This document shows, in pieces, positions 1 through 64,000 of a DNA stretch of 64,000 nucleotides. Made by a program: the position numbers and the translations under genes. Under the pieces are notes generated by a model. That model had not been told where the DNA came from. It was given only the letters and a program-made list of their open reading frames with translations, and did not search any database. The DNA is from Mariniflexile sp. TRM1-10 (lineage in GTDB: Bacteria > Bacteroidota > Bacteroidia > Flavobacteriales > Flavobacteriaceae), in contig NZ_CP022985.1 of NCBI RefSeq assembly GCF_003425985.1, forward strand, positions 3,828,001 through 3,892,000. Reading direction: 5' to 3'. The first letter of the stretch is position 1. Every line of letters begins with the position of its first letter.

Positions 1-74
1 ATGTATCCATTCTATATTTTTATAATATAAAGATTAGGATGAAAGTCCTTAAATATTGAGCTATTAATCAGAAG

Positions 75-110
75 CGAAAGCCAGAACTGATTCTGGCTTT
101 CGTTTATATT
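75..110 (+). terminator. Intrinsic terminator
   Basis: A 12-bp perfect stem (75-86 pairing with 91-102, loop CTGA) is followed by a T-rich run. It would end a transcript entering from before position 1. No gene of this transcript is visible in the window. Confidence 0.7.
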
Positions 111-150
111 TTATAGGTGATTGGTGTCGTTTTTAATTTTTTTTTACAAA

Positions 151-194
151 CTGATATATATCAGTTTCAAATTCATTTTCGTATAGTAAATTAG
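151..194 (+). promoter_or_regulatory. FNR-like box with spaced -7 element
   Basis: CTGATATATATCAG at 151-164 sits inside a perfect 20-bp palindrome (148-167). A -7-like element TAAATTAG lies at 187-194, its centre exactly 33 bp from the palindrome centre, the same spacing as at the nrdJ, usp, hsp20 and BON promoters. There is no convincing protein-coding gene downstream before the terminator at 377-406, so the promoter may drive a small RNA. Confidence 0.65.
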
Positions 195-199
195 CATCA

Positions 200-406
200 T
201 AAATAAAAACGTTCTTTCTCATTTGAAAATATATGAAGTCTATAAATCGTATGATTTTTTAGCCTTCAAGAAGAATTTGGAGATATTACTTGACATAACA
301 TTATCAGTTGCCCTTTAGGAATAAAGTTATATTACTGTTTGTTTTTAATGTTAATTGATAAACTTAAATTCTTCGGAAAACAGGAAGTTTCGACTTCCTG
401 TTTTTT
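200..406 (+). ncRNA. Candidate FNR-box-driven small RNA
   Basis: The roughly 200-nt interval begins just after an FNR-like box with a correctly spaced -7 element and ends in a strong hairpin followed by a T-run. The longest reading frames inside are only about ten codons. Promoter and terminator without an ORF suggest a non-coding transcript of the stress island. I recognise no RNA family, and a very short peptide cannot be excluded. The start is estimated from the -7 position. Confidence 0.3.
377..406 (+). terminator. Intrinsic terminator
   Basis: A 12-bp stem (77-88 of this line against 393-404) with a TTTCG-type loop is followed by six T. Almost the same hairpin recurs at 555-584, so the two may be copies of one another. 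Confidence 0.7.
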
Positions 407-554
407 AAAAAGCATAGACCTTGCCATTGTAAGATATCAAGGTCGAAACAAGGCGTTCGAAGCTGTTATACAACAGGAAAACCTCCATTTGGTCATTTGA
501 TAATGGTCAATTGCAGAAAACCGCATGTTAGATAGCATCATTGAATGTTTTGGG

Positions 555-584
555 AAAACAGGAAGTTTCGGCTTCCTGTTTTTT
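555..584 (+). terminator. Intrinsic terminator, second copy
   Basis: AAAACAGGAAG pairs with CTTCCTGTTTT around a TTTCGG-type loop and is followed by T residues. It is nearly identical to the hairpin at 377-406. The 407-554 interval between them has no ORF and no clear promoter and could hold a second small transcript. From 585 to 716 I see nothing recognisable. Confidence 0.6.
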
Positions 585-727
585 ACTGTTAAATTTTATA
601 ATGAGTATTAAGATATTTACAAAAAGACATTCAAAGTTGTTTTTAACTGAAAAGCTAAATTCTCTTTAGCAATGAAGGAATATTAGCGGTTAGAAAAGGT
701 TACAAGATAAAATTGAATGTCCAAGAA

Positions 728-757
728 AACGGAGAAGCTAGACACTTCTCCGTTTTT
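728..757. terminator. Bidirectional terminator after upp
   Basis: AACGGAGAAG pairs with CTTCTCCGTT across a 7-nt loop, with an A-run on one side and a T-run on the other, so it can act on both strands. It lies 25 bp beyond the minus-strand uracil phosphoribosyltransferase stop codon. Confidence 0.7.
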
Positions 758-781
758 GATTCAACAACCCTTAAATAATCC

Positions 782-1435
782 TTATAATTTTATTCCAAAG
801 GATAGATCACCAGCATCACCAAGACCGGGAATAATATACCCTCTATTGCTTAAGTTGTCATCTATGGTGGCAATCCATAAATGGGTGTTTTTAGGAAACA
901 TACTATTAATATATTCTACCCCAGTTTTTGAGCCTATAACAGCGACTATATGTATTTGTTTTGGTATCCCATGTCGTTTAAAAGCTTTCAGCACATTAAC
1001 CAAGGTTTTTCCAGAAGCCACCATCGGGTCGCATAAAATCAAGGTTTTGTTATTAAGTGATGGTGATGCAAGATATTCAACAACAATCTCGAAAGAATCA
1101 CTGTTATTGCTGTGGTGCCTGTAGGCCGATATAAATGCATTCTCAGCTTTGTTATAGTAATTTAATAATCCTTGATGTAAAGTTAGGCCAGCTCTTAGCA
1201 CTGAACATAAAACAAGTTGATCCTCATATACGGCCATCGTCTTGCTCCCAAAAGGTGTTTTAACATCTCTAATTTTATAATGTAATGTTTTGCTTAGTTC
1301 ATATCCTAATACTTCACCAATGTGCTCAATATTCTTTCTGAAACGCATAGCATCTTTTTGTATATCAACATCCCTTAATTCAGATATGAATTGATTTAAA
1401 ATAGAATTGTTGGTAGAAAAATCATGCACAATCAT
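782..1435 (-). CDS. upp: Uracil phosphoribosyltransferase
   Basis: This cytosolic salvage enzyme converts uracil and PRPP to UMP and pyrophosphate. The 217-residue protein has full family length. The PRPP-binding loop is at residues 131-144 (LILCDPMVASGKT) and the uracil-binding C-terminal loop at about 200-214 (PGLGDAGDLSFG). It is transcribed divergently from the class II ribonucleotide reductase, and the FNR-like box at 1496-1507 lies between them. On the minus strand a weak -7 (CAATTTTA, 1465-1472) has the 33-bp spacing, so both genes may share one operator. Pyrimidine salvage fits the nucleotide supply theme of the neighbour. Confidence 0.93.
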   Translation of the reverse strand: MIVHDFSTNNSILNQFISELRDVDIQKDAMRFRKNIEHIGEVLGYELSKTLHYKIRDVKTPFGSKTMAVYEDQLVLCSVLRAGLTLHQGLLNYYNKAENAFISAYRHHSNNSDSFEIVVEYLASPSLNNKTLILCDPMVASGKTLVNVLKAFKRHGIPKQIHIVAVIGSKTGVEYINSMFPKNTHLWIATIDDNLSNRGYIIPGLGDAGDLSFGIKL

Positions 1436-1464
1436 TGGTTTTGAGATTAATGTGTTATGTGGAT

Positions 1465-1538
1465 TAAAATTGATGAATAAAATTCAATTTTTAAATGACA
1501 TATATCATTGATGTTATTGATTCATCTGGATATATTTA
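1465..1538. promoter_or_regulatory. Divergent FNR-like promoter, upp / nrdJ
   Basis: The box TGACATATATCA at 1496-1507 differs from the consensus by one base. On the plus strand a -7 element TATATTTA lies at 1531-1538, and on the minus strand CAATTTTA at 1465-1472. Both element centres are 33 bp from the box centre. A single dimer site could therefore activate both directions. Confidence 0.65.
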
Positions 1539-1674
1539 GATTATCTCTTAACTTCAGTCATAAATATGCACCTGAAAATTCATATTCAATTGTTTTATAT
1601 GGCTAATGATGAGTTATTAAAGTCTTAAAAGTTAAGAAGTATGCATCGCTTTCATAACTCTAATCGCCCCTGCT

Positions 1675-3393
1675 ATGGAAATATTGACTAAAAATGCCAT
1701 ACAAATTCTTGAAGACCGCTATTTACTAAAAGATAGTAAAGGCGCACTTATTGAAAATCCCGAACAGCTTTTTCGTAGGGTAGCCAAATTTGTTGCAAGT
1801 TGTGAAAAGGCGCATGTTGCAGATTGGGAGAATACGTTTTATAATCTTATGAGTCTGCTGAAATTCTTGCCAAATTCACCAACATTAATGAATGCAGGTT
1901 GTAAAAATGGTCAATTAAGTGCGTGTTTTGTTTTGCCAATAGAGGATAGCCTTGAAAGTATTTTTACGACTTTGAAGCATGCTGCTTTGATACACCAAAG
2001 TGGAGGTGGTACTGGATTTAATTTTTCGAAGTTACGACCTAAAAATGATTTGGTGAGTTCCACAAACGGGACATTATCTGGTCCAGTTGCTTTTATGAAA
2101 ATTTATGATGCTGCTACGGAATACGTGAAACAAGGAGGCAAAAGGCGAGGAGCCAATATGGGGATCTTAAATGTCAATCATCCTGACATTCTTGAGTTTA
2201 TTCAATCAAAATCCAGTAAAAAAGCCATTGAAAATTTTAATATTTCCGTTGGTATCACAAACGATTTTATGCGAGCTGTTGAAAATGATTCTACTTGGAA
2301 ACTTATAAACCCTCGTACGCTTCATATAGAGAAAACGCTCAAAGCAAAAAAAATATGGCAACTGATTGTCGAAGAAGCTTGGAAAACCGGAGATCCCGGA
2401 TTGGTATTTTTGGATACTATAAACGCAGCAAATCCTACACCAAAACAAGGAAATATAAATTGTACAAATCCCTGTGGTGAAGTGCCTTTGTTGAATTATG
2501 AAAGTTGCAATTTGGGATCTATCAATCTTTCAAAAATGACACGTATGGTCAATAATAAATATGAGGTTGATTGGGAGGAATTAGCATCTACTATCCAAAT
2601 TGCCATTCGATTTTTAGATAATATTATCATAGTAAATCATTATTTAATGCCGGAGGTGGAGGCGATAACAACATCCAATAGGAAAATTGGGTTGGGAGTC
2701 ATGGGATGGGCAGAACTTCTCATTTTATTGGAAATGCCTTATGAATCCGAGAAGGCACTCACTTTAGGTGAAAAACTCATGAAATTTATTAAGCAAGAAA
2801 GCTATAAGGCTTCAGCAGCTATAGCCATGGAAAAAGGTGTGTTTCCAGAATGGGAAAGAAGCGTTTTTTTTCCAATTTACAAAATGAGAAATGCTACTTG
2901 TAATAGTATGGCACCTACAGGGACCATTTCGGTTATTGCAAACACATCGTATTCTATTGAGCCCTTGTTTGCCTTGGCTTATATAAGAGTTGGCATCTTA
3001 GGTGGAAAAAAACAAACAGCCCTAAATGGTGTTTTTCTACAAAAAATGAAGGAACTGAATTTATGGACCGATGCCTTGAAAAAGCAAATTTACCAGTCTG
3101 GTAGCATTCAGGAAATAGAAAGCATACCTTCACAAATAAAATTGTTATTTAAAACAAGTTTGGAAATATCTTGGCAGTACCATTTATTGCATCAAAAGAT
3201 TTTTCAGAAATTCACTGATAATGCCGTTTCAAAAACTATAAATCTATCTCAAGATGCTAGTGTTAAAGATGTTTCGGACATCTATATGACAGCATGGAAA
3301 TATAAACTAAAAGGTATTACAATTTATCGCTATGGCAGTAAAGACCATCAGATACTTCAAAAGTGCAGTCTTAACAATAGTACAAATTGCTAA
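1675..3393 (+). CDS. nrdJ: Class II ribonucleotide reductase, adenosylcobalamin-dependent
   Basis: This enzyme reduces ribonucleotides to deoxyribonucleotides using a thiyl radical made from adenosylcobalamin, without needing oxygen. The 572-residue protein shows the first redox cysteine in LSACFVLP (C84), the NPCGE signature with the thiyl cysteine (N265, C267, E269), the partner cysteine in SCNLGS (C278) and the phosphate-binding APTGT loop (413-417). The C-terminus ends in a Cys pair (C564, C572) that could pass electrons. There is no N-terminal ATP-cone, which suggests loss of overall activity control. It is preceded by an FNR-like box and a perfectly spaced -7 element. It resembles NrdZ-type enzymes of hypoxia regulons more than the long housekeeping NrdJ. 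Confidence 0.88.
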   Translation: MEILTKNAIQILEDRYLLKDSKGALIENPEQLFRRVAKFVASCEKAHVADWENTFYNLMSLLKFLPNSPTLMNAGCKNGQLSACFVLPIEDSLESIFTTLKHAALIHQSGGGTGFNFSKLRPKNDLVSSTNGTLSGPVAFMKIYDAATEYVKQGGKRRGANMGILNVNHPDILEFIQSKSSKKAIENFNISVGITNDFMRAVENDSTWKLINPRTLHIEKTLKAKKIWQLIVEEAWKTGDPGLVFLDTINAANPTPKQGNINCTNPCGEVPLLNYESCNLGSINLSKMTRMVNNKYEVDWEELASTIQIAIRFLDNIIIVNHYLMPEVEAITTSNRKIGLGVMGWAELLILLEMPYESEKALTLGEKLMKFIKQESYKASAAIAMEKGVFPEWERSVFFPIYKMRNATCNSMAPTGTISVIANTSYSIEPLFALAYIRVGILGGKKQTALNGVFLQKMKELNLWTDALKKQIYQSGSIQEIESIPSQIKLLFKTSLEISWQYHLLHQKIFQKFTDNAVSKTINLSQDASVKDVSDIYMTAWKYKLKGITIYRYGSKDHQILQKCSLNNSTNC

Positions 3394-3404
3394 TTGATTT
3401 TATC

Positions 3405-3447
3405 TGATATATATCATATTTTCTATTTATAAAAAAGTTTAAATTTA
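3405..3447 (+). promoter_or_regulatory. FNR-like box and -7 element, usp operon
   Basis: The perfect palindrome TGATATATATCA lies at 3405-3416 and TAAATTTA at 3440-3447, with centres 33 bp apart. The first universal stress protein starts at 3473, giving a leader of roughly 20 nt. Confidence 0.7.
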
Positions 3448-3472
3448 TCTGGAATCCTAAAAAGTATATGCG

Positions 3473-4324
3473 ATGCTATCCATACTTCTTCCTACAGATT
3501 TTTCTGAAAATTCAATGAATGCGGTCAAATATGCATTGGAATTTTTTAAACATCAAAAGGTTGATTTTTTCTTTATGCATGCCTATCAAAATGACTTTTA
3601 TAATCATGAAGAGTTGGCATCTCGTGAGGTTTTTGATGACATTCTGGATAAAGTGAAAAACCAATCGGAAAAAAATCTCGAAAATCTTCTTGAGACTGTA
3701 AAAAAAATGACATTAAACTCTAGATTCACTTTTCACACCATATCTGCTTACAATACGCTGGTGGACGAAGCTAATCTCATTGCGGATGCTAAAAATATTG
3801 ATTTGATAGTAATGGGTACGAAAGGAAAGTCTGATGAACGACATATTATATTTGGAAGCCATACTTTTCAAGTTCTGAAGTATGTGAAATGTCCTATTTT
3901 GGCGATTCCTTCAAATTATACCAATACGCAGCCGAAACGTATTTTGTTTCCAACTGATTATCTAATTCCATACAAACATCGTGAACTAAAATTAGTATGT
4001 GACCTAGCCGCATCCTATAAAAGCATTATTGATGTATTGTATATTTCGAAAAGCGATAAATTATCACTTAGACAAGAAGATAACCAAGCTTTTATAAAAG
4101 AAACCATCTGTAAAACCAATATTGATTTTCACATAGTACACAGTAAAAAAATAGCAGAAACGATTCAAAATTATATAAAGAATAATGCCATAGATATGTT
4201 GGTTATGGTCAATACCCAACATTCATTTTTGGAGGATATGCTATTTCCTTCTAAAATAGATATAGTAAGTGTGGACCTTAAAATACCACTTTTGGCACTC
4301 CAAAATGCCACCCGTTATATATAA
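3473..4324 (+). CDS. Universal stress protein, tandem domain (1 of 4)
   Basis: A cytosolic protein of 283 residues made of two UspA folds. The first half keeps the ATP-binding signature G-x2-G-x9-G-S (GTKGKSDERHIIFGSHT, about residues 119-135). The second half has lost it and instead ends with MLVMVNTQHSF, a pattern repeated with variation in the three paralogues downstream. It is the first gene of an operon with two further usp genes and has its own FNR-like promoter. Universal stress proteins of this kind accumulate during growth arrest or oxygen limitation. The ligand and partners of this one cannot be read from the sequence. Confidence 0.9.
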   Translation: MLSILLPTDFSENSMNAVKYALEFFKHQKVDFFFMHAYQNDFYNHEELASREVFDDILDKVKNQSEKNLENLLETVKKMTLNSRFTFHTISAYNTLVDEANLIADAKNIDLIVMGTKGKSDERHIIFGSHTFQVLKYVKCPILAIPSNYTNTQPKRILFPTDYLIPYKHRELKLVCDLAASYKSIIDVLYISKSDKLSLRQEDNQAFIKETICKTNIDFHIVHSKKIAETIQNYIKNNAIDMLVMVNTQHSFLEDMLFPSKIDIVSVDLKIPLLALQNATRYI

Positions 4325-4346
4325 ATACATTAAAAAATTATTGGTT

Positions 4347-5204
4347 ATGAAACATATTCTTTTGCCCACCGATTTTTCAGATAATTCATGGAATGCTATC
4401 AAATATGGAATAAAACTTTTCAAAGATGAAGAATGTACTTTTCATTTGTTTAACACGTATATTCCCGTTATTTATCATGTAGAGTATATGTTGGCATATC
4501 CGGCTCAATTCGGTTTGGGAGATGCCATAAGAGAGGCTTCCTTACAGGGTTTGGACAGACTCATGGGCAGAATTTCCAAGGAATTCGAAAATAATCCAAA
4601 CCATAGATTTGAGTCGATTGCCAGATTTGACACGTTGGTTCTTGGCATTAAAGAATTGATTGACGAACGTCATATTGACCTTATTGTTATGGGGACAAAA
4701 GGAGCAACAGGAGCCAAAGAGGTATTGTTAGGCTCAAATACCGTTCAGGTTTTTAAAAATATAAAATGCCCCATTCTAGCCATTCCATCAGATTTTGAAT
4801 ATGAGTCACCACAAGAGATTCTGTTTCCTACTGATCTTGATGTTGATTATCAAAAGACATCTTTAGACCTTCTGGTAGATATTGCAGTAACACACCATTC
4901 AAGAATAAATACTATGCATGTTTCAACAGGCTATGATTTAACAGAAGCACAGGAGAGCCATAAAATGATATTGGAAAATATGTTTAAAAGCACAGCTTAT
5001 TTATTCCATGATGTTGAAAGTATGGAGATAGTAGAAGCCATCAATAAATTTCAGATTAAACATCGAATCAACATGTTGGTCATGATAAACAATAAGCATT
5101 CGTTTTTTGAAAATTTATTTTTCAAGAATACAATCAATCAAATTGGGTTTCATTTGAATATTCCATTTTTGGTAATTCCTTCTAAAGCACATCGCGAGTC
5201 ATGA
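4347..5204 (+). CDS. Universal stress protein, tandem domain (2 of 4)
   Basis: A 285-residue two-domain UspA protein. I chose the ATG at 4347 because it gives the typical opening MKHILLPTDFSDNSW; the open frame runs back to 4269, but that would overlap the previous gene and add 26 unrelated residues. The first domain carries the ATP-binding motif GTKGATGAKEVLLGSNT, and the second domain has the degenerate MLVMINNKHSF. It follows usp 1 by 22 bp and overlaps usp 3 by four bases (ATGA), so the three are co-transcribed and probably translationally coupled. Confidence 0.9.
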   Translation: MKHILLPTDFSDNSWNAIKYGIKLFKDEECTFHLFNTYIPVIYHVEYMLAYPAQFGLGDAIREASLQGLDRLMGRISKEFENNPNHRFESIARFDTLVLGIKELIDERHIDLIVMGTKGATGAKEVLLGSNTVQVFKNIKCPILAIPSDFEYESPQEILFPTDLDVDYQKTSLDLLVDIAVTHHSRINTMHVSTGYDLTEAQESHKMILENMFKSTAYLFHDVESMEIVEAINKFQIKHRINMLVMINNKHSFFENLFFKNTINQIGFHLNIPFLVIPSKAHRES

Positions 5205-6040
5205 AAACCAAGGCATTCCATATTTTATTGCCAACCGATTTTTCAGATAATGCATGGAACGCTATCGTATATGCTTTAAAACTATATGTTGATGAATTTT
5301 GCACCTTTTATTTTTTGCATTCCACGTACATCACAAATCCCGTATCCAGGACCTATATTACCTCACATTATATCGATAAGTTAAAAGAGCAAGCATTAAA
5401 GGAATTAGCAGAATTAAAAGCCCAGACAGAAATTGCCAATGCCAATGCCAATCATGATTTCAAAACGCTTTTATTTGAAGAGGAACTCATGGATGCTGTC
5501 CATGAAGCAGTTAAACAAAACGCCATTGATATTGTTGTTATGGGAACTAAGGGAGCAACAGGTTCAATTGATTATTTGTTTGGAAGCAATACAGTAAAAG
5601 TCGTTAAAAAGATTAAAAACTGCCCAATTTTAATTGTTCCAGATGAACATGATTTCGTTGCGCCAAAGCAAATAGCGTTTCCAACGGATTACAATCGTTT
5701 CTATAATGATGAACTAAGGCCACTTAAAAGTATGGCAGATTTATTCAATTCTAAAATTCGAGTCGTGCATATTAACACCGAAAAGGAATTATCAGATATT
5801 CAAAAGTATAATATGACGATGCTTGAAAACTATCTGGCCGATTATGAATGTAGTTTTCATTGGTTGCCCGATTATACAAAAAAAGCAGAAGCCATCACAA
5901 CATTTATTGAAGAACTCAACATAGAGATGCTTGCTATGGTAAAGTATAGGCACAGTCTCTTGGAAACTATAATCAATGAGCCAGTGATAAAAAAACTGGC
6001 CTTCCATCCAAAAGTTCCCGTATTGGTAATACCAGAATGA
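5201..6040 (+). CDS. Universal stress protein, tandem domain (3 of 4)
   Basis: A 279-residue two-domain UspA protein whose start overlaps the stop of usp 2 in an ATGA junction. The first half has the GTKGATGSIDYLFGSNT nucleotide-binding motif. The second half carries the variant MLAMVKYRHSL. It is the last gene of the usp operon: after the stop comes a copy of the Q dispersed repeat rather than another close gene. It is clearly paralogous to its neighbours but diverged, so the duplications are old. Confidence 0.9.
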   Translation: MKTKAFHILLPTDFSDNAWNAIVYALKLYVDEFCTFYFLHSTYITNPVSRTYITSHYIDKLKEQALKELAELKAQTEIANANANHDFKTLLFEEELMDAVHEAVKQNAIDIVVMGTKGATGSIDYLFGSNTVKVVKKIKNCPILIVPDEHDFVAPKQIAFPTDYNRFYNDELRPLKSMADLFNSKIRVVHINTEKELSDIQKYNMTMLENYLADYECSFHWLPDYTKKAEAITTFIEELNIEMLAMVKYRHSLLETIINEPVIKKLAFHPKVPVLVIPE

Positions 6041-6051
6041 GCTGATATAGA

Positions 6052-6207
6052 ATATAGAGAATAGACAATAGACAAATAGAACCTTCGGAAGATTATTTAG
6101 ATTAATTATTACAAAAAGCTAGGCGACAAATCGGTAATCGCTTTAAAAAGCCCTTTCACTGTGTTTTCAGTGAATTGTAAAAGTTTTATCGGACAACAAT
6201 GATTACA
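6052..6207 (-). repeat. Q-family dispersed repeat, copy 1
   Basis: Its reverse complement matches the segments at 23424, 24318, 35234 and 48824: a conserved start ATTGTTGTCCGATAAA, an internal CACTG...CAGTG small hairpin, then GGCTTTTTAAAG, a stretch GATTA-TGATTTG, and a tail like AAGGCTCTTTATTC. It contains no open reading frame. All five copies are intergenic. Confidence 0.7.
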
Positions 6208-6229
6208 TAATCAAAAGAAAAATAACTCA

Positions 6230-6302
6230 TGAAATGCCCATTCACAGACGTATTAAATATTCCGAAAGTTTTCGGGACACCCTAATAATTTGGGTATTTC
6301 AT
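6230..6302. repeat. R-type inverted repeat in usp 4 leader
   Basis: TGAAATGCCCA at about 6230 is an inverted match, with one mismatch, to TGGGTATTTCA at about 6292. Related arrangements (a GAAAC(A/G)CCC-like left arm, a GGGTG-like right arm) lie at 11763 and 17673, each a short distance upstream of a start codon that follows an A-rich stretch and CAGATGA. Confidence 0.4.
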
Positions 6303-6334
6303 CAGACAATTAAAAAAATAACAAATATAGACAG

Positions 6335-7189
6335 ATGAAACGCAAGATATTATTACCAACAGATTTTTCAACGAATGCTTTGCAAGCTATCCATTATGCT
6401 TTGGAACTTTATAAGAATGAGACATGTATATTTTATTTTCTCAATGTGTTTTCTGTCGATTTAAAAAATATTTACAACGTTGCAAATATGGTGTCAGGAA
6501 GTGAAGTATATGAAACTGAGAAAACAAACTCCGAATACGAACTGGAAAAACTTTTGAATATTTTCGCTTTTGGAGAGAAAGGAAACCCAAAGCATAACTT
6601 TCAGACGATATCAATATTCAACAATCCTTTGGAGGCCATTAAAAATGTCGTAGAGGAGAAAGATATCGAACTCATTGTTATGGGCACCAGAGGCGAAACA
6701 AAAGCGAGAGGCAATGTTTTTGGAAGTACAGCCGTTATTGTTATGGAGAAAGTGAGAAACTGCCCCGTCATAGTGGTTCCAGAATTGGCAAAAATACAAT
6801 TGCCAAAAGAGATTGTATTTCCAACCAGTTACAAAACACATTTTAAAAAACGGGAATTAAGTTATTTAATTGATATTGCCCAAAGATATAAAGCCTCAAT
6901 AAAAATATTACACGTTACCAACGAAGAGGAATTGGATGAAGAGCAATTGAACGGTAAAAAACTTTTAGTAGAATATTTTGAAGATATAAGCCATTCATTC
7001 CATTCTTTAAGCCATATATCTGTTCCCTCTGCTATTAATTGTTTTGTTGAAAGTAGAGAAAGCGATATGGTAGCGTTTATCAACAGAAAGCATACATTTT
7101 TCGGAAGCATACTTACACGTCCATTGGTAAAAGAAATCAGTTTTGATTTAAAAGTACCCATTTTAGTGATGCATGATTTAAGAAATTAA
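6335..7189 (+). CDS. Universal stress protein, tandem domain (4 of 4)
   Basis: A 284-residue two-domain UspA protein. The first domain keeps the motif as GTRGETKARGNVFGSTA. The second half has the most diverged form of the shared tail motif (MVAFINRKHTF). It is separated from usp 3 by about 290 bp holding a Q repeat and an R-type inverted repeat, so it probably has its own promoter. I could not find an FNR-like box there. Confidence 0.9.
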   Translation: MKRKILLPTDFSTNALQAIHYALELYKNETCIFYFLNVFSVDLKNIYNVANMVSGSEVYETEKTNSEYELEKLLNIFAFGEKGNPKHNFQTISIFNNPLEAIKNVVEEKDIELIVMGTRGETKARGNVFGSTAVIVMEKVRNCPVIVVPELAKIQLPKEIVFPTSYKTHFKKRELSYLIDIAQRYKASIKILHVTNEEELDEEQLNGKKLLVEYFEDISHSFHSLSHISVPSAINCFVESRESDMVAFINRKHTFFGSILTRPLVKEISFDLKVPILVMHDLRN

Positions 7190-7198
7190 AAGAAAACT

Positions 7199-7413
7199 CT
7201 TTTAAACTTTTTTGAGTGAAGCGAAAATTAGTCATTTTGTGCTCGATTAAAGGCTTTTTTGAGTTAGGGCCGAGCGTAAAGAAAAGGTTTAGTAAACCTT
7301 TTTAGAGAAGGAGCCAGCTTGTCGCATTGGAAAAGCTACGGAAGGAAGAAAAGACAAAAAGCGAGTGCAAAAGGACAATTTTTTAGCCAGTTATGAAAAG
7401 TTTAAACGAGTTC
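7199..7413 (-). repeat. P-family palindromic element, copy 1 (core B)
   Basis: About 215 bp with terminal inverted repeats related to GAAGTGGTTTAAAC. Long imperfect arms could fold the whole element into one hairpin. The centre is core B, a small hairpin AAAGGTTTAGTAAACCTTT flanked by GAGCCAGCTTGTC and AGGGCCGAGCGTAAAG. Its reverse complement is close to the copy at 24051-24270. It has no ORF. Confidence 0.75.
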
Positions 7414-7529
7414 AATATAGGAAAATGAAGCCATGATTTGGAAACATAAAGACCAATGAAAATAAAGCGATTGCTTCGCCAGTTCGCTATAGCTCGTGTC
7501 CATATGACTGGAAGAATTATGAATTCAGA

Positions 7530-7653
7530 ATTCTGAATAAATAAATAAACAAATAAACGAATAAACAAATAAACACAACCCTTAGAACCAGTATGAGTTC
7601 CCTTTGTTAAGTCCCTCCTTCGGAGGGGTTGGGGAGGCTTGGGGGTAGGGGTC
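7530..7653. repeat. Simple AAATAAAC array and G-rich tract
   Basis: Positions 7535-7577 are a degenerate tandem of AAATAAAC units. They are followed by a CCCTCC-TTC-GGAGGG hairpin (7613-7627) and a tract with four runs of four or five G at 7625-7651, separated by TT, AGGCTT and TA. The tract ends 15 nt before the next start codon. In this AT-rich DNA it is a strong outlier and could form a G-quadruplex. Confidence 0.5.
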
Positions 7654-7666
7654 TAAATATTCACAT

Positions 7667-8065
7667 ATGAAAAGCACAGGTATTTGGTTAGATAAAAGCA
7701 GGGCACTCATTGTTAATATAGAAAACAATGAGGAAACCATGAAAATAATCCATTCTGATATAGATAATTATAATGTTACGGCAAATAGACATATTGGAGG
7801 CGCAAAAGAAATCGTTAAGGATGTTAAATATTTAGAACGCGAAAAGCAACAGTTTAAATCCTATTTTAAGGATATAGTGCAAGAGATAAACAATACGGAT
7901 GCTTTGGTCATTTTTGGTCCTGCGGAAACCTATAAAAAATTCGCAAAAGAGTTGGAAGAGAACCATAAAAATATAAGTGTAAAAATCAAAGGCAAAAGAA
8001 AGACCGATAGCATGACCGATAATCAGGTTATAGCTTGGGTAAGGGATTTCTTTGAATCTAAATAA
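7667..8065 (+). CDS. Small protein, possible eRF1/Pelota-like (baeRF) domain
   Basis: A 132-residue soluble protein. The opening GIWLDKSRALIV resembles the start of bacterial eRF1-like (baeRF or translational machinery) proteins, which read WIDHREA near the N-terminus. The middle reads DALVIFGPAETYKKFAKEL, the strand-turn-helix seen in that fold, and the end is helical and basic. I make the assignment on pattern only. It stands 41 bp before the ATP-cone/nuclease gene and probably shares its transcript with the two following genes. Function is unknown; a role at stalled ribosomes would be inference. Confidence 0.5.
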   Translation: MKSTGIWLDKSRALIVNIENNEETMKIIHSDIDNYNVTANRHIGGAKEIVKDVKYLEREKQQFKSYFKDIVQEINNTDALVIFGPAETYKKFAKELEENHKNISVKIKGKRKTDSMTDNQVIAWVRDFFESK

Positions 8066-8106
8066 TAGATAGAGTTGTTGTTATTATAATATTTTTTTAA
8101 GGATCT

Positions 8107-8943
8107 ATGGAAACTGATTTTGAAGTCATTAAATCTTCGGGTGAAAAAGTAAAGTTTTCACTGGGTAAGCTGCATGCATCATTAAGCAAATCTGGTGCAA
8201 ACAATGAAACAGTAAGCCAAATTATAGATAAAGTACAGGAAGAATTATATGACGGTATCTCTACAAAAGAAATTTATAACCGAGCGTTTGCATTACTCAA
8301 AAAAAAGGGTAGTTATCTGGCATCAAAGTACAAACTTAAAAAAGCAATTTATGAATTGGGACCCACAGGCTATCCTTTTGAACGCTTTATAGGAGCCATT
8401 TTAAAATATTCAGGGTATCAAACCCATGTTGGTGAAATATTACGAGGTGAGTGCGTGACGCATGAAATCGATGTGTTAGCTAGTAAGAACGGTACCACTA
8501 CGGTAATTGAATGTAAATTTCATAGTGAAGAAGGAAGAAACTGCAATGTTAAAGTGCCTTTATACATCGCTTCTCGTTATAAAGATGTCAAGTCGCATTG
8601 GGATTCAAAACCACGTGATACCGTGCTTAATGAAGGCTGGCTGGTCACAAATACACGGTTTACTGAAGATGCGTTACAATATGGTAAATGCATTGGGTTG
8701 TATTTGTTGAGTTGGGATTATCCAAAAAATGACGGTTTAAGAGATCGTATAGACCGATTGGGATTATATCCAATAACTGTTTCCACCTTACTGAGTGGCC
8801 GCGAAAAGCAGTTTTTATTAAGCAGGGATGTTGTACTCTGCAGGGATTTAATAGATGATGTGTTTTTTCTGGATCACTTAGGTATTTCCGATATCCGTAA
8901 AGCAAAAATCCTAAATGAGATAAACATGCTATGTAAACACTGA
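8107..8943 (+). CDS. ATP-cone domain fused to PD-(D/E)XK nuclease-like domain
   Basis: A 278-residue cytosolic protein. Residues 1-88 match an ATP-cone: FEVIKSSGEKVKFSLGKL, then a helical region with GSYLASKYKLKKAI. ATP-cones sense dATP/ATP in ribonucleotide reductases and NrdR. Residues 90-200 look like a restriction-endonuclease (Mrr-like) core with E92, D122 in HEIDVLA and E135-C-K137 in VIECKFH, a complete PD-(D/E)XK catalytic set. It ends four bases before the beta-CASP RNase gene and lies near the B12 ribonucleotide reductase. A nucleotide-gated nuclease is the simplest reading; the substrate is unknown. Confidence 0.75.
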   Translation: METDFEVIKSSGEKVKFSLGKLHASLSKSGANNETVSQIIDKVQEELYDGISTKEIYNRAFALLKKKGSYLASKYKLKKAIYELGPTGYPFERFIGAILKYSGYQTHVGEILRGECVTHEIDVLASKNGTTTVIECKFHSEEGRNCNVKVPLYIASRYKDVKSHWDSKPRDTVLNEGWLVTNTRFTEDALQYGKCIGLYLLSWDYPKNDGLRDRIDRLGLYPITVSTLLSGREKQFLLSRDVVLCRDLIDDVFFLDHLGISDIRKAKILNEINMLCKH

Positions 8944-8947
8944 TGCC

Positions 8948-10321
8948 ATGGATAATTATGTGAAGGTAAATTTTTTGGGAGCTACAGGCGTGGTTACTGG
9001 CTCAAAATTTCTAATTGAAACCTCTGAAAAAAATATTTTAATTGATTGCGGGATGTTTCAAGGACTCAAAGAGCTTCGAGAACTCAACTGGTGTGACCTT
9101 CCTGTTGATGTTGGCTCTATTGATCTGGTTTTGCTCACACATGGGCATTTAGATCATGTGGGGTATTTACCGCGCTTGGTAAAAGAGGGCTTTAAGGGAA
9201 AAATAATAGGAACAGCACCTACCTTGGGCATTGCAGAAATCATTTTAAGGGACAGTGCAAAAATACATGAGGAAGAGGCAGAAAATGCCAATAAAGAAAA
9301 CTATACCAAACACAACCCTGCATTGCCATTTTACACCGTAAAGGAGGCCGAAAAAACAACCCACATGTTTCAAGTTGAAATGGAAGATAAATGGATTAAT
9401 CTATCGGAACACATAGCGTATCGTTTTCAATATAATGGTCATATTCTTGGGGCAACATTTATAGAAATAGACATCAATGGAAAACGTTTTGTGTTTTCTG
9501 GTGATATTGGAAGGACCAATGATTATTTGTTAGATGATCCTAAACGCCCTGAATGGGCAGACTTCCTTTTTCTGGAGAGTACCTATGGTAATAAGCTTCA
9601 TCCGTCTGAAGATGTGGAGACCATACTTTCGGAAATAATTGTGGATACTGTTCACAAAAAGGGTAATTTAATCATTCCAAGTTTTGCAGTTGAGCGTCTT
9701 CAGACTCTTATGTATATCCTTTGGAAGCTATATCAAAAAAACAAAATACCAAACATTCCCATTTTCATGGATAGCCCTATGGGAAGTAACGTTTTGGAGC
9801 TTTTTAATCGCTTCCCAAAATGGCACAAACTTTCAAGTTCCGATATAAGTGCCATGAGCCGTCATGTAAACATTGTGCAATCCTATAAAGAAACTTGGGA
9901 AACCATAGATGATAAACGCTCTAAAGTCATTATCGCAGGAAGTGGCATGGTTACAGGTGGGCGTGTATTGACCTATTTACAACAGTTGATTGACGAACCA
10001 TCTACAACCGTTTTAATGGTCGGATATCAAGCAGAAGGTACTCGTGGAAGGCAATTATTGGATGGTGTTCACGAAATCAAATTATTTGGCAAATACTATC
10101 CCGTTAAAGCTACTATAAAACATCTGGAAAGTCTGTCTGCACATGCCGACCAGGAAGAATTGATTCATTGGATGAGCAATATTATTAACATTCCTGAAAA
10201 AGTATATCTCATTCATGGAGAGCCAACAGCTTTGGATGTTTTAAGGGTGAAAATTAAAGATGTGTATCATTGGGATGTTACCATACCCAAATTATCTGAT
10301 GTGGAAAAAATAATCATTTAA
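8948..10321 (+). CDS. Metallo-beta-lactamase/beta-CASP family ribonuclease
   Basis: A 457-residue protein of the CPSF-73/Ysh1-like group, which cleaves RNA endonucleolytically or as a 5' exonuclease. Metal-binding motifs are present: THGHLDH (64-70), SGDIGR near 180, the beta-CASP Asp/Glu motif region with ESTYGN, SGMVTGGR near 335 and SAHADQEEL near 395. The length matches the family. It starts four bases after the ATP-cone/nuclease gene, so the two are co-translated. In several phyla such RNases accompany usp and hsp20 genes in stress islands. Confidence 0.88.
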   Translation: MDNYVKVNFLGATGVVTGSKFLIETSEKNILIDCGMFQGLKELRELNWCDLPVDVGSIDLVLLTHGHLDHVGYLPRLVKEGFKGKIIGTAPTLGIAEIILRDSAKIHEEEAENANKENYTKHNPALPFYTVKEAEKTTHMFQVEMEDKWINLSEHIAYRFQYNGHILGATFIEIDINGKRFVFSGDIGRTNDYLLDDPKRPEWADFLFLESTYGNKLHPSEDVETILSEIIVDTVHKKGNLIIPSFAVERLQTLMYILWKLYQKNKIPNIPIFMDSPMGSNVLELFNRFPKWHKLSSSDISAMSRHVNIVQSYKETWETIDDKRSKVIIAGSGMVTGGRVLTYLQQLIDEPSTTVLMVGYQAEGTRGRQLLDGVHEIKLFGKYYPVKATIKHLESLSAHADQEELIHWMSNIINIPEKVYLIHGEPTALDVLRVKIKDVYHWDVTIPKLSDVEKIII

Positions 10322-10370
10322 AATTAAAAATGAGTTCATAGTCAACATGTATTGAAATCTCATGCTTAAC

Positions 10371-10413
10371 TGATATTTATCATTTCCCCTCGTGTTTTAG
10401 TATTGTAAATTTA
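10371..10413 (+). promoter_or_regulatory. FNR-like box and -7 element, hsp20
   Basis: TGATATTTATCA at 10371-10382 and TAAATTTA at 10406-10413 have centres 33 bp apart. The inferred transcript would start near 10420, exactly where a P-family palindromic element begins, placing that element in the hsp20 leader. Confidence 0.65.
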
Positions 10414-10419
10414 TACCAT

Positions 10420-10558
10420 GAAGTGGTTTAGCTTTTCCAAATTGGCTAAAAAAATCGCTCTTTTTTGTCCACTCTACAATGCTATGTAACTCTAAAAAGT
10501 CTTCGATTGGACAAAAAACGACTGATTTTCGCTTCAATCGAAAGGTTTAAATCACTTC
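10420..10558 (+). repeat. P-family palindromic element, copy 2 (no core)
   Basis: It has terminal repeats GAAGTGGTTTA and TTTAAATCACTTC and the subterminal arms (ATTGGCTAAAAAAATCG, TTCGCTTCAATCGAAA) of the family, but lacks the central core found in the 212-220 bp copies. It lies wholly between the FNR-type promoter and hsp20. Confidence 0.7.
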
Positions 10559-10591
10559 TATAACAAGGTTTAATTAAAAAAACATAAAACG

Positions 10592-11041
10592 ATGACACTA
10601 GTAAAATTTAACAACAGAAACAGATTATTCCCATGGAATAATGGCGGATTGAGAAATCTCTTAAATTATGACCCTTTTATTAACGACGATTTATTGGAAG
10701 ATGACAGTTTCATGCCAGCAATGAACGTTAAGGAACACGATAACGAGTTTGAAATTGAATTTGCAGCCCCAGGATTTTCAAAAAAAGATTTTGATGTAAG
10801 CATTGATGGTGACATGCTTCATGTTAGTGGTGAAAAAAAGATGGAAAAAGAGGAAAAAGATGATGGCTACACTCGCAAAGAGTTTAGTTATAACTCTTTT
10901 AATAGATCCTTAAAATTACCTGCAAACGTTAATGCCGATAAAAAAGTGAAAGCTAGTTACAACGATGGTATCTTAAAATTAAATCTTCTTAAAAAAGAAG
11001 AATCCAAAACCACAGCTAAAAAGAAAATTGAAATTCTTTAA
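10592..11041 (+). CDS. Hsp20/alpha-crystallin small heat shock protein
   Basis: A 149-residue ATP-independent chaperone that holds unfolding proteins in the cytosol. The alpha-crystallin domain spans about residues 40-140, opening with PAMNVKEHDNEFEIEFAAPG and including the typical DGDMLHVSGEKK and the A-x-x-x-n-G-I-L motif (ASYNDGILKLNL). The C-terminal tail is lysine-rich and ends KIEIL, so the I-x-I/V anchor used for oligomer assembly is present. It has an FNR-like promoter with a palindromic element in the leader. It is the counterpart of HspX in the DosR regulon. Confidence 0.93.
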   Translation: MTLVKFNNRNRLFPWNNGGLRNLLNYDPFINDDLLEDDSFMPAMNVKEHDNEFEIEFAAPGFSKKDFDVSIDGDMLHVSGEKKMEKEEKDDGYTRKEFSYNSFNRSLKLPANVNADKKVKASYNDGILKLNLLKKEESKTTAKKKIEIL

Positions 11042-11047
11042 GTCTTC

Positions 11048-11257
11048 TAATTAAATCTTTGAACTCATCTTGACTTTTTGTTTTTAACCGAAAATGATAT
11101 AAAATTTATACAGATGAGGCACTTTTTGAAAGGCATAGCATGGCTACGTATAAAAAAGTAACGAAATATGGATAAATTTCAGCCATTCCTGCCTGCCGGC
11201 AGGCAGGTTTTAGGAAACAGAAAAAGTCAAGATAAGTTCTTTAAATCTAATTAAGGC
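11048..11257. repeat. MITE-like element with 40-bp inverted ends
   Basis: The left end (AATTAAATCTTTGAACTCAT, CTTGACTTTTTG) is an imperfect inverted copy of the right end (CAGAAAAAGTCAAGATAAGTTC onward to TCTAATT). The interior holds the perfect palindrome CCTGCCTGCCGGCAGGCAGG at about 11188-11207 and no ORF. The ends differ from those of the P family. Confidence 0.55.
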
Positions 11258-11289
11258 AGAAAGTGATTTGAAGAATCACTTTCTGCCTT
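11253..11289. terminator. Strong hairpin before a helical-protein gene
   Basis: A 16-bp perfect stem (11253-11268 with 11274-11289) and a 5-nt loop stand 15 nt before the next ATG. The T-run expected of an intrinsic terminator is missing (GTTAAAAAAAATG follows). It could end the hsp20 transcript or act as an RNA structure in the leader of the next gene. Confidence 0.45.
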
Positions 11290-11304
11290 GTTAAAAAAAA
11301 TGTC

Positions 11305-11748
11305 ATGAATACACATCTTAAAACAAAGCATGTGGAATGGCTCAATGCAGAAGAAATGCATAAGCATACACAAGATTGGTTATCTGAATTAGAATTTGTA
11401 AAAGACGAACATATCTTCTTTGAAGATTTAGTAAAAACACATACCCTTCAAATAATTGATACCAAAAAATTCTCCAAATACCAAGAAATTATAGAAACTA
11501 TAAAACACTTTGAAAAAAGAAACAATTCTCTTATAAAAGCTATTAAAGTGCATGGCAATGCGCTTAAAATAATGGTAGATGATGTTAATCAGCCAAAAGA
11601 GGAGAAGGTTTATAAAAAAGAACATGAAAATCTTATTATTCAGGTAAGCGAATTTTTAAAAGATTACCAATCATTAAAATCCCAGCTTTTTACAGAGGTT
11701 AAAAATATACTCAAAAAAGAAAAGCAACAGCGTTTACTTAAAAAATGA
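11305..11748 (+). CDS. Uncharacterised helical protein, paralogue 1 of 3
   Basis: A 147-residue soluble, almost entirely helical protein that I do not recognise. It shares two blocks with the proteins at 17764-18171 and 21812-22219: an N-terminal block W-L-x-E-L-x-F-x-K-D-E-x-x-F-F-E-D-L, and a C-terminal block E-H-E-x-L-x(7)-F-L-K-D-Y. The conserved Glu, Asp and His residues would suit a helical-bundle metal site, but that is inference. The three copies are scattered through the FNR-box island. It is basic at the C-terminus (KKEKQQRLLKK). Confidence 0.7.
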   Translation: MNTHLKTKHVEWLNAEEMHKHTQDWLSELEFVKDEHIFFEDLVKTHTLQIIDTKKFSKYQEIIETIKHFEKRNNSLIKAIKVHGNALKIMVDDVNQPKEEKVYKKEHENLIIQVSEFLKDYQSLKSQLFTEVKNILKKEKQQRLLKK

Positions 11749-11762
11749 TAAAAACCCAAATT

Positions 11763-11965
11763 ATGAAACACCCATGAGAATGGGATTCACATACACGAGA
11801 ATGATTGTTAAGGGTGCTCCATCTGACAATATAGTGCATGACAAAAATCCAAATATATTCAGATGCCAGTCTGAGCCCGGTCGAAGACATTGGAAATATT
11901 GTTTTTGATAGCATTTCGACTTTAGCTTATCTTGAGCCTAGTCGAAAGTCTCAATGTGACACGCT
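11763..11965. repeat. R-type inverted repeat and REP-like sequences
   Basis: Positions 11763-11832 (TGAAACACCCATGAGAA ... AAGGGTGCTCCATCTGAC) closely match 17673-17745. Downstream, GAGCCCGGTCGAAGACA (near 11873) and GAGCCTAGTCGAAAGTC (near 11935) are REP-like units common between Bacteroidota genes. No ORF is present in the 268-bp gap. Confidence 0.5.
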
Positions 11966-12016
11966 TCAATTTTTGTCTTGTACTAAAATCTGACAATTAA
12001 AAAAATAAATAAGCAG

Positions 12017-12685
12017 ATGAAATTATTAATTTCTACAATTTCTACCATATTATTTTTATCATTATTTGGTTGTTCCCTAGAACTTGTGGATTCTTGGAAA
12101 AATCCAGACATAGCAACCTACTTTCCTACCAAAGTATTAATAATTGGCATGACCTCAAATACGAATGCAAGACAACAATTTGAAAATCAATTAAAGAAGA
12201 AATTTGAATTAAGAGGATCGGAAGCAATTACAAGTATGGTCTTCCTTGATTCATCTGTGATGACCGATAAAATAAACGGAGCTCAGATGGACGATTTGGA
12301 GACTAAGTTGTTAGGTGAGGGGTTTGACACCATTTTGTTAACAAAAATAATTGGTGTGGATCATAAGATTAGGTACAAACAAGATTATGATGGATTTGAT
12401 TCAACCTATAAAAAGTTCAAGGAAGACTATCTTATGTGTCAAGATATTTACTATAACCCAGATTATTACGAGAATTACAAACTATACCATACTGAAACTA
12501 GCATGTATTGTATTTGCCCTACCAAAGAAAGGGATCTGATATGGAAAGGATACATTGATATAACTGACCCGAAGAACGTGGAAGAAATTATTAATGAATA
12601 TATTAACCTTGTCGTTCTTGCTCTTGAGGAAGAACAGTTAATAACACCTTTAAAACCAGAAGAACTATTGGATAATGCTATTTGA
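12017..12685 (+). CDS. Hypothetical lipoprotein
   Basis: A 222-residue protein with an N-terminal export signal and lipobox FLSLFGCS, so it should be lipid-anchored, probably facing the periplasm. The mature part begins ELVDSWKNPD and continues with PTKVLIIGMTSN and a helix. I know similar lipoproteins in Bacteroidota but no function. The region around residues 130-170 is rich in Tyr, Asp and Cys (one CIC near 165). It lies alone between a repeat cluster and the convergent PAS sensor. Confidence 0.75.
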   Translation: MKLLISTISTILFLSLFGCSLELVDSWKNPDIATYFPTKVLIIGMTSNTNARQQFENQLKKKFELRGSEAITSMVFLDSSVMTDKINGAQMDDLETKLLGEGFDTILLTKIIGVDHKIRYKQDYDGFDSTYKKFKEDYLMCQDIYYNPDYYENYKLYHTETSMYCICPTKERDLIWKGYIDITDPKNVEEIINEYINLVVLALEEEQLITPLKPEELLDNAI

Positions 12686-12758
12686 TTAAGGTGTTTTGTA
12701 ATGTATGCTTATATGACTTTGTTATAACAACATATTGCGGACTTAACAACATATAGCA

Positions 12759-14198
12759 TTATTTCTTTTTTTTAGTTCGTGATGTTTTAAAACCAATCAA
12801 GGGTCTTGATGCTTGGTCTTTTCTTTCCAATTCTTCTTCCAACTTTTTATATCTGCTTATATCCTTAATGGTAACAACTACCGCGGCTATGTGATTTTCA
12901 TTATCAAGTATAGGCCTTCCGCTTAACAAAACCCTCCGCATTTCATTGGTTTTTTTATTTTGTAGTAATACATCTATATCATCGGTGATCTCACCAGCCA
13001 AAGCAAGTTCAGCAGGAAGGTTTTGAACTGGAAATATTTTCTCTCCATTTGGATAAAGCACTTTAAAATGATTAGAAAAATCGACGGAAATCTTGGAGTC
13101 GTCTTCTATGCCAAAAAGCTCATTCGCTACATCGTTGGCCAATAGAACCTGTTTGCTGGTATTTGCGACTAGTACACCATCACTGATATTCTCTAGGATC
13201 ATATTCAGTTTTTGCTGACTTTCATATAACTCATTCATCATTTTTTCATCTTCTTCTTTGAGTTTTAAATTCTCAGTAATGTCTCTAACAATTGCATATA
13301 GCATTCCTGTACTGGTATCTGCGGTAGCATGCCAGGATAACCATTTAATGGTACCATCTTTACATATCCACCGGTTTTTGAAATTTATTAGATCTGTTCC
13401 TTTTTCTAGTTTTTCAATGGCCTGCTCAGTTATTGTTATGTCCTCAGGGACAATATAAGTAGCAAACGGTTTATTTAAAAGCTCCTCATTGCTATATCCT
13501 AAAAGCTTACTTAATGATGGATTTATTTTTAAGAATCTGTCTTTGGAAGCTATGACCAAACTATCGATGGACATATTAAAAAAAGTATCTGCAGCCTTTT
13601 GGGATTCCATAATAGCCTTTCTTTGGGTGATGTCTGTGGAAATAGTTCCAATAGCATACATTCTGTTTGAGGCATCAAACAAAGGGAACTTTACAGACAA
13701 ATAGGTGTGTGGGCCATCAGATTGCTCAAAAACTTCTTCTATTTGAATTTCTTTTCCTGCTTTTACAGCATCTAAATCGGCATTAAAATATCTGTCTGCA
13801 GTTTCTTTTGGAAGGATATCATGGTTTGTTCTACCTATTAAACTTTTCTCTGAAGATTCTAAAATCGATTGATACTTCTCATTTACCAATATATATTCGC
13901 CATTTATTTTTTTTACCGAAATAGCGTTGGTCGTATTGTTAATTATTGATTGTAATAATTTTTGGTTTTTAAGAAGTTCTTCTTCAGATTGTCTTTTTGC
14001 TTTGAGCTGTGCTTTTAGAATAAAAAAAACGGTGGTTAACATTCCCAAGGTGAGAATTACTAATGCTAATGACACCCAATGCCACAATCTATTGGTAGTA
14101 AAGTCCATCTGTTTCCAGTAGATAATACCAAGTGCTATAACCACAATACTATTTATGATATAGCCGTACAGATTTTTTCTTTCCAATGAGACTTTCAT
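12759..14198 (-). CDS. Membrane PAS sensor protein without kinase domain
   Basis: A 479-residue protein with two membrane segments (about 13-27 and 39-61), a short coiled coil, then three PAS domains (about 78-195, 200-312, 325-450). PAC ends are visible as GTISTDITQRK, AIVRDITEN and VTIKDISRYKK. After the last PAS, where a HisKA domain would be expected, the protein stops with a short basic tail (SRTKKKK). No His-kinase, GGDEF, EAL or phosphatase output is present, so it either signals by partner binding or is a shortened kinase. It lies in the stress island and could sense redox state or a small ligand. Confidence 0.8.
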   Translation of the reverse strand: MKVSLERKNLYGYIINSIVVIALGIIYWKQMDFTTNRLWHWVSLALVILTLGMLTTVFFILKAQLKAKRQSEEELLKNQKLLQSIINNTTNAISVKKINGEYILVNEKYQSILESSEKSLIGRTNHDILPKETADRYFNADLDAVKAGKEIQIEEVFEQSDGPHTYLSVKFPLFDASNRMYAIGTISTDITQRKAIMESQKAADTFFNMSIDSLVIASKDRFLKINPSLSKLLGYSNEELLNKPFATYIVPEDITITEQAIEKLEKGTDLINFKNRWICKDGTIKWLSWHATADTSTGMLYAIVRDITENLKLKEEDEKMMNELYESQQKLNMILENISDGVLVANTSKQVLLANDVANELFGIEDDSKISVDFSNHFKVLYPNGEKIFPVQNLPAELALAGEITDDIDVLLQNKKTNEMRRVLLSGRPILDNENHIAAVVVTIKDISRYKKLEEELERKDQASRPLIGFKTSRTKKKK

Positions 14199-14212
14199 TT
14201 AAACCACTTTTT

Positions 14213-14425
14213 GAAGTGGTTTAAATTTTTTCTAATTGGCTAAAAAATCGTCCTTTTTTACCCACTCTAGGTCTTTTTTTCTTTCCGTACGATGCTATGC
14301 AACTCAAAAAAGACTTCAATTGAGTAAAATTGCCATTGCGCTGGCTGGCCCGTTCGCTAAAATAACCCACTGGGTTATTTTTTCACGCTCCGTCCTGCTT
14401 CAATCGAAAAAGTTTAAACCACTTC
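14213..14425 (+). repeat. P-family palindromic element, copy 3 (core A)
   Basis: 213 bp with ends GAAGTGGTTTAAA and TTTAAACCACTTC. The centre is core A, a hairpin AATAACCCACTGGGTTATT flanked by CTGGCTGGCCCGTTCGCT and TTCACGCTCCGTCCTGC. It is nearly identical in reverse complement to the copy at 54659-54870. A short extra copy of the end sequence just upstream (AAACCACTTTTTGAAGTGG) forms a small hairpin. Confidence 0.75.
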
Positions 14426-14466
14426 GTATAAAGTACTAATGTATTGAACTTCAGGAATGGGCAAAA

Positions 14467-14509
14467 TGATATTTATCATTTTAATCAAGAGGAATTCATT
14501 TTATATTTA
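14467..14509 (+). promoter_or_regulatory. FNR-like box and -7 element
   Basis: TGATATTTATCA at 14467-14478, within the 18-bp palindrome 14464-14481, and TATATTTA at 14502-14509, centres 33 bp apart. It precedes the small ORF at 14532 and then the SHOCT gene at 14726. Confidence 0.65.
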
Positions 14510-14531
14510 TAGGTATGTAACCAAAAACCAG

Positions 14532-14654
14532 ATGTGGACGCAATACTTAAAAATCAAAAGTATAAAACTTAAACAGTCTCTAAGTCTATTGCAAATGCAT
14601 CAAAAAGAAGTCATGAGCGATGAGTATGTTACATATGGAGATGATGAGCACTAG
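14532..14654 (+). CDS. Possible 40-residue small protein
   Basis: An ATG at 14532 opens a 40-codon frame beginning MWTQYLKIKSIKLKQSL, with a lysine-rich first half and an acidic tail (DEYVTYGDDEH). It starts about 25 nt after the -7 element of an FNR-like promoter, the right place for the first gene of the transcript. The frame extends upstream to 14457, but that start lies before the promoter and is unlikely. No homologue is recognised. It may be a real stress peptide or a chance frame ahead of the SHOCT gene. Confidence 0.35.
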   Translation: MWTQYLKIKSIKLKQSLSLLQMHQKEVMSDEYVTYGDDEH

Positions 14655-14725
14655 AAACGATGGAAAAATAATAATAAAGTAACAATTTACTTTTAAAAAC
14701 TTTAAACCTAAAAAAGCAAACAATC

Positions 14726-14944
14726 ATGGATCATTATTACGGACATTTCTTTGGAATGCATTTTATATGGTGGATTATATGGATCATTCTAGTAATCTGG
14801 ATTTTTGCAACACCATACGACATTCCATACCAAAAAACAAAAAGGGAGAGCCCATTGGATATTTTAAAAAAGCGTTTTGCGAAAGGAGAAATCACTAAAG
14901 AGGATTATGAAGACGCCAAGAAAACCTTAAAATCTGAAGATTAA
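14726..14944 (+). CDS. Small membrane protein with SHOCT domain
   Basis: A 72-residue protein with one hydrophobic Trp-rich segment (about residues 10-29, IWWIIWIILVIWIF) followed by a C-terminal SHOCT motif (LDILKKRFAKGEITKEDYED). SHOCT is a short oligomerisation module found at the end of many small membrane proteins. It is likely co-transcribed with the small ORF upstream from the FNR-like promoter at 14467. The 14945-15204 gap after it shows no gene and no clear box. Confidence 0.85.
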   Translation: MDHYYGHFFGMHFIWWIIWIILVIWIFATPYDIPYQKTKRESPLDILKKRFAKGEITKEDYEDAKKTLKSED

Positions 14945-15204
14945 ATAAAAACCAATGAAATCATAGTCTCTCATATGTAGTAGTTCTCTAAGATACAATT
15001 TTTCAGGATTTATATTGATAATGCTAATATTCAGTACATAGAAGTTCCGTAGCATGGGGCATAAGATTAAAATTCATATCATAATCATAAAAAGTTTTAA
15101 TATACTACTATAATATAACGTTATTATTTATTTGATAACATATTTACAGATTATTACGAGTCTAAAAATATCAAGTAAAGGTTGTTCAATTTAAATCGAA
15201 ATTT

Positions 15205-15852
15205 ATGAAAACAACGACTTCTTTTAAAAATATAGATATTCCAGTACTTAATGTCCAATTAAAAGGAAGATTAAGGATTGCTGATAACCAAAAAGGAATG
15301 GTAATTTTTTCACACGGCAGTGGCAGTGGCAGATTAAGCAGTAGAAATAATTACGTAGCCGAACATCTTCAAGTTGGAGGATTCTCTTCTTTACTTTTCG
15401 ATTTATTAACCGAAAAGGAGGATTTGATTTATGAAAATCGATTTGACATCCATTTACTTTCACAACGCTTGGCAAAGGCTACCCAATGGTTGCTGGAATA
15501 TGAAGAATTAACAGATGTGCCCGTTGGATATTTTGGAGCCAGCACAGGCGCCGCTTCAGCTCTTTATGCAGCAGCACAATTGGAAGATAAAATTAGAACC
15601 ATTGTTTCTCGAGGAGGTAGACCTGACTTAGCAATGCCTGTATTGCATAAAATAAAAGCGCCAACACTTTTAATTGTTGGAGGTGATGATGATGTGGTAA
15701 TTCAGCTAAATAAAAAAGCATACGTTGAACTTGGAGGCATTAAAAAGATTGAAATTATCGAAGGTGCTTCTCATTTATTTGGAGAACCTGGAAAATTGGA
15801 AGAAGTCGCAGATCTGTCAACAAAATGGTTTAATAAGTACTTAAAAAAGTAA
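15205..15852 (+). CDS. Dienelactone hydrolase-family alpha/beta hydrolase
   Basis: A 215-residue cytosolic alpha/beta hydrolase. The oxyanion strand reads FSHGSGSGR, the nucleophile elbow is GASTGAA (Ser near 115), the acid lies in VGGDDDVV and the catalytic His in GASHLF. The natural substrate cannot be told. It ends four bases before a phosphoribosyltransferase gene. In M. tuberculosis these two domains occur fused in one DosR-regulated protein (Rv0571c, as I recall), so the pair is probably functionally linked. Confidence 0.88.
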   Translation: MKTTTSFKNIDIPVLNVQLKGRLRIADNQKGMVIFSHGSGSGRLSSRNNYVAEHLQVGGFSSLLFDLLTEKEDLIYENRFDIHLLSQRLAKATQWLLEYEELTDVPVGYFGASTGAASALYAAAQLEDKIRTIVSRGGRPDLAMPVLHKIKAPTLLIVGGDDDVVIQLNKKAYVELGGIKKIEIIEGASHLFGEPGKLEEVADLSTKWFNKYLKK

Positions 15853-15856
15853 AACA

Positions 15857-16495
15857 ATGTATCAGGATAGAAATGAAGCTGGCAAATTACTGGCTGCTAA
15901 ATTGGAAAAATACAATAAAACGGATACTATTATATTGGCCATACCTAGAGGTGGAATCCCATTGGGGTTCATTATAAGTGAAAAATTAAACCTGCCTTTG
16001 GAAGCTGTTTTGTCTAAAAAAATCGGACACCCTTTACATAAGGAATATGCTATTGGGGCAGTAACCTTAAAAAGCCGTATTTTAAGTGATACCGCGGCAG
16101 ACATATCGTCTTTCTATATCGAAGAAGAAACAATAAGAATCAGAAACGCACTTAATAAACGCTATAATGATTATTATGGAGATCGAAAACCATTGCAATT
16201 AAAAGGGAAGACTTTAATTATTGTAGATGATGGTATTGCAACTGGAAATACCATGTTATCCATTATTAAAATGCTTCATGATGAAAAGCCGAGCAAAATT
16301 GTAGTGGCTATTCCTGTGGCTCCAGGTGATACCATAAAAAAGTTACAGGCCTCACCTTATGTTGATGAAGTAATATGTCCTCTAGTTCCAGATTATTTTC
16401 AGTCAGTAGGGCAGTTTTATCAAAATTTTTATCAAGTTGATGATACAGAGGTGAAACAACTATTAAAAAAAGCACTTAAAACATCTTCAAGTTAA
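15857..16495 (+). CDS. Phosphoribosyltransferase-family protein
   Basis: A 212-residue PRT type I fold. The PRPP loop is LIIVDDGIATGNTM (about 115-128), and the N-terminus has the typical AIPRGGIPLGFIIS. The sequence matches the predicted-PRT group seen beside dienelactone hydrolases, usp and Hsp20 genes, not a known purine or pyrimidine enzyme. It is translationally adjacent to the hydrolase upstream, with 4 bp between them. The acceptor of the phosphoribosyl group, if any, is unknown. Confidence 0.85.
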   Translation: MYQDRNEAGKLLAAKLEKYNKTDTIILAIPRGGIPLGFIISEKLNLPLEAVLSKKIGHPLHKEYAIGAVTLKSRILSDTAADISSFYIEEETIRIRNALNKRYNDYYGDRKPLQLKGKTLIIVDDGIATGNTMLSIIKMLHDEKPSKIVVAIPVAPGDTIKKLQASPYVDEVICPLVPDYFQSVGQFYQNFYQVDDTEVKQLLKKALKTSSS

Positions 16496-16589
16496 TGTTT
16501 GAGTTCACTTATTAAACAGTGTTTGCCTTCGAATAAATATCTAATAAGTAAATCATAAAAGTGGCGTAATTATTATTGAAATAAAAAGG

Positions 16590-16614
16590 CCCTAACAAAA
16601 GTGCTTTGTTAGGG
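16590..16614. terminator. Bidirectional terminator
   Basis: CCCTAACAAA pairs with TTTGTTAGGG around a 5-nt loop, with A-rich and T-rich flanks on the two sides. It separates the plus-strand phosphoribosyltransferase from the convergent minus-strand BON gene. Confidence 0.8.
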
Positions 16615-16637
16615 TTTTACAATAAACCAGATTATTA

Positions 16638-17291
16638 CTAATAAGTAACTTCAAGTTCATTGTCTACTTCGTAAACACCCGGTGCTAGATATGCAGCTCT
16701 ACGGACTTCTTCTTTTTCTGTCCATGAATGCACTTTTCCACGTAATTTCACCTTATGACCATCCACAATAACATTAATGTTTTGTGCTTCAATTTCGGCA
16801 GAACGCTCCAATGCTTTTTTGATTTTCTCTTTAACTTGGTAAGGTTCAATACTTTGTTTTAAGGTAATGGAATTACTAACCCCCCTGACGCCAAGAAGAT
16901 TCTCAACGGCGCTTTTAGCAGCATCTTTTTGGTACTCCCATTTTACTTCTCCAGATAAATAAATCCACCCATTGTCTACTTTAATCTGGACTTTATCATC
17001 TGGCACAGAATAATTCCATTTTAAGGCATCAGCAGCAGCTTTTGCGATTTCCTTATCCGATTTTTTGTACTCAGTACCGTATTTTACTTCAATATCTTCT
17101 GCAACGGCTCGGACTCCTTTTACAGATTTAGCGGCTTTTTCCGCTGCTATTTTTTTTGCATAACTGTCTACCGTACCAGTTAGGGTAACAACACCTTTTT
17201 CTACGGTTACACCAATTTCAGTTTCATCAATAGCTGGCTGCCATGCCAATTCATCGAGTACATCATTTCTAATTTCTACATCTGTTTTCAT
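16638..17291 (-). CDS. Triple BON-domain protein
   Basis: A 217-residue protein made of three BON domains (about 3-70, 77-143, 148-217), each with the pattern of strand, GVVTLTGTV-like turn and KGV-like strand. There is no signal peptide or lipobox, so unlike OsmY or the lipoprotein forms this one should be cytosolic. BON domains are thought to bind membranes or surfaces. Similar multi-BON proteins accompany Hsp20 and usp genes in stress islands. An FNR-like box with a perfectly spaced -7 element drives it. Confidence 0.88.
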   Translation of the reverse strand: MKTDVEIRNDVLDELAWQPAIDETEIGVTVEKGVVTLTGTVDSYAKKIAAEKAAKSVKGVRAVAEDIEVKYGTEYKKSDKEIAKAAADALKWNYSVPDDKVQIKVDNGWIYLSGEVKWEYQKDAAKSAVENLLGVRGVSNSITLKQSIEPYQVKEKIKKALERSAEIEAQNINVIVDGHKVKLRGKVHSWTEKEEVRRAAYLAPGVYEVDNELEVTY

Positions 17292-17326
17292 TTTTAAATA
17301 GATTTATAAATAATAGTTTGCTGTAT

Positions 17327-17369
17327 TAAATATACAATTGAAGCAATTATTTGAGAATGATATATATCA
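17327..17369 (-). promoter_or_regulatory. FNR-like box and -7 element, BON gene
   Basis: TGATATATATCA at 17358-17369 and, on the minus strand, TATATTTA at 17327-17334, centres 33 bp apart. The inferred leader to the BON start codon is about 30 nt. Confidence 0.7.
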
Positions 17370-17441
17370 GTTTCGTAAAGTAAATTATCGCTTTTATTTT
17401 GTTTAAAATACTGATTTTTAGGCAGCCATGTTTAAAGCAAC

Positions 17442-17484
17442 TGATAAATATCATTTTGTTTTCCTGAATTTTTGTGGAATTTTA
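17442..17484 (+). promoter_or_regulatory. FNR-like box, weak -7, helical paralogue 2
   Basis: TGATAAATATCA at 17442-17453, with GAATTTTA at 17477-17484 at the same 33-bp spacing but a poorer -7 match. The leader to the gene at 17764 is about 270 nt and contains three AAGGAGG tracts and an R-type repeat. Confidence 0.5.
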
Positions 17485-17672
17485 TTATGTGGCTGCAATC
17501 ATGGAATTTACCTCAGTTTAAAGGAGGATGTACTATCTCTAGCCATAAGTTTAATATTGATGGATTGCAATAATCAGGTGTAACAAAAAAGGAGGTAAAA
17601 TCAATTAATTTTAGGTATAAAAACTAGTTTTAAGGAGGTGTTTAACAAGAAGTAAATGAGCCAAGTAAAACA

Positions 17673-17745
17673 TTATGAAACGCCCATGAGAAGCATTTAC
17701 ACATACGAGGATGATTATTAAGGGTGTTCCATCTAACGAAGTTAA
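17673..17745. repeat. R-type inverted repeat, copy 3
   Basis: TGAAACGCCCATGAGAAGC ... AAGGGTGTTCCATCTAAC closely matches 11763-11832. It ends about 20 nt before the start codon of helical paralogue 2, again followed by an A-rich run and CAGATGA. Confidence 0.5.
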
Positions 17746-17763
17746 AATAATAAATATAAACAG

Positions 17764-18171
17764 ATGAAAACTAAAAAATCAAATCCAAAGATCAAGTTAT
17801 TATTAGGAACAGGATTAGATACTTTACATTTTGAAAGTCAAGAATGGCTTGAAACCATTGCCTTTTGGAAAGATGAAGCACGTTTTTTTGAGGATCTTTT
17901 AAAAAAGAAAGAATTAAAAGAGAAAAGTCAAAATGAGTACACTAAATTGTTACAGGAATTGGATAAAATACATGCCGATCTCTTTAGTGATATAGAGGAT
18001 TCAATCATGAAACACGAGCGTTTACTTTCTAGAATAGAAAAAGGTGAAAAAGGCCTGTCGGATGGAAACTATAGAGAAGAACACGGTGCTTTAAAGGAAA
18101 GAATGTATAGATTTGATAAGGATTTTCGTATGTTTAAAAAGATTGTCTTTGATTATGTGAAAAAATCTTGA
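17764..18171 (+). CDS. Uncharacterised helical protein, paralogue 2 of 3
   Basis: A 135-residue soluble helical protein. Its N-terminal block WLETIAFWKDEARFFEDLL aligns with the 11305 protein, and its C-terminal block REEHGALKERMYRFDKDF aligns with both paralogues. It stands between an FNR-like box with a long leader and the P-type ATPase gene 126 bp downstream. I do not recognise the family. Conserved acidic residues and one His per protein would fit a ferritin- or hemerythrin-like bundle, but the usual spacing of those families is not evident. Confidence 0.7.
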   Translation: MKTKKSNPKIKLLLGTGLDTLHFESQEWLETIAFWKDEARFFEDLLKKKELKEKSQNEYTKLLQELDKIHADLFSDIEDSIMKHERLLSRIEKGEKGLSDGNYREEHGALKERMYRFDKDFRMFKKIVFDYVKKS

Positions 18172-18297
18172 TACAAAAAACTACAATTTTGATAGCTATA
18201 TAATATAGCAAACGCTATTCATAATTTCCGAAACAAATTACGGACATTATCTAAGGCCTTTATTCTTTAAATTAGTTACATACTCAACCAAAAGCCA

Positions 18298-20838
18298 ATG
18301 ATTTCAGTAGAAAATTTCAATATCAAAGGGCTTTCAGATAGTCAAGTACTTCAATCAAGGATAAAATTTGGCATTAACCGCACAAATTTCAAGAAGGAAA
18401 ATGAGTTTATAAAGGCTTTAAAAAGTTTATTGAAAGAACCCATGGTGATTTTGCTGTTGGTTACGGCCACTATCTATTTTATCACTGGCAATATAGGTGA
18501 TGGCATTTTTCTATCGGTTGCCATTGTTTTAGTGTCCACAATCTCCTTGTATCAGGATTCCAAAAGTCGTATCGCATTAGAGAAATTAAAAGATCTTACC
18601 AAACCACATAGTAAAGTCATTAGGAATGGTGAAGTTATCGATATCAAAAGTGAAGATATTGTTATTGGAGATGCTTTGATTGTGGAAGAAGGCCATTCCA
18701 TATCGGCAGATGGTGCCATCATCCATTCCAATGACTTTTCGGTCAACGAATCGCTTCTAACAGGTGAATCATTAGCAGTTTATAAGGATAAAGACAAAGC
18801 AGACCATTTTGTGTATCAAGGCACCTCTGTGGCTAGTGGATTGGGTATAGTCACTGTTACCGCAATAGGTGAAAAGACCCAATTAGGTAAAATAGGAAAG
18901 AGTATTGAAAGTATAGAAGAAGAAAAAACACCCATCGAAATTCAAATCCAGAATTTTGTTAAAAAGATGGTTATTGCTGGTGTGGTCGTTTTTATTGGAG
19001 TATGGCTTCTCAATTATTTTCGGACTTATGATTTTTTGGACAGTTTATTGAAATCCTTGACGTTGGCAATGAGCATTTTGCCGGAAGAAATTCCCATTGC
19101 TTTTACCACATTCATGGCTTTAGGCACTTGGAGATTATTAAAAATGGGCATCATTGTCAAACAGATGAAAACCGTTGAAACTCTCGGAAGTGCCACCACA
19201 ATTTGCGTTGATAAAACAGGGACCATTACCAAAAATGAAATGAGTCTTGTTAAAATCTATTCCTTAAAATCGAACACAGTTTCCGATGCTGATTCGTCAG
19301 CATTTAAAGCGGATGAAAAAGAACTTATAGCACTCGCCATGTGGGCAAGTGAGCCTATACCATTTGATGCCATGGAAATTTCCTTGCACAAGGCCTATTC
19401 CAAAATAGTTCATGAAGATGAACGTCCAAGATATAAAATGGTTCATGAATACCCTTTGGGGGGAACGCCTCCCATGATGACCCATATTTTTGAGAACGAA
19501 AGCGGTAAGCGTATCATTGCGGCAAAAGGCGCCCCCGAAGCCATCATGAAAGTATCCAATCTTTCAGAAAATGAAAAGAAACAAATCAACCAAACCATTG
19601 GTAATTTAGCGTCCCATGGTTATCGTTTACTGGCAGTAGGGGCCTCTGATTTTTCCGGAAATGATTTCCCACGGAATCAACAAGATTTCAAATTTAACTT
19701 CAAAGGAATTGTTGCCTTCTATGATCCGCCCAAACCCAATATCCAATCAGTTTTTGAAGCTTTTGATAACGCTGGAATTAAAGTAAAAATAATCACTGGT
19801 GATAATGAGGATACTGCGCTTGCCATAGCAAAACAAATACATTTTAAAAATGATGACAAACGGATTTCAGGAAGAGAATTAATTAACTTGTCAGACATTG
19901 AATTGCAATCCGCATCCACAGATAATTTTTTGTTTACCAGAATGTTTCCAGACGCAAAATTAAAAATCATCAATGCTTTAAAAGCCCAAAAAGAAATTAT
20001 AGCTATGACTGGTGATGGTATTAATGATGCCCCTGCTTTAAAATCAGCTCATATTGGTATTGCCATGGGTAATAGAGGCACGGAGATTGCAAAACAGGCA
20101 GCTTCCATTATTTTATTGGAAGATGATTTATCAAAAATGCTTGATGCCGTTGCTATGGGGCGCAAAATTTATGCAAATCTCAAAAAAGCGATTCAATACA
20201 TTATCTCCATTCACATCCCCATTATCCTAACTGTTTTCATTCCTTTAGCATTAGGATGGGTGTATCCCAATATTTTTTCACCAGTACATGTTATTTTGTT
20301 GGAATTGATAATGGGACCCACATGTTCCATCATTTATGAAAATGAACCCATGGAACAGAACATAATGGTACAAAAACCACGTCCTTTTACACGTACTTTT
20401 TTCAATTTCAGGGAACTCACAACAAGTATTTTTCAAGGATTGATGATTACGGTCGGTATTTTACTTATATATCAATATGCAGTTCATAGCCACTACGGAG
20501 AATCATTGACCAGAACCATGGTTTTTTTAACACTTATTGTCTCAAATATCACACTCACATTGGTCAATCGTTCCTTCTATTATTCCGTTATTACCACGTT
20601 GGGTTATAAAAACAAATTAGTACCACTTATAATAAGCATCACAATTGTAATAACGGCATTATTTATTTTTGTTGAACCTTTTATTGGATTTTTAAAATTT
20701 GAAAGACTCTCCTTGACCCAAACGTTTTTGAGCATTTTTACAGGGTTTTTGTTCGTTATTTGGTATGAAATCCTAAAATGGAATGAAAGAAGGCAACATA
20801 TATTTGAAGAGAAGTCTATCATTAAAATTTTGAATTAA
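18298..20838 (+). CDS. Cation-transporting P-type ATPase (P2, calcium-type)
   Basis: An 846-residue inner-membrane pump. Seen in order: N-terminal cation-ATPase domain, two membrane segments near 45-85, actuator domain with LTGES (about 156), the PEEIPIAF ion-site helix (about 262-269), phosphorylation site DKTGT (D305), nucleotide domain with KGAPE, hinge TGDGINDAPALK (about 571-582), and a C-terminal membrane domain. The PEE-P pattern and length match SERCA/PMCA-like P2 pumps such as mycobacterial CtpF, which is also a DosR-regulon member. No heavy-metal domain is present. The ion is likely calcium, though a proton or another cation remains possible. Confidence 0.88.
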   Translation: MISVENFNIKGLSDSQVLQSRIKFGINRTNFKKENEFIKALKSLLKEPMVILLLVTATIYFITGNIGDGIFLSVAIVLVSTISLYQDSKSRIALEKLKDLTKPHSKVIRNGEVIDIKSEDIVIGDALIVEEGHSISADGAIIHSNDFSVNESLLTGESLAVYKDKDKADHFVYQGTSVASGLGIVTVTAIGEKTQLGKIGKSIESIEEEKTPIEIQIQNFVKKMVIAGVVVFIGVWLLNYFRTYDFLDSLLKSLTLAMSILPEEIPIAFTTFMALGTWRLLKMGIIVKQMKTVETLGSATTICVDKTGTITKNEMSLVKIYSLKSNTVSDADSSAFKADEKELIALAMWASEPIPFDAMEISLHKAYSKIVHEDERPRYKMVHEYPLGGTPPMMTHIFENESGKRIIAAKGAPEAIMKVSNLSENEKKQINQTIGNLASHGYRLLAVGASDFSGNDFPRNQQDFKFNFKGIVAFYDPPKPNIQSVFEAFDNAGIKVKIITGDNEDTALAIAKQIHFKNDDKRISGRELINLSDIELQSASTDNFLFTRMFPDAKLKIINALKAQKEIIAMTGDGINDAPALKSAHIGIAMGNRGTEIAKQAASIILLEDDLSKMLDAVAMGRKIYANLKKAIQYIISIHIPIILTVFIPLALGWVYPNIFSPVHVILLELIMGPTCSIIYENEPMEQNIMVQKPRPFTRTFFNFRELTTSIFQGLMITVGILLIYQYAVHSHYGESLTRTMVFLTLIVSNITLTLVNRSFYYSVITTLGYKNKLVPLIISITIVITALFIFVEPFIGFLKFERLSLTQTFLSIFTGFLFVIWYEILKWNERRQHIFEEKSIIKILN

Positions 20839-20870
20839 AAAGTATTTAGGCTATTCTTATAGCGTTTAAA

Positions 20871-21794
20871 CTACTTCATCATTTTCAAAACATCGTCGAT
20901 ATGTGATTTACTGGCAAGATTGGTGCCTTCATTCATGGTTGTGGCGACTCCACATGCAACGCCCCATTTTAAAATGTCCTGTACCGAAAAAACATTTTTA
21001 ATCCCATAGATCAATCCTGCTACCATACTATCACCTGCGCCGATAGTACTTTTTACTGATACGGAAGGTGTGGACTGGTAAACAACACCCTCTTTGGATG
21101 CCATAAAGGCGCCTCTTGCACCTAAAGAAACGGCGACATATTGAGCTTTACCGGATTTTACCACATCTAAAGCAAAGGCCTCTTGTTCGGTGCTTGATAA
21201 AAATTCCTTGTCTGCCAATTGTGCCAATTCTCTTTGATTTGGTTTTACTAAAAATATCGGCTCTTTAAGAGCCTCTGTGAGTGCTGGTCCAGAAGTGTCA
21301 ATAACAATTTTTATGTTTTTCGGAGACACTTGTTTAATTAATGTCGCATAAAAATCTGTTGCTACGTTTTCAGGTAGGCTTCCACTTAATACAAGGATGT
21401 CATTATTTTTAAGGCATTTATCCAGTGTCGATTTTATTTCAGTGAGTTCCACATCTTGCAATCCGTTACTCGGCATCCCAAAACGATATTGTAAATTACT
21501 CTTTGTATCCACTATGGATAGGTTTTCCCTCGTCCATGATTTTATCGCAATACTTTCTGGCGTAATGCCTTCTTTTAAAAGTAATTCGTGAAGATATTTA
21601 CCTGTATCGCCGCCAGAAGTAAATATACAATGTACTTTTTCATCAAGCCTATTGAGCATTCTAGAGACGTTAATGCCACCACCCCCAGGTTGATATACTA
21701 TGGAGTGGCATTTGAGTTTCTGGGTAGGTACAAGACTATCTACTTTGGCACTTTTATCCAAAGCGGGATGTATGGTAAGGGTTATAATATTCAT
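20871..21794 (-). CDS. pfkB: 6-phosphofructokinase, PfkB type
   Basis: A cytosolic ribokinase-fold kinase, likely phosphorylating fructose 6-phosphate. The start ITLTIHPALDKSAK and the PGGGGINVSRML signature match E. coli Pfk-2 closely, and the C-terminal anion hole and base are in STIGAGDSMVAGL. The frame could begin at a GTG at 21803, but I prefer the ATG at 21794, which gives the usual MNIITLT opening. It is convergent with the ATPase and follows helical paralogue 3 by about 17 bp, so the two form an operon. PfkB is also a member of the mycobacterial dormancy regulon. Tagatose-6-phosphate kinase activity is an alternative. Confidence 0.85.
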   Translation of the reverse strand: MNIITLTIHPALDKSAKVDSLVPTQKLKCHSIVYQPGGGGINVSRMLNRLDEKVHCIFTSGGDTGKYLHELLLKEGITPESIAIKSWTRENLSIVDTKSNLQYRFGMPSNGLQDVELTEIKSTLDKCLKNNDILVLSGSLPENVATDFYATLIKQVSPKNIKIVIDTSGPALTEALKEPIFLVKPNQRELAQLADKEFLSSTEQEAFALDVVKSGKAQYVAVSLGARGAFMASKEGVVYQSTPSVSVKSTIGAGDSMVAGLIYGIKNVFSVQDILKWGVACGVATTMNEGTNLASKSHIDDVLKMMK

Positions 21795-21811
21795 AAGTAT
21801 CACTTTCAGGA

Positions 21812-22219
21812 TTAAGATTGTTTTAAAATACTTCCAATATAGTTGTAAATTTTTAATTTGTATTCGAAAAAATCCTTAAGGAATTTCTCAAAATGAACTT
21901 TTAATGACTCATGATTGCTTAAATATACCGCATCACAGGACAAGTCATCACACTCCATCATACCACGCATTTTAATGTCGTGACCATCAATGATTTCCTT
22001 GAGGTTTTTCAATGCCTTTGTTTCAGTTTTGATCTGGTTTTTGAAAGTATTTAAGATTTCAAAAACAGTGTCGTGGGTTGTTTCAAATGCATTGGAATTA
22101 AGTAATTTGTTGATGAAAATGATTTCTGTTTCAGTATATTCAACCATTGATTTCCACCACAATACGTCGCGATGGCATTTTAGTAAAGTGTCTTCCGGTG
22201 TGTTGTCTGAATTATTCAT
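21812..22219 (-). CDS. Uncharacterised helical protein, paralogue 3 of 3
   Basis: A 135-residue helical protein, the most diverged of the three. The N-terminal block reads WWKSMVEYTETEIIFINKLL, and the C-terminal block SNHESLKVHFEKFLKDFFEY keeps the H-E-x-L and F-L-K-D-F core. A central DGHDIKMRGMM matches the position of the HGNALKIM stretch in paralogue 1. It sits between a saccharopine-dehydrogenase-like gene and pfkB on the same strand with short gaps, consistent with one operon. Confidence 0.65.
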   Translation of the reverse strand: MNNSDNTPEDTLLKCHRDVLWWKSMVEYTETEIIFINKLLNSNAFETTHDTVFEILNTFKNQIKTETKALKNLKEIIDGHDIKMRGMMECDDLSCDAVYLSNHESLKVHFEKFLKDFFEYKLKIYNYIGSILKQS

Positions 22220-22241
22220 ATCATATTAATTTTGAGCATAG

Positions 22242-23384
22242 TTATACATTTCCATAAATGGGAACGATAAAGTTTCCATTTAAAAAAGATTGTGGATCTA
22301 TATTACTTTGCAATAAGACGCCTTTTAATGTCGATTCCAGTAATAATTGAGCTGATTGAATTAAAGGAACCGCCGTTGTTGTTTGAATGGCCCGTAATTG
22401 ATACTTGCCTATTTTTTGAGGGAGAATTTGCTTTGCTACTTCTCGTCTCCGCAAAGTACCCTTAGCGTCTTTACCCTGCACTGCTGCATATATGATGATT
22501 TGGTCCTCCTCAATATGTGGAATCTGCTTTTCCATAATGAGTTGTAAAGCTTCAATAGGTTGATCTGAATCGGATACATTCTTAATTTGTTCTTCTACCC
22601 ACGCATAATGACCAGGAAATCGTATGGTTTTATAGTCCATGGCATCCACCTGTCCGGCTAAAGCATCGGGTAAATCGGCAGCGCCTCCCGAAGTCAGGTC
22701 TACTTCATAAGTTATTCCGTTGATAATTATAGAGGTTCGTTCTGATAGGGAAGGGCGTTTTGTTTTTTTGTAATTACGAATCACTTCAGTTTCTTTAATA
22801 TATTCTGTAGCAACCCCTATGGGACTCCATGTGAATCCGTAGTAGTGGGGTGCAACGGCATTCTTTGAAAGTGCACCTACTTTAAACTCTAAAGTATCTA
22901 CTTTGCTTACTTGAAAATCATTGCAAAATGCTTTAAATAGATGATTAGCCAATACATCTATATAGCCTGGAGCGAGACCAGTCTGTAAAATAAAGCCTGT
23001 TGATGCATCTTTTGCCAATGCTTTTATTTTATCGGTCTCTGCCACATATTCGGTTAGGTTGGCGTAATGCAACTTATAATCTTTGGCAAAGCCTGCCATC
23101 TTTGGTGCTTGGGTTCCGGGCAAGCAATCGAGAAGAATATCTCCTTGATTAAAAACAATTTTCATTTCTTTGGAAAGACCTGTTTCTGAAAGATGAAAAG
23201 GTTTTAAAATACAGGGTCGGGTTGTGCCAGCTTCAATCCATTTCACAAGATTTTGTGCTTTGGAAAGTGTTCTGTTGCCAATAAAAATAGTAGGAGTGAC
23301 TGTACTCCATTCGACGAGTATAAGCGCAACTGCTTGAGCGATGCCGCCTGCACCTGCAATAATAATCGTATGGTGTTTGTTCAT
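22242..23384 (-). CDS. Saccharopine dehydrogenase-like oxidoreductase
   Basis: A 380-residue protein with an N-terminal Rossmann fold (IIIAGAGGIAQAVALIL, residues 7-23) and a catalytic-like segment ILQTGLAPGYIDVLANHLF near 150, followed by the C-terminal domain of the saccharopine dehydrogenase/homospermidine synthase superfamily. Which amino acid or polyamine it handles is not clear. It is the first gene of a probable operon with helical paralogue 3 and pfkB. No FNR-like box was seen in front of it; a Q repeat lies there instead. Confidence 0.75.
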   Translation of the reverse strand: MNKHHTIIIAGAGGIAQAVALILVEWSTVTPTIFIGNRTLSKAQNLVKWIEAGTTRPCILKPFHLSETGLSKEMKIVFNQGDILLDCLPGTQAPKMAGFAKDYKLHYANLTEYVAETDKIKALAKDASTGFILQTGLAPGYIDVLANHLFKAFCNDFQVSKVDTLEFKVGALSKNAVAPHYYGFTWSPIGVATEYIKETEVIRNYKKTKRPSLSERTSIIINGITYEVDLTSGGAADLPDALAGQVDAMDYKTIRFPGHYAWVEEQIKNVSDSDQPIEALQLIMEKQIPHIEEDQIIIYAAVQGKDAKGTLRRREVAKQILPQKIGKYQLRAIQTTTAVPLIQSAQLLLESTLKGVLLQSNIDPQSFLNGNFIVPIYGNV

Positions 23385-23423
23385 AATTTAAACTTTATTT
23401 ATTGAACTCATCTTAAATAATCA

Positions 23424-23577
23424 TTATTGTCCAATAAAACTTTTACAATTCACTGCAAACACAGTGCTAATGGCTTTTTAAGGAGTTTACCGATTTGTGG
23501 TCTAGCTTTTTGTAATAATTAATCTAAATAATCCCGATGGTTTTGCTATCGTCTATTTTCTATTATTCTATTATCTA
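23424..23577 (+). repeat. Q-family dispersed repeat, copy 2
   Basis: It begins ATTATTGTCCAATAAAACTT, holds CACTGCAAACACAGTG and GGCTTTTTAAGG, and ends in a run of TCTATTTTCTATTATTC-like pyrimidines that reaches the stop codon of the FMN-binding gene. It is very similar to copies 4 and 5. Confidence 0.7.
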
Positions 23578-24027
23578 TTATCTCTTCTCATACCTCCCAG
23601 TTTTTTCCGTAAGCCTAATTCTATATACAATACCTTGCATCGCCTCAGCATATTCTCCATGGGAATCGGTCATGGCATGATGTATTGTTGTTTCGCTTGT
23701 CATTATGGGTAGTACACGATCCATTAGTTTTTGCATGCCCATTTCTCTTTCTTCAGAAGTTTTTAATTCTTCAAATTTGCCCAAAGCGATGACACTTCTC
23801 CAATTGCTTATATTATCTATAACATCTACCTCTAAACACACGTTTGGATTTTTTCGCATCATGTCTACTTTCATACCCTCTTTTGTATGTCCATAAATAT
23901 AGGTGCCATCATAAGCGTAAGTTATAGGTACAATGTAAGTCATATCATCTGCATGACAACCAATCCGTCCAATAACTTGGCTATATAATAAATGCTCTAT
24001 CTGACTGTTTTTTAAATCTCCTAACAT
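23578..24027 (-). CDS. FMN-binding split-barrel (PNPOx-like) protein
   Basis: A 149-residue protein of the pyridoxamine-phosphate-oxidase-like split-barrel group. Seen: IGRIGCHADDMTYIVPITYAYDG at the start, YIYGHTKEGMKVDMMRKNP and VCLEVD, the usual FMN-binding pattern. Relatives bind flavin or F420 or confer nitroimidazole resistance. The frame extends to a GTG at 24030, but ATG at 24027 is the likely start. It has an FNR-like box about 280 bp upstream with a complete P-family element in the leader. The DosR regulon also includes a PNPOx-like protein. Confidence 0.8.
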   Translation of the reverse strand: MLGDLKNSQIEHLLYSQVIGRIGCHADDMTYIVPITYAYDGTYIYGHTKEGMKVDMMRKNPNVCLEVDVIDNISNWRSVIALGKFEELKTSEEREMGMQKLMDRVLPIMTSETTIHHAMTDSHGEYAEAMQGIVYRIRLTEKTGRYEKR

Positions 24028-24050
24028 CACATTTAATTTTGAATTACATT

Positions 24051-24270
24051 GAAGTGGTTTAAACTTTTTCTAATTGGCTAAAAAACCGCCCTTTTTTGCC
24101 CACTCTACGTCTTTTTTTCTTTCCGTAGCTTTTCCAATGCGACAAGCTGGCTCCTTCTCTAAAAAGGTTTACTAAACCTTTTCTTTACGCTCGGCCCTAA
24201 CTCGAAAAAGGCTTCGATTGGACAAAAAATGACTAATTTTCGCTTCAATCGAAAAAGGTTAAACCTCTTC
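24051..24270 (+). repeat. P-family palindromic element, copy 4 (core B)
   Basis: 220 bp, beginning GAAGTGGTTTAAACTTTTTC and ending GGTTAAACCTCTTC. The centre is core B with hairpin AAAGGTTTACTAAACCTTT. It is almost the reverse complement of copy 1. It would lie in the leader of the minus-strand FMN-binding gene. Confidence 0.75.
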
Positions 24271-24274
24271 ATTG

Positions 24275-24317
24275 ACAAAATACATGAATCATACGAAAAT
24301 CAAAATGATATATATCA
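24275..24317 (-). promoter_or_regulatory. FNR-like box, FMN-binding gene
   Basis: TGATATATATCA at 24306-24317 is a perfect palindrome. On the minus strand TATTTTG occurs near the expected -7 place but is one base short of TAnnTTTG. On the plus strand TACAATTG at 24341-24348 has the 33-bp spacing, but no gene follows it. Confidence 0.5.
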
Positions 24318-24440
24318 GTCATTGTTGTCCGATAAACATCTACAATTGACTGCTAACATAGTGATAAAGGCTTTTTAAAGAGATTATTGATCTGTTACCT
24401 TGCTTAATTTCTCGAAGGCTCTCTATTCTATTTTCTTTAT
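24318..24440 (+). repeat. Q-family dispersed repeat, copy 3
   Basis: It starts CATTGTTGTCCGATAAACAT immediately after the FNR-like box and ends in TTCTATTTTCTTT, running into the last codons of the THUMP-like methyltransferase. It is the most diverged of the five copies. Confidence 0.65.
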
Positions 24441-25640
24441 TCTATTTTCTTTTAACAAAGCAGTTACTTTTTGAGTTATTAACACCATATGGTTATCCTC
24501 CATATCGGTAGTAAAAAACAAATAGTTTTCGCCACCATCTTTAATATGGAGTTTTTTACGGAGTTGTTCAACCGTTTCAGGAAAGTTACGTGTCGTGATA
24601 TTAGCCTTTTTTATACCTAATTTTTTTAGGGCTTTTTTGTTATATGGTATAGCGTGTTCAATTTTAAAACACCTTCCGGGAAAATCAATTAAAGTATCAC
24701 TCGTGTACAAATGTGAATGTTTATGAAGTTTAAAAAGGTTTAATTGGGTAGAAATAGAATCGAAACCACCTGCCTTTAAAACAGCACTATTAGGTTCGTA
24801 TAAGTAGGTGAGAGGCTGACTGTAAGTCGAGGTTGTTGTTTTTTCATTTTCCATAGAAAAATTAAAAACGTCGTTATTATCTTTTTTAAGATTGATGGTT
24901 TTTATAAAAATACCTTCTGTAAATTCATCTTCCAAAACCCAAAGTAATTCTTTAACCTCATTATTTACTGCTACGACATGAATGGTTTTTACATGTTTTA
25001 ATTCATTGATACCAACCGAAAAATCGAGTAGGGGCGATGTTTTTATTAAAATGTTTTTTGAGTGCTTGAACAGTAGATTAATATGTTCAGGTACGTTGGG
25101 TAGGCAATCGTTTAGAAAAAAGACTTTTCCTTTACTATCGTGTCTCCGGGAAGGGTCTATATAAATCCAATCGAACGTTTTATTGCTGGTTTTTAAATAG
25201 CTCATCCCATCAACAGCGTGTGTTTTTATATTTTGAATAGCTAATTGCTTGTAATTGTGGGTTACTATTTTAGAAAGTTCTTTGTTGATTTCGCAATGTT
25301 CAACCGTTTTAAAAGCTTTTGAAAAATAATAACAATCTACCCCAAAACCGCCCGTTAAATCGATGATGGATGCTCCACTTATTAAACCCGATTTATACTG
25401 TGCTGTTATCTCCGATGAGGTTTGCTCAATGTTTAGTTTGTTGGGATAATAAATATTTTTGCTTTCAAACCAAGTGGGTAGTTTCTTTTCACTACGCTTT
25501 TTGGCTTCAATTTGTTCAATGATGGTTTTGATTTCAATATTGGGGAAGGTTATTCCTTTTAACAACAAAGAAACCATATCAGAATTTAAATTTTTATCTA
25601 TAAATTCTTGAATTTCAGTACTTAAAATAGCCGTATTCAA
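24423..25640 (-). CDS. THUMP-like class I SAM methyltransferase (PG_1098-like)
   Basis: A 405-residue protein found widely in Bacteroidota. The N-terminal 90 residues match the PG_1098 ferredoxin-like region. The SAM-binding core is IIDLTGGFGVDCYYFSKAF (about 94-112) with IYIDPSRR as motif IV (about 175), and the C-terminal THUMP-like domain ends with TTDMEDNHMVLITQ. It probably methylates RNA, but the target is unknown. It starts six bases downstream of the AI-2E transporter stop, so the two are co-transcribed. It marks the end of the FNR-box island. Confidence 0.85.
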   Translation of the reverse strand: MNTAILSTEIQEFIDKNLNSDMVSLLLKGITFPNIEIKTIIEQIEAKKRSEKKLPTWFESKNIYYPNKLNIEQTSSEITAQYKSGLISGASIIDLTGGFGVDCYYFSKAFKTVEHCEINKELSKIVTHNYKQLAIQNIKTHAVDGMSYLKTSNKTFDWIYIDPSRRHDSKGKVFFLNDCLPNVPEHINLLFKHSKNILIKTSPLLDFSVGINELKHVKTIHVVAVNNEVKELLWVLEDEFTEGIFIKTINLKKDNNDVFNFSMENEKTTTSTYSQPLTYLYEPNSAVLKAGGFDSISTQLNLFKLHKHSHLYTSDTLIDFPGRCFKIEHAIPYNKKALKKLGIKKANITTRNFPETVEQLRKKLHIKDGGENYLFFTTDMEDNHMVLITQKVTALLKENRIKKIE

Positions 25641-25646
25641 AAGGAG

Positions 25647-26735
25647 TTATAAATTTTTAGTCAGTTTTTTTACAATCTTATTTTCAGATAAAAATTCTTT
25701 CAAAATAACCTTAATGGCAGTATAGGTGGGTACAGCAAGTATTAAACCCATAACACCAAACAGAATACCTGCGATTAAAATCACCAAAAATATTTCTAGT
25801 GGATGGGATTTCATGCTTTTAGAGAATATAATTGGCTGACTGAAAAAATTATCGATCAGTTGCCCAATAATAAATACTACAAAGACCCAAAATGCTTTAG
25901 GCAAAATAACGTCGTTAAAACTTTCGCCAAGGTTACTGGTCATGGTAAGAGCCAACATTATAAAGGCACCAACTAATGGACCGACATATGGAACAAGATT
26001 TAATAAAGCGCATAAAAAGGCAATAAGGATGGCGTTTTCAACATCTATAATGAGCAATCCAATTGTATAAATAATGAATATGATTATGATTTGAAAAATA
26101 AGGCCAACAAAATATCTTGAGAGTAAATCTTTAATTTTTGTTGAAGAGTTTTTCCAACCTAATTCTTTATCGTCGGGTATAAAAGTAAGTACACCATTTT
26201 CAAACAAATGACTGTCTTTTAAAAAGAAGAAGGAAATAAACAATACCGAAAAAAAACCGATACTAAAACTCCCCAAACCACTTATAACCGAATTAAAAAA
26301 ATTGGGAATAAGTCCATAATCTATTTTTGATAGTAGATTTGATTCTTTTATGGATTGCTCTAAATCAATTTGATACACATTGAAATAATTTATGATTTCA
26401 ATGTACAGATTTTCAATATTATTTTGAAGCTGATTGATGTTTAGCAGCGATAGATTATGTCCTTGTTTTATTATTAAAGGAATAAATAAAGCCACTAAAC
26501 CAGTAAATAACCCAATAAGAATAGCCATAGCAACTATAACAGCCAAGGTGTTTTTAAATTTTAACCGACGTTCTAAAAAAAGCACTATGGGTCTGCCAAT
26601 TAACGAAACAACTACAGCAATGGCTATGTAGCCAATTACCGACTGAATTTCATATAAAAACCATAGTAGTAAAGCAATACCTAAAATAATGGCTACTGCT
26701 TTTAAAATACCGTTTGCAATTAATTTTGAATTCAA
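25647..26735 (-). CDS. AI-2E family transporter
   Basis: A 362-residue inner-membrane protein with about eight hydrophobic segments, paired at the N-terminus (residues 10-55), and the family's C-terminal block (ILIAGILFGVMGLILAVP, about 322-339). A central soluble stretch of about residues 85-150 is typical. Members export small molecules or act as sodium/proton antiporters; the substrate here cannot be inferred. It is followed directly by the THUMP-like gene. Confidence 0.88.
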   Translation of the reverse strand: MNSKLIANGILKAVAIILGIALLLWFLYEIQSVIGYIAIAVVVSLIGRPIVLFLERRLKFKNTLAVIVAMAILIGLFTGLVALFIPLIIKQGHNLSLLNINQLQNNIENLYIEIINYFNVYQIDLEQSIKESNLLSKIDYGLIPNFFNSVISGLGSFSIGFFSVLFISFFFLKDSHLFENGVLTFIPDDKELGWKNSSTKIKDLLSRYFVGLIFQIIIIFIIYTIGLLIIDVENAILIAFLCALLNLVPYVGPLVGAFIMLALTMTSNLGESFNDVILPKAFWVFVVFIIGQLIDNFFSQPIIFSKSMKSHPLEIFLVILIAGILFGVMGLILAVPTYTAIKVILKEFLSENKIVKKLTKNL

Positions 26736-26828
26736 TTGAAATAAATTATTGAGTAAATATAATAATATTATTTACTATCATTTCGAACAGTTACGATTTA
26801 AAGTCGTATTTCAAAATACTTTATAAAA

Positions 26829-26858
26829 AAAGAACCCCATAATATTATGGAGTTCTTT
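26829..26858 (-). terminator. Terminator of the nrt/porin operon
   Basis: AAAGAACCCCATAAT pairs with ATTATGGAGTTCTTT with a single mismatch. On the minus strand it is followed by TTTTTTATAA. It lies about 60 bp past the porin stop codon. Confidence 0.8.
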
Positions 26859-26916
26859 CGGATTTAAAACACTAACTCAAATTGATTAATAGCAGATAGC
26901 TTGTTTGTTTTGTTTA

Positions 26917-28173
26917 TTAGTTTAAAAACTTAGGTTTTATAACCAACATAGCCCAAGCCCAGTTTTGAGTATCTGATGCATCAGCTTCGGTTACGCCTTT
27001 TAGTTCATACATACCATCTGCAGCAAACATGTGCGAATAACCTAAGACCATATTATAACCTTTAAATTTCTTTGTAAATACTAAATCCAATTCGGTTCCT
27101 AAAGATTTTTCACCACTTGCCAGTTCTTGCTCGCCACTAAAATTAAGTGCTTTAATCAATAAGCTAGATGTTTCGCTTAATGTAAAGTTGGCACTTGCAT
27201 GAACATCAAACAAGCCAATTGAATTTGCATGATTTCCTACGTAGAAATAATCCATAAAACCATTGAATTTGTGGTTTGTTCCATATAATGGGAAGAACGC
27301 TTCATTTTTAGTAGATGTTGGATCGTTACCGCTTATAATTTCGATACCAGCACCAAGACCAACTTTAGGAGACGCTTTATAGCTAAAATCCAACCCTAAA
27401 AGGTAAGCTCCTTTTATTTGGTCGCCTGTTTGTAGAAAAGCGTTTGCAGCGACACCAAAACCATCTTTTTTATAATCAAGGTGCGTTCCCAAAGTTTGTA
27501 AACTATTTACACCGTCTGGTGTTACACCATCAGTTTCAAATTTTTGAAATCCATTGTTAAGTAATAATAAACTTCCTGAAAAATTCTCCCATGCTTGTTT
27601 TAAATATAGATATTGCATGGTTTTATAAGTAAAGAATCCCGTGGTGTTATAAGCCGTTCCTGTATTTATAAAACCTGTTGGGTTAGAGTAATCTTGACTA
27701 AATGCCAAGCCCAAATCGAGCATAAATTTTTCTTTTTTATATTTAATTAAGGCTGCATCGTGGTTACGCCCTTGTTGTGCCCAATCTAAACCTCCAAATA
27801 TGCGTTGGTCGTCATAAGAAATAACTTGTCGTCCTAATTTGGTAGAAAAACCTGAACCTAAACTAATATCAGCCCACGCTTCAAAAACAGCAAACGAGTT
27901 GTTTTGGTCGTACGGTAAAATTTGTCTGTTTTCACCCCAAACCATCACATCTTGAAGGCTTAAATAAAACTTATAAGCTTCGGTAGTAAAGCCTGCGTTT
28001 AACCTTGCTCGTGTAGAGATTCCAAAACCAGCATCGGCAGCATCTGGAATGATACTTCCAAAACCATGGCGGTACTCTGTTCGTGGTCTAAATTCACCAT
28101 CTAATGTAAATTGTGCTTGAGCAAATTGTAAGCAACCCAATAATAGTCCTAAAAATACGTATTGTCTTTTCAT
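26917..28173 (-). CDS. Alginate-export-type outer membrane porin
   Basis: A 418-residue outer membrane beta-barrel. It has a signal peptide ending AQAQFTLDG (cleavage near 20), opens with LDGEFRPRTEYRHGF, repeats short amphipathic strands, and has GRQVISYDDQRIFGGLDWAQQGR near 118-140, the hallmark of alginate_exp barrels. It is the last gene of the nitrate-transporter operon, 42 bp after the second ATPase. Its position suggests a porin for nitrate or nitrite entry rather than alginate export; that is inference from context only. Confidence 0.8.
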   Translation of the reverse strand: MKRQYVFLGLLLGCLQFAQAQFTLDGEFRPRTEYRHGFGSIIPDAADAGFGISTRARLNAGFTTEAYKFYLSLQDVMVWGENRQILPYDQNNSFAVFEAWADISLGSGFSTKLGRQVISYDDQRIFGGLDWAQQGRNHDAALIKYKKEKFMLDLGLAFSQDYSNPTGFINTGTAYNTTGFFTYKTMQYLYLKQAWENFSGSLLLLNNGFQKFETDGVTPDGVNSLQTLGTHLDYKKDGFGVAANAFLQTGDQIKGAYLLGLDFSYKASPKVGLGAGIEIISGNDPTSTKNEAFFPLYGTNHKFNGFMDYFYVGNHANSIGLFDVHASANFTLSETSSLLIKALNFSGEQELASGEKSLGTELDLVFTKKFKGYNMVLGYSHMFAADGMYELKGVTEADASDTQNWAWAMLVIKPKFLN

Positions 28174-28214
28174 TTTTTTTTGATTTTAATTTATAATTGT
28201 TTGGTTTAAGGTAT

Positions 28215-29045
28215 TTAATGTTCTAAAAAATCTATGAGATGTTTTCTGTATTTGTAATAATTATCATGTTCCAATACCGATTTTCGGGTTCTTGGGCGTT
28301 CAAAATCGATGTTTAAAATATCTCCAATTTTAGCCTTGGGGCCACTGGTCATCATCACCACGCGGTCTGCTAAGAAAATAGCTTCATCCACATCGTGGGT
28401 AATCATAACTGCAGTGATTTTTTCTTTATTCCAAATTTCTATTAGGATGTCTTGAAGCTCGCCTCTTGTTAAAGAATCTAACATTCCAAATGGTTCATCA
28501 AGCAGTAATACTTTTGGTTTGATAGCAAATGCTCTGGCAATACCAACACGTTGTTGCATGCCTTGGGATAGTTCTGAAGCTCTTTTATTAAAAGCATCTT
28601 CCAATCCTACTTTTTGCAAATAGTATTTAGCAATATCGTAGCGCTGGGCTTTGGTAGCGTCTGGAAATACCTGGTTAACACCTAGCAATACATTTTGAAG
28701 CGATGTCATCCAGGGCATTAAACTGGGCGATTGAAAAATAACGCCTCTATCGGGTCCAGGACCTTTAATATGGTGCCCTAAAACAGATATGTTACCGCCT
28801 GAAATAGCATTAAGTCCAGCAATCATAGAAAGCATGGTTGTTTTACCACAGCCAGAGTGCCCAATAATGGTGACAAACTCCTCTTTCATAATTTGAAGAT
28901 TCAAATCTTCCAACACAATGTAATCACCTTTGGGCGTTGGGTATACTTTCTTAAGGTTTTTCAAATCCAACATAACTCTGGAAGGGAACATGATACCGTT
29001 TTCGGTATCTATATCTCTATTGTAATCTATGGTATTTGTATTCAT
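28215..29045 (-). CDS. Nitrate/nitrite-type ABC transporter ATPase (2)
   Basis: A 276-residue ABC ATPase of the NrtD/SsuB/TauB group. Walker A is GHSGCGKTT, the signature LSQGMQQRVGIARA, Walker B VLLLDEPFGML, and the switch His is in ITHDVDEA. It lies 12 bp after the first ATPase, and the two would form the heterodimeric engine of the importer. Neither ATPase carries the extra substrate-binding domain seen in cyanobacterial NrtC. Confidence 0.85.
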   Translation of the reverse strand: MNTNTIDYNRDIDTENGIMFPSRVMLDLKNLKKVYPTPKGDYIVLEDLNLQIMKEEFVTIIGHSGCGKTTMLSMIAGLNAISGGNISVLGHHIKGPGPDRGVIFQSPSLMPWMTSLQNVLLGVNQVFPDATKAQRYDIAKYYLQKVGLEDAFNKRASELSQGMQQRVGIARAFAIKPKVLLLDEPFGMLDSLTRGELQDILIEIWNKEKITAVMITHDVDEAIFLADRVVMMTSGPKAKIGDILNIDFERPRTRKSVLEHDNYYKYRKHLIDFLEH

Positions 29046-29057
29046 TTGTTCTTTTGT

Positions 29058-29903
29058 TTAAAAGTATCCAGCAAAGTCTTTAGGGCTCAATTCTGGTAAC
29101 ATATATTCCTTTTGCGCTATGGATTTTCGTTCGTTTCCTATATCCATTAAATACTCAATAATGGCATTTCTTGTTTTTTTGAAATTAGGATTATCGTTCA
29201 TTTCCGTTTTGTCTCGTGGGCGATCAATATCAATTTTAAACTCAGGTCCCAACGTTGCATTGGGGCCTGGACGTAATGGAATAATGCGGTCTGCCATATA
29301 AATACCCTCATCTACATCATTGGTAATTAGCAGTGCGGTACGTTTTTCTTTACCCCAAATATTTAAAATCTCATCTTGTAAATTCCCACGAGTTAAGGCA
29401 TCTAAAGCACCAAGCGGTTCGTCCATGATAATCATTTCGGGTTTCATGGCTAAGGCACGTGCTACGGCAACGCGCTGGCGCATACCACCTGATAATTCTT
29501 TAGGACGTTTGTTGATGGCATGCGATAAGTTAACCATATCTACATATTCTGCCACAATACTGTTTATCTCCGTCTTGCTTTTTTTAGGAAACGCCTCCTT
29601 AACCGCCATATAAACATTCTGTCCAACGGTTAACCAAGGCAGTAATGAGTAATTCTGAAAAATAACCCCACGCTCATGGCTTGTTCCAACAACAGGTTCC
29701 CCCTTAAACAGTACTTCGCCGCTTGTAGGCTCTAAAAGGCCATTTATTAGGTTTACCAAGGTCGTTTTTCCGCTGCCGGTAAAACCCACAATAGCAACAA
29801 ATTCACCTTCTTCAATAGACAAATTAATGTTCGAAAGCACTTCGGTAGCGTTATCATCCTTACCGTAGGTTTTGTAAATATTATTTAATTCTAAGTATGC
29901 CAT
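29058..29903 (-). CDS. Nitrate/nitrite-type ABC transporter ATPase (1)
   Basis: A 281-residue ABC ATPase of the same group, with Walker A GFTGSGKTT, signature LSGGMRQRVAVARA, Walker B MIIMDEPLGALD and the switch in ITNDVDEG. At the switch position Asn replaces the usual His (ITNDVD), so one ATP site of the heterodimer may be degenerate. Position and order (binding protein, permease, two ATPases) match nrtABCD. Confidence 0.85.
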   Translation of the reverse strand: MAYLELNNIYKTYGKDDNATEVLSNINLSIEEGEFVAIVGFTGSGKTTLVNLINGLLEPTSGEVLFKGEPVVGTSHERGVIFQNYSLLPWLTVGQNVYMAVKEAFPKKSKTEINSIVAEYVDMVNLSHAINKRPKELSGGMRQRVAVARALAMKPEMIIMDEPLGALDALTRGNLQDEILNIWGKEKRTALLITNDVDEGIYMADRIIPLRPGPNATLGPEFKIDIDRPRDKTEMNDNPNFKKTRNAIIEYLMDIGNERKSIAQKEYMLPELSPKDFAGYF

Positions 29904-29923
29904 TTTGTTGTTTTCTGTTTATT

Positions 29924-30072
29924 TGTTGATTTGTTTGGTGTTGAGTTGGGCTTTACCCTTCGACTGTGCTCAGGGTGACCTAAAAGGGTACTGTTACAAT
30001 CACTAACACGCTCATCGTTTTATTTAATCCCTGGGACTTTGCCACTTTGTTACTCTGCAACTTTGCAACTCA
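29924..30072. repeat. REP-like segment between permease and ATPase genes
   Basis: CCCTTCGACTGTGCTCAGGG (29958-29977) is a REP-like unit of the TCGA-CTCAG type. Around it are simple arrays, GTTTATTTGTTGATTTGTTT on the left and repeats of (G)CAACTTTG on the right. The 170-bp gap is unusually large inside the operon. Confidence 0.45.
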
Positions 30073-31179
30073 TTAAATCCCATCATTTTTATTAAACGAA
30101 ATCATATTCTGAATGATTAGCATAATTCTGTCCAACAAAAATCCAATACCACCAATAACAAACATGGCAACAATGATTTTTGAATTGGAATCTATCGCTC
30201 CATTCTGGAATTCTTCCCAAACAAACGATCCTAAACCAGGGCTTTGTGCTAATAATTCAATGGCAATAAGTACCATCCAAGATACTGAAAGCGTAATTCT
30301 TAATCCAGTAAAAATTAATGGTAGCGCAGATGGCAATATCACTTTAAAAACTTTTTGAAATGTTCCCAATTTCAATACTTTAGCGACGTTTATATAATCT
30401 TTATCTACCGATGAAACTCCCATAGCAGTGTTTACCAAAGTTGCCCACATAGAACATAAACCAACACTAATGAACGAGATGATAAAGGCACTATCAGATT
30501 CAGAGTCCTTAGTTAATGTTTTTACAATCATAAAAACAAGTAATAGCCAAACTACGGGCGATACCGGTTTAAAAATTTGAATTAACCAGTTTACCGAACT
30601 TCTTAAGGTTTTACTAAGCCCTATGACGATCCCGATAGGAACTGCTATAAGCAATGCTAAAAGAAACCCTGCAAAAACGGTTTTTATACTAGTTAAGATC
30701 TGGTCAACAAACGATGGTCTTCCTGTATATGTTATAGGATCTTTGCCTTCTGCCAATCGTTTTGCGTTTAAAGCAGCTGTTTTTTCAATAAAAGCTTCCT
30801 TGTCGGCTTTAATAATATAATGGTCGTCCAATAAAGTTTTAAAAGAAGCCCAAACTTGAGCAGGAGATGGTAATGTGTTTGGTTGGCATTTTATAGCACC
30901 TGATGCTATACAAGCTCTCATGGCATCTGCTGCTTCCTGCCCTTGTTCGGTTAATGCTTTTTCTATTTTGTATTCAGCTTCTGTATTATACAGTGCTTTA
31001 GCTCCCATGTGCCATAATCCTATAAATAAGAGCATGGAAGCAAGAGGCACGACTACTTTTCGCAAGAAGTTTTTAAAATCTTCTTTCTCAATTTTCCCAG
31101 TAAATATTGATTTTATATTTTTTAAAAAATCCAATCCTACAAACTTGGTTATTCTATCTAATGTTATGCTTTGCTTCAT
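30073..31179 (-). CDS. Nitrate/nitrite-type ABC transporter permease
   Basis: A 368-residue inner-membrane permease. One membrane segment near 47-68 is followed by a loop of roughly 100 residues, then five or more segments from 160 on with the BPD permease EAA-like motif (NVAKVLKLGTFQKVFKVILPSALP). NrtB-type permeases are usually about 280 residues; the long loop between the first and second segments (with two Cys near 91 and 98) is typical of Bacteroidota nitrate transporters. It lies 23 bp after the binding protein gene. Confidence 0.85.
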   Translation of the reverse strand: MKQSITLDRITKFVGLDFLKNIKSIFTGKIEKEDFKNFLRKVVVPLASMLLFIGLWHMGAKALYNTEAEYKIEKALTEQGQEAADAMRACIASGAIKCQPNTLPSPAQVWASFKTLLDDHYIIKADKEAFIEKTAALNAKRLAEGKDPITYTGRPSFVDQILTSIKTVFAGFLLALLIAVPIGIVIGLSKTLRSSVNWLIQIFKPVSPVVWLLLVFMIVKTLTKDSESDSAFIISFISVGLCSMWATLVNTAMGVSSVDKDYINVAKVLKLGTFQKVFKVILPSALPLIFTGLRITLSVSWMVLIAIELLAQSPGLGSFVWEEFQNGAIDSNSKIIVAMFVIGGIGFLLDRIMLIIQNMISFNKNDGI

Positions 31180-31202
31180 GAGTACTAACTTTTTTGAAAA
31201 TT

Positions 31203-32588
31203 TTATTTTTTATCTTTATTTCCTATAGAGAAACTATTGATATATCCTATTGGGTCTTTAGCGTCATACTTAGTACCATCAATAAAATCGGTTGTTGCAG
31301 GTTTGTAACCATCTGTACTAGGTATATCGCTAGCAGGAATATTGCCTTCTGCTACCAATAAATCGGCTGCTTTTTTCCAGATATCAGGCCTGTAAATCTT
31401 TTTAATGGTTTCTGAATACCATCCTTCTGGTTTCGCATCAGGAATTTGACCCCATCTGCGCATTTGGGTTAAGAACCAAATACCATCAGAGTAAAAAGGA
31501 TAGGTTGCATTATACTTGTAGAACACGTTAAAGTCTGGCATATCACGTTTATCACCTTTTTCAAATTCAAAAGTACCCGTCATGGAATTTGCTAAAACCA
31601 CTTCGTCTGCACCCACATATTGAGGCATTGATAATATTTTAACTGCTTCAGCTCTGTTTCCTGGTTCGTCTAACCATTTACCTGCACGAATTAAAGCTTT
31701 GGTAACTGCTATGGCAGTATTTGGGTTTTCGTCAACAAACTTTTTTGTCATTACAAATACTTTCTCTGGGTTATTTTTCCAGATGTCGTAGTTGGTTACA
31801 ACCGGCACACCAATACCTTTAAAAACAGCTTGTTGATTCCATGGCTCACCTACACAATATCCATAAATAGTACCTGCTTCCAAGGTTGCTGGCATTTGTG
31901 GTGGTGGCGTAACAGATAGTAACACATCGGCACCAATTTGTCCTTGTACATTATCGGCAGTGTACATGCCAGGGTTGATTCCAGCGGCAGCTAACCAATA
32001 TCTGATTTCGTAATTGTGTGTAGACACTGGGAATACCATGCCCATTTTAAAGGCATTTCCTTTGTTTTTATATTCTGTAATTACAGGTTTTAAAGCATCT
32101 GCTTTTATAGGATGAATTGGTTTTCCATCGGCATCTTTTGGTACATTTGGCTTCATTTTAGCCCAAACATCATTTGATACGGTAATACCATTTCCATTTA
32201 AATCCATAGAATAGGAGGTAACCAACTCTGCTTGTCTGCCAAAGCCTGCACCAGCTGCAATGGGTTGACCCGCTAACATGTGAGCCCCGTCTAATTGCCC
32301 ATCAATAACACGGTCTAGAATATTTTTCCAGTTTGATTGTGCTTCAACAGATACAAATAATCCTTCATCTTCAAAGTATCCTTTTTCTTTCGCAATGGCT
32401 AAAGGTGCCATGTCGGTTAATTTGATAAAACCAAAAGTTAATTGTGGTTTTTCAATATCTAATGTTTTTGTTTTAGAAGCTTCGGCAGTAACTTCTTCGG
32501 TTGATGCCTTTTTTTCTTTTCCACCACAGGCGCATAGTAGCAATCCAAGTGATAAGACCCATGTTGATTTTGTTAATAGTGATTTCAT
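31203..32588 (-). CDS. Nitrate-binding lipoprotein, NrtA/CmpA family
   Basis: A 461-residue substrate-binding protein with an export signal and a lipobox ending LLLCAC, so it is lipid-anchored in the periplasm. The region [20 protein letters not shown] is the start of the NMT1/NrtA fold. Features such as [17 protein letters not shown] and [13 protein letters not shown] are diagnostic of the nitrate/bicarbonate group (NrtA, CmpA) rather than the taurine/sulfonate group. Nitrate is the likely ligand given the molybdopterin, NO reductase and globin genes nearby. It is the first gene of the operon. Confidence 0.88.
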
Positions 32589-32612
32589 AGTATCTAGTTT
32601 TAATATTTTTAA

Positions 32613-32680
32613 TAAGTATTAGTACTTAATTACAAGGCAAATATATAAGTAGTATTGTTTTTATTCAATGACATACAACA
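32613..32680 (-). promoter_or_regulatory. nrtA promoter region with TAAGTA-N4-TACTTA
   Basis: On the minus strand a perfect -7 element TATATTTG lies at 32638-32645. A 16-bp palindrome TAAGTATTAGTACTTA lies at 32613-32628, just downstream of the expected transcription start, a position suited to a repressor. A weaker Crp/Fnr-like site TGACATACAACA (32669-32680) lies 33 bp upstream of the -7 centre. The same TAAGTA-N4-TACTTA palindrome overlaps the promoter of the Crp/Fnr gene. Confidence 0.5.
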
Positions 32681-32799
32681 TGTAACAATAACCTTTTATG
32701 CATGTATAAAAGACTTAAATAACATGTGAAAAACTGCTATAATACAGGTTTGTGGTTTAATTTATTGAAAAATAGTTAGTTGTGATTTATTAATTAGAG

Positions 32800-32833
32800 A
32801 AACGGCTTTACGTATTAATACGTAAAGCCGTTT
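32800..32833. terminator. Perfect 34-bp palindrome, likely terminator
   Basis: A fully symmetric 34-bp sequence (AAACGGCTTTACGTATT and its complement) lies about 100 bp past the pentaheme cytochrome stop. It lacks a loop and a long T-run, so it may act as a cruciform or binding site as well. The rest of 32834-32934 shows nothing further. Confidence 0.55.
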
Positions 32834-32934
32834 ACTTGGTTATTAGATTGGTTAAGTAATTTAGGTTGTAAGCATGTAGAGTAAGTTTATTTGGGATTTT
32901 AAAGAATACAAATAGACTATTAATATAAAGGGCG

Positions 32935-33651
32935 TTATTTGTTATTCATTTTTTTTACCCACTCCAATTGTGTTAATCCAATATATTTTTTGTCATTACC
33001 GTAAGGGTCGGCACCTCCTTTTAAATAAGCTTTAATTAGCTTCATAGGAATGGTATCTTTTAGCCTAATGGGCACTTCATAGGTATGGTTTCCATGAAAA
33101 TCATGGCATTCAATACAGGTAAACCATTGTTCATTGGCAATAAGTGTTTTATGTGAGACGTCTAAAGGATCATCTTCAACTTCTAAATCTTGATGACAGT
33201 TCATACAATAGTTCATGCTTACCGAAGCTATAGTTATGCGTTCGCCTTTATGTTCGGTATGGCACGTAATGCATGTTGTAGCATCTATTTGTTTGATAGC
33301 ATCGCTAAATCGAGGTTCTGTAAATCGATGTGTTGGATGTCTGTCGTTAGGTCTATCATGACAACTCAAACAGTTATCAGTTGTTACATCACTGGTTCCA
33401 AAATCAGCACCATTCTTGCGCATACCAACAGCATGCTCTATATTGGATTGCATTTGTTGCATCAGATTTCCTTTCGCATCTGCATGACATGCTATGCACG
33501 AAACATCTGCATGACCAGAATTCATTGGGCCTAAGGAAATATATGCTTCAGAAGATTCTAAGCTTAGAAATATAAACAGAAGGCCTCCTATAGTTAGACC
33601 TGTAATTCCACCAATAAATTGCCTCTTTCTTAATGGACTTACTTTAATCAT
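32935..33651 (-). CDS. Pentaheme cytochrome c
   Basis: A 238-residue membrane-anchored multiheme protein. Five CxxCH motifs are present (CIACH, CLSCH, CITCH, CMNCH, CIECH), preceded by one N-terminal hydrophobic segment (IGGLLFIFLSLES) with basic residues before it, as in NapC/NrfH-like or cytochrome c3-like anchors. The frame runs up to 33708, but I chose ATG at 33651, 12 bp after the stop of the reductase gene, giving MIKVSPLRKR. With the two upstream genes it would carry electrons from the cytoplasm to the periplasm. The terminal acceptor is not evident. Confidence 0.85.
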   Translation of the reverse strand: MIKVSPLRKRQFIGGITGLTIGGLLFIFLSLESSEAYISLGPMNSGHADVSCIACHADAKGNLMQQMQSNIEHAVGMRKNGADFGTSDVTTDNCLSCHDRPNDRHPTHRFTEPRFSDAIKQIDATTCITCHTEHKGERITIASVSMNYCMNCHQDLEVEDDPLDVSHKTLIANEQWFTCIECHDFHGNHTYEVPIRLKDTIPMKLIKAYLKGGADPYGNDKKYIGLTQLEWVKKMNNK

Positions 33652-33662
33652 AATAATTTGAA

Positions 33663-34691
33663 TTATAGATTGATAGTGATTTTTTCGCTTTTTGGATAGC
33701 TGATACAAGTAAGGATGCTTCCTTTGTCAACTTCAGACTGTGATAAAAAGTGTCCTTCGGTCATTTCAATGTCGCCAGAAACGCAAACCGCTTTACAAGT
33801 TGAACAAACCCCAGACCTACAAGAGTATGGCAAAGCAATATTGCTTGCCATGGCTACCCTTAGTATGGATTTGTCTCCTGGCACTTGTATCTGATGTGTT
33901 TTGCCTTGAAAAATGATCTCTACATTACTAACAAAATCTTTTCCTGAGACTTTAACTTTAGGCTTTTTAAATACTTCAACAATTATTTCATTAGGTTTCA
34001 CATGGTTATTGATTAGTATTTCCTTTGTTTTCTCCATGAATCCGAAAGGGCCACAAATCATGTAAACATTATTTTCAAAATTAATATGGTGTTTATATAA
34101 GATTTTAACATATAAGTCATTAGTAGCTAATCCTTCATGGTAGTTTTCATGAGGTTCTTTATTATCAGCCAAAATATGCTCTACATTAAATGTGTTGGGA
34201 TAAGCTTCTTTTAAAGCTACTATTTCTTGATGAAAAATAATGGACGTTTTATCCTTATTGGCATAGATAAGTAAAACCTTGGATTTAGGTTCGTTTGTGA
34301 GAACGGATTTAATTATAGAGAATACAGGCGTTATCCCACTTCCACCAGCAAAAAGAACATATTGTTTTTCTTCATTTTTTTTAGGCTCTACATAAAAGCT
34401 TCCTTGTGGCTTATCAATTTCCAGCGCATCACCAATTTTTAAATTTTGGCATATAAAATTTGAAACCAAACCTTTGTCAACTTGCTTAACGGTTATTTTT
34501 AAATCCTTATCGGTGTAAGGGTTGCTGCTAAAGGAGTAGGATCGTTTTTCTATTTTATTATCTATGGGAACATGCAGGGTTAAAAACTGACCTGGTTTGT
34601 ATCTAACTTTATTAAAGAAATTACCATTTTTAAAAAAGATACTAACGGCATCATTAGTTTCTCTTTTTATATCTTTTACAACTAACTTCAT
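33663..34691 (-). CDS. FAD/NAD(P)H and 2Fe-2S reductase (PaaE/Hcr-like)
   Basis: A 342-residue oxidoreductase. The FAD-binding motif RSYSFSS is at about 50-56, the NAD(P)H-binding GGSGITPVFS near 115 and CGPFGFM near 210. A C-terminal plant-type ferredoxin domain has C-x4-C-x2-C (CRSGVCSTC, about 290-298) and the fourth Cys in LTCISYP. It closely resembles PaaE and Hcr. It lies 21 bp after a small membrane protein and just before a pentaheme cytochrome, suggesting that NAD(P)H electrons pass to a membrane heme and on to periplasmic hemes. An independent flavohemoprotein-like role with the nearby globin is an alternative. Confidence 0.88.
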   Translation of the reverse strand: MKLVVKDIKRETNDAVSIFFKNGNFFNKVRYKPGQFLTLHVPIDNKIEKRSYSFSSNPYTDKDLKITVKQVDKGLVSNFICQNLKIGDALEIDKPQGSFYVEPKKNEEKQYVLFAGGSGITPVFSIIKSVLTNEPKSKVLLIYANKDKTSIIFHQEIVALKEAYPNTFNVEHILADNKEPHENYHEGLATNDLYVKILYKHHINFENNVYMICGPFGFMEKTKEILINNHVKPNEIIVEVFKKPKVKVSGKDFVSNVEIIFQGKTHQIQVPGDKSILRVAMASNIALPYSCRSGVCSTCKAVCVSGDIEMTEGHFLSQSEVDKGSILTCISYPKSEKITINL

Positions 34692-34712
34692 TTATTTTTT
34701 AGTTTTAAGCTT

Positions 34713-35189
34713 TTATTTATAGTAAAATACCATGCTTATATGAAAAACCATGAGTATGGTAATTACCATTGAAAATGCTACGTGAGTAATCATCCATCCT
34801 TTAAATAAGACCTCGTTGGTGGATTTTATAACATCTAAATTAAAATAACCTATAAAGTTGTTTACAAGAAAAATATAGGTTAATAGCATGAGGTATCCAT
34901 AGCCAAAACTCATGCTGTGAAAGTAAAAAAGTAACGGGCTTAAAGCGCCAAACCATTTATGAAGATTGGTAACTTTAAAAGAATATTTTTTTAGTTTTTT
35001 TACAATTCTGCTAAAAGTCAACAACCATTGAATGACAATAAATAGAGCCAAACCAAGACCAGACCACCTTTTATAAAGCTCTTCTTGTTGCATATTGTAT
35101 AGCCATTCCCATTTTAGGCCTAGAATAAACTGCATCAAGTACAGTAGTAGCAATAAAAGACCAATACTTGTTAATTTATTAATTTTCAC
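34713..35189 (-). CDS. Small membrane protein, possible diheme cytochrome b
   Basis: A 158-residue integral membrane protein with four hydrophobic segments (about 10-25, 43-60, 82-118, 132-155). His residues lie within or near the segments (H78 in TNLHKWFGAL, H92 in FYFHSMSFGYGYL, H136 and H149 in the last), which could ligate b hemes as in ferric-reductase-like or cytochrome b561-like proteins. I do not recognise the family with certainty. It is the first gene of an operon with a flavin/Fe-S reductase and a pentaheme cytochrome. A role as the transmembrane electron conduit is inferred. Confidence 0.6.
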   Translation of the reverse strand: MKINKLTSIGLLLLLLYLMQFILGLKWEWLYNMQQEELYKRWSGLGLALFIVIQWLLTFSRIVKKLKKYSFKVTNLHKWFGALSPLLFYFHSMSFGYGYLMLLTYIFLVNNFIGYFNLDVIKSTNEVLFKGWMITHVAFSMVITILMVFHISMVFYYK

Positions 35190-35233
35190 TTAAAAAGATC
35201 TTTTGGTTTATTGAGATGTTTTTACTTTTTTTA

Positions 35234-35430
35234 ATCATTGTTGTCCGATAAAGCTTTTACCATTTCCTGCAAACACAGTGAAAGGGCTTTTTAAAGCGAT
35301 TACTGATTTGTACCTTGCTTTTTGTAAATTAATCCAAATAATTCCCCCGAAGGCTCTTTATTCTATTTTCTCTATTTCATTTTTTTTAGCGAAGCGGTCT
35401 TGAATCTTTAATCGGACACGAATGTTTTTT
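35234..35430 (+). repeat. Q-family dispersed repeat, copy 4
   Basis: It starts ATCATTGTTGTCCGATAAAG, has CAAACACAGTG, GGCTTTTTAAAG and GAAGGCTCTTTATTCTATTT, and continues into a tail GCGGTCTTGAATCTTTAATC shared only with copy 5. It fills most of the gap between the membrane protein and the c-heme lipoprotein. Confidence 0.7.
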
Positions 35431-35449
35431 ATCTAAAGCTCGAATGGTA

Positions 35450-36277
35450 TTATTTGAACGATAGCAAATTTTTCATGGTTCCAAAAGAGGACAGTTTTCG
35501 AACACTGTCTAAAAACACCTCTGGTTTTGGTAAATAATTACCTTTAGAAGGCCACTTGTCTCCAATTTCAGGTTTCGTACTGTTTTTAAAGCTTTCAACT
35601 TCATTCAAATATTCAATATAGGTGTCTACAGTGCCTTTTGCATAGGCATTTAGTACCTTAATAGCATCGCCATAGCTTAAGGAATCGGCTGGGTATTGCC
35701 ATGTTGTAGAGCCCATAACGTCTCCTAATTTCCAATCGGTTTTAGAGGTTTGTTTATGGTCGTTGTGGCATGTAACACAAGCATCTGCACTGGCTAAATC
35801 GGCAAACATAGCAGTGTGTAATTTTTGCTCTTCGTCATAAAAAAATTGTGGTTTTTGATCTTTTTTGATCTTTTCAAATAAATCTGCTTGTTTTCCTTTC
35901 AGTTTATTTGCACTGTTAATGGGGAAGTCCGATCCTAGATATAAGCCTAATGGTACAGTGCCTTTTTTAATGCTCGTAGCTATTCCTCTTAAGAATAATG
36001 CCGGTAAAGGACCTGCCTCTACATCATTTTTTCTCCAATCCTCATCAAACTTCATTCCTTGCTTTTTTCCTTCTCCAACAATTGCTTTGGTATAGAGTGT
36101 TCTAGTAATATCATTCTCTTTTGCTACCATTTCCAAAACCTCGTCTACAGAAAAAACTTTTTCTGCTGATGCCGTGTCTTCTTTCTCGTCAGGGACACCG
36201 CCGCAGGCATTTAATGTTAAAGACAGAACTGCTAATAAGGCTGTTTTTATAATGGAAGTATGTATTGAATTTTTCAT
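35450..36277 (-). CDS. c-type heme lipoprotein (DUF3365/Tll0287-like)
   Basis: A 275-residue exported protein with lipobox LTLNACGG, so it is lipid-anchored. The body matches the Tll0287-like (DUF3365) heme-sensor fold with a single CxxCH (CVTCHND, about 167-173), preceded by FFYDEEQKLHTAMFADLASADACV. In that family the domain binds one c-type heme in the periplasm, sometimes as an input for a sensor kinase; here it stands alone. It begins 25 bp after the globin gene and is probably co-transcribed. NO or redox sensing is plausible but not shown. Confidence 0.78.
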   Translation of the reverse strand: MKNSIHTSIIKTALLAVLSLTLNACGGVPDEKEDTASAEKVFSVDEVLEMVAKENDITRTLYTKAIVGEGKKQGMKFDEDWRKNDVEAGPLPALFLRGIATSIKKGTVPLGLYLGSDFPINSANKLKGKQADLFEKIKKDQKPQFFYDEEQKLHTAMFADLASADACVTCHNDHKQTSKTDWKLGDVMGSTTWQYPADSLSYGDAIKVLNAYAKGTVDTYIEYLNEVESFKNSTKPEIGDKWPSKGNYLPKPEVFLDSVRKLSSFGTMKNLLSFK

Positions 36278-36301
36278 GATTTTTTAGTTTTTTGGTTGAA
36301 A

Positions 36302-36715
36302 TTAATAAGAAGCGTCTATCATCACTGTTGCCATGGTGCCATACACATCGGTCCAGGCATCTTTAACTTCAGGAGTAAAGTCGTCACCAAGTCCTACTGC
36401 CAGGGTGCCTAATAATGCGGCGCCTACGGTATCGTAATGAGATGGTTTCACTTGATACGCTACATGGCGTTTCCCTAGATTTTGTAAAACTGGAACTAAC
36501 ATGTCTAAATTGCTTAATCCTGCAACGGCACTAGATAACATCATCATTAATTTGTTGCCCTGTTCTACCATAGCTTCGTCACTTGATGGAAAAAGAGGTT
36601 TTAGTGCTGGGTCTAACTCGAATAACTTTGTGTAAAATATTTTTGCAGCAGTTGGCGCTATTGGTTTTACTTTTTCAAAAGAATCTTGTACCAGTGTAAT
36701 TGTTTTTTGTTCCAT
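36302..36715 (-). CDS. Single-domain globin
   Basis: A 137-residue cytosolic hemoglobin similar to the globin part of Hmp and to Vgb. The proximal His is in GKRHVAYQV (about 82), the B10 Tyr in IFYTKLF (about 28), and the CD1 Phe in LFPSS. Such globins bind oxygen or turn NO into nitrate when given electrons. With no reductase domain of its own, it could be served by the nearby FAD/2Fe-2S reductase. The context (NO reductase, nitrate transport) supports NO detoxification. Confidence 0.92.
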   Translation of the reverse strand: MEQKTITLVQDSFEKVKPIAPTAAKIFYTKLFELDPALKPLFPSSDEAMVEQGNKLMMMLSSAVAGLSNLDMLVPVLQNLGKRHVAYQVKPSHYDTVGAALLGTLAVGLGDDFTPEVKDAWTDVYGTMATVMIDASY

Positions 36716-36781
36716 AAATTAAGTTTTTTAGGTTTCTATATAAATACTTATTTCACTAAGTATTTTTAAATTAAGTATTTT

Positions 36782-36824
36782 CAAAAGTAATTGAACTCAT
36801 TATTAAATAATATGCTATAATACA
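36782..36824 (-). promoter_or_regulatory. Globin promoter with weak Crp/Fnr-like site
   Basis: On the minus strand TACTTTTG (36782-36789) matches TAnnTTTG perfectly. A weak site TGCTATAATACA (36813-36824) lies with its centre 33 bp upstream and keeps the TG...CA ends. The A+T-rich leader holds several AAGTATTT stretches. Confidence 0.35.
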
Positions 36825-36898
36825 AGAGCACTTATCTTTTTTAACATCTTATAAACTGATATTTTTAATATAAAAAGATGATTTTATACCATAAAAAA

Positions 36899-36915
36899 AC
36901 CACCTATATGGTGGT
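36899..36915 (-). terminator. Terminator of the Crp/Fnr gene
   Basis: ACCACC-TATAT-GGTGGT hairpin followed on the minus strand by seven T. It lies about 50 bp past the regulator's stop codon. Confidence 0.8.
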
Positions 36916-36967
36916 CTTAATTTATTAATTTGTATGTATGAGTGGGGGTTAGGTAATTGCTGTGTAT

Positions 36968-37726
36968 CTAGCTTCCTAAGTAATAATGATGCTCTTCAAT
37001 TTCTTGCTTAAGCGCTTTTTCATTTAAAATTCCAATCCTTTTCCCATTGGCGGCAATAAGTTTTTCCTTTTTTAAAGCAGAAAATATGCGTATAACTTGC
37101 TCTTCGGTAGTGCCTGCATAATCTGCATATTCTTTTCTGCTTAATGGCAGATTTAGAAACCCTCTTAAATCACCAAACTTTCTGTTAATATATAATAAGG
37201 TATCAATAACCCGTTCCCGAACGGTCATCTGGGATATGGATTTTACTTTAGACTCGCTTCTGTTGAGTTCGTTAGCGTAAAAAAGCATAAAATCGTAAGC
37301 AAATTTCGGATTGTTTAATAAAGCTTCTTGCAGGCTATTCTTAGAAAAATAGCATAATGTGGTATCTTCTAAAGCAATCGCACCAATGGAATAATATTCT
37401 TCAGTACCAAATCCGCGATGCCCTATAATTTCACCTTCTTTAGCAAAGCGTACAATTTGTTCTCTACCATTAATACCTGTTCTAAATACTTTTGCTTTCC
37501 CCTTTAGTACAAAAAATAAACCGTTTACTGGGGCGCCTTCCATTATGAATTGTTGTCCCTTTTTACATCTAAGATTGCTTTTGTTCTCGGTTATTTTAAA
37601 ATCCTCTAAAGTCAAAAGATTTTTCTTAATTAAACAATCGTGGTTTTCACAAGCATCACACGATGTATTGAGTACTACACGTTTTCTTATAATGGTATGG
37701 GTTGTATTTTGAGTAGGTGACTGCAA
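36968..37726 (-). CDS. Crp/Fnr-family regulator with FNR-like cysteines
   Basis: A 252-residue DNA-binding regulator. The N-terminus carries C23-x2-C26-x4-C31 and a further C125 inside the cNMP-binding fold, the four-cysteine layout of oxygen-sensing FNR, so a 4Fe-4S cluster is likely. The C-terminal helix-turn-helix has a recognition helix TTEEQVIRIFSAL with E209 and R213 as in FNR, but Ile at the place of FNR S212. The start codon is TTG (37726); the next Met is residue 62. The gene overlaps its own TAAGTA-N4-TACTTA operator. It probably controls the nitrogen-oxide genes around it; whether it also reads the TGATAWWTATCA boxes is open. Confidence 0.85.
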   Translation of the reverse strand: MQSPTQNTTHTIIRKRVVLNTSCDACENHDCLIKKNLLTLEDFKITENKSNLRCKKGQQFIMEGAPVNGLFFVLKGKAKVFRTGINGREQIVRFAKEGEIIGHRGFGTEEYYSIGAIALEDTTLCYFSKNSLQEALLNNPKFAYDFMLFYANELNRSESKVKSISQMTVRERVIDTLLYINRKFGDLRGFLNLPLSRKEYADYAGTTEEQVIRIFSALKKEKLIAANGKRIGILNEKALKQEIEEHHYYLGS

Positions 37727-37758
37727 TTTATTAAGCTTAGTTAATACGAGTTCAATGA

Positions 37759-37780
37759 CAAATATAAGTATTTGTACTTA
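37759..37780 (-). promoter_or_regulatory. Crp/Fnr gene promoter with overlapping palindrome
   Basis: On the minus strand TATATTTG (37759-37766) is a perfect -7. The palindrome TAAGTATTTGTACTTA (37765-37780) overlaps its upstream edge. A bound protein would block polymerase, so autorepression is likely. G and C stand five bases from the centre, as in Crp/Fnr sites. Confidence 0.5.
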
Positions 37781-37927
37781 ATATTTTGTGATAAATACGT
37801 ATTTTTATGAGTTTGATAAAATAACAATAGCTTTATTAGGTACTTTAAAATAATAAACTATTTATTTTACTTACTACGTATTTCTTCTTAATTATTTTAT
37901 GTCATAGAGGCTTTGTAAATTGTTATT

Positions 37928-37951
37928 CGTTATATTTGTAAAGATATAACG
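37928..37951 (+). promoter_or_regulatory. ModE-like operator over the moeA promoter
   Basis: CGTTATAT, 8 bp, ATATAACG: a perfect inverted repeat matching the E. coli ModE consensus in sequence and total length. It overlaps a perfect -7 element TATATTTG (37931-37938), and moeA begins at 37961. Binding should repress the operon. A ModE-like protein is encoded by the second gene. Confidence 0.7.
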
Positions 37952-37960
37952 AAAAGTATT

Positions 37961-39139
37961 ATGACATCCATTGAAGAAGCCATTCAGTTTGTTAGAAAGC
38001 ATAGTAGGCCGCTTTTAAAGAGTGTATGCAAGCCTGTTGAAAAAGCAGGTGGGTATAAACTTTTTGAAAATGTTTATGCTCCTATTAATATGCCGCCTTT
38101 TAGGCAATCGGCTATGGATGGCTATGCGTTGCACTTGAATGACAGTTTAATCTATCACTTTATAGGCGAAGTAAAGGCGGGTGATGCACATCAGCCTGTT
38201 TTAAAACAAGGAGACGCCGTACGTATTTTTACAGGGGCACCAGTTCCGGATACTGCCAATGCCGTTATCATGCAGGAGAAAGTGATTGTTAATGGCAATA
38301 CCATCAGTATTCAAAATAAAGTAGAAGTCAATGCTAACATTCGTCCGTTAGGCGAACAGGTTAGAAAAGGTGAGCTAGCGCTGGCTAAGGGCACCAAGTT
38401 AACTCCTGCTGCTATTGGTTATTTAAGTTCTCTGGGGATTTCTGAAGTCGAAGTTTTTAAAAAGCCATCCATTGCATTAATTACTACAGGGAATGAGTTA
38501 GTTGAAGCTGGTACCGATTTAGCCTATGGAAAAATATACGAGAGTAATTCTAACATGCTTTTAAGTGCGCTTTACAGTTTGAAATTTTATGATATTAGCA
38601 TCCATAAAGTTGAAGATGATTATGATAAGACGTTGTCTAAACTGGATGCCGTTATTAATGAAAACGATTTGGTAATTATAACCGGCGGTATTTCGGTAGG
38701 CGATTACGATTTTGTTGGAAAAGCATTAAGCGCCTTAGGTATTGCCGAACATTTTTATAAAGTAAAACAAAAACCTGGGAAGCCTTTATTCTTTGGCACA
38801 AAAAAAAATACAGTGGTTTTTGCGCTTCCAGGAAACCCTGCGGCTGCTTTAACCTGTTTTTATGTTTATGTATATATCGCGTTGCAAAAAATGATGGACC
38901 ATGAAGCTGTTGAATTACCTCGAGTAGAAGCAAGGTCAGTTTCTAGATTTAAAAAGTTTGGAGACCGCCCACAGTTTTTAAAAGCCATTTGGAATAATGG
39001 TGACGTTGAAATTTTAGAAGGACAAAGTTCTGCCATGCAGCAAACTTTTGCTTTATCAAATGCTTTGGTGTTTATGCGTGAAGATCTTTTAAATATTGAA
39101 ATTGGTGATACGGTAGAAGTTATTTTACTGCCCGTTTAA
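37961..39139 (+). CDS. moeA: Molybdopterin molybdenumtransferase
   Basis: A 392-residue cytosolic enzyme that inserts molybdate into adenylylated molybdopterin. Family motifs: MPPFRQSAMDGYAL (about 43-56), FTGAPVPDTANAVIMQE (about 92-108), TTGNELVEAG, ITGGISVGDYDF (about 241-252) and PGNPAAALTCFY (about 293-304). The length is normal. It is the first gene of the molybdenum cofactor operon, directly behind the ModE-like operator, with modE 10 bp downstream. Confidence 0.93.
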   Translation: MTSIEEAIQFVRKHSRPLLKSVCKPVEKAGGYKLFENVYAPINMPPFRQSAMDGYALHLNDSLIYHFIGEVKAGDAHQPVLKQGDAVRIFTGAPVPDTANAVIMQEKVIVNGNTISIQNKVEVNANIRPLGEQVRKGELALAKGTKLTPAAIGYLSSLGISEVEVFKKPSIALITTGNELVEAGTDLAYGKIYESNSNMLLSALYSLKFYDISIHKVEDDYDKTLSKLDAVINENDLVIITGGISVGDYDFVGKALSALGIAEHFYKVKQKPGKPLFFGTKKNTVVFALPGNPAAALTCFYVYVYIALQKMMDHEAVELPRVEARSVSRFKKFGDRPQFLKAIWNNGDVEILEGQSSAMQQTFALSNALVFMREDLLNIEIGDTVEVILLPV

Positions 39140-39149
39140 ATAAAAGCTT

Positions 39150-39488
39150 ATGAGTTATAAAATAAAAAGCAGAATATGGATTGAATGTAACGAGCATGTG
39201 CTTTTAGGTGAAGGACGTGTACAATTATTAAAAGCTATAGATGAGACAGGCTCGTTATCAAAAGCAGCAAAAACCTTGAATTTGTCATACAAAAAGGCGT
39301 GGGGACTTCTTGACTCGGTAAACAAATCGGCAAAGAAACCAGTCACTATAAATTCAACCGGAGGAAAAGGAGGCGGTGGCGCAGAATTAACAGCATATGG
39401 AAAATCCTTAATTACTGCTTTCGATGAAATCAACCAAAATTGCTGGGAATTTTTGGATAAACAACTAGTCAAAATTGAGAATTTATGA
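39150..39488 (+). CDS. ModE-like DNA-binding domain protein
   Basis: A 112-residue protein consisting only of the N-terminal winged-helix domain of ModE (GRVQLLKAIDETGSLSKAAKTLNLSYKKAWGLL, stretched over about 22-54, then the wing TGGKGGGGAELTAYG). The molybdate-binding TOBE/Mop domains of the 262-residue E. coli protein are absent, so how it senses molybdenum is unclear. It likely binds the operator at 37928 and represses its own operon. Confidence 0.85.
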   Translation: MSYKIKSRIWIECNEHVLLGEGRVQLLKAIDETGSLSKAAKTLNLSYKKAWGLLDSVNKSAKKPVTINSTGGKGGGGAELTAYGKSLITAFDEINQNCWEFLDKQLVKIENL

Positions 39489-39491
39489 TAT

Positions 39492-39597
39492 AAGTGCCTA
39501 GAGTTATAAGTACTTAAAGTGCCTAAAGTTGGAAGTACTTAAAGTGCCTAGAGTTGAAAGTATTTAAAGTGTCTAAAGTTAAAAGTATTTAAAGTGT
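39492..39597 (+). repeat. Left 25-bp tandem array beside four-helix gene 1
   Basis: Four full units of 25 bp of the form AAGTGCCTAAAGTTATAAG plus TACTTA, with a partial fifth. They hold in reverse complement the 16-bp unit of the right array (39958-40146). The units are contiguous, without spacers, so this is not CRISPR. Confidence 0.8.
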
Positions 39598-39603
39598 GAA
39601 TTA

Positions 39604-39957
39604 ATGGAAAACAAGGAATTTACAAAGAAATTGGAATTAAGAACGCGTCAATTTGCTATATCAATTATTAAAATGTCAGCTTCTTTACCAAAATCAGCAG
39701 AATCGTTGGTTATTAGAAATCAGGTTACAAAATCAGGGACAAGTATTGGTGCTAATTATAGAGAAGCGAATCGTTCAAGAAGCAAAAAGGATTTTAAAAA
39801 CAAAATTAAAATTTCAGAAAGTGAAGCAAGCGAAACAATTTATTGGTTAGAAATTATACTAGAACTAAATTGGATAGAACCAAATCATGTATGCGAAATA
39901 ATGAAAGAATCAAAAGAACTTTTGGCTATTTACACGTCCATTTCAAATAAACTCTAA
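39604..39957 (+). CDS. Four-helix bundle protein (S23/IVP family), copy 1
   Basis: A 117-residue helical protein of the TIGR02436 family, often annotated as 23S rRNA intervening-sequence protein. Core motif VTKSGTSIGANYREANRSRSK (in two parts around residues 40-60), then F..KI.ISESEASETIYWLE. It is related in fold to the Avd protein of diversity-generating retroelements. It interrupts the molybdopterin operon between modE and the TSUP permease, and both flanks are short-unit repeat arrays in opposite orientation. Function is unknown and probably not linked to molybdenum. Confidence 0.85.
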   Translation: MENKEFTKKLELRTRQFAISIIKMSASLPKSAESLVIRNQVTKSGTSIGANYREANRSRSKKDFKNKIKISESEASETIYWLEIILELNWIEPNHVCEIMKESKELLAIYTSISNKL

Positions 39958-40146
39958 ACTCATAACTCTAGACACTTATAACATTAGGCACTTAAAACTT
40001 TAGGCACTTATAACATTAGGCACTTATAACTTTAGACACTTATAACTTTAGACACTTAAAACTTTAGACACTTAAAACTTTAGACACTTATAACTTTAGA
40101 CACTTATAACATTAGGCACTTATAACTCTAGGCACTTATAACTTTA
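39958..40146 (+). repeat. Right 16-bp tandem array beside four-helix gene 1
   Basis: About eleven units of CTTATAACTTTAGGCA with A/G and T/A variation at a few positions. The reverse complement of the unit is the core of the left array units. Together they make a large inverted repeat around the four-helix gene. Confidence 0.8.
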
Positions 40147-40156
40147 ATTACTAAAA

Positions 40157-40897
40157 ATGTTACAAAACGAAAACATATACCTATTTTTATTAATGCTGCC
40201 CATAGTGTCATTCCTCTATGCAAGTGTGGGACATGGTGGCGCAAGTGGTTATTTGGCTTTAATGGCGTTGTTTTCGTTTTCACCGGAAATCATGAAACCA
40301 ACAGCACTTTTGCTTAATCTATTTGTAGCAGGCATATCATTTTACTATTATTATAAAGGTGGCTATTTTAATAAAAAACTGTTTCTTTCGTTTGCAATAA
40401 CCTCCATTCCTTTGGCTTTCTTAGGGGGTACCATAGAAATTGATGCATCTGTTTATAAAAAAATACTGGCGGTTTTGTTGGTGTTTGCTATTTTAAAAAT
40501 GCTCAACGCTTTTGGTAAGGAAAATGGGGCTGTAAAACAAGTTAAGCTTTGGCAAGGGCTTTTCGTTGGAGGTATTATTGGATTCTTTTCCGGGTTAATT
40601 GGTATTGGAGGTGGTATTATTTTAACACCGTTAATTTTGCTGTTGCATTGGGGAAATATGAAAGAAGCGGCAGCAGTTTCAGCGTTGTTTATTTGGGTAA
40701 ATTCTGCGGCGGGACTTGTTGGACAACTAAGTAGTGGTGTTCATTTAGAAATCGAAACATTTGTTTTAGTAGCAGTTGCTTTAATAGGCGGTGTGCTTGG
40801 TGCTTATTTAGGAAGTAAAAAAATAAACAATCAATCGTTACGCTATATTTTAGCTTTTGTGCTTATAATTGCTAGTGTAAAATTATTTTTTACATAA
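40157..40897 (+). CDS. TSUP family anion permease (TauE/SafE)
   Basis: A 246-residue inner-membrane protein with about seven to eight membrane segments. TSUP hallmarks are the two half-repeats, SVGHGGASGYLALMALF (about 23-39) and GFFSGLIGIGGGIILTPLIL (about 137-156). TSUP members carry sulfite, sulfonates or other oxyanions. It ends 2 bp before mobA, inside the molybdopterin operon. A sulfur- or molybdate-related substrate is possible; the sequence does not decide. Confidence 0.88.
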   Translation: MLQNENIYLFLLMLPIVSFLYASVGHGGASGYLALMALFSFSPEIMKPTALLLNLFVAGISFYYYYKGGYFNKKLFLSFAITSIPLAFLGGTIEIDASVYKKILAVLLVFAILKMLNAFGKENGAVKQVKLWQGLFVGGIIGFFSGLIGIGGGIILTPLILLLHWGNMKEAAAVSALFIWVNSAAGLVGQLSSGVHLEIETFVLVAVALIGGVLGAYLGSKKINNQSLRYILAFVLIIASVKLFFT

Positions 40898-40899
40898 TT

Positions 40900-41472
40900 A
40901 TGATAGATAAAAAAGACATAACAGGCATTATTTTATCTGGCGGAAAAAGTACGCGCATGGGTACCGATAAAGGGTTTTTGATGTATGAAGGCAAAAGGTT
41001 TGTGGAGTACAGTATAGAGGCGTTAAAGCCCTTGGTTTCTAATGTTATTATTGTTTCCGATAATGAAGATTATGACGCATTTGGTTTAAAGCGTATTGAA
41101 GATGTTATAAAAAATGCGGGGCCACTAGCTGGTATTTATTCGGGGTTGAAACATGCTTCAACTGTATATGGTTTGGTGTTGAGTTGCGATATTCCGTTAA
41201 TAAATTCTGAAGTATTAGAAAAACTAATCGATGCTGTTGATTCTGATTCCGAAGTCATTCAAATAGAAAGTCAAGGTAAAAACATGCCACTTATTGCACT
41301 TTATAAAAAGTCATGTGAACCTATTTTTCTAAAACTTTTGAATCAAGGAGAAAGGCGTTTGCAATTTGCTGTAAATCAATGTAAAGTGAAACATGTATTA
41401 TTAACTAATGAAGATGAATTATTTACGAAAAACATCAACACGCCAGAACAATTAAAGGCAATTATAAAATGA
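40900..41472 (+). CDS. mobA: Molybdenum cofactor guanylyltransferase
   Basis: A 190-residue cytosolic enzyme that attaches GMP to molybdopterin, giving the bis-MGD form used by DMSO-reductase-family enzymes such as Nap and Nar nitrate reductases. The nucleotide-binding signature LSGGKSTRMGTDKG is at 11-24, and VLSCDIPLI around 97. It starts 2 bp after the permease and overlaps moaD by four bases. Its presence implies that the organism makes MGD enzymes. Confidence 0.92.
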   Translation: MIDKKDITGIILSGGKSTRMGTDKGFLMYEGKRFVEYSIEALKPLVSNVIIVSDNEDYDAFGLKRIEDVIKNAGPLAGIYSGLKHASTVYGLVLSCDIPLINSEVLEKLIDAVDSDSEVIQIESQGKNMPLIALYKKSCEPIFLKLLNQGERRLQFAVNQCKVKHVLLTNEDELFTKNINTPEQLKAIIK

Positions 41473-41702
41473 ACATTTGTATAAAATATTTCGGACTTAT
41501 AGCAGAAGTCACGCATTGTGAGGAAGAAACGATTCTTTTTTCTGAAAGTACGGTATCTGAACTTTTAGATGTATTGCATACTAAATATTCAGCACTTAAA
41601 AACAAAGATTTTCAAGTGGCCCAAAATCAAGAATTAGTATCATTGGAAACTAAAATAACAGGAAAAGAAATCGCATTACTACCACCATTTTCAGGAGGTT
41701 AG
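41469..41702 (+). CDS. moaD: Molybdopterin synthase small subunit
   Basis: A 77-residue ubiquitin-fold sulfur carrier ending in the required Gly-Gly (PPFSGG). It is thiocarboxylated by the MoeB-like gene that follows and gives sulfur to precursor Z in complex with MoaE. It overlaps the mobA stop in an ATGA junction. Confidence 0.92.
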   Translation: MNICIKYFGLIAEVTHCEEETILFSESTVSELLDVLHTKYSALKNKDFQVAQNQELVSLETKITGKEIALLPPFSGG

Positions 41703-41747
41703 AAAATAAATATGGCAGGATGAGATCTCCTGCCTACGCAGGAATAA

Positions 41748-42845
41748 ATGAGTAGATACAGCAGACATATCATCCTTTCAGAAATCGGGCAAATTGGTCA
41801 AGACAAGCTCACGAACGCCAAAGTGTTGGTGGTTGGAGCAGGTGGACTTGGCTGTCCGGTATTACAATATTTAGCAGCAGCAGGTATAGGGACTTTAGGT
41901 ATTATTGATTTTGATGTGGTTGAAACATCTAATTTGCAGCGTCAAATTTTGTTTGGAACCTCCTGTTTGGGACAAAACAAAGCCGCCGCAGCAAAAAAGC
42001 GTTTAGAAGATTTAAATAACGAAATTTCCATTATAGCGTATGCTGAAAAGCTAAGCTATCAAAATGCTTTGGAATTATTCAATCAATACGATTTGGTTGT
42101 CGATGGTACCGATAATTTCGAAACACGTTACCTTATAAACGATGCAAGTATCATTACAGGTAAACCGTTGGTTTTTGGAGCGATTTTCAAATTTGAAGGT
42201 CAGGTTTCAGTTTTTAATTATCAAAACGGCCCGAGTTACAGGTGCTTGTTTCCCAACCCACCAGAAAAAAACACTGTTCCCAACTGTTCAGAAATAGGGG
42301 TATTAGGGGTATTGCCGGGTATTATTGGAAGTATGCAAGCCAACGAGGTTTTAAAAATTATTTTAGAAATTGGTAACGTACTTTCAGGAAAATTACTTTG
42401 TTACAATGCATTAACAGCCCAAACTACTGTTTTGAAAATTAATAAAACGGAAGCCATCATCAATTCGGTTTTAAAAGACAAAGATATTTTTACTAAAAAA
42501 CAACTCGATTTTAATTGTGAGTTTGCATCTGATGAAGTTTCCATAAAAGATGTTTTATCAAAAGAAAACATACAGTTTATAGATGTAAGGGAAGTACATG
42601 AACGCCCTAAAATAGATGCTATTGAAATCACTTCAATTCCTTTAAGTGAATTGGAAAATTCCCTTGATAAAATCCATACCGAAAAACAAAAGGTGATTTT
42701 TTGCCAATCTGGAATACGAAGTAAAAAAGCAGTTTCCATATTGAAAGAACTACATATTAATAATTGTTTTAGCCTTAAAGAAGGGGCTTTGGAAATAAAT
42801 AATCAAATAGAACAGATACAAGGTTCAATACCTACAAGGTTTTAA
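41748..42845 (+). CDS. moeB: MoeB/ThiF adenylyltransferase with rhodanese domain
   Basis: A 365-residue fusion. Residues 1-245 are the E1-like domain that adenylates MoaD: GAGGLGCPVLQYLAAAGIG (about 30-48), LQRQILFG, TDNFETRYLIND, and the catalytic-type Cys in PNCSEIGVLG. Residues 265-360 are a rhodanese domain with the persulfide Cys in FCQSGIRSKKA. The zinc-binding CxxC pairs of E. coli MoeB are not seen (only a lone C in YRCLFP). The fusion resembles MOCS3/Uba4, delivering sulfur directly. It sits between moaD and moaE as expected. Confidence 0.9.
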   Translation: MSRYSRHIILSEIGQIGQDKLTNAKVLVVGAGGLGCPVLQYLAAAGIGTLGIIDFDVVETSNLQRQILFGTSCLGQNKAAAAKKRLEDLNNEISIIAYAEKLSYQNALELFNQYDLVVDGTDNFETRYLINDASIITGKPLVFGAIFKFEGQVSVFNYQNGPSYRCLFPNPPEKNTVPNCSEIGVLGVLPGIIGSMQANEVLKIILEIGNVLSGKLLCYNALTAQTTVLKINKTEAIINSVLKDKDIFTKKQLDFNCEFASDEVSIKDVLSKENIQFIDVREVHERPKIDAIEITSIPLSELENSLDKIHTEKQKVIFCQSGIRSKKAVSILKELHINNCFSLKEGALEINNQIEQIQGSIPTRF

Positions 42846-42935
42846 CAATATCTTATACCTACAAGGTTTTTAAAACCTTGCAGGATAGTAAAAACCTTGC
42901 AGGATAGTAAAAAAACCTTGCAGGAAAAAAATAGA
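42840..42935. repeat. Short repeats between moeB and moaE
   Basis: CCTTGCAGGATAGTAAAAA occurs twice plus a shortened third copy. The preceding CCTACAAGGTTTT is its inverted partner. It lies at a gene boundary like the arrays at 39492, 43384, 44727 and 45841. Confidence 0.6.
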
Positions 42936-42942
42936 TAAGAAA

Positions 42943-43386
42943 ATGACAGATAAAAAACCAAAAAGCGTGTTTATGCAAGGGGCTATTTCTTCAGGGTTTA
43001 TTGGAGAATCCATTGGTAAACACCAAACTAAGACAAGTATTGGAGCCCACAATATTTTTTTGGGCCAAGTACGTGCCGATGTTATTGACGGCAAAACGGT
43101 TTCGGCTATTGAATACACGGCCTATGAAGAGATGGCAAATTTAAAGTTTCATGAGATTCGCGAAGCTGCTTTTGAAAAATTTGAACTCACTTGCATGCAC
43201 ATTTATCACAGTTTGGGCATAGTGAAAGCTGGTGAAATTTGTCTGTTTGTTTTTGTGTCTTCGCCCAGACGTAAAGCGGTTTTTGAAGCTTTAGAATACA
43301 TCGTTGAAGAAATAAAAGCCAATGTGCCCGTCTTTGGAAAGGAAATTTTTGAAGACGATACGCATCAATGGAAGATAAATAATTGA
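42943..43386 (+). CDS. moaE: Molybdopterin synthase catalytic subunit
   Basis: A 147-residue enzyme that transfers sulfur from MoaD to cyclic pyranopterin monophosphate. Conserved: FLGQVRADVIDG, YTAYEEMA, HSLGIVKAGE, SSPRRKAVFEAL and the catalytic Lys in VPVFGKE (about residue 137). The length is normal. Confidence 0.92.
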   Translation: MTDKKPKSVFMQGAISSGFIGESIGKHQTKTSIGAHNIFLGQVRADVIDGKTVSAIEYTAYEEMANLKFHEIREAAFEKFELTCMHIYHSLGIVKAGEICLFVFVSSPRRKAVFEALEYIVEEIKANVPVFGKEIFEDDTHQWKINN

Positions 43387-43418
43387 TTATTTTTTATTTA
43401 TTATTGATTATTTAACTA
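43384..43418 (+). repeat. Left flank array of four-helix gene 2
   Basis: ATTGATTATTTTTTATTT and TTATTGATTATTT are two degenerate units. Their reverse complement (AATAATCAATAA) recurs three times on the other side of the gene at 43769-43811. Confidence 0.55.
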
Positions 43419-43420
43419 CT

Positions 43421-43768
43421 ATGAAAGAACAATTAAAAATAAGAACAAAAGTATTTGCCCACAACTGCGTAAAATTAACGCAGTCATTTCCTAATACCTA
43501 TCTTTCAAACCATATTAAAGGGCAATTAATTCGCTGCTCAACTTCTGTTGCGGCTAATTATAGAGCAACTTGTATTGCACAATCAAAACCTAGTTTTATT
43601 GCTAAAATCAGTATAGTAATTGAAGAAGTTGATGAATCTAATTTTTGGATGGAATTTGCTTTAGATGAAAACTTAATTTCAAAAGATAACGTGACACTTT
43701 TGTTAAAAGAAGCCAGCGAATTGACATCTATTTTCATGGCTTCAAGAAAAACAGCTAGCACCAAATAA
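43421..43768 (+). CDS. Four-helix bundle protein (S23/IVP family), copy 2
   Basis: A 115-residue protein of the same family as the one at 39604 but strongly diverged. Shared core: STSVAANYRA, then F.AKISIVIEEVDESNFW. It again interrupts the molybdopterin operon (between moaE and the moaC-moaB fusion) and is again flanked by inverted short-unit arrays, whose sequence is unrelated to that of copy 1. Two independent insertions of one element type are more likely than tandem duplication. Confidence 0.82.
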   Translation: MKEQLKIRTKVFAHNCVKLTQSFPNTYLSNHIKGQLIRCSTSVAANYRATCIAQSKPSFIAKISIVIEEVDESNFWMEFALDENLISKDNVTLLLKEASELTSIFMASRKTASTK

Positions 43769-43811
43769 TCAATAAAAATAATCAATAGTCAATAAAAAAT
43801 AATCAATAAAA
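43769..43811 (+). repeat. Right flank array of four-helix gene 2
   Basis: AATAATCAATAAAA-like units, three to four copies, are the inverted counterpart of the left flank at 43384-43418. The array ends at the start codon of the next gene. Confidence 0.55.
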
Positions 43812-44723
43812 ATGGTCGATATCACACATAAAAGCACCACACTACGTACCGCAGTAGCTCAAGCTATTGTGAAAGTGAGTAAACCCGAAACCATTACTGC
43901 TATACAAAACGACATGGTTCCGAAAGGAAATGTGTTCGCTATGAGTAAAGCTGCGGGGTTATTGGGCGTAAAACGTACCCCGGACATTTTACCCGATTGC
44001 CATCCATTACCCATTGAGTTTACAGGTGTAGAATACGAAATAAACGGATTGGAAATCACCGTTTTATTTACTGTGAAAACCATTTACAAAACAGGTGTAG
44101 AGGTGGAAGCAATGCACGGCGCTAGTGTGGTGGCATTAAATATGTACGATATGCTGAAACCTATTGATAAAGGCATTGAAATCCACCACATCAAATTATT
44201 GCATAAAAAAGGAGGAAAATCCGATTTTAAAGACCGATTTAGAAAAGATTTAACCGCAGCCGTTATTGTGTGTTCCGATACGATTTCAGCAGGACATAAA
44301 GAGGATAAAGCAGGTAAAGCCATTATTGAAAAACTTAAAGCCTGTGGTGTTCAAATAGAAGTTTATGAGATCATTCCCGACGAACTGGAAATTATTCAGA
44401 ATAAAGCAAAACAATATCAAGAAAACGGTGTCGATTTAATTATTTATACGGGTGGAACCGGACTTTCTACCCGCGATGTAACACCTGAAGCTTTGGAACC
44501 GCTTTTAGATAGACGCATTCCAGGAATTGAAGAGGCGATTCGTAATTACGGACAAGATAGAACGCCTTATGCGATGCTTTCAAGAAGTGTTGCAGGTACT
44601 ATTAAGAACACCTTGGTGCTAGCACTACCGGGATCAACTAACGGAGCAAGTGAATCTATGGATGCTATATTTCCATCGGTATTGCATACTTTCGGGATAT
44701 TGAGAGGGGCGGGACATGATTAG
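43812..44723 (+). CDS. moaCB: MoaC-MoaB/MogA bifunctional fusion
   Basis: A 303-residue fusion. Residues 1-148 are MoaC (cyclic pyranopterin monophosphate synthase: [36 protein letters not shown]), and 150-303 are a MogA/MoaB-type molybdopterin adenylyltransferase ([47 protein letters not shown]). Thus an early step with MoaA and the adenylation step before MoeA are on one chain. The catalytic Lys in the MoaC part is likely in [10 protein letters not shown]. Confidence 0.9.
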
Positions 44724-44726
44724 TTT

Positions 44727-44822
44727 TAAAGTTACAAAGTTTCAAAGTTTCAAAGTTTCAGAGTTGCAAAGAATCTAAAAGGTCTAAAAATCTAAGAAGT
44801 CTAAAAATCTAATGATCTAAAT
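44727..44822 (+). repeat. Short-unit repeat array before moaA
   Basis: AGTTTCAAAGTTTCAAAGTT units followed by GTCTAAAAATCTAA units. They are of the same style as the arrays around the two four-helix genes, but no ORF lies between them. It may be a remnant. Confidence 0.55.
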
Positions 44823-44829
44823 AAAATTA

Positions 44830-45837
44830 ATGAAAAATAAAACCCCCATATTACAAGATTTACACGGTAGAGACCATGGGTATTTGCGTATTTCGTTAAT
44901 AGAACGCTGTAATTTACGCTGCTCATATTGCATGCCCGAAGAAGGGGTACTGTTATCTCCTAAAAGCCATTTAATGACTTATGAGGAGATATACGAAATA
45001 GCCAAAACATTTGTAAAACATGGTGTTACAAAAATTAGACTAACAGGTGGTGAGCCATTGGTGCGTAAAGATATCCCCGTTATTTTAGAAAAATTGGCGA
45101 CACTTCCTGTTGAATTATCAATCACCTCAAATGCTGTTATTATTGATAAATTTATTGATGTTTTGAAAGTGAATGGTGTGCATAAAATCAATATCAGTTT
45201 AGATTCGTTAAGCCGTGAAAAATTCAAACATATAACACGTCGCGACCAGTTTGAAGTTGTATATAAAAACATGCTATTATTGGTTGAAGAAGGTTTTAAA
45301 GTGAAAGTGAATGTGGTTTTGATGAAGGGTTTTAATGAAAATGAAATCATCGATTTTATCAACTTAACTAAAAATTTACCCATCGTAGTCCGTTTTATCG
45401 AGTTTATGCCTTTTGATGGTAACAAATGGGATATGAGCAAAATGGTTTCCTATAAAGAAGTGATGACTTATGTGAACGCTTCTTTTTCTGAAGCGCATAT
45501 ACAACGCTTGCAAGATGCGCCAAACGATACCTCTAAAAACTATAAAATTTCGGGTTATAAAGGTAGTTTTGCCGTTATCAGTTCCGTTACCAATCCGTTT
45601 TGCGATTCGTGTAACAGATTGCGTTTAACGGCAAACGGACAACTAAAGAATTGTTTGTTTTCCGCCGCAGAATCCGACTTATTAACGACACTTAGACAGG
45701 GAAATCCCATTGAGCCCGTCATTCAAAAAGCGGTACAAGCAAAGTTTAAAATCCGTGGTGGCATGGATACCTTAGAGAAACTTCAAGAACCTAAACGGCA
45801 TAACAACAACAGGAGTATGATTACTATTGGAGGGTGA
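44830..45837 (+). CDS. moaA: GTP 3',8-cyclase
   Basis: A 335-residue radical SAM enzyme for the first step of molybdopterin synthesis. N-terminal cluster cysteines C27, C31, C34 in RCNLRCSYCMPEEG, LTGGEPLVRKDI for SAM binding, a second 4Fe-4S site in FCDSCNRLRL with a further Cys in LKNCLF, and the C-terminal Gly-Gly tail (TIGG) inserted in the active site. It works together with the MoaC part encoded just upstream. It is the last gene of the operon. Confidence 0.94.
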   Translation: MKNKTPILQDLHGRDHGYLRISLIERCNLRCSYCMPEEGVLLSPKSHLMTYEEIYEIAKTFVKHGVTKIRLTGGEPLVRKDIPVILEKLATLPVELSITSNAVIIDKFIDVLKVNGVHKINISLDSLSREKFKHITRRDQFEVVYKNMLLLVEEGFKVKVNVVLMKGFNENEIIDFINLTKNLPIVVRFIEFMPFDGNKWDMSKMVSYKEVMTYVNASFSEAHIQRLQDAPNDTSKNYKISGYKGSFAVISSVTNPFCDSCNRLRLTANGQLKNCLFSAAESDLLTTLRQGNPIEPVIQKAVQAKFKIRGGMDTLEKLQEPKRHNNNRSMITIGG

Positions 45838-45840
45838 GAA

Positions 45841-45915
45841 ATGTTTATTTGTTTATTTGTTGAGTCGTTGAGTTGTTTAACCGTTTAGTTGTTTGTTGTT
45901 GAGTTGTTTAGATGA
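45841..45915 (+). repeat. Simple-sequence array after moaA
   Basis: GTTTATTTG and GTTGAGTTGTTTAG units repeat irregularly. This is the fifth short-unit array at a gene boundary of the molybdopterin operon. No hairpin terminator is obvious. Confidence 0.5.
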
Positions 45916-45955
45916 TACTATTTCACTTATTTAAAAATAAATTTAATTTAAAATA

Positions 45956-45994
45956 GGATAAATTTGTCCGATATTAAATTTAACGCTAATTTTG
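45956..45994 (+). promoter_or_regulatory. Nitric oxide reductase promoter region
   Basis: GGATAAATTTGTCC (45956-45969) is a nearly perfect palindrome enclosing a perfect -7 element TAAATTTG (45959-45966). A second -7 candidate TAATTTTG is at 45987-45994. A related half-site ATTTTTGTCC lies at about 46065-46074. The overlap suggests a repressor, perhaps NO-responsive. No TGATAWWTATCA box is found in the 383-bp gap. Confidence 0.4.
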
Positions 45995-46220
45995 CGCTTG
46001 ATTTAAAATGACAAAAAGCGATTTAAGGATGACATACGGATAAAATAAAGACATTTTTGTCCTTTTTAAATGATTAAACTGAATATATCACCGAGAATAA
46101 TAAACTAACTTTTGAAATTATGACCGAAGAAAGCACTTAAATCAAAATGATTAAACAACGATTAAAAAAAATATTAATTAAAAGCAGCAAATAACAAGTT
46201 TATCGTTTAAACAAAAATTA

Positions 46221-48455
46221 ATGACAATGAAAAAAATATGGATTACATTTATTAGTGTTGTAGTATTATCCTTTATAACACTAATCTGGATAGGAACAGA
46301 GGTATACCAAACACAACCTCCCATACCAGAAACCGTTATTGTAAAAGAAACAAAAGAGATACTTTATACCAAAGAAGATATTCAAATAGGGCAAAACGTT
46401 TGGGAATCTATTGGAGGCATGGAAGTCGGTTCTATTTGGGGGCATGGTAGTTATGTGGCTCCTGATTGGACAGCCGATTGGATTCATAAAGAAGCTACCT
46501 TCATGCTTGAAGCATGGGCTCAAAATGATTATAATACTAATTACGATACACTAGATGTAGAAAAAAAAGCAGCGTTAAAAGCACGTTTAATTAAAGACAT
46601 AAAAACCAATACGTTTAATGAGGCTGATAAGTCAATCACCATATCAGAAAGTAGATTGGCTGCCATCAAAGAAAATATTAAGCATTATTCATCTATTTTT
46701 TCTGAAGGCAAAGAAGAATACGCCATTCCCAAAGGGGCACTGGTAAATCCTGAAAAATTAGAACAGCTAAACGCCTTTTTGTTCTGGACATCTTGGGCTG
46801 CAAGCACCAACAGACCGCATAAAGATTATACCTATACTTCCAATTGGCCACACGAACCTTTAATTGATAATACCATAACAAGTGATTCATTAATCTGGTC
46901 TGGTTTATCTATTGTGTTGCTCTTATTGTTCATCGGTATTTTAACGTATTACTATTTATTAAATCACGAAAAAGGAGAGTTACTTACCAAACCAGAAAGT
47001 GATCCGTTAACAAATTTAAAATTGTTTAAATCCCAAAAGGCGATATTAAAATATTTTATAGTCATCTCGTTGCTAATAGGTTTACAAGTTGTTTTAGGTA
47101 TCATTACCGTACATTATACCGTTGAGGGACAGGCCTTTTTTGGTTTCGACTTATCTAGTTTTCTACCGTATTCAGTTACTAGAACTTGGCATACTCAATT
47201 GGCCGTTTTCTGGATTGCCGCTACGTGGTTGGCTACAGGGTTATTTCTAGCACCTATGATTTCTGGTAAAGAAATGAAATACCAACGTTTTGGCATTAAC
47301 TTCCTATTTATCGCTTTGCTTGTTATCGTATTAGGTTCTATGATGGGCGAATGGTTGGGAGTACATCAATTTTTAGATTTAACAACCAATTTTTTCTTTG
47401 GGCATCAAGGTTATGAATACATGGATTTGGGGCGTTTTTGGCAGCTGTTTTTAGGCATTGGCTTAGTACTTTGGGTAGTCATGGTTAGCAGACATATTTT
47501 ATATGGCATTCGTAAAAAAGATGAATCTAAACACTTGCTAATTATCTTATTGATATCCGTCATGGCCATTGGTATGTTCTTTTTCTCTGGCTTAATGTAT
47601 GGTGAAAACAGTAGTTTACCAGTTATTAATTACTGGAGATGGTGGTTGGTGCATTTATGGGTTGAAGGCTTCTTTGAAGTATTCGCAACCGTAGTTATTG
47701 CTTACATCTTCTCAAGATTAAAAATTATATCTGAAAAAACCGCAGGTAGGGTATCCATAGCTTCAGCTTCTATATTTTTAGCTGGGGGCATTATAGGGAC
47801 ATTACATCATTTATATTACTCAGGAACCCCTGTTCAAGCGATTGCTTTAGGAGCTACTTTTAGTGCTTTAGAAGTGGTTCCACTAACACTTATGGGTTTT
47901 GAAATCAGGGAAAATTGGAACCTATTAAAAAGTAAACAATGGATGCAAAAATATAAATGGCCTATCTTTTTCTTCATTGCCGTAGCTTTTTGGAATTTTG
48001 TAGGCGCAGGTGTTTTCGGGTTTTTAATTAACCCGCCAATTGCACTCTATTACATTCAAGGTTTAAATACCACTGCAGTGCATGCACATACTGCTTTATT
48101 TGGCGTATATGGTATGCTAGGGATGGGCTTTATTTTAATATGCTTACGCTTTTATTCTGATAGAGTTTGGCAGAATAAAAAATTGAAACGTGCCTTTTGG
48201 CTATTAAATATAGGTTTGGTTGCCATGGTGCTTTTAAGTTTGCTACCCATAGGCATTATTCAAGCTTACACTTCTATTACCAAAGGCTATTCGTTTGCTA
48301 GAGATGCAGAATTATTGTACTCTCCAACGGTACAAACCTTAAAATGGATGCGTATGATTGGTGATATTATATTTTCTGTAGGGATCTTTTATTTTTGCTG
48401 GTTTACTATTGATGAAACCATTTATAATTTTAAAAGAAAGCACGTAAATAAATAG
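46221..48455 (+). CDS. norB: Quinol-dependent nitric oxide reductase
   Basis: A 744-residue inner-membrane enzyme (qNOR or NorZ) that reduces NO to N2O with quinol electrons. The N-terminal extension of about 220 residues between the first and second membrane segments replaces the NorC subunit and lacks CxxCH. The heme-copper oxidase core has His ligands in TWHTQLAVFWIAATWLATG, HLWVEGFFEVFA (the catalytic Glu and non-heme iron His, about 477-488), GTLHHLYYSG and HAHTALFGVYG. It starts at ATG 46221 or 46227. It follows the cofactor operon and matches the globin and nitrate genes upstream. Confidence 0.93.
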   Translation: MTMKKIWITFISVVVLSFITLIWIGTEVYQTQPPIPETVIVKETKEILYTKEDIQIGQNVWESIGGMEVGSIWGHGSYVAPDWTADWIHKEATFMLEAWAQNDYNTNYDTLDVEKKAALKARLIKDIKTNTFNEADKSITISESRLAAIKENIKHYSSIFSEGKEEYAIPKGALVNPEKLEQLNAFLFWTSWAASTNRPHKDYTYTSNWPHEPLIDNTITSDSLIWSGLSIVLLLLFIGILTYYYLLNHEKGELLTKPESDPLTNLKLFKSQKAILKYFIVISLLIGLQVVLGIITVHYTVEGQAFFGFDLSSFLPYSVTRTWHTQLAVFWIAATWLATGLFLAPMISGKEMKYQRFGINFLFIALLVIVLGSMMGEWLGVHQFLDLTTNFFFGHQGYEYMDLGRFWQLFLGIGLVLWVVMVSRHILYGIRKKDESKHLLIILLISVMAIGMFFFSGLMYGENSSLPVINYWRWWLVHLWVEGFFEVFATVVIAYIFSRLKIISEKTAGRVSIASASIFLAGGIIGTLHHLYYSGTPVQAIALGATFSALEVVPLTLMGFEIRENWNLLKSKQWMQKYKWPIFFFIAVAFWNFVGAGVFGFLINPPIALYYIQGLNTTAVHAHTALFGVYGMLGMGFILICLRFYSDRVWQNKKLKRAFWLLNIGLVAMVLLSLLPIGIIQAYTSITKGYSFARDAELLYSPTVQTLKWMRMIGDIIFSVGIFYFCWFTIDETIYNFKRKHVNK

Positions 48456-48679
48456 TCAAGAAGCGTATCATTTTTATTTTAAAAAAAGCAATATAAAATA
48501 GCGTTTAGTTTGTCAGACTTGTCGAAGTCCCAATTTTAAAAAACGTTATTGGTAGTTCTTATTGTAAATCAGTAACTAGTAAGCATAAATCGTTTATTGG
48601 TTGCTGATTTTTTATTGGTCACAGAAATAGTTAAAACTATGCACTTTAGTGCATTTCCCTTTTAGGTTCTAAAAATTTT

Positions 48680-48745
48680 TACCGCAGATTCGCAAATTTT
48701 TAACATTTTAGGTAATCTGCGAATTTGCGGTAAAATTTCACCGAT
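48680..48745. repeat. Imperfect palindrome after norB
   Basis: ACCGCAGATTCGCAAATT is an inverted, slightly mismatched copy of AATCTGCGAATTTGCGGT, with about 15 bp between. It could be a terminator-like hairpin or a REP. A small REP-like GTCAGACTTGTCGAAGTC lies near 48512. The rest of the 48456-48820 gap shows nothing else. Confidence 0.5.
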
Positions 48746-48823
48746 TAATTTCGCAAACATAGGAGACTTTTAGTCTGCAAACAAAACTATGGACTTCAAG
48801 TCCAGGAGTGGTTTATTTTCAAA

Positions 48824-49003
48824 CCATTGTTGATCGATAACACTTTTACAATTCTCTGCAAGCACAGTGATAATGGATTTTTAAAAAGATTACTGATTGC
48901 GACCTAGCTTTTTGTAATAATTAATCTAAATAATTTCCCGAAGGCTCTTTATTCTATATTCTTATAACGGTCTTGATTCTTTAATCGGGCACGAATGTTT
49001 TCA
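48824..49003 (+). repeat. Q-family dispersed repeat, copy 5
   Basis: It starts CCATTGTTGATCGATAACAC, has GCAAGCACAGTG, ATGGATTTTTAAAAAG, the stretch GTAATAATTAATCTAAATAA shared with copies 1 and 2, and a tail CGGTCTTGATTCTTTAATCG shared with copy 4. Confidence 0.7.
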
Positions 49004-49120
49004 AACGATGATAATCACAAAGCCTATTGATTCATTTTTATTCACAAAACATTATTTTTTTCCAATTAATATTTCAATTAAAAGATTACATTTCTTACAT
49101 TTAAGCATTAAATAATTTAT

Positions 49121-50656
49121 ATGCTTAAAAAAGTTTTTGGAAGTGCTGTTTTTGGTGTAGAAGCCACAACCATCACCGTTGAAGTGAATACCGATACAGG
49201 TATTGGATATCATTTAGTTGGCTTGCCCGATAATGCTATTAAAGAGAGTAATTACCGTATTGCAGCGGCACTTCAAAATAATGGATACAGAATCCCAGGT
49301 AAAAAGATTATCATTAACATGTCGCCTGCCGATTTACGAAAAGAAGGTTCAGCCTACGATTTAACCTTGGCGATAGGCATTTTGGCATCCTCAAAGCAAA
49401 TTCAAGCCGAGAATTTAGACCGTTATATTATTATGGGCGAATTGTCGCTTGACGGCACTTTGCAACCCATAAAAGGCGCGTTGCCTATTGCGGTAAAAGC
49501 AAGACAAGAAGGTTTTAAAGGGTTTATTTTACCTAGTCAGAATGCCAAGGAAGCTGCCATTGTCGATAATCTAGAGGTTTACGGTATTGAAAATATTGAG
49601 CAGGTTATTAACTATTTTAATAAAGGGGAACCTTTAGAACAAACCATTGTAAATACCCGAGAAGAGTTTGAGAAAAATTTAGATTTTCCAGAACACGATT
49701 TCTCCGATGTAAGGGGACAGGAAGGTATCAAACGCTGTATGGAAATTGCGGCAGCTGGCGGACATAACATTATTTTAATTGGGCCTCCGGGTGCAGGAAA
49801 AACCATGTTGGCAAAACGCTTACCAAGTATTTTACCACCTATGACGCTTCATGAAGCGCTGGAAACCACAAAAATTCATTCGGTTGTTGGGCGTGTAAAA
49901 GACACAGGATTGATGGCTCAACGGCCGTTTCGGAGTCCGCACCACACCATATCAAATGTTGCGCTTGTTGGCGGCGGTAGCTTTCCACAACCGGGAGAGA
50001 TTTCGTTATCACATAATGGCGTGTTGTTTTTAGATGAATTGCCCGAATTTAAACGGGATGTTTTAGAAGTCTTGCGTCAGCCATTAGAAGATAGGGAAGT
50101 GACTATTTCGCGTGCGAAGTTTACAGTGACCTATCCATCGTCATTTATGTTAGTGGCAAGCATGAACCCCAGTCCCGGAGGTTATTTTAACGACCCGAAT
50201 GCACCAGTAACGTCTAGTCCTGCCGAAATGCAACGCTATTTAAGTAAAATTTCAGGACCCTTGTTGGATCGCATTGATATACATATTGAAGTAACGCCCG
50301 TACCTTTTGAAAAACTATCGGATGATAGAAAAGGAGAAACCTCGGTAGATATTAGAAAACGTGTTACCAAAGCCAGGGAGCTTCAAACCGGCCGTTTTAA
50401 AGAAAGTGATGCGGTGCATTACAATGCGCAAATGAACACCAAACAAATCAGAAAACATTGTGTGTTGGACGAAGCCTCCAAGCAGTTACTAAAAACTGCT
50501 ATGGAACGATTGAATTTATCGGCACGTGCTTATGACAGAATCCTGAAAGTTTCAAGAACCATTGCCGATTTAGAAGGTGCTGAAAGCGTAAACGGTTCGC
50601 ACATTAGTGAAGCCATTCAATACAGGAGTTTGGATAGAGAAGGCTGGTTGGGTTAA
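49121..50656 (+). CDS. ComM/YifB family Mg-chelatase-like ATPase
   Basis: A 511-residue AAA+ protein. An N-terminal Lon-protease-like domain (1-170, with [14 protein letters not shown]) is followed by the Mg-chelatase ATPase (Walker [15 protein letters not shown] about 225-238, Walker [10 protein letters not shown] about 305-313) and a C-terminal helical domain ending [10 protein letters not shown]. In naturally competent bacteria ComM is a helicase for branch migration during DNA integration. The role in Flavobacteriaceae is not established. It is a single gene between repeats. Confidence 0.9.
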
Positions 50657-50674
50657 TTCCCGCGAAGGCGGGAA
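50657..50674. repeat. Short GC-rich hairpin (REP-like)
   Basis: TTCCCGCGAAGGCGGGAA directly follows the comM stop codon and occurs widely in such genomes. It may serve as the terminator, although no T-run follows. Confidence 0.5.
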
Positions 50675-50817
50675 TCTTTAAAAACTAATCTTTGAAGCCA
50701 CGAGTGAAATGCTCGCGACAGTGGGAGTTAAATTCCTGTGAATGTATAAATTTTAAAAATAAATGAGTATATGAAATACGTTTTCATAACAAAATCAAAA
50801 CCTAATCTATTTACCAT

Positions 50818-51411
50818 ATGGTAAAAACAAAAATCATTATAGTTTATATTATAGTACTAAGTGTAATCTCTTGTTTGAATTTTTATAGAAACTCAGATGG
50901 AGCATTACGTCCAAATAAAATAAATTTTAAACTAGACAAAAATCAAAGTTTGAGTAAACCTTGCTTTATAGATACTTTAAGTGTTTACGAACTTTATTCT
51001 ACATGGCTAGGAGATTATGATTTAAATTCAAAAAGAAAGGATGACTATGTTATTATGAATGAATATCGATATTATGATGGTACTTTAGCAAACTTTAAAA
51101 TATTTCTTCGTTTTTACAATAATGGGAATCTTAGTTTTTTTCATATTGAAAATGAATCGGGATTAAACAAAGAATCATTTAATCCTGCTAAAGGAATTTT
51201 AGGAGTATATTCTTGTATTGATAATAAAATTTTGATCGAAGAATTTTCCTTTCGTGGTCATCAAGGAAGTTATCTTAAAAGTAAAGCAAGAGTAAAGGGA
51301 GATACTATTCACCTAGTAAGAGAATTATCAGGTTATTATACAGGAAAGCATAATATTTTTATAAAAAAGGAAGTTCCTAATGAATATTTAGATTGGAAAT
51401 CAGATTGGTAA
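50818..51411 (+). CDS. Hypothetical lipoprotein
   Basis: A 197-residue protein with an N-terminal hydrophobic stretch and lipobox VLSVISC, so probably lipid-anchored. The mature part is rich in aromatic and charged residues (YELYSTWLGDYDLN, FLRFYNNGNLSFFHIENE) and likely forms a beta-rich fold. I do not recognise it. It is an isolated gene followed by a degenerate duplicated segment. Confidence 0.7.
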   Translation: MVKTKIIIVYIIVLSVISCLNFYRNSDGALRPNKINFKLDKNQSLSKPCFIDTLSVYELYSTWLGDYDLNSKRKDDYVIMNEYRYYDGTLANFKIFLRFYNNGNLSFFHIENESGLNKESFNPAKGILGVYSCIDNKILIEEFSFRGHQGSYLKSKARVKGDTIHLVRELSGYYTGKHNIFIKKEVPNEYLDWKSDW

Positions 51412-51563
51412 ATATTTTCAGTTCTGTGTTAATAACAACACTTACTTCTCTTTTCCAATAATTGTACCCTACAGGCAGATTAAAAAACATCATCTATTAA
51501 ACCTACCAAATATATTGCCATTTAAATCACCATAACTTCGGGTACAGTAGCGTAATTTACATC
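51412..51563 (-). pseudogene. Duplicated 3' end of the KDG kinase gene
   Basis: About 152 bp match 52367-52519 at high identity, covering the last 25 or so codons of the sugar kinase at 52445-53449 and the DNA past its stop. In this copy a small deletion breaks the frame (VNYATVPEVM then a stop). Together the copies form direct repeats around the transposase remnant and the cupin gene. Confidence 0.75.
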
Positions 51564-51600
51564 TCACAGCTAGAGCGGACACCTTGCTCGTGCATGTAAC

Positions 51601-51744
51601 CTAATTCAAATCAATTTCTAAAATAGTTTGGTCGTCATTCCCATAGTTCCTAGCGCTACTGTATTTCCAGTCTATAGGATTGGTAACAAAACCAGTTTCA
51701 ACAGGACTATAATGAATATAATTTAAATTTTTGTTCAAATACTT
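51601..51744 (-). pseudogene. C-terminal remnant of a REP-associated (Y1/IS200-like) transposase
   Basis: The minus-strand frame ending at TAG 51601 reads NYIHYSPVETGFVTNP then IDWKYSSARNYG and DDQTILEIDLN, the unmistakable tail of RAYT/Y1_Tnp proteins. A stop codon (51745-51747) interrupts it at once upstream, and no catalytic Tyr or HUH motif is found. Nearby GAGCGGACACCTTGCTC (51575-51591) is a REP-like hairpin. It is a dead fragment. Confidence 0.8.
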
Positions 51745-51874
51745 TTAGCGACCAAATCTGGCAGTTGATATACAAGAATGATGTAACTTTTTCTCTTAAT
51801 TATGTAACTATATGGTCAAATAATAGCCCTAATTTGTGTTACACAAAGAAGTTCACCATTAAAAATTATAAATC

Positions 51875-52246
51875 ATGGATACTAAAGAACTAGAAAAATT
51901 GCCAAACAAAGATGGAGAAATTGAAAAAGGCAATTCCCATATTATCGTTGAGTTAATAGAATATGAGCATAATGCTGTTGTTAGTAAGTCGATAATGAAA
52001 AAGACAACAGGGTCAATAAATGCGCTATCATTTGCAAGCGGTGAAGGACTTAATGAGAAGGTTTCTCCTTTCGACACATATGCACAAATTATTGATGGCA
52101 GCGCAATTATTGAAATTGACGGCAAGGCATCTATACTCAAAACAGGAGATGGTATACTTATACCTGCTCATAAAGCAAGTCATATTAAGCCTAATGGACG
52201 GTTTAAATTGATTTTAACAGTGATAAAAAGTGGATACGAATTGTGA
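51875..52246 (+). CDS. Cupin-domain protein
   Basis: A 123-residue single-domain cupin. Motif 1 is around FDTYAQIIDGSAIIEIDG, and motif 2 ILIPAHKASHIKPNGRF. The usual first-motif HxH is absent (FDTYAQ), leaving one or two His, so metal binding may be weak. Small cupins of this sort often bind sugars or act as regulators. It lies between direct repeats made by duplication of the kinase gene end. Confidence 0.8.
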   Translation: MDTKELEKLPNKDGEIEKGNSHIIVELIEYEHNAVVSKSIMKKTTGSINALSFASGEGLNEKVSPFDTYAQIIDGSAIIEIDGKASILKTGDGILIPAHKASHIKPNGRFKLILTVIKSGYEL

Positions 52247-52444
52247 AAATAGTAGATACGAATAAAAAATATGCATGTTCAACCCTATGTAACAAGTTGC
52301 TTGTTATGGGGTTGGTGCAAAAAAATATCTCAATATTTTAGTTTGCACACTTAATGAGATACTACCATATTTTCAGTTTTGTGTTAATAACAACACTTAT
52401 TTCTCTTTTCTAATAATTGTACCCAATAGATAGATTAAAAACCA

Positions 52445-53449
52445 TCATCTATTAAACCTACCAGATACATTGCCATTTAAAATTCCCATAACTTCGGGTA
52501 CAGTAGCATAATTTACATCGCCTTCGTAGGTGTGTTTTAAGGCGCAAGCTGCACTAGCAAATTCCATAGACCTATAATCGTCAAACTCCTGTAGTCCGTA
52601 TATTAATCCAGCGGCAAAAGCGTCGCCAGTTCCTATTCGGTCTATGATATGAGTGATATCAAAATCACTGGTTTCTCTAAACTCTTCACCATTCCACATT
52701 CTAGCTCTTATTTTGTGCCATGAAGCATTTATAGGTGTTCTTATTTTATCAAAAACCTTTTCGATAGATGGGAATTTTTTTATTAGGGCTTTACTGGCTT
52801 CAATAAAATCGTCATTAGAAAATTCATAATTGGTATCTAAAACTTCATTTATTTCGTTAATACCACCAATAAAAATGGTGGAATAAGAAAGTAAATCGGA
52901 TAAAACATCTTTGGCATTTTCTCCATATTTCCACAAACCTTTGCGGTAGGTTGGATCGGCACTTACAGCGATTCCTTTTTGTTTAGCCAATAAAAGTCCT
53001 GCTTTAAGCGTGTCGTAAGCCCCTTTGCTTAAGGCAGGAGTAATTCCTGTCCAATGAATCCATTTTGCTTTTTTTAGAATCTTTTCCCAATCTACCATTT
53101 CTGGTTTAATATCAGAAAAAGACGAGTGTGAGCGGTTATAAGAAATAGAACTAGGTCGCATTACAGCGCCGACTTCTAGAAAATATACGCCCAAAGGTCT
53201 GTCTGAACGCACAATTGCCGATGTGCTTACGCCAAATTTTTGTATATATGAAATAGCTGTATCGCCAACAAAATCATTAGAAACACAACTAATATGTTTT
53301 ACTTTTTCACCAAAATTAGCAATAGAAATCCCTACATTCACTTCGGTGCCACCAAAATAAAATTCCAATAAATTAGCTTGTATGAATTTTTTGTTTCCCT
53401 CTGGGGATAAGCGCATTAAAACTTCTCCAAACGTTATAATTTGTTTCAT
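52445..53449 (-). CDS. kdgK: 2-dehydro-3-deoxygluconokinase (PfkB family)
   Basis: A 334-residue ribokinase-fold sugar kinase. It opens ITFGEVLMRLSPEGN, has the N-terminal signature FYFGGTEVNVGISIANFG, the motif SADPTYRKGLW typical of KDG kinases, and the C-terminal anion hole and base GTGDAFAAGLIYGL. It phosphorylates KDG in uronate and alginate breakdown. It stands alone here; the last 25 codons are also present as a broken copy about 950 bp away. Confidence 0.88.
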   Translation of the reverse strand: MKQIITFGEVLMRLSPEGNKKFIQANLLEFYFGGTEVNVGISIANFGEKVKHISCVSNDFVGDTAISYIQKFGVSTSAIVRSDRPLGVYFLEVGAVMRPSSISYNRSHSSFSDIKPEMVDWEKILKKAKWIHWTGITPALSKGAYDTLKAGLLLAKQKGIAVSADPTYRKGLWKYGENAKDVLSDLLSYSTIFIGGINEINEVLDTNYEFSNDDFIEASKALIKKFPSIEKVFDKIRTPINASWHKIRARMWNGEEFRETSDFDITHIIDRIGTGDAFAAGLIYGLQEFDDYRSMEFASAACALKHTYEGDVNYATVPEVMGILNGNVSGRFNR

Positions 53450-53530
53450 GTGTAGGTGGTTATTTTTTATAGGTTATATGGCATCACTTTTTTTCCAAAG
53501 CCAGTTGGATAATAGTGATTTCATGAATGC

Positions 53531-54571
53531 TTAATCTTCATAAACTCTGTTTTCTTGTTCATTAACGCGAATAAAAGTAGTGCGTTTGGTAAGTTCTTTT
53601 AAGCGTTGTGCACCTACGTAAGTACACGTGCTTCTAAGTCCGCCTAAAATATCTTGTAAAGTATTTTCAACATCTCCTTTAAAAGGCACTTCAACCATTT
53701 TTCCTTCGCTGGCTCTATATTCTGCAACACCTCCTACATGCTTCTCCATGGCTGTTGATGAGCTCATACCATAAAACTTCCTATAAGGTTTACCCTTTTT
53801 TTCAATAATTTCACCACCACTTTCGGTATGGCCAGAAAGCATGCCGCCCAGCATAACAAAATCGGCACCTGCACCAAAAGCTTTGGCAATATCGCCAGGG
53901 ATGGAACAACCACCATCGCTAATTATTTGTCCACCCAAACCATGAGCGGCATCGGCACATTCTATAATTGCCGAAAGTTGTGGGTAGCCAACCCCAGTTT
54001 TTACACGTGTTGTACAAACAGAACCAGGGCCAATGCCAACTTTAACAATATCGGCACCAGAGAGCAATAATTCTTCAACCATTTCGCCAGTGACAACATT
54101 CCCTGCAATAATAATTTTATCGGGGTATTGGTCTCTGGTTTGCTTTACAAAATTGGCAAAATATTCAGAATAGCCATTGGCAACATCTATACAAATAAAT
54201 TTTAAATATGGGTTGAATTTAAATATGGAAGCTAATTTTTCAGAATCTTGCTGACTTACACCGGTACTTACGGCTATATAATTTTCCATGCCTTGTGGTA
54301 AATTTGATGCAAATACATTCCAATCGGTAGTGGAATAATGTTTATGTATGGCAGTGAATAATTGTTTTTTTGATAGTGCTTTAGCCATTTCAAAAGTACC
54401 AACGGTATCCATGTTGGCTGCCATTATAGGGATTCCTGTCCAAGAAAACGGACTGTGTAAAAACTTAAACTCACGCTCTAAACTAACTTCGGCTCTACTT
54501 TTAAGTGTAGAACGTTTTGGCCGTATCATAACATCTTTAAAGCCTAATTTAATATCATATTCTATGCGCAT
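53531..54571 (-). CDS. guaC: GMP reductase
   Basis: A 346-residue cytosolic TIM-barrel enzyme that converts GMP to IMP with NADPH. The active-site loop [17 protein letters not shown] (Cys near 186) and the phosphate site [30 protein letters not shown] are present. There is no CBS domain, which separates it from IMP dehydrogenase. The N-terminus [19 protein letters not shown] matches GuaC. A P-family element separates it from the next gene. Confidence 0.94.
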
Positions 54572-54658
54572 GTATATTTGGGATTAAGGTTGTTTTTAAA
54601 GGTATATCTTTATTATCTTTATAATGTTATAAAGTTAAAAAAAACATAATAATATATT

Positions 54659-54870
54659 GAAGTGGTTTAAACTATTTCGATTGAAGCAGGACGGAGCGTG
54701 AAAAAATAACCCAGTGGGTTATTTTAGCGAACGGGCCAGCCAGCGCAATGGCAATTTTACTCAATCGAAGTCTTTTTTAAGTTACATAGCATCACTACGG
54801 AAGGAAAAAAAGACATAGAGTGGGCAAAAAGGACGATTTTTTAGCCAATTTGAAAAGTTTATACCACTTC
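54659..54870 (-). repeat. P-family palindromic element, copy 5 (core A)
   Basis: 212 bp, starting GAAGTGGTTTAAACTATTTC and ending AGTTTATACCACTTC. It contains core A with hairpin AATAACCCAGTGGGTTATT. It is nearly the reverse complement of copy 3, about 40 kb away. Confidence 0.75.
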
Positions 54871-54947
54871 ATTGAGGTTAAATGCCTGTATTACTTTTGT
54901 TAATAAATAGAATAATAATAAGTTTGTTAAAAATGCATGCGAAGTAA

Positions 54948-56360
54948 ATGAGATTTCCTTTACAGTTTCTAAAAACTATTAAAACAAAGAAAATATTATC
55001 TACAATTATTTTTGTTTCAATAGCAGTTGTTATATTATTAGCTTACTTTTTTCTTGAGCGGAAAATAAGTAGCAATATGCTGATTTTGTTTTTATTTGGA
55101 TTTCTAATTGCTCAGATTTTTGTACTGCAATACTTTTTTAAAAATCAATTAAGGAATGAAATAAGGCTTGCAAATTTAAATACCAGAATAAAGGAATTAA
55201 AATCCAGTCTTGAAGAAACCAATAAGCTTGCTGATTTTAAATCTGTTTATATAGCTAATATGAGTTACGAAATCCGTACACCACTTAGTACGGTTTTGGG
55301 CATGCTTAATATGTTAAAAGAAACACACTTAGATGCCGACCAAAAAGCGCAAGTTGAAATTGCTGAATACTCTTCAAAGCATTTATTACAGCTTGTAAAC
55401 ATGGTTACAGATAATGAAGATGTAGATAAAGGTGATGTAAAACTCAATTTGTTGGCACTCGATTTAAAGACTGATTTATCACATCTTTTTAAAGTATTTG
55501 AATACCAAGCTTGGGAAAAAGGCTTACAGTTTGATTATAAATTTTTAGTGGACGAGAAGCGTAAATTTTCTCTTTTGGGTGATTCTTTACGCATACAACA
55601 AGTACTCATAAATTTAATTAATAATGCCATTAAGTTTACAAACTCAGGAAAAATATCAATTATTGTAGATCAAACTGTTAGTATAGAAGATGGTCAAATC
55701 GTCACGTTTTATATAAAAGACACGGGTATCGGACTACGTCCCGAAGAAGTAAAACAAATATTTAACGATTCTAAAGCATTTAGTATTTCACAAGGAAGAG
55801 ATTATAGAGGCGGTGGTATTGGTCTTGCTATTTCACATCAACTTGTAAAATTAATGGGTGGGGAGTTGAAATTAGAAAGTAAAGAAAATGAAGGCACTAC
55901 CTTTTATTTTAGTTTACAACTTAAAAAAACATTGGGAATAAAAAAAGAAGAAGACATTGAAGAACCTATTTTGTTAGAAAAGTTTAATGTTTTGGTTGCT
56001 GAAGATAATAGGATGAATCAAAAAGTAATTAAATTTTTATTGGAACAACAAGGTGCCGATTGCACGTTTGTAAAAAACGGTTTAGAGGCTGTTGAATTAT
56101 ATAAAATTTTAAATTTCGATATGATTTTTATGGATATTTATATGCCAGATATGGATGGTTATGAAGCTACCAAAGCCATAAAGGAAACAGAGAAGTATTC
56201 ACAATATAACACACCAATTATAGCGGTATCCGCAAGTGCTTTTGAAGCGGATATAGTAAATGCAAAACTTGCAGGAATAGATGACTTTTTAGCAAAACCA
56301 CTTGAGGTTTCAAAACTAAAAGAGCTATTAATAAAATACTCAAAAAAAAATGTTTCGTAA
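54948..56360 (+). CDS. Hybrid histidine kinase/response regulator with altered H-box
   Basis: A 470-residue membrane protein: two membrane segments (about 14-33 and 43-62), coiled coil, HisKA (about 95-160), HATPase (about 205-325: N-box INLINNAIKFT, G1 DTGIGL, G2 RGGGIGLAIS) and a receiver domain (about 342-465) with D396 in FMDIYMPDMDG and the Lys in FLAKPLE. The H-box reads MSYEIRTPL: Tyr107 (codon TAC) stands where the phosphoacceptor His is expected. Autophosphorylation should be impossible, so it may be an ATP-binding scaffold or be phosphorylated in trans on the receiver. There is no sensor domain beyond the membrane part. Confidence 0.88.
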   Translation: MRFPLQFLKTIKTKKILSTIIFVSIAVVILLAYFFLERKISSNMLILFLFGFLIAQIFVLQYFFKNQLRNEIRLANLNTRIKELKSSLEETNKLADFKSVYIANMSYEIRTPLSTVLGMLNMLKETHLDADQKAQVEIAEYSSKHLLQLVNMVTDNEDVDKGDVKLNLLALDLKTDLSHLFKVFEYQAWEKGLQFDYKFLVDEKRKFSLLGDSLRIQQVLINLINNAIKFTNSGKISIIVDQTVSIEDGQIVTFYIKDTGIGLRPEEVKQIFNDSKAFSISQGRDYRGGGIGLAISHQLVKLMGGELKLESKENEGTTFYFSLQLKKTLGIKKEEDIEEPILLEKFNVLVAEDNRMNQKVIKFLLEQQGADCTFVKNGLEAVELYKILNFDMIFMDIYMPDMDGYEATKAIKETEKYSQYNTPIIAVSASAFEADIVNAKLAGIDDFLAKPLEVSKLKELLIKYSKKNVS

Positions 56361-56373
56361 TGATTTAAAAAAT

Positions 56374-56426
56374 GAAGTGATTTAAAATTTTTGTTTGTAG
56401 GTAAAAGAAAAAGTTTAAATCACTTC
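56374..56426. repeat. P-family element, copy 6 (minimal)
   Basis: Only the two ends, GAAGTGATTTAAA and GTTTAAATCACTTC, with 25 bp between. The right end contains the ridA stop codon. It looks like a deletion remnant or could act as terminator for both convergent genes. Confidence 0.65.
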
Positions 56427-56800
56427 ATGGCAATCACACTAATTTCAACATTTACATTTTTTGGTAATCGCGCCACTTGAACGGTTTCACGTGCTGGTGC
56501 ATTGGCTTCGTCAAAAAAACTTCCGTATACGGCATTTATTTTAGTAAAGTCATCCATGTTGCTAATGAAGATTGACGATTTTACCACATGTTCAAACGTC
56601 ATGTTAGCGGCTTCTAAAACAGCTTTTAAGTTATGCATAACTTGCTTTGTTTCCGTTTCAATATCATTTAAAACAAGTTCGTTGGTTTCAGGATTGATGG
56701 CAATTTGCCCAGAAGTATATAAGGTATTTCCGCTTAAAATAGCTTGATTATAAGGACCAATAGGAGCAGGGGCATTTGGTGTCGTAATAATTTCTTTCAT
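56420..56800 (-). CDS. ridA: RidA family enamine/imine deaminase
   Basis: A 126-residue trimeric cytosolic enzyme that clears reactive 2-aminoacrylate and similar enamines. Conserved: TPNAPAPIGPYNQAI, YTSGQIAINPETNEL and the catalytic Arg in APARETVQVARLP. The length is normal. Its stop codon lies in the end of a P-family remnant. Confidence 0.93.
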   Translation of the reverse strand: MKEIITTPNAPAPIGPYNQAILSGNTLYTSGQIAINPETNELVLNDIETETKQVMHNLKAVLEAANMTFEHVVKSSIFISNMDDFTKINAVYGSFFDEANAPARETVQVARLPKNVNVEISVIAMK

Positions 56801-56871
56801 AATGGAGATGTATTCATTTTACTAGATTTTATAAGCAGAAAGATAGCAAATATTTTAATTTCACCAACCAA

Positions 56872-56911
56872 CAACCACCAACCATCAACCATCAACCACC
56901 AACCAACAACC
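56872..56911. repeat. CCAACAA/CCATCAA simple repeat
   Basis: ACCAACCAACAACCACCAAC and similar units, about 40 bp, in the gap between ridA and the LptD-like gene, reaching the latter's stop codon. Confidence 0.5.
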
Positions 56912-59694
56912 TAAAGCTGTATATCGGGCTGATTTCGTTTTTCGTATTTTAAATCTTTTAAGAAGTTCGATTTAATCCCAATAAAGAAATTCCATGACTT
57001 TCTAGAACTAAAGGGTACCCAGCTAAAATTCATACGCCAACTCATTAAATCGCGTTCAAAACGTAATTGCGTATAAGTAAAACCAGCGTTTTTTAAATCA
57101 TAACCAGATGAAGCACCAATAGACCATTTGTCTGACAATTTAATATCACCTGAAAACATGAGTGAATGAGACGATATTTGATTTTCCCGCCTACTATTGG
57201 AATAATTTAAAGCATAAGCGATTCGTAAATTCCAAGGGATTTTGTAGTTGTAATATTCACTTGGTTTTTCTTCTTCTTCTTCATCGTCTTTTATATCGTC
57301 AATTTGTTGGTTTGCAAAGTCTTCCCCTATGCCAAACATATCATCAGCACGACCACCACTTCGTAGATTTTCTTCAATAGCTTTTTCGTTTTCCTCTTTT
57401 TTACCTCCTTTATTACTGGACAAAGACCAACTTGTAGTTAAATTGGCAGTGGTTAATCTAAAAAGGCTTCCACCATTATCAATATTAAATTTGTTAATTC
57501 TGGTATTGTTGTTGTCTAGTGCATAAGGATCTAAAGTGGCTCCAAAATTCACACTCATTTTGTTGTTGAAAAGTTGTGTGCCTCCACTCATTCTAACAGG
57601 GCTCCATTGTAACGAATCACCCGCAAAATTATATGACGTCGAAAAGTTTAGGTTATTTAATAACATAATCTTTTTTGGTTCGGTTGCGGTGCTATCTTTA
57701 TCGCGCACTTTTGCTTCAAGGTTATTTGAAACCGAAATCCCCATAGAACTGGAGAAATTTTTTCCTGGACCTCCAAAAACACCTTGCTCAAAACGGTTGT
57801 ATTCTAGATTTGTGTCATTGTAAATAGCATCTAATTGAGCTTGGGTTAAACCATCGGCATTTACTACTTCTGCCGTTTCATAATATTTATCAAAAGCGGG
57901 ATTGATATTATAACTTATAGACGGACGGATTATATGCCGAATAGCCTTTATTTTGGTGTCTTCACCTTCTTTTTCAAAGTTAAACATCCCATAAACAGTG
58001 GTTCCTAAACTGGTGCTAAAATTGTAAGTTCTAAACGCATCAAAACCATTTACATCTTCAACAATAGTTTCTCTTGTTACAGCATCGTAACTTTTCTCTA
58101 TGGTTTTAAAGGTCCAAACTTCATTAAAATTGCTACTGGCACTTATGCTAAAATATTTGAATAACTTAAAATTAGTGGTAAGTGGAATGGTGTGTTGAAA
58201 ACCTGCTTTTGCATCATCAAACATTTCTTTTTTAAAGAAGAGGGAATCGGTAGTATTGATTCTATTTTCCCCTCTTACGCTATACTGCAAGTTAATATTC
58301 TGGATAATCCCTTTTTTAGTACCTGCTTTTGAAGCAAAAGGATATATTCTTCCCAAACTTCCTTGAAAAGTTGGAAGCGTCATATTAATTTGTTGGGTGT
58401 TGGTATTTTGAGAATGTGTAGCTGTTAAACTAATATTAGGTTGTAGTTCACCTGGAAATGTTTTAGAATATGACACCGAAGACGATAAGGTGTTATTTAA
58501 AAAAGCACCAGTATTAATTTGGTTCACAGAGGATCTGTAATACGTACTACTACCTAAGTTTACCGATGCCGAAAAACGTGAGTTGGGATTGGATTTCCCA
58601 TCTTGACTGTGAGACCAACGAATATTATAAATGGTAGACTTAGAATAATCGGGAAAACCACGTTCACTGTTAATTAGGTTTTCGTACCTAAAACCTAAAT
58701 TACCTCTAAATTTATAGCGTTTTGCATAGGTACTTTCTGTACGAAACCCATAACTTCCATTGGTATAGTAGTCTCCCAAAAGTGCTAAATCTACATAATC
58801 ACTTATAGCTAAATAATACCCGCCATTTTGTAAAAAATAACCCCGGTTATTTTGCTCACCAAAACTAGGGATTATGATACCGGATGTCTGTTTTTCAGAC
58901 TGCGGAAAGAAGCTAAAAGGCAACCAAACGGGCGTAGGAATATCATAAATATACAAACCAGCAGCTCCTGTTACTATTTTTTTCCCAGGCACAATTTTTG
59001 CTTTTAATAATCGAATATAATACTCGGGGTCTTCTAAATCTTCGGCAGTGGTATATTTTGCATTTTTCAAAAAGTAAACGGAATCATTTTCTTTTTTAGT
59101 AATGGATGCAATGATGGTACCGTCACCTTGCTCGGTTTTGGAATTGTAAATAAGTGCCTTCTTTGTTTTTGTATTAAAAACAATGGAATCGGGCTCTACA
59201 ACATTGGATCCCTGAGTGAAAACAGGTTTTTGGGTATAACCGCCAATAGAATCGGTAATACCTTTGGCGTATACCGTGTTTTTTGTATAATCTATAGTAA
59301 TACTACCTGCTGCAATATTCATGTCGCCATAATCAATAGTGGCCTCGTTATAAAGATATAACTTGTGTTCTTTCTGATTAAACTTGGTATAATCGACGGC
59401 ATGGTATTTTACTATATGTTCTAAAAGTTCTTTTTTAGGCTTAATGGAATCTTTAAAAGTAGAATCCTGTGCTTTTTCAGAAACCATAGGTAATGGTAAA
59501 CTATCGGTGCTAACAACAATACTATCTTTAACACTTCTGTCAATAGTAATACCGTTTTTAGGGATGTCTTGTGCAAAGCTTAACATGTTAATAAACACTG
59601 TAAAACTTAATGTGAAAAGTATTTTAAAGTTGTTTGTGTGCAACGCTTTTAAATGTATTTTTGTAAAAGTATGGCTCGATTTTTGAAAAGCCAA
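56911..59694 (-). CDS. LptD-like LPS assembly outer membrane protein
   Basis: A 927-residue outer membrane protein. It has a signal-like segment ending in FINMLSFAQ (about 42), an N-terminal OstA-like domain (YTKFNQKEHKLYLYNEATIDYGD, in parts over 95-150), and a long C-terminal beta-barrel (from about 250) that ends with WNFFIGIKSN and a basic tail. It is in the putative LptD group of Bacteroidota, which inserts LPS in the outer membrane. The start codon is TTG (59694). It is divergent from the amidase gene. Confidence 0.85.
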   Translation of the reverse strand: MAFQKSSHTFTKIHLKALHTNNFKILFTLSFTVFINMLSFAQDIPKNGITIDRSVKDSIVVSTDSLPLPMVSEKAQDSTFKDSIKPKKELLEHIVKYHAVDYTKFNQKEHKLYLYNEATIDYGDMNIAAGSITIDYTKNTVYAKGITDSIGGYTQKPVFTQGSNVVEPDSIVFNTKTKKALIYNSKTEQGDGTIIASITKKENDSVYFLKNAKYTTAEDLEDPEYYIRLLKAKIVPGKKIVTGAAGLYIYDIPTPVWLPFSFFPQSEKQTSGIIIPSFGEQNNRGYFLQNGGYYLAISDYVDLALLGDYYTNGSYGFRTESTYAKRYKFRGNLGFRYENLINSERGFPDYSKSTIYNIRWSHSQDGKSNPNSRFSASVNLGSSTYYRSSVNQINTGAFLNNTLSSSVSYSKTFPGELQPNISLTATHSQNTNTQQINMTLPTFQGSLGRIYPFASKAGTKKGIIQNINLQYSVRGENRINTTDSLFFKKEMFDDAKAGFQHTIPLTTNFKLFKYFSISASSNFNEVWTFKTIEKSYDAVTRETIVEDVNGFDAFRTYNFSTSLGTTVYGMFNFEKEGEDTKIKAIRHIIRPSISYNINPAFDKYYETAEVVNADGLTQAQLDAIYNDTNLEYNRFEQGVFGGPGKNFSSSMGISVSNNLEAKVRDKDSTATEPKKIMLLNNLNFSTSYNFAGDSLQWSPVRMSGGTQLFNNKMSVNFGATLDPYALDNNNTRINKFNIDNGGSLFRLTTANLTTSWSLSSNKGGKKEENEKAIEENLRSGGRADDMFGIGEDFANQQIDDIKDDEEEEEKPSEYYNYKIPWNLRIAYALNYSNSRRENQISSHSLMFSGDIKLSDKWSIGASSGYDLKNAGFTYTQLRFERDLMSWRMNFSWVPFSSRKSWNFFIGIKSNFLKDLKYEKRNQPDIQL

Positions 59695-59881
59695 AATTAC
59701 ATATATTTTTCTGTGATTGATTTATTATTCAATTAAAATTTTAAATTAAACTTGAACTCAAACATAATGAGTAATAAACCAAGTTTTTTAATCGTTAAAA
59801 TGTTTGTGAACCATAGTTATCAAAATAATAAAACACGATGATTATAGTTAATGTTTATGAATTAATGATTTAAACCAAAAT

Positions 59882-61039
59882 ATGATTACCCTCATGAAAA
59901 CGAACAGAGTATTACTTTTCGTATTATTTATAGCAGTATTAACATTTTCTTCATTTATTAAAATTGGAAAAAATGAAGCAGTAGAAAAATTTGTAGTGGT
60001 TTTAGATGCTGGACATGGAGGCCATGACCCTGGAAATATGGGAAATGGTTACAAAGAAAAAGATATTGCTTTAAAAATTGTTCTAGATGTTGGAAGGCAG
60101 TTGGAGAAATATCCAAACATTAAAGTGGTTTACACACGAGATAAAGATGTTTTTGTAGATTTATTTGAAAGAGGACAGATTGCAAATAAAGCTAAGGCCG
60201 ATTTATTTGTATCAGTACACTGCAATTCACATAAATCCCAAGCGCATGGAACCGAGACATTTGTTTTAGGAACCCATAGAAATCAAACCAATTTTGAGGT
60301 AGCCAAAAAGGAAAACTCGGTAATTTTTCTTGAAAGTGATTATAAAAGTAAGTATGGTGGTTTCGATCCCAATTCGCCAGAATCTGTTATGAGCATATTG
60401 ATAAGTCAAGAAGAATATCTGGACCAAAGTATTATGTTGGCAAGCTTAATTCAAAAGCAATTCACTACTAAATTAAAAAGAAGTAACAGAGGCGTTAAGC
60501 AGGCAGGTTTCATCGTTTTACACCAAACAGTGATGCCTAGTGTACTCATAGAGGTAGGTTTTTTGACGTACAAAGAAGAAGGTGCTTATTTAAATTCACT
60601 AAACGGACAAAAAGATATGGCTAATTCTATTACAAGTGCTATTTTAGAATATAAACACAGTTTAGATGGTAATGTTGGGAATTTTGAGTTTGTAGATGAA
60701 GCATCCTCACCAGAAATACCAACACCTGAAACAATAGAAATACCTAAAATTACAGAAGTAAACACCATTGATAATTCCATAACATTTAAAGTACAAATAG
60801 CGGCCACATCACGAGCCATTGAGCTCCAACCCTATAATTTTAAAGGCTTAAAAAATATTACGAGGGAAAAAGAAGGCGGTTTGTTTAAGTATTTTTATGG
60901 CAACACATCCAATTATGATAACGCTAAAGCCCTTGAAGAAGAAGCCATTAATAAAGGCTATAAATCCTGTTTTATAGTAGCGTTTAAAGATGCTAAAAAA
61001 ATAAGCTTATCAGAAGCCTTAAAAACAACTGCTAATTAA
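59882..61039 (+). CDS. N-acetylmuramoyl-L-alanine amidase
   Basis: A 385-residue exported peptidoglycan hydrolase. It has a signal/anchor (residues 9-27), an Amidase_3 domain (about 36-255) with zinc ligands in DAGHGGHDPG (His) and SVHCNSH (His), Glu in IEVGFLTYKEE, and a C-terminal SPOR-like part (VQIAATSRAIELQPYNFKGL onward, 310-385), which targets septal peptidoglycan. A Pro/Glu-rich linker lies near 275-295. The start is ATG 59882 or 59894. The gene order LptD, amidase, MlaD is typical for flavobacteria. Confidence 0.9.
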   Translation: MITLMKTNRVLLFVLFIAVLTFSSFIKIGKNEAVEKFVVVLDAGHGGHDPGNMGNGYKEKDIALKIVLDVGRQLEKYPNIKVVYTRDKDVFVDLFERGQIANKAKADLFVSVHCNSHKSQAHGTETFVLGTHRNQTNFEVAKKENSVIFLESDYKSKYGGFDPNSPESVMSILISQEEYLDQSIMLASLIQKQFTTKLKRSNRGVKQAGFIVLHQTVMPSVLIEVGFLTYKEEGAYLNSLNGQKDMANSITSAILEYKHSLDGNVGNFEFVDEASSPEIPTPETIEIPKITEVNTIDNSITFKVQIAATSRAIELQPYNFKGLKNITREKEGGLFKYFYGNTSNYDNAKALEEEAINKGYKSCFIVAFKDAKKISLSEALKTTAN

Positions 61040-61097
61040 AGAGGTTCTTTTTAAATTTATTTTAAATTTGTACATCTAACACATTTACTTTATTACT

Positions 61098-62027
61098 TTG
61101 AAAATATCAAAAGAAGTTAAAACAGGCATATTAGTATTATCGGGCATTGTCCTTTTTATTTTTGGATTCAATTACCTAAAAGGAAAAAACCTATTCGAAT
61201 CAACCGATGTTTATTATACAGAATTTGATTATAATGCACTTAATAAATCGTCTCCTATTACAGTAAATGGTAACGTTGTTGGTAAAATCCAAGAAATAGT
61301 TTACGATTATGATACAGGGAAAACCAGAGTCTCTTTTTCGGTTAATGCAGCCTTAAAATTCTCTAAAAATTCTGTAATCAAAATGTACGAAACAGGATTA
61401 ATGGGCGGAAATGCACTCGCTATACTAATAAGTACCGAAGGGGAACAAGCAGAACCCGGTGATGTTTTGCCATCTGAAGTTGAATATGGGCTTGTTACAA
61501 CGCTTTCCAAAAACTTTTCTGGATTAAGTGATAATTTAGATGCTACTTTAAAATCTACCGATACACTTATGTTAAGTATCAATAGGTTGATTAACGATAA
61601 TTCGGATGCCGGCTTAAAACGCACCATCGAAGAATTGAATCACACCTTAAAATCCTTTAAGAATACTTCAAACTCAGTGAATGCTGTTATCTCGAATAAT
61701 GATAAAAACATTGCTGCGATTCTTGAAAAATTTAAAACAATTAGCAGTGATTTAGCCGTGCTTACTGCAGATTTGAAAAATGCCAATGTTGGTACTACTG
61801 TAGAGAATTTAAATAATACAATAAATAAGTTACATACCATTTTAGCAACAATTGATAAAGGGGAAGGTTCTATAGGTAAGTTACTAAAGGACGAAAGTTT
61901 GTATAACAATCTCGAAGGTGCTACTAAAGAAATGGAAGAATTACTTCGCGATATAAAACTACATCCTAAACGTTATTTTAGAATATTATCCAAAAAAGAA
62001 ATTCCATATCAAGAAGAAACTAAATAA
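61098..62027 (+). CDS. MlaD/MCE family protein
   Basis: A 309-residue membrane-anchored periplasmic protein with one N-terminal TM (about 10-24), an MCE domain (about 35-115, YNALNKSSPITVNGNVVGKI) and a long helical tail. It begins with a TTG codon (61098), and the reading MKISKEVKTGIL matches relatives. MCE proteins form rings that shuttle phospholipids between membranes; no permease or ATPase gene is next to it here. It ends 0 bp before the next gene. Confidence 0.88.
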   Translation: MKISKEVKTGILVLSGIVLFIFGFNYLKGKNLFESTDVYYTEFDYNALNKSSPITVNGNVVGKIQEIVYDYDTGKTRVSFSVNAALKFSKNSVIKMYETGLMGGNALAILISTEGEQAEPGDVLPSEVEYGLVTTLSKNFSGLSDNLDATLKSTDTLMLSINRLINDNSDAGLKRTIEELNHTLKSFKNTSNSVNAVISNNDKNIAAILEKFKTISSDLAVLTADLKNANVGTTVENLNNTINKLHTILATIDKGEGSIGKLLKDESLYNNLEGATKEMEELLRDIKLHPKRYFRILSKKEIPYQEETK

Positions 62028-63347
62028 ATGATCATGGAATATTTACCAAACATACTTTTCATAATTTTACTTGGTATTGGTATTGGGTTCTTCGCTAAAA
62101 ACGTAAAAAAACTCATCCGTAATATCAAATTAGGTCGAAATGTAGATGTTAGTGATAACAAATCACAACGTTGGAAAAACATGGCGATGATAGCTTTGGG
62201 GCAAAGTAAAATGGTACGCCGCCCAATTGCTGGTTTTTTGCATATCGTAGTATATCTAGGTTTCATTATTATAAATATTGAAGTTTTAGAAATCATTATC
62301 GATGGTATTTTTGGTACACACAGAATAGGTTTGTCAATACTACCCAAAGCTGTTTACGGATTTTTAATAGGTGCTTTTGAAGTTTTAGCTATTTTAGTAT
62401 TTGTAGCGGTTATCATTTTTTGGATACGTAGAAACATTATTAAATTGACGCGTTTTTGGAAAAGTGAAATGACCAGTTGGCCTAAAAATGATGCTAATTT
62501 CATTTTATATTTTGAAATGGTATTAATGATGCTGTTTTTGGTAATGAATGCAACCGATGCACATTTTCAAAGCCTCAATGCAGGGAACGTCATCAGTCAA
62601 TATATAGCGCCTTGGTTTAGTGGTTTATCAGAAAGCACACTCCATATTGTAGAAAGAACAGCTTGGTGGTTTCATATCATAGGTATTTTGGTGTTTTTAA
62701 ATTATTTATATTTTTCTAAGCATCTTCACATTTTGTTGGCATTTCCAAATACCTTTTACGGAAGGTTAGCCCCACAAGGGCAATTTGATAATTTAGAGGC
62801 TGTTACCAAAGAAGTAAAATTGATGATGGATCCTAATGTCGATCCATTTGCAGCACCAGCCGAAGGAACAGCGAGTGATGTCCCTGCAAAGTTTGGAGCC
62901 AGTGACGTACAAGATTTAAATTGGGTACAACTACTGAGTGCTTATACTTGTACCGAATGCGGACGCTGCACCAGCGAATGTCCTGCAAACCAAACGGGTA
63001 AAAAACTGTCGCCACGAAAAATCATGATGGATACCCGAGATCGCCTAGAGGAAGTAGGCAAAAACATCGACACCAATAAGGGCGCGTTTAAGGAAGATGG
63101 TAAACAACTTCTCGATACTTATATAACCAGAGAAGAGTTATGGGCATGTACCACATGTAGCGCTTGTGTAGAAGCTTGTCCAGTAAGTATCGATCCGCTT
63201 TCAATTATAATAGACATGCGTCGTTATTTAGTGATGGAGCAAAGTGCTGCACCAGTCGAATTAAATAACATGATGACCAATATTGAGAATAACGGTGCAC
63301 CTTGGCCATACAACCAAATGGATCGATTAAATTGGGAAAACGAATAA
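62028..63347 (+). CDS. Membrane 4Fe-4S oxidoreductase (HdrE/DsrM-like N-terminus)
   Basis: A 439-residue membrane protein with five or six membrane segments (about 5-22, 60-80, 100-135, 155-175, 205-230) and a C-terminal domain with two 4Fe-4S sites, CTECGRCTSECP (about 305-316) and CTTCSACVEACP (about 370-381). The pattern resembles the (Fe-S)-binding partner of heterodisulfide-reductase-like proteins or NarI-like heme membrane units; the cognate CCG-domain subunit is usually the next gene, but the following ORF is different. The start is ATG 62028 or 62034. It passes electrons between quinones and a soluble donor, by inference. Confidence 0.85.
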   Translation: MIMEYLPNILFIILLGIGIGFFAKNVKKLIRNIKLGRNVDVSDNKSQRWKNMAMIALGQSKMVRRPIAGFLHIVVYLGFIIINIEVLEIIIDGIFGTHRIGLSILPKAVYGFLIGAFEVLAILVFVAVIIFWIRRNIIKLTRFWKSEMTSWPKNDANFILYFEMVLMMLFLVMNATDAHFQSLNAGNVISQYIAPWFSGLSESTLHIVERTAWWFHIIGILVFLNYLYFSKHLHILLAFPNTFYGRLAPQGQFDNLEAVTKEVKLMMDPNVDPFAAPAEGTASDVPAKFGASDVQDLNWVQLLSAYTCTECGRCTSECPANQTGKKLSPRKIMMDTRDRLEEVGKNIDTNKGAFKEDGKQLLDTYITREELWACTTCSACVEACPVSIDPLSIIIDMRRYLVMEQSAAPVELNNMMTNIENNGAPWPYNQMDRLNWENE

Positions 63348-63360
63348 AAAAACTTTTAGA

Positions 63361-64000
63361 ATGAAAAAAAAAATATATAAAATTCTGTTTTTCTGCTTTT
63401 TACTATTTGGATTTACATCAAAGAATTATGCACAAGAGCATGTAAATACCGATTTAAAACATGTTGACAGTTTAGCTCAAAAGATGTTTGTTGATTTAAA
63501 CAATAGAGATTTTGATGCTATATTAAACATGACACATCCTAAAGTGTTTGAAATACTGCCTAAAGAAAGCATGAAAAGTGTTATTAAAACAATGTTTGAA
63601 GGCAATGAAGATTTTTCTATAGACATACCTGAAATTATTCCAAAATATAAACTATCCGAACTTTTTAAAAGTGAAGAGAATCATTTGAAGTATGTTTTTG
63701 TTTCATATGATATGACTATGAAAATGACCTTTAATAAACAAGAATTTAATGATGAGTCAAAACAAATAATGATTCCTATGATGGCTGCAAAAGGAATGGA
63801 TGTCGAGTTTATATCAAATAACACTATGGACATTTTTATGAAAGATACTATGACCATTATTTTAAAAGATGATACTACTAACGATAAATGGGTTATGGTA
63901 AATTATGACCCAGATTCTCCTTTGTTTTATAAAATAGTGCCTTCTAGCTTAATGGAAAAGGCTAAAGATTACAAGCAAGATTTAATGCTAGAAAGGAAAA
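63361..64000 (+). CDS. Hypothetical secreted protein (truncated by window end)
   Basis: An open frame of 213 codons without a stop reaches the window end. It has a Sec signal peptide (KKKIYKILFFCFLLFGF then KNYAQ). The mature part contains VDSLAQKMFVDLNNRDFDAILN, a helix-turn typical of small NTF2-like domains, and several strands. Function is unknown. It begins 13 bp after the Fe-S protein gene and is likely co-transcribed. The 3' end lies beyond position 64000. Confidence 0.75.
   Translation, partial: MKKKIYKILFFCFLLFGFTSKNYAQEHVNTDLKHVDSLAQKMFVDLNNRDFDAILNMTHPKVFEILPKESMKSVIKTMFEGNEDFSIDIPEIIPKYKLSELFKSEENHLKYVFVSYDMTMKMTFNKQEFNDESKQIMIPMMAAKGMDVEFISNNTMDIFMKDTMTIILKDDTTNDKWVMVNYDPDSPLFYKIVPSSLMEKAKDYKQDLMLERK

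Follow-up and report, generated by a model that had tools for sequence, protein, structure and literature searches.

What reads the eight FNR-like palindromes in this stretch of Mariniflexile sp. TRM1-10, and which genes they serve, is the question raised by the locus. In the window (the whole 64-kb stretch analysed), all eight boxes claimed by a first-pass annotation were found and confirmed as real, seven at the coordinates given and the first at 152 rather than 151. Seven are exact copies of TGATAWWTATCA (152, 3405, 10371, 14467, 17358, 17442 and 24306), and the single site at 1496 is the TGAC variant TGACATATATCA. The 33-bp distance between box and -7 element described for six sites holds at each of them (152, there 151; 1496; 3405; 10371; 14467; 17358). 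The element at 17442 lies at the right distance and is weak, as proposed, and the box at 24306, left out of the earlier spacing list, is exactly spaced as well, its element lying on the minus strand and directed at the Pyridox_ox_2 gene. A -7-like element is therefore found 33 bp away at eight of eight boxes, not six, one being weak and one of the TAnnTTGY type. The element of the box at 17358 lies on the minus strand, toward the BON gene, while 1496 and 14467 have correctly spaced elements on either strand, the minus-strand one at 1496 being weak.

152..163, plus strand: box 1, TGATATATATCA, with -7 TAAATTAG at 187-194
1496..1507, strand unassigned: box 2, TGACATATATCA, with -7 TATATTTA at 1531-1538 (plus)
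3405..3416, plus strand: box 3, TGATATATATCA, with -7 TAAATTTA at 3440-3447
10371..10382, plus strand: box 4, TGATATTTATCA, with -7 TAAATTTA at 10406-10413
14467..14478, strand unassigned: box 5, TGATATTTATCA, with -7 TATATTTA at 14502-14509 (plus)
17358..17369, minus strand: box 6, TGATATATATCA, with -7 TATATTTA at 17334-17327 (minus)
17442..17453, plus strand: box 7, TGATAAATATCA, with weak element GAATTTTA at 17477-17484
24306..24317, minus strand: box 8, TGATATATATCA, with TAnnTTGY-type TATTTTGT at 24282-24275 (minus)

Eight sites alone are a small number; the same offset is conspicuous in 60 relatives.

The genes around these boxes are as follows.

782..1435, minus strand: uracil phosphoribosyltransferase, divergent from box 2, with CAATTTTA at the right distance, weak
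1675..3393, plus strand: adenosylcobalamin-dependent ribonucleotide reductase (NrdJ/NrdZ type)
3473-4324, 4341-5204, 5201-6040 and 6335-7189, plus strand: four universal stress protein genes (Pfam Usp)
7667..10321, plus strand: 132-aa protein without a Pfam match, ATP-cone/Mrr_cat protein and beta-CASP metallo-hydrolase, in line behind the Usp genes
10592..11041, plus strand: Hsp20 small heat-shock protein
12759..14198, minus strand: PAS-domain protein, divergent from box 5, with TACATTAG at the right distance on the minus strand
14726..14944, plus strand: SHOCT-domain protein
15205-15852 and 15857-16495, after the SHOCT gene: hydrolase-like protein, then phosphoribosyltransferase
16638..17291, minus strand: three-BON-domain protein, predicted target of box 6
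17764..20838, plus strand: 135-aa protein without a Pfam match and P-type cation ATPase (18298-20838)
20871..23384, minus strand: PfkB-type kinase, 135-aa protein without a Pfam match and saccharopine dehydrogenase-like protein, with no box of their own
23578..24030, minus strand: Pyridox_ox_2 protein (NimABCDEF match weak, below cut-off), predicted target of box 8
36968..37726, minus strand: another Crp/Fnr protein, distant from the boxes, a possible alternative reader

The first-pass annotation saw no later boxes, and a scan of the window agrees: past 24317 there is neither an exact nor a TGAC copy, and copies with one mismatch occur just twice, as TAATAATTATCA (28255) and TAATATTTATCA (57881). 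With up to two mismatches, 38 matches occurred in the window versus a shuffle mean of 31, and at least 38 were reached in 13 of 100 shuffles, which is not above chance, so the signal is restricted to the strict box. This count is what would be expected if the boxes were a non-regulatory by-product of AT-rich palindromes, a reading that is nevertheless given almost no credence against the distribution of the strict box and its dependence on regulators described below. Genome-wide, 20 exact boxes occur in 4.86 Mb versus 2 for the backwards pattern, and 13 of the 20 cluster in 54.7 kb, forming an island of about 55 kb whose start lies 30 kb ahead of the window. Three island boxes have no good -7 (genome 3813834, 3820219 and 3827419). 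Of the seven boxes outside the island, five fall within long ORFs and seem to be chance matches; the other two are intergenic with a -7 in place.

Loci around the island-type regulator were collected from 60 relatives (20 kb for 58 of them, 12.3 and 11.8 kb for the other two) and held 77 exact boxes versus 1 with permuted half-sites, nine of the loci having no box even when the TGAY form was included. Of 154 box strands, 48 have a TAnnTTT beginning exactly 24 bases past the box, and no other offset occurs more than 7 times. Equal frequency in coding DNA, which had been named as an observation that would speak against the boxes, was not found: only 5 of the 77 lie in ORFs of at least 100 aa, though such ORFs make up 85% of the sequence, and boxes in the relatives' regulator loci are 84 times denser between genes. 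Chance palindromes were rejected on the genomic clustering, the 77 versus 1 count, the single-offset histogram and the intergenic placement.

The promoters themselves are of the Bacteroidota sigma-A kind, with TAnnTTTG at -7 and a gene soon after. Across 86 relatives' promoters, selected for TAnnTTT, the eighth base of the -7 is A in 56% and G in 41%. In 99% of them a T directly follows the box and disrupts its symmetry toward the promoter; after box 1 of the present strain this base is G, not T. ATG start codons lie 12-40 nt downstream of the -7 in 85 of 95 cases. The first genes behind the 86 promoters include 45 Usp, 5 FixS/CcoS, 5 S30AE (ribosome-hibernation type) and 3 Hsp20. E. coli FNR has a TGAT half-site, a 4-base spacer, a class II centre at -41.5 and a recognition helix with E and R, all of which are matched here; unlike its TTGAT site, the flavobacterial box has no leading T and is preceded mostly by C or A in the relatives' promoters. 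The F. psychrophilum SM1-3 and SM5 promoters are described with the same -7 TAnnTTTG and with TAnnTTGY at the same place, the -7 box being mapped at -12 to -5 (PMC9723704), and this mapping together with the 24-nt offset would put the box centre at -41.5. The words 'Crp', 'fnr' and 'palindrom' are absent from the main text of that paper. A palindromic TGAN-N4-NTCA box near -41.5 has the make-up of a class II Crp/Fnr site, and the comparative data support the earlier proposal that a Crp/Fnr dimer would sit there on a Bacteroidota promoter. The A/T spacer noted as unusual is indeed present, yet it is not peculiar to this strain, since it dominates in the family's regulator loci. It did not extend to ten loci of more distant homologues (167 kb), a small sample with one locus from Flavobacterium, where 1 exact AWWT box stood against 46 of TGAY-N4-RTCA.

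Two overlapping genes just upstream of the window encode the likely reader of the boxes, a kinase and regulator pair.

genome 3823822-3825324, 2.7 kb ahead of the window: histidine kinase whose PAS domain is FixL-like
genome 3825321-3826370, overlapping the kinase gene: response regulator fused to Crp/Fnr (C-terminal half cNMP_binding + HTH_Crp_2)

The kinase adjoins the fused regulator in 73 of 74 loci. A FixL-ligand-type His is present in 73 of 75 kinases and lacking in two, a distal-type Arg in 54 of 75 and the HisKA His in 75 of 75; such a PAS histidine may be general to the kinase's PAS subtype. FixL 1d06 was the best PDB match for the PAS domains of both own kinases (6.7e-13 and 8.2e-16). 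The combination of a PAS domain bearing the proximal His with a kinase core characterizes a FixL-like heme-PAS kinase, with heme binding predicted, and the score of 106 bits against the FixL equivalog NF041777 of NCBIfam (cut-off 850) makes it FixL-like, not FixL. In the fused regulator, the receiver residues E9, D10, D11, D53 and K105 and the recognition-helix residues E315, I318 and R319 are invariant in 14 of 14 sequences; FNR has Ser in place of this Ile. FixJ joins REC to a LuxR-type output domain, and an assignment of the fused regulator as FixJ was rejected on its cNMP_binding + HTH_Crp_2 output. Nor is it an Fe-S FNR: the N-terminal half is a receiver in place of the cysteine cluster, and the 14-sequence alignment consensus has no CxxC. 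Autoactivation of the kinase-regulator operon is not claimed either: 14 of 60 loci carry a box no more than 300 bp ahead of the kinase, but in 0 of 60 does a -7 face it, each start being placed at the first possible codon of its frame. The fused regulator is common, with 7791 of 7999 scored candidates at E <= 1e-60, and among the best 120 listed its names, where given, are generic (response regulator, OmpR-family, PhoB, CheY-like, CRP-like/FixJ family). A sample of 247 genomes of the phylum contained it in 38 (16 of the same family, 1 of the same order, 21 of the same class) and the strict promoter in 39 (24 of 27 in the family, 15 of 220 others); of the 22 genomes outside the family that encode the fused regulator, 19 lacked the strict promoter.

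The fused regulator has a competitor in its own genome.

genome 429974-430645, away from the island: canonical Fnr-like protein with a CxxC N-terminus

It is unlikely, though worth weighing, that this protein is the sole reader of the boxes, with the fused REC-Crp protein in charge of something else. Six Cys, including a CxxC and another close to where FNR has its fourth cysteine, are kept in 10 of 10 close orthologues, and the Fnr-like protein could thus sense oxygen directly; its Cys spacing, however, is unlike that of FNR, the L160 orthologue has lost two of the six, and the score against the Fnr model is 94 bits (cut-off 228). In L160, the Fnr-like gene itself stands behind the promoter. 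The co-variation set of 149 genomes, with presence of the Fnr-like protein called at E <= 1e-60, bears on both proteins. The same promoter is found in 35 of 52 genomes with the Fnr-like protein only, and 11 of 16 promoter loci taken from genomes that lack the fused regulator have an ORF close behind (by eye, hemN 2, deoC 1, Usp 2, NrfH-like cytochrome 1, mixed 5). Against sole control by the Fnr-like protein, the boxes crowd around the locus of the fused regulator, and at least one promoter is kept in 24 of 30 fused-only genomes versus 5 of 31 with neither (Fisher 5.8e-7, with shared ancestry and no phylogeny correction), leaving 6 of 30 without a strict promoter. Promoters per genome averaged 3.58 with both regulators (n=36), 2.13 with the fused one only (n=30), 1.40 with the canonical one only (n=52) and 0.23 with neither (n=31), an order unchanged in genomes of at least 3 Mb and at least 90% completeness. 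Promoter number rises with the fused regulator and, separately, with the canonical Fnr-like protein, and the boxes are not equally frequent in genomes without the island, the second observation that had been named as adverse. The "one regulon" of the first-pass annotation is probably a single promoter class shared by two or more regulators. Further Crp/Fnr-type HTH matches of the genome (36968-37726 in the window, a stop-containing frame at 4444531 and a sub-threshold match at 4142295) could be readers too.

The signal may also be other than oxygen. Heme PAS and Crp/Fnr proteins can sense NO. Beyond the island come genes for an NMT1-type ABC transporter and a multihaem cytochrome (nitrate type by eye), and one relative's promoter precedes an NrfH-like cytochrome (by eye). 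A Dnr/HcpR-like role in response to nitric oxide, nitrite or redox state, which the Crp/Fnr protein at 36968-37726 could join, is quite improbable, however: the transporter/cytochrome cluster has no exact box, its sole one-mismatch copy (28255) lies inside an ORF, and the genes first behind the promoters are mainly Usp, FixS/CcoS, S30AE and Hsp20.

The preferred reading, held with good though not full confidence, is that a low-oxygen survival regulon in Flavobacteriaceae, governed by the kinase and the fused regulator, uses the boxes as class II activator sites centred at -41.5. The FixL-like heme-type PAS kinase would lose oxygen and phosphorylate the overlapping REC-Crp/Fnr response regulator, whose phosphorylated dimer would bind TGATAWWTATCA and activate RNA polymerase at the TAnnTTTG promoter, the -33 region of which would abut the box. 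The canonical Fnr-like protein, encoded elsewhere, would read the same promoter class.

Such a chain resembles FixL-FixJ-FixK of Alphaproteobacteria, where a FixL-type kinase feeds a two-component path ending in Crp/Fnr on a TGA-type palindrome, with cco and hemN described among the targets (PMC4999443). Unlike that system, receiver and Crp/Fnr halves here form one protein, which would combine the roles of FixJ and FixK, and the promoter is of the Bacteroidota kind, with TGATAWWTATCA in place of the FixK-type box given as TTGANCNNGATCAANG (PMC4999443).

DosR of Mycobacterium is a LuxR-type regulator with a different box, unlike the REC-cNMP-HTH_Crp protein beside this island, and its regulon contains a B12-type RNR, a P-type ATPase, a Pyridox_ox-like protein and a phosphoribosyltransferase, all paralleled here. 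Usp, Hsp20/alpha-crystallin and phosphofructokinase are further shared members (PMC6127331). The lxa locus of Burkholderia cenocepacia is described as a single large locus for low oxygen that includes six Usp along with alpha-crystallin and phosphofructokinase, and for which a Crp-type regulator and FixLJ are discussed as controls (PMC6127331, PMC9104464); its regulators are separate, its phylum and promoter class are others, and the likeness is one of gene content. Flavobacteriales Crp/Fnr homologues have been placed in a carbon-sensing MalR-like group (PMC8510549), which may or may not include the present proteins.

The chances are about even for a broader reading in which the dormancy-like low-oxygen programme of flavobacteria is a single-protein short cut of FixLJ-FixK, running from heme-PAS kinase to REC-Crp/Fnr activator, sharing box and geometry with a directly sensing Fnr-like protein, controlling a dedicated small RNA as well, and forming an independent counterpart of DosR and lxa. 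If true, mycobacteria, Burkholderia and flavobacteria would each have placed a similar stress-protein set under low-oxygen control on their own, every time through a different regulator. Searches of the open-licence PMC literature turned up no title or abstract on this box, on the fused regulator or on any lxa/DosR counterpart in Bacteroidota, and no account of flavobacterial low-oxygen genes under Crp/Fnr control with a defined box. The box, promoter geometry, two candidate regulators and target list are now fixed enough for direct tests.

The small RNA would be the product of box 1, behind which the nearest ORF of at least 60 aa begins at 717 and a 50-aa frame at 348.

199..405, plus strand: candidate small RNA of about 207 nt behind box 1, ends inferred

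The candidate carries the 5' motif ACGTTCTTT and a terminator hairpin AGGAAGTTTCGACTTCCT at 382-399, followed by a T run. Its order with box 1 is kept in six relatives, the pattern occurring in 7 of 149 genomes. Rfam gave no match for it at E <= 0.1 (window 1-30000), nor at the gathering threshold for the six relatives' RNA loci. Double changes occur at 5 of the 36 pairs of the consensus, the terminator hairpin accounting for two, and do not suffice for claiming a conserved fold outside the terminator. A small peptide gene in the 17440-17763 leader was discounted, its frame being open in two copies and absent from the others; the shared piece of this leader is better read as a putative RNA hairpin.

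A pattern search of the window returned seven exact copies of TGATAWWTATCA and one of TGACATATATCA, which are the eight boxes of the first-pass annotation, although the first starts at 152 and not at 151. Neither an exact nor a TGAC copy follows 24317, as had been claimed. A looser pattern with two mismatches was not above chance in the window, and therefore only the strict box carries signal. In the whole genome, one contig of 4,858,325 bases (window, 3828001-3892000), 20 exact boxes were found against 2 for the backwards pattern. Thirteen of the 20 lie within the island (3797578-3852317), which holds 15 boxes once TGAY/RTCA variants are counted. The seven outside it comprise five inside long ORFs and two intergenic ones, located 39 nt upstream of a hemN-like gene (named by eye) and 51 nt upstream of a 246-aa ORF.

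All eight window boxes are accompanied, on at least one strand, by an element exactly 24 bases past the box end, a distance of 33 bp centre to centre.

Elements facing the window boxes
Box 152: -7 element TAAATTAG, 24 bases after the box
Box 1496: -7 element TATATTTA, 24 bases after the box
Boxes 3405 and 10371: -7 element TAAATTTA, 24 bases after the box
Box 14467: -7 element TATATTTA, 24 bases after the box
Box 17358: -7 element TATATTTA, minus strand
Box 17442: weak element GAATTTTA, 24 bases after the box
Box 24306: TATTTTGT, TAnnTTGY type, minus strand

The 33-bp spacing proposed for six sites was thus found at each, with the element of 17358 on the minus strand, and the weak -7 suggested for 17442 stands at the right distance. 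Box 24306, omitted from that proposal, shows the exact spacing as well, and its element is of the TAnnTTGY kind (motif SM5) that PMC9723704 reports at the -7 place of F. psychrophilum. Since flavobacterial -7 boxes span -12 to -5 according to the same paper, the box would span -47 to -36 with its centre at -41.5, in agreement with the Crp/Fnr-type position that had been claimed. The island boxes 3813834, 3820219 and 3827419, outside the window, are without a good element.

The candidate readers are encoded at the following sites.

Genome 3823822-3825324: PAS kinase, 500 aa, with two PAS domains, HisKA and HATPase_c
Overlapping this kinase by 4 nt: fused regulator, 349 aa, with receiver, cNMP_binding and HTH_Crp_2
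Genome 431661-433957: second kinase/regulator pair, 414 and 351 aa, next to a Usp-like gene and to a canonical Fnr-like protein of 225 aa

In both kinases, the best PDB match of the first PAS domain was FixL, followed by DosP. In the kinase alignment, the histidine at the position of the FixL heme ligand is kept in 73 of 75 kinases, heme binding here being a prediction, and the arginine at the position of the FixL distal arginine in 54 of 75. The kinase adjoins the fused regulator in 73 of 74 loci, and the phosphorylation-site residues and the recognition-helix E315, I318 and R319 are invariant in 14/14 regulators. Such regulators abound, and of 7999 scored candidates 7791 reach E <= 1e-60. 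Among the matches listed, the closest with a name comes from Mariniflexile sp. HMF6888 and is 95% identical. HTH_Crp_2 was matched six times in the own genome. Five of these matches pass the cut-off, namely both fused regulators, the Fnr-like protein, window 36968-37726 and a stop-containing frame at 4444531.

The fused regulator is encoded by 66 of 149 sampled family genomes, the own genome being one of the 149. The regulator neighbourhoods of 60 relatives (1.18 Mb in total) contained 77 exact boxes versus 1 backwards; when the half-site letters were put in 29 other orders, the mean was 1.2. TAnnTTT stood at offset 24 on 48 of 154 box strands, the next-best offsets reaching 7 and 6. The possibility that boxes are equally frequent in coding DNA does not describe these loci, in which only 5 of 77 lie inside ORFs of at least 100 aa, although such ORFs make up 85% of the sequence. 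Among 86 promoters from relatives, 99% have T directly after the box, versus 63% with C at the mirror position before it, an asymmetry by which the promoter side can be told. The distance from the -7 to the start codon is 12-40 nt in 85 of 95 cases, own promoters included. In nine of the 60 loci there is no box of either form, exact or TGAY, and in none of the 60 does the kinase-regulator operon carry such a promoter of its own.

Counted strictly as box, 23 bases and TAnnTTT, the promoter occurs 273 times in 98 of the 149 genomes (backwards, 3). With genomes treated as independent and shared ancestry uncorrected, the mean was 3.58 with both regulators (n=36), 2.13 with the fused regulator only (n=30), 1.40 with the canonical Fnr-like protein only (n=52) and 0.23 with neither (n=31); the subset with a size of at least 3 Mb and at least 90% completeness gave 3.79 (n=33), 2.42 (n=24), 1.24 (n=37) and 0.25 (n=8), and a Poisson fit with genome size over these 102 genomes gave z 6.3 for the fused and 2.5 for the canonical protein. 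Another ground named earlier for doubting the regulon, boxes equally frequent in genomes without the island, does not hold for this promoter in genomes lacking both regulators. The simplest reading of these counts is that both proteins would use the same promoter class. In a phylum sample, the strict promoter was present in 24/27 family genomes versus 15/220 others, and of the 22 genomes outside the family that encode the fused regulator, 19 lacked it; it fades beyond the family.

The island genes in the window, in order, are as follows.

First part: uracil phosphoribosyltransferase, B12-dependent ribonucleotide reductase, four Usp, ATP-cone/Mrr_cat protein
Middle: beta-CASP protein, Hsp20, PAS protein, hydrolase-like protein plus phosphoribosyltransferase
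Last part: BON protein, P-type ATPase, PfkB (without its own box), Pyridox_ox_2

The first genes behind the 86 relatives' promoters included 45 Usp, 5 FixS/CcoS, 5 S30AE and 3 Hsp20, with UPRTase, thioredoxin, DnaJ, DeoC, Radical_SAM, Pyridox_ox_2 and a Crp/Fnr protein once each. The island set resembles the DosR regulon and the lxa locus (described in part in PMC6127331 and PMC9104464) and may work like them; its regulators belong to a different kind. The B12-type reductase (window 1675-3393) matched only model positions 12-578 of 759, and an ATP-cone is carried by another protein (8107-8943), together with an Mrr-type nuclease domain. The best NCBIfam match of the beta-CASP protein (8948-10321) was the type VII CRISPR Cas14 model, at a score of 386, well under the 800-bit cut-off. 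Window 28215-37726 carries NMT1-type ABC transporter, multihaem cytochrome and oxidoreductase genes (nitrate type by eye alone) with their own Crp/Fnr protein and no exact box.

Behind box 152, no ORF of at least 60 aa occurs until 717, and a stretch of about 207 nt (window 199-405) has a hairpin and a T run at its end. It is a candidate box-driven small RNA whose 5' motif and terminator are conserved, its transcription being putative. The shared order is box, TAWWTTAG or close, AMGTTCYTT and hairpin; GTTC lies 13-18 nt past the -7, and the hairpin 212-221 nt past the box. This order recurs near the regulator in the relatives G110, G028, G049, G124 and G132 (one box mismatch in G049 and G132), and a copy in G034 has a changed first hairpin. 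The 5' motif plus hairpin occurs once each in 7/149 genomes, namely these five, own and G133 (by motif and hairpin only), and never backwards. A second similar hairpin, at about window 550-585, follows in several genomes too.

A repeated element (GAAGTGGTTTAAA...) was noticed at window 7337-7415, 10419-10509, 14212-14425, 24049-24270 and 54659-54871, and in loci L020, L022 and L023. Three of the eight box promoters (10371 and, on the minus strand, 14467 and 24306) are closely followed by a copy, which lies inside the presumed leader. Another, hairpin-like leader element, ACACCCATGAGAA...AAGGGTGTTC, has five copies in the own sequence searched, two before Usp-like genes and three before other ORFs.

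Window about 11768-11820
Window about 17680-17730
Genome 3814590
Genome 3826488
Locus L025, 3574, minus strand

This pattern is absent from the 60 relatives' loci, and locus L137 holds a diverged copy. The leader before 17764 (window 17440-17660) shows by eye three GGAGG runs, which is odd because PMC9723704 describes the family as without Shine-Dalgarno sequences.
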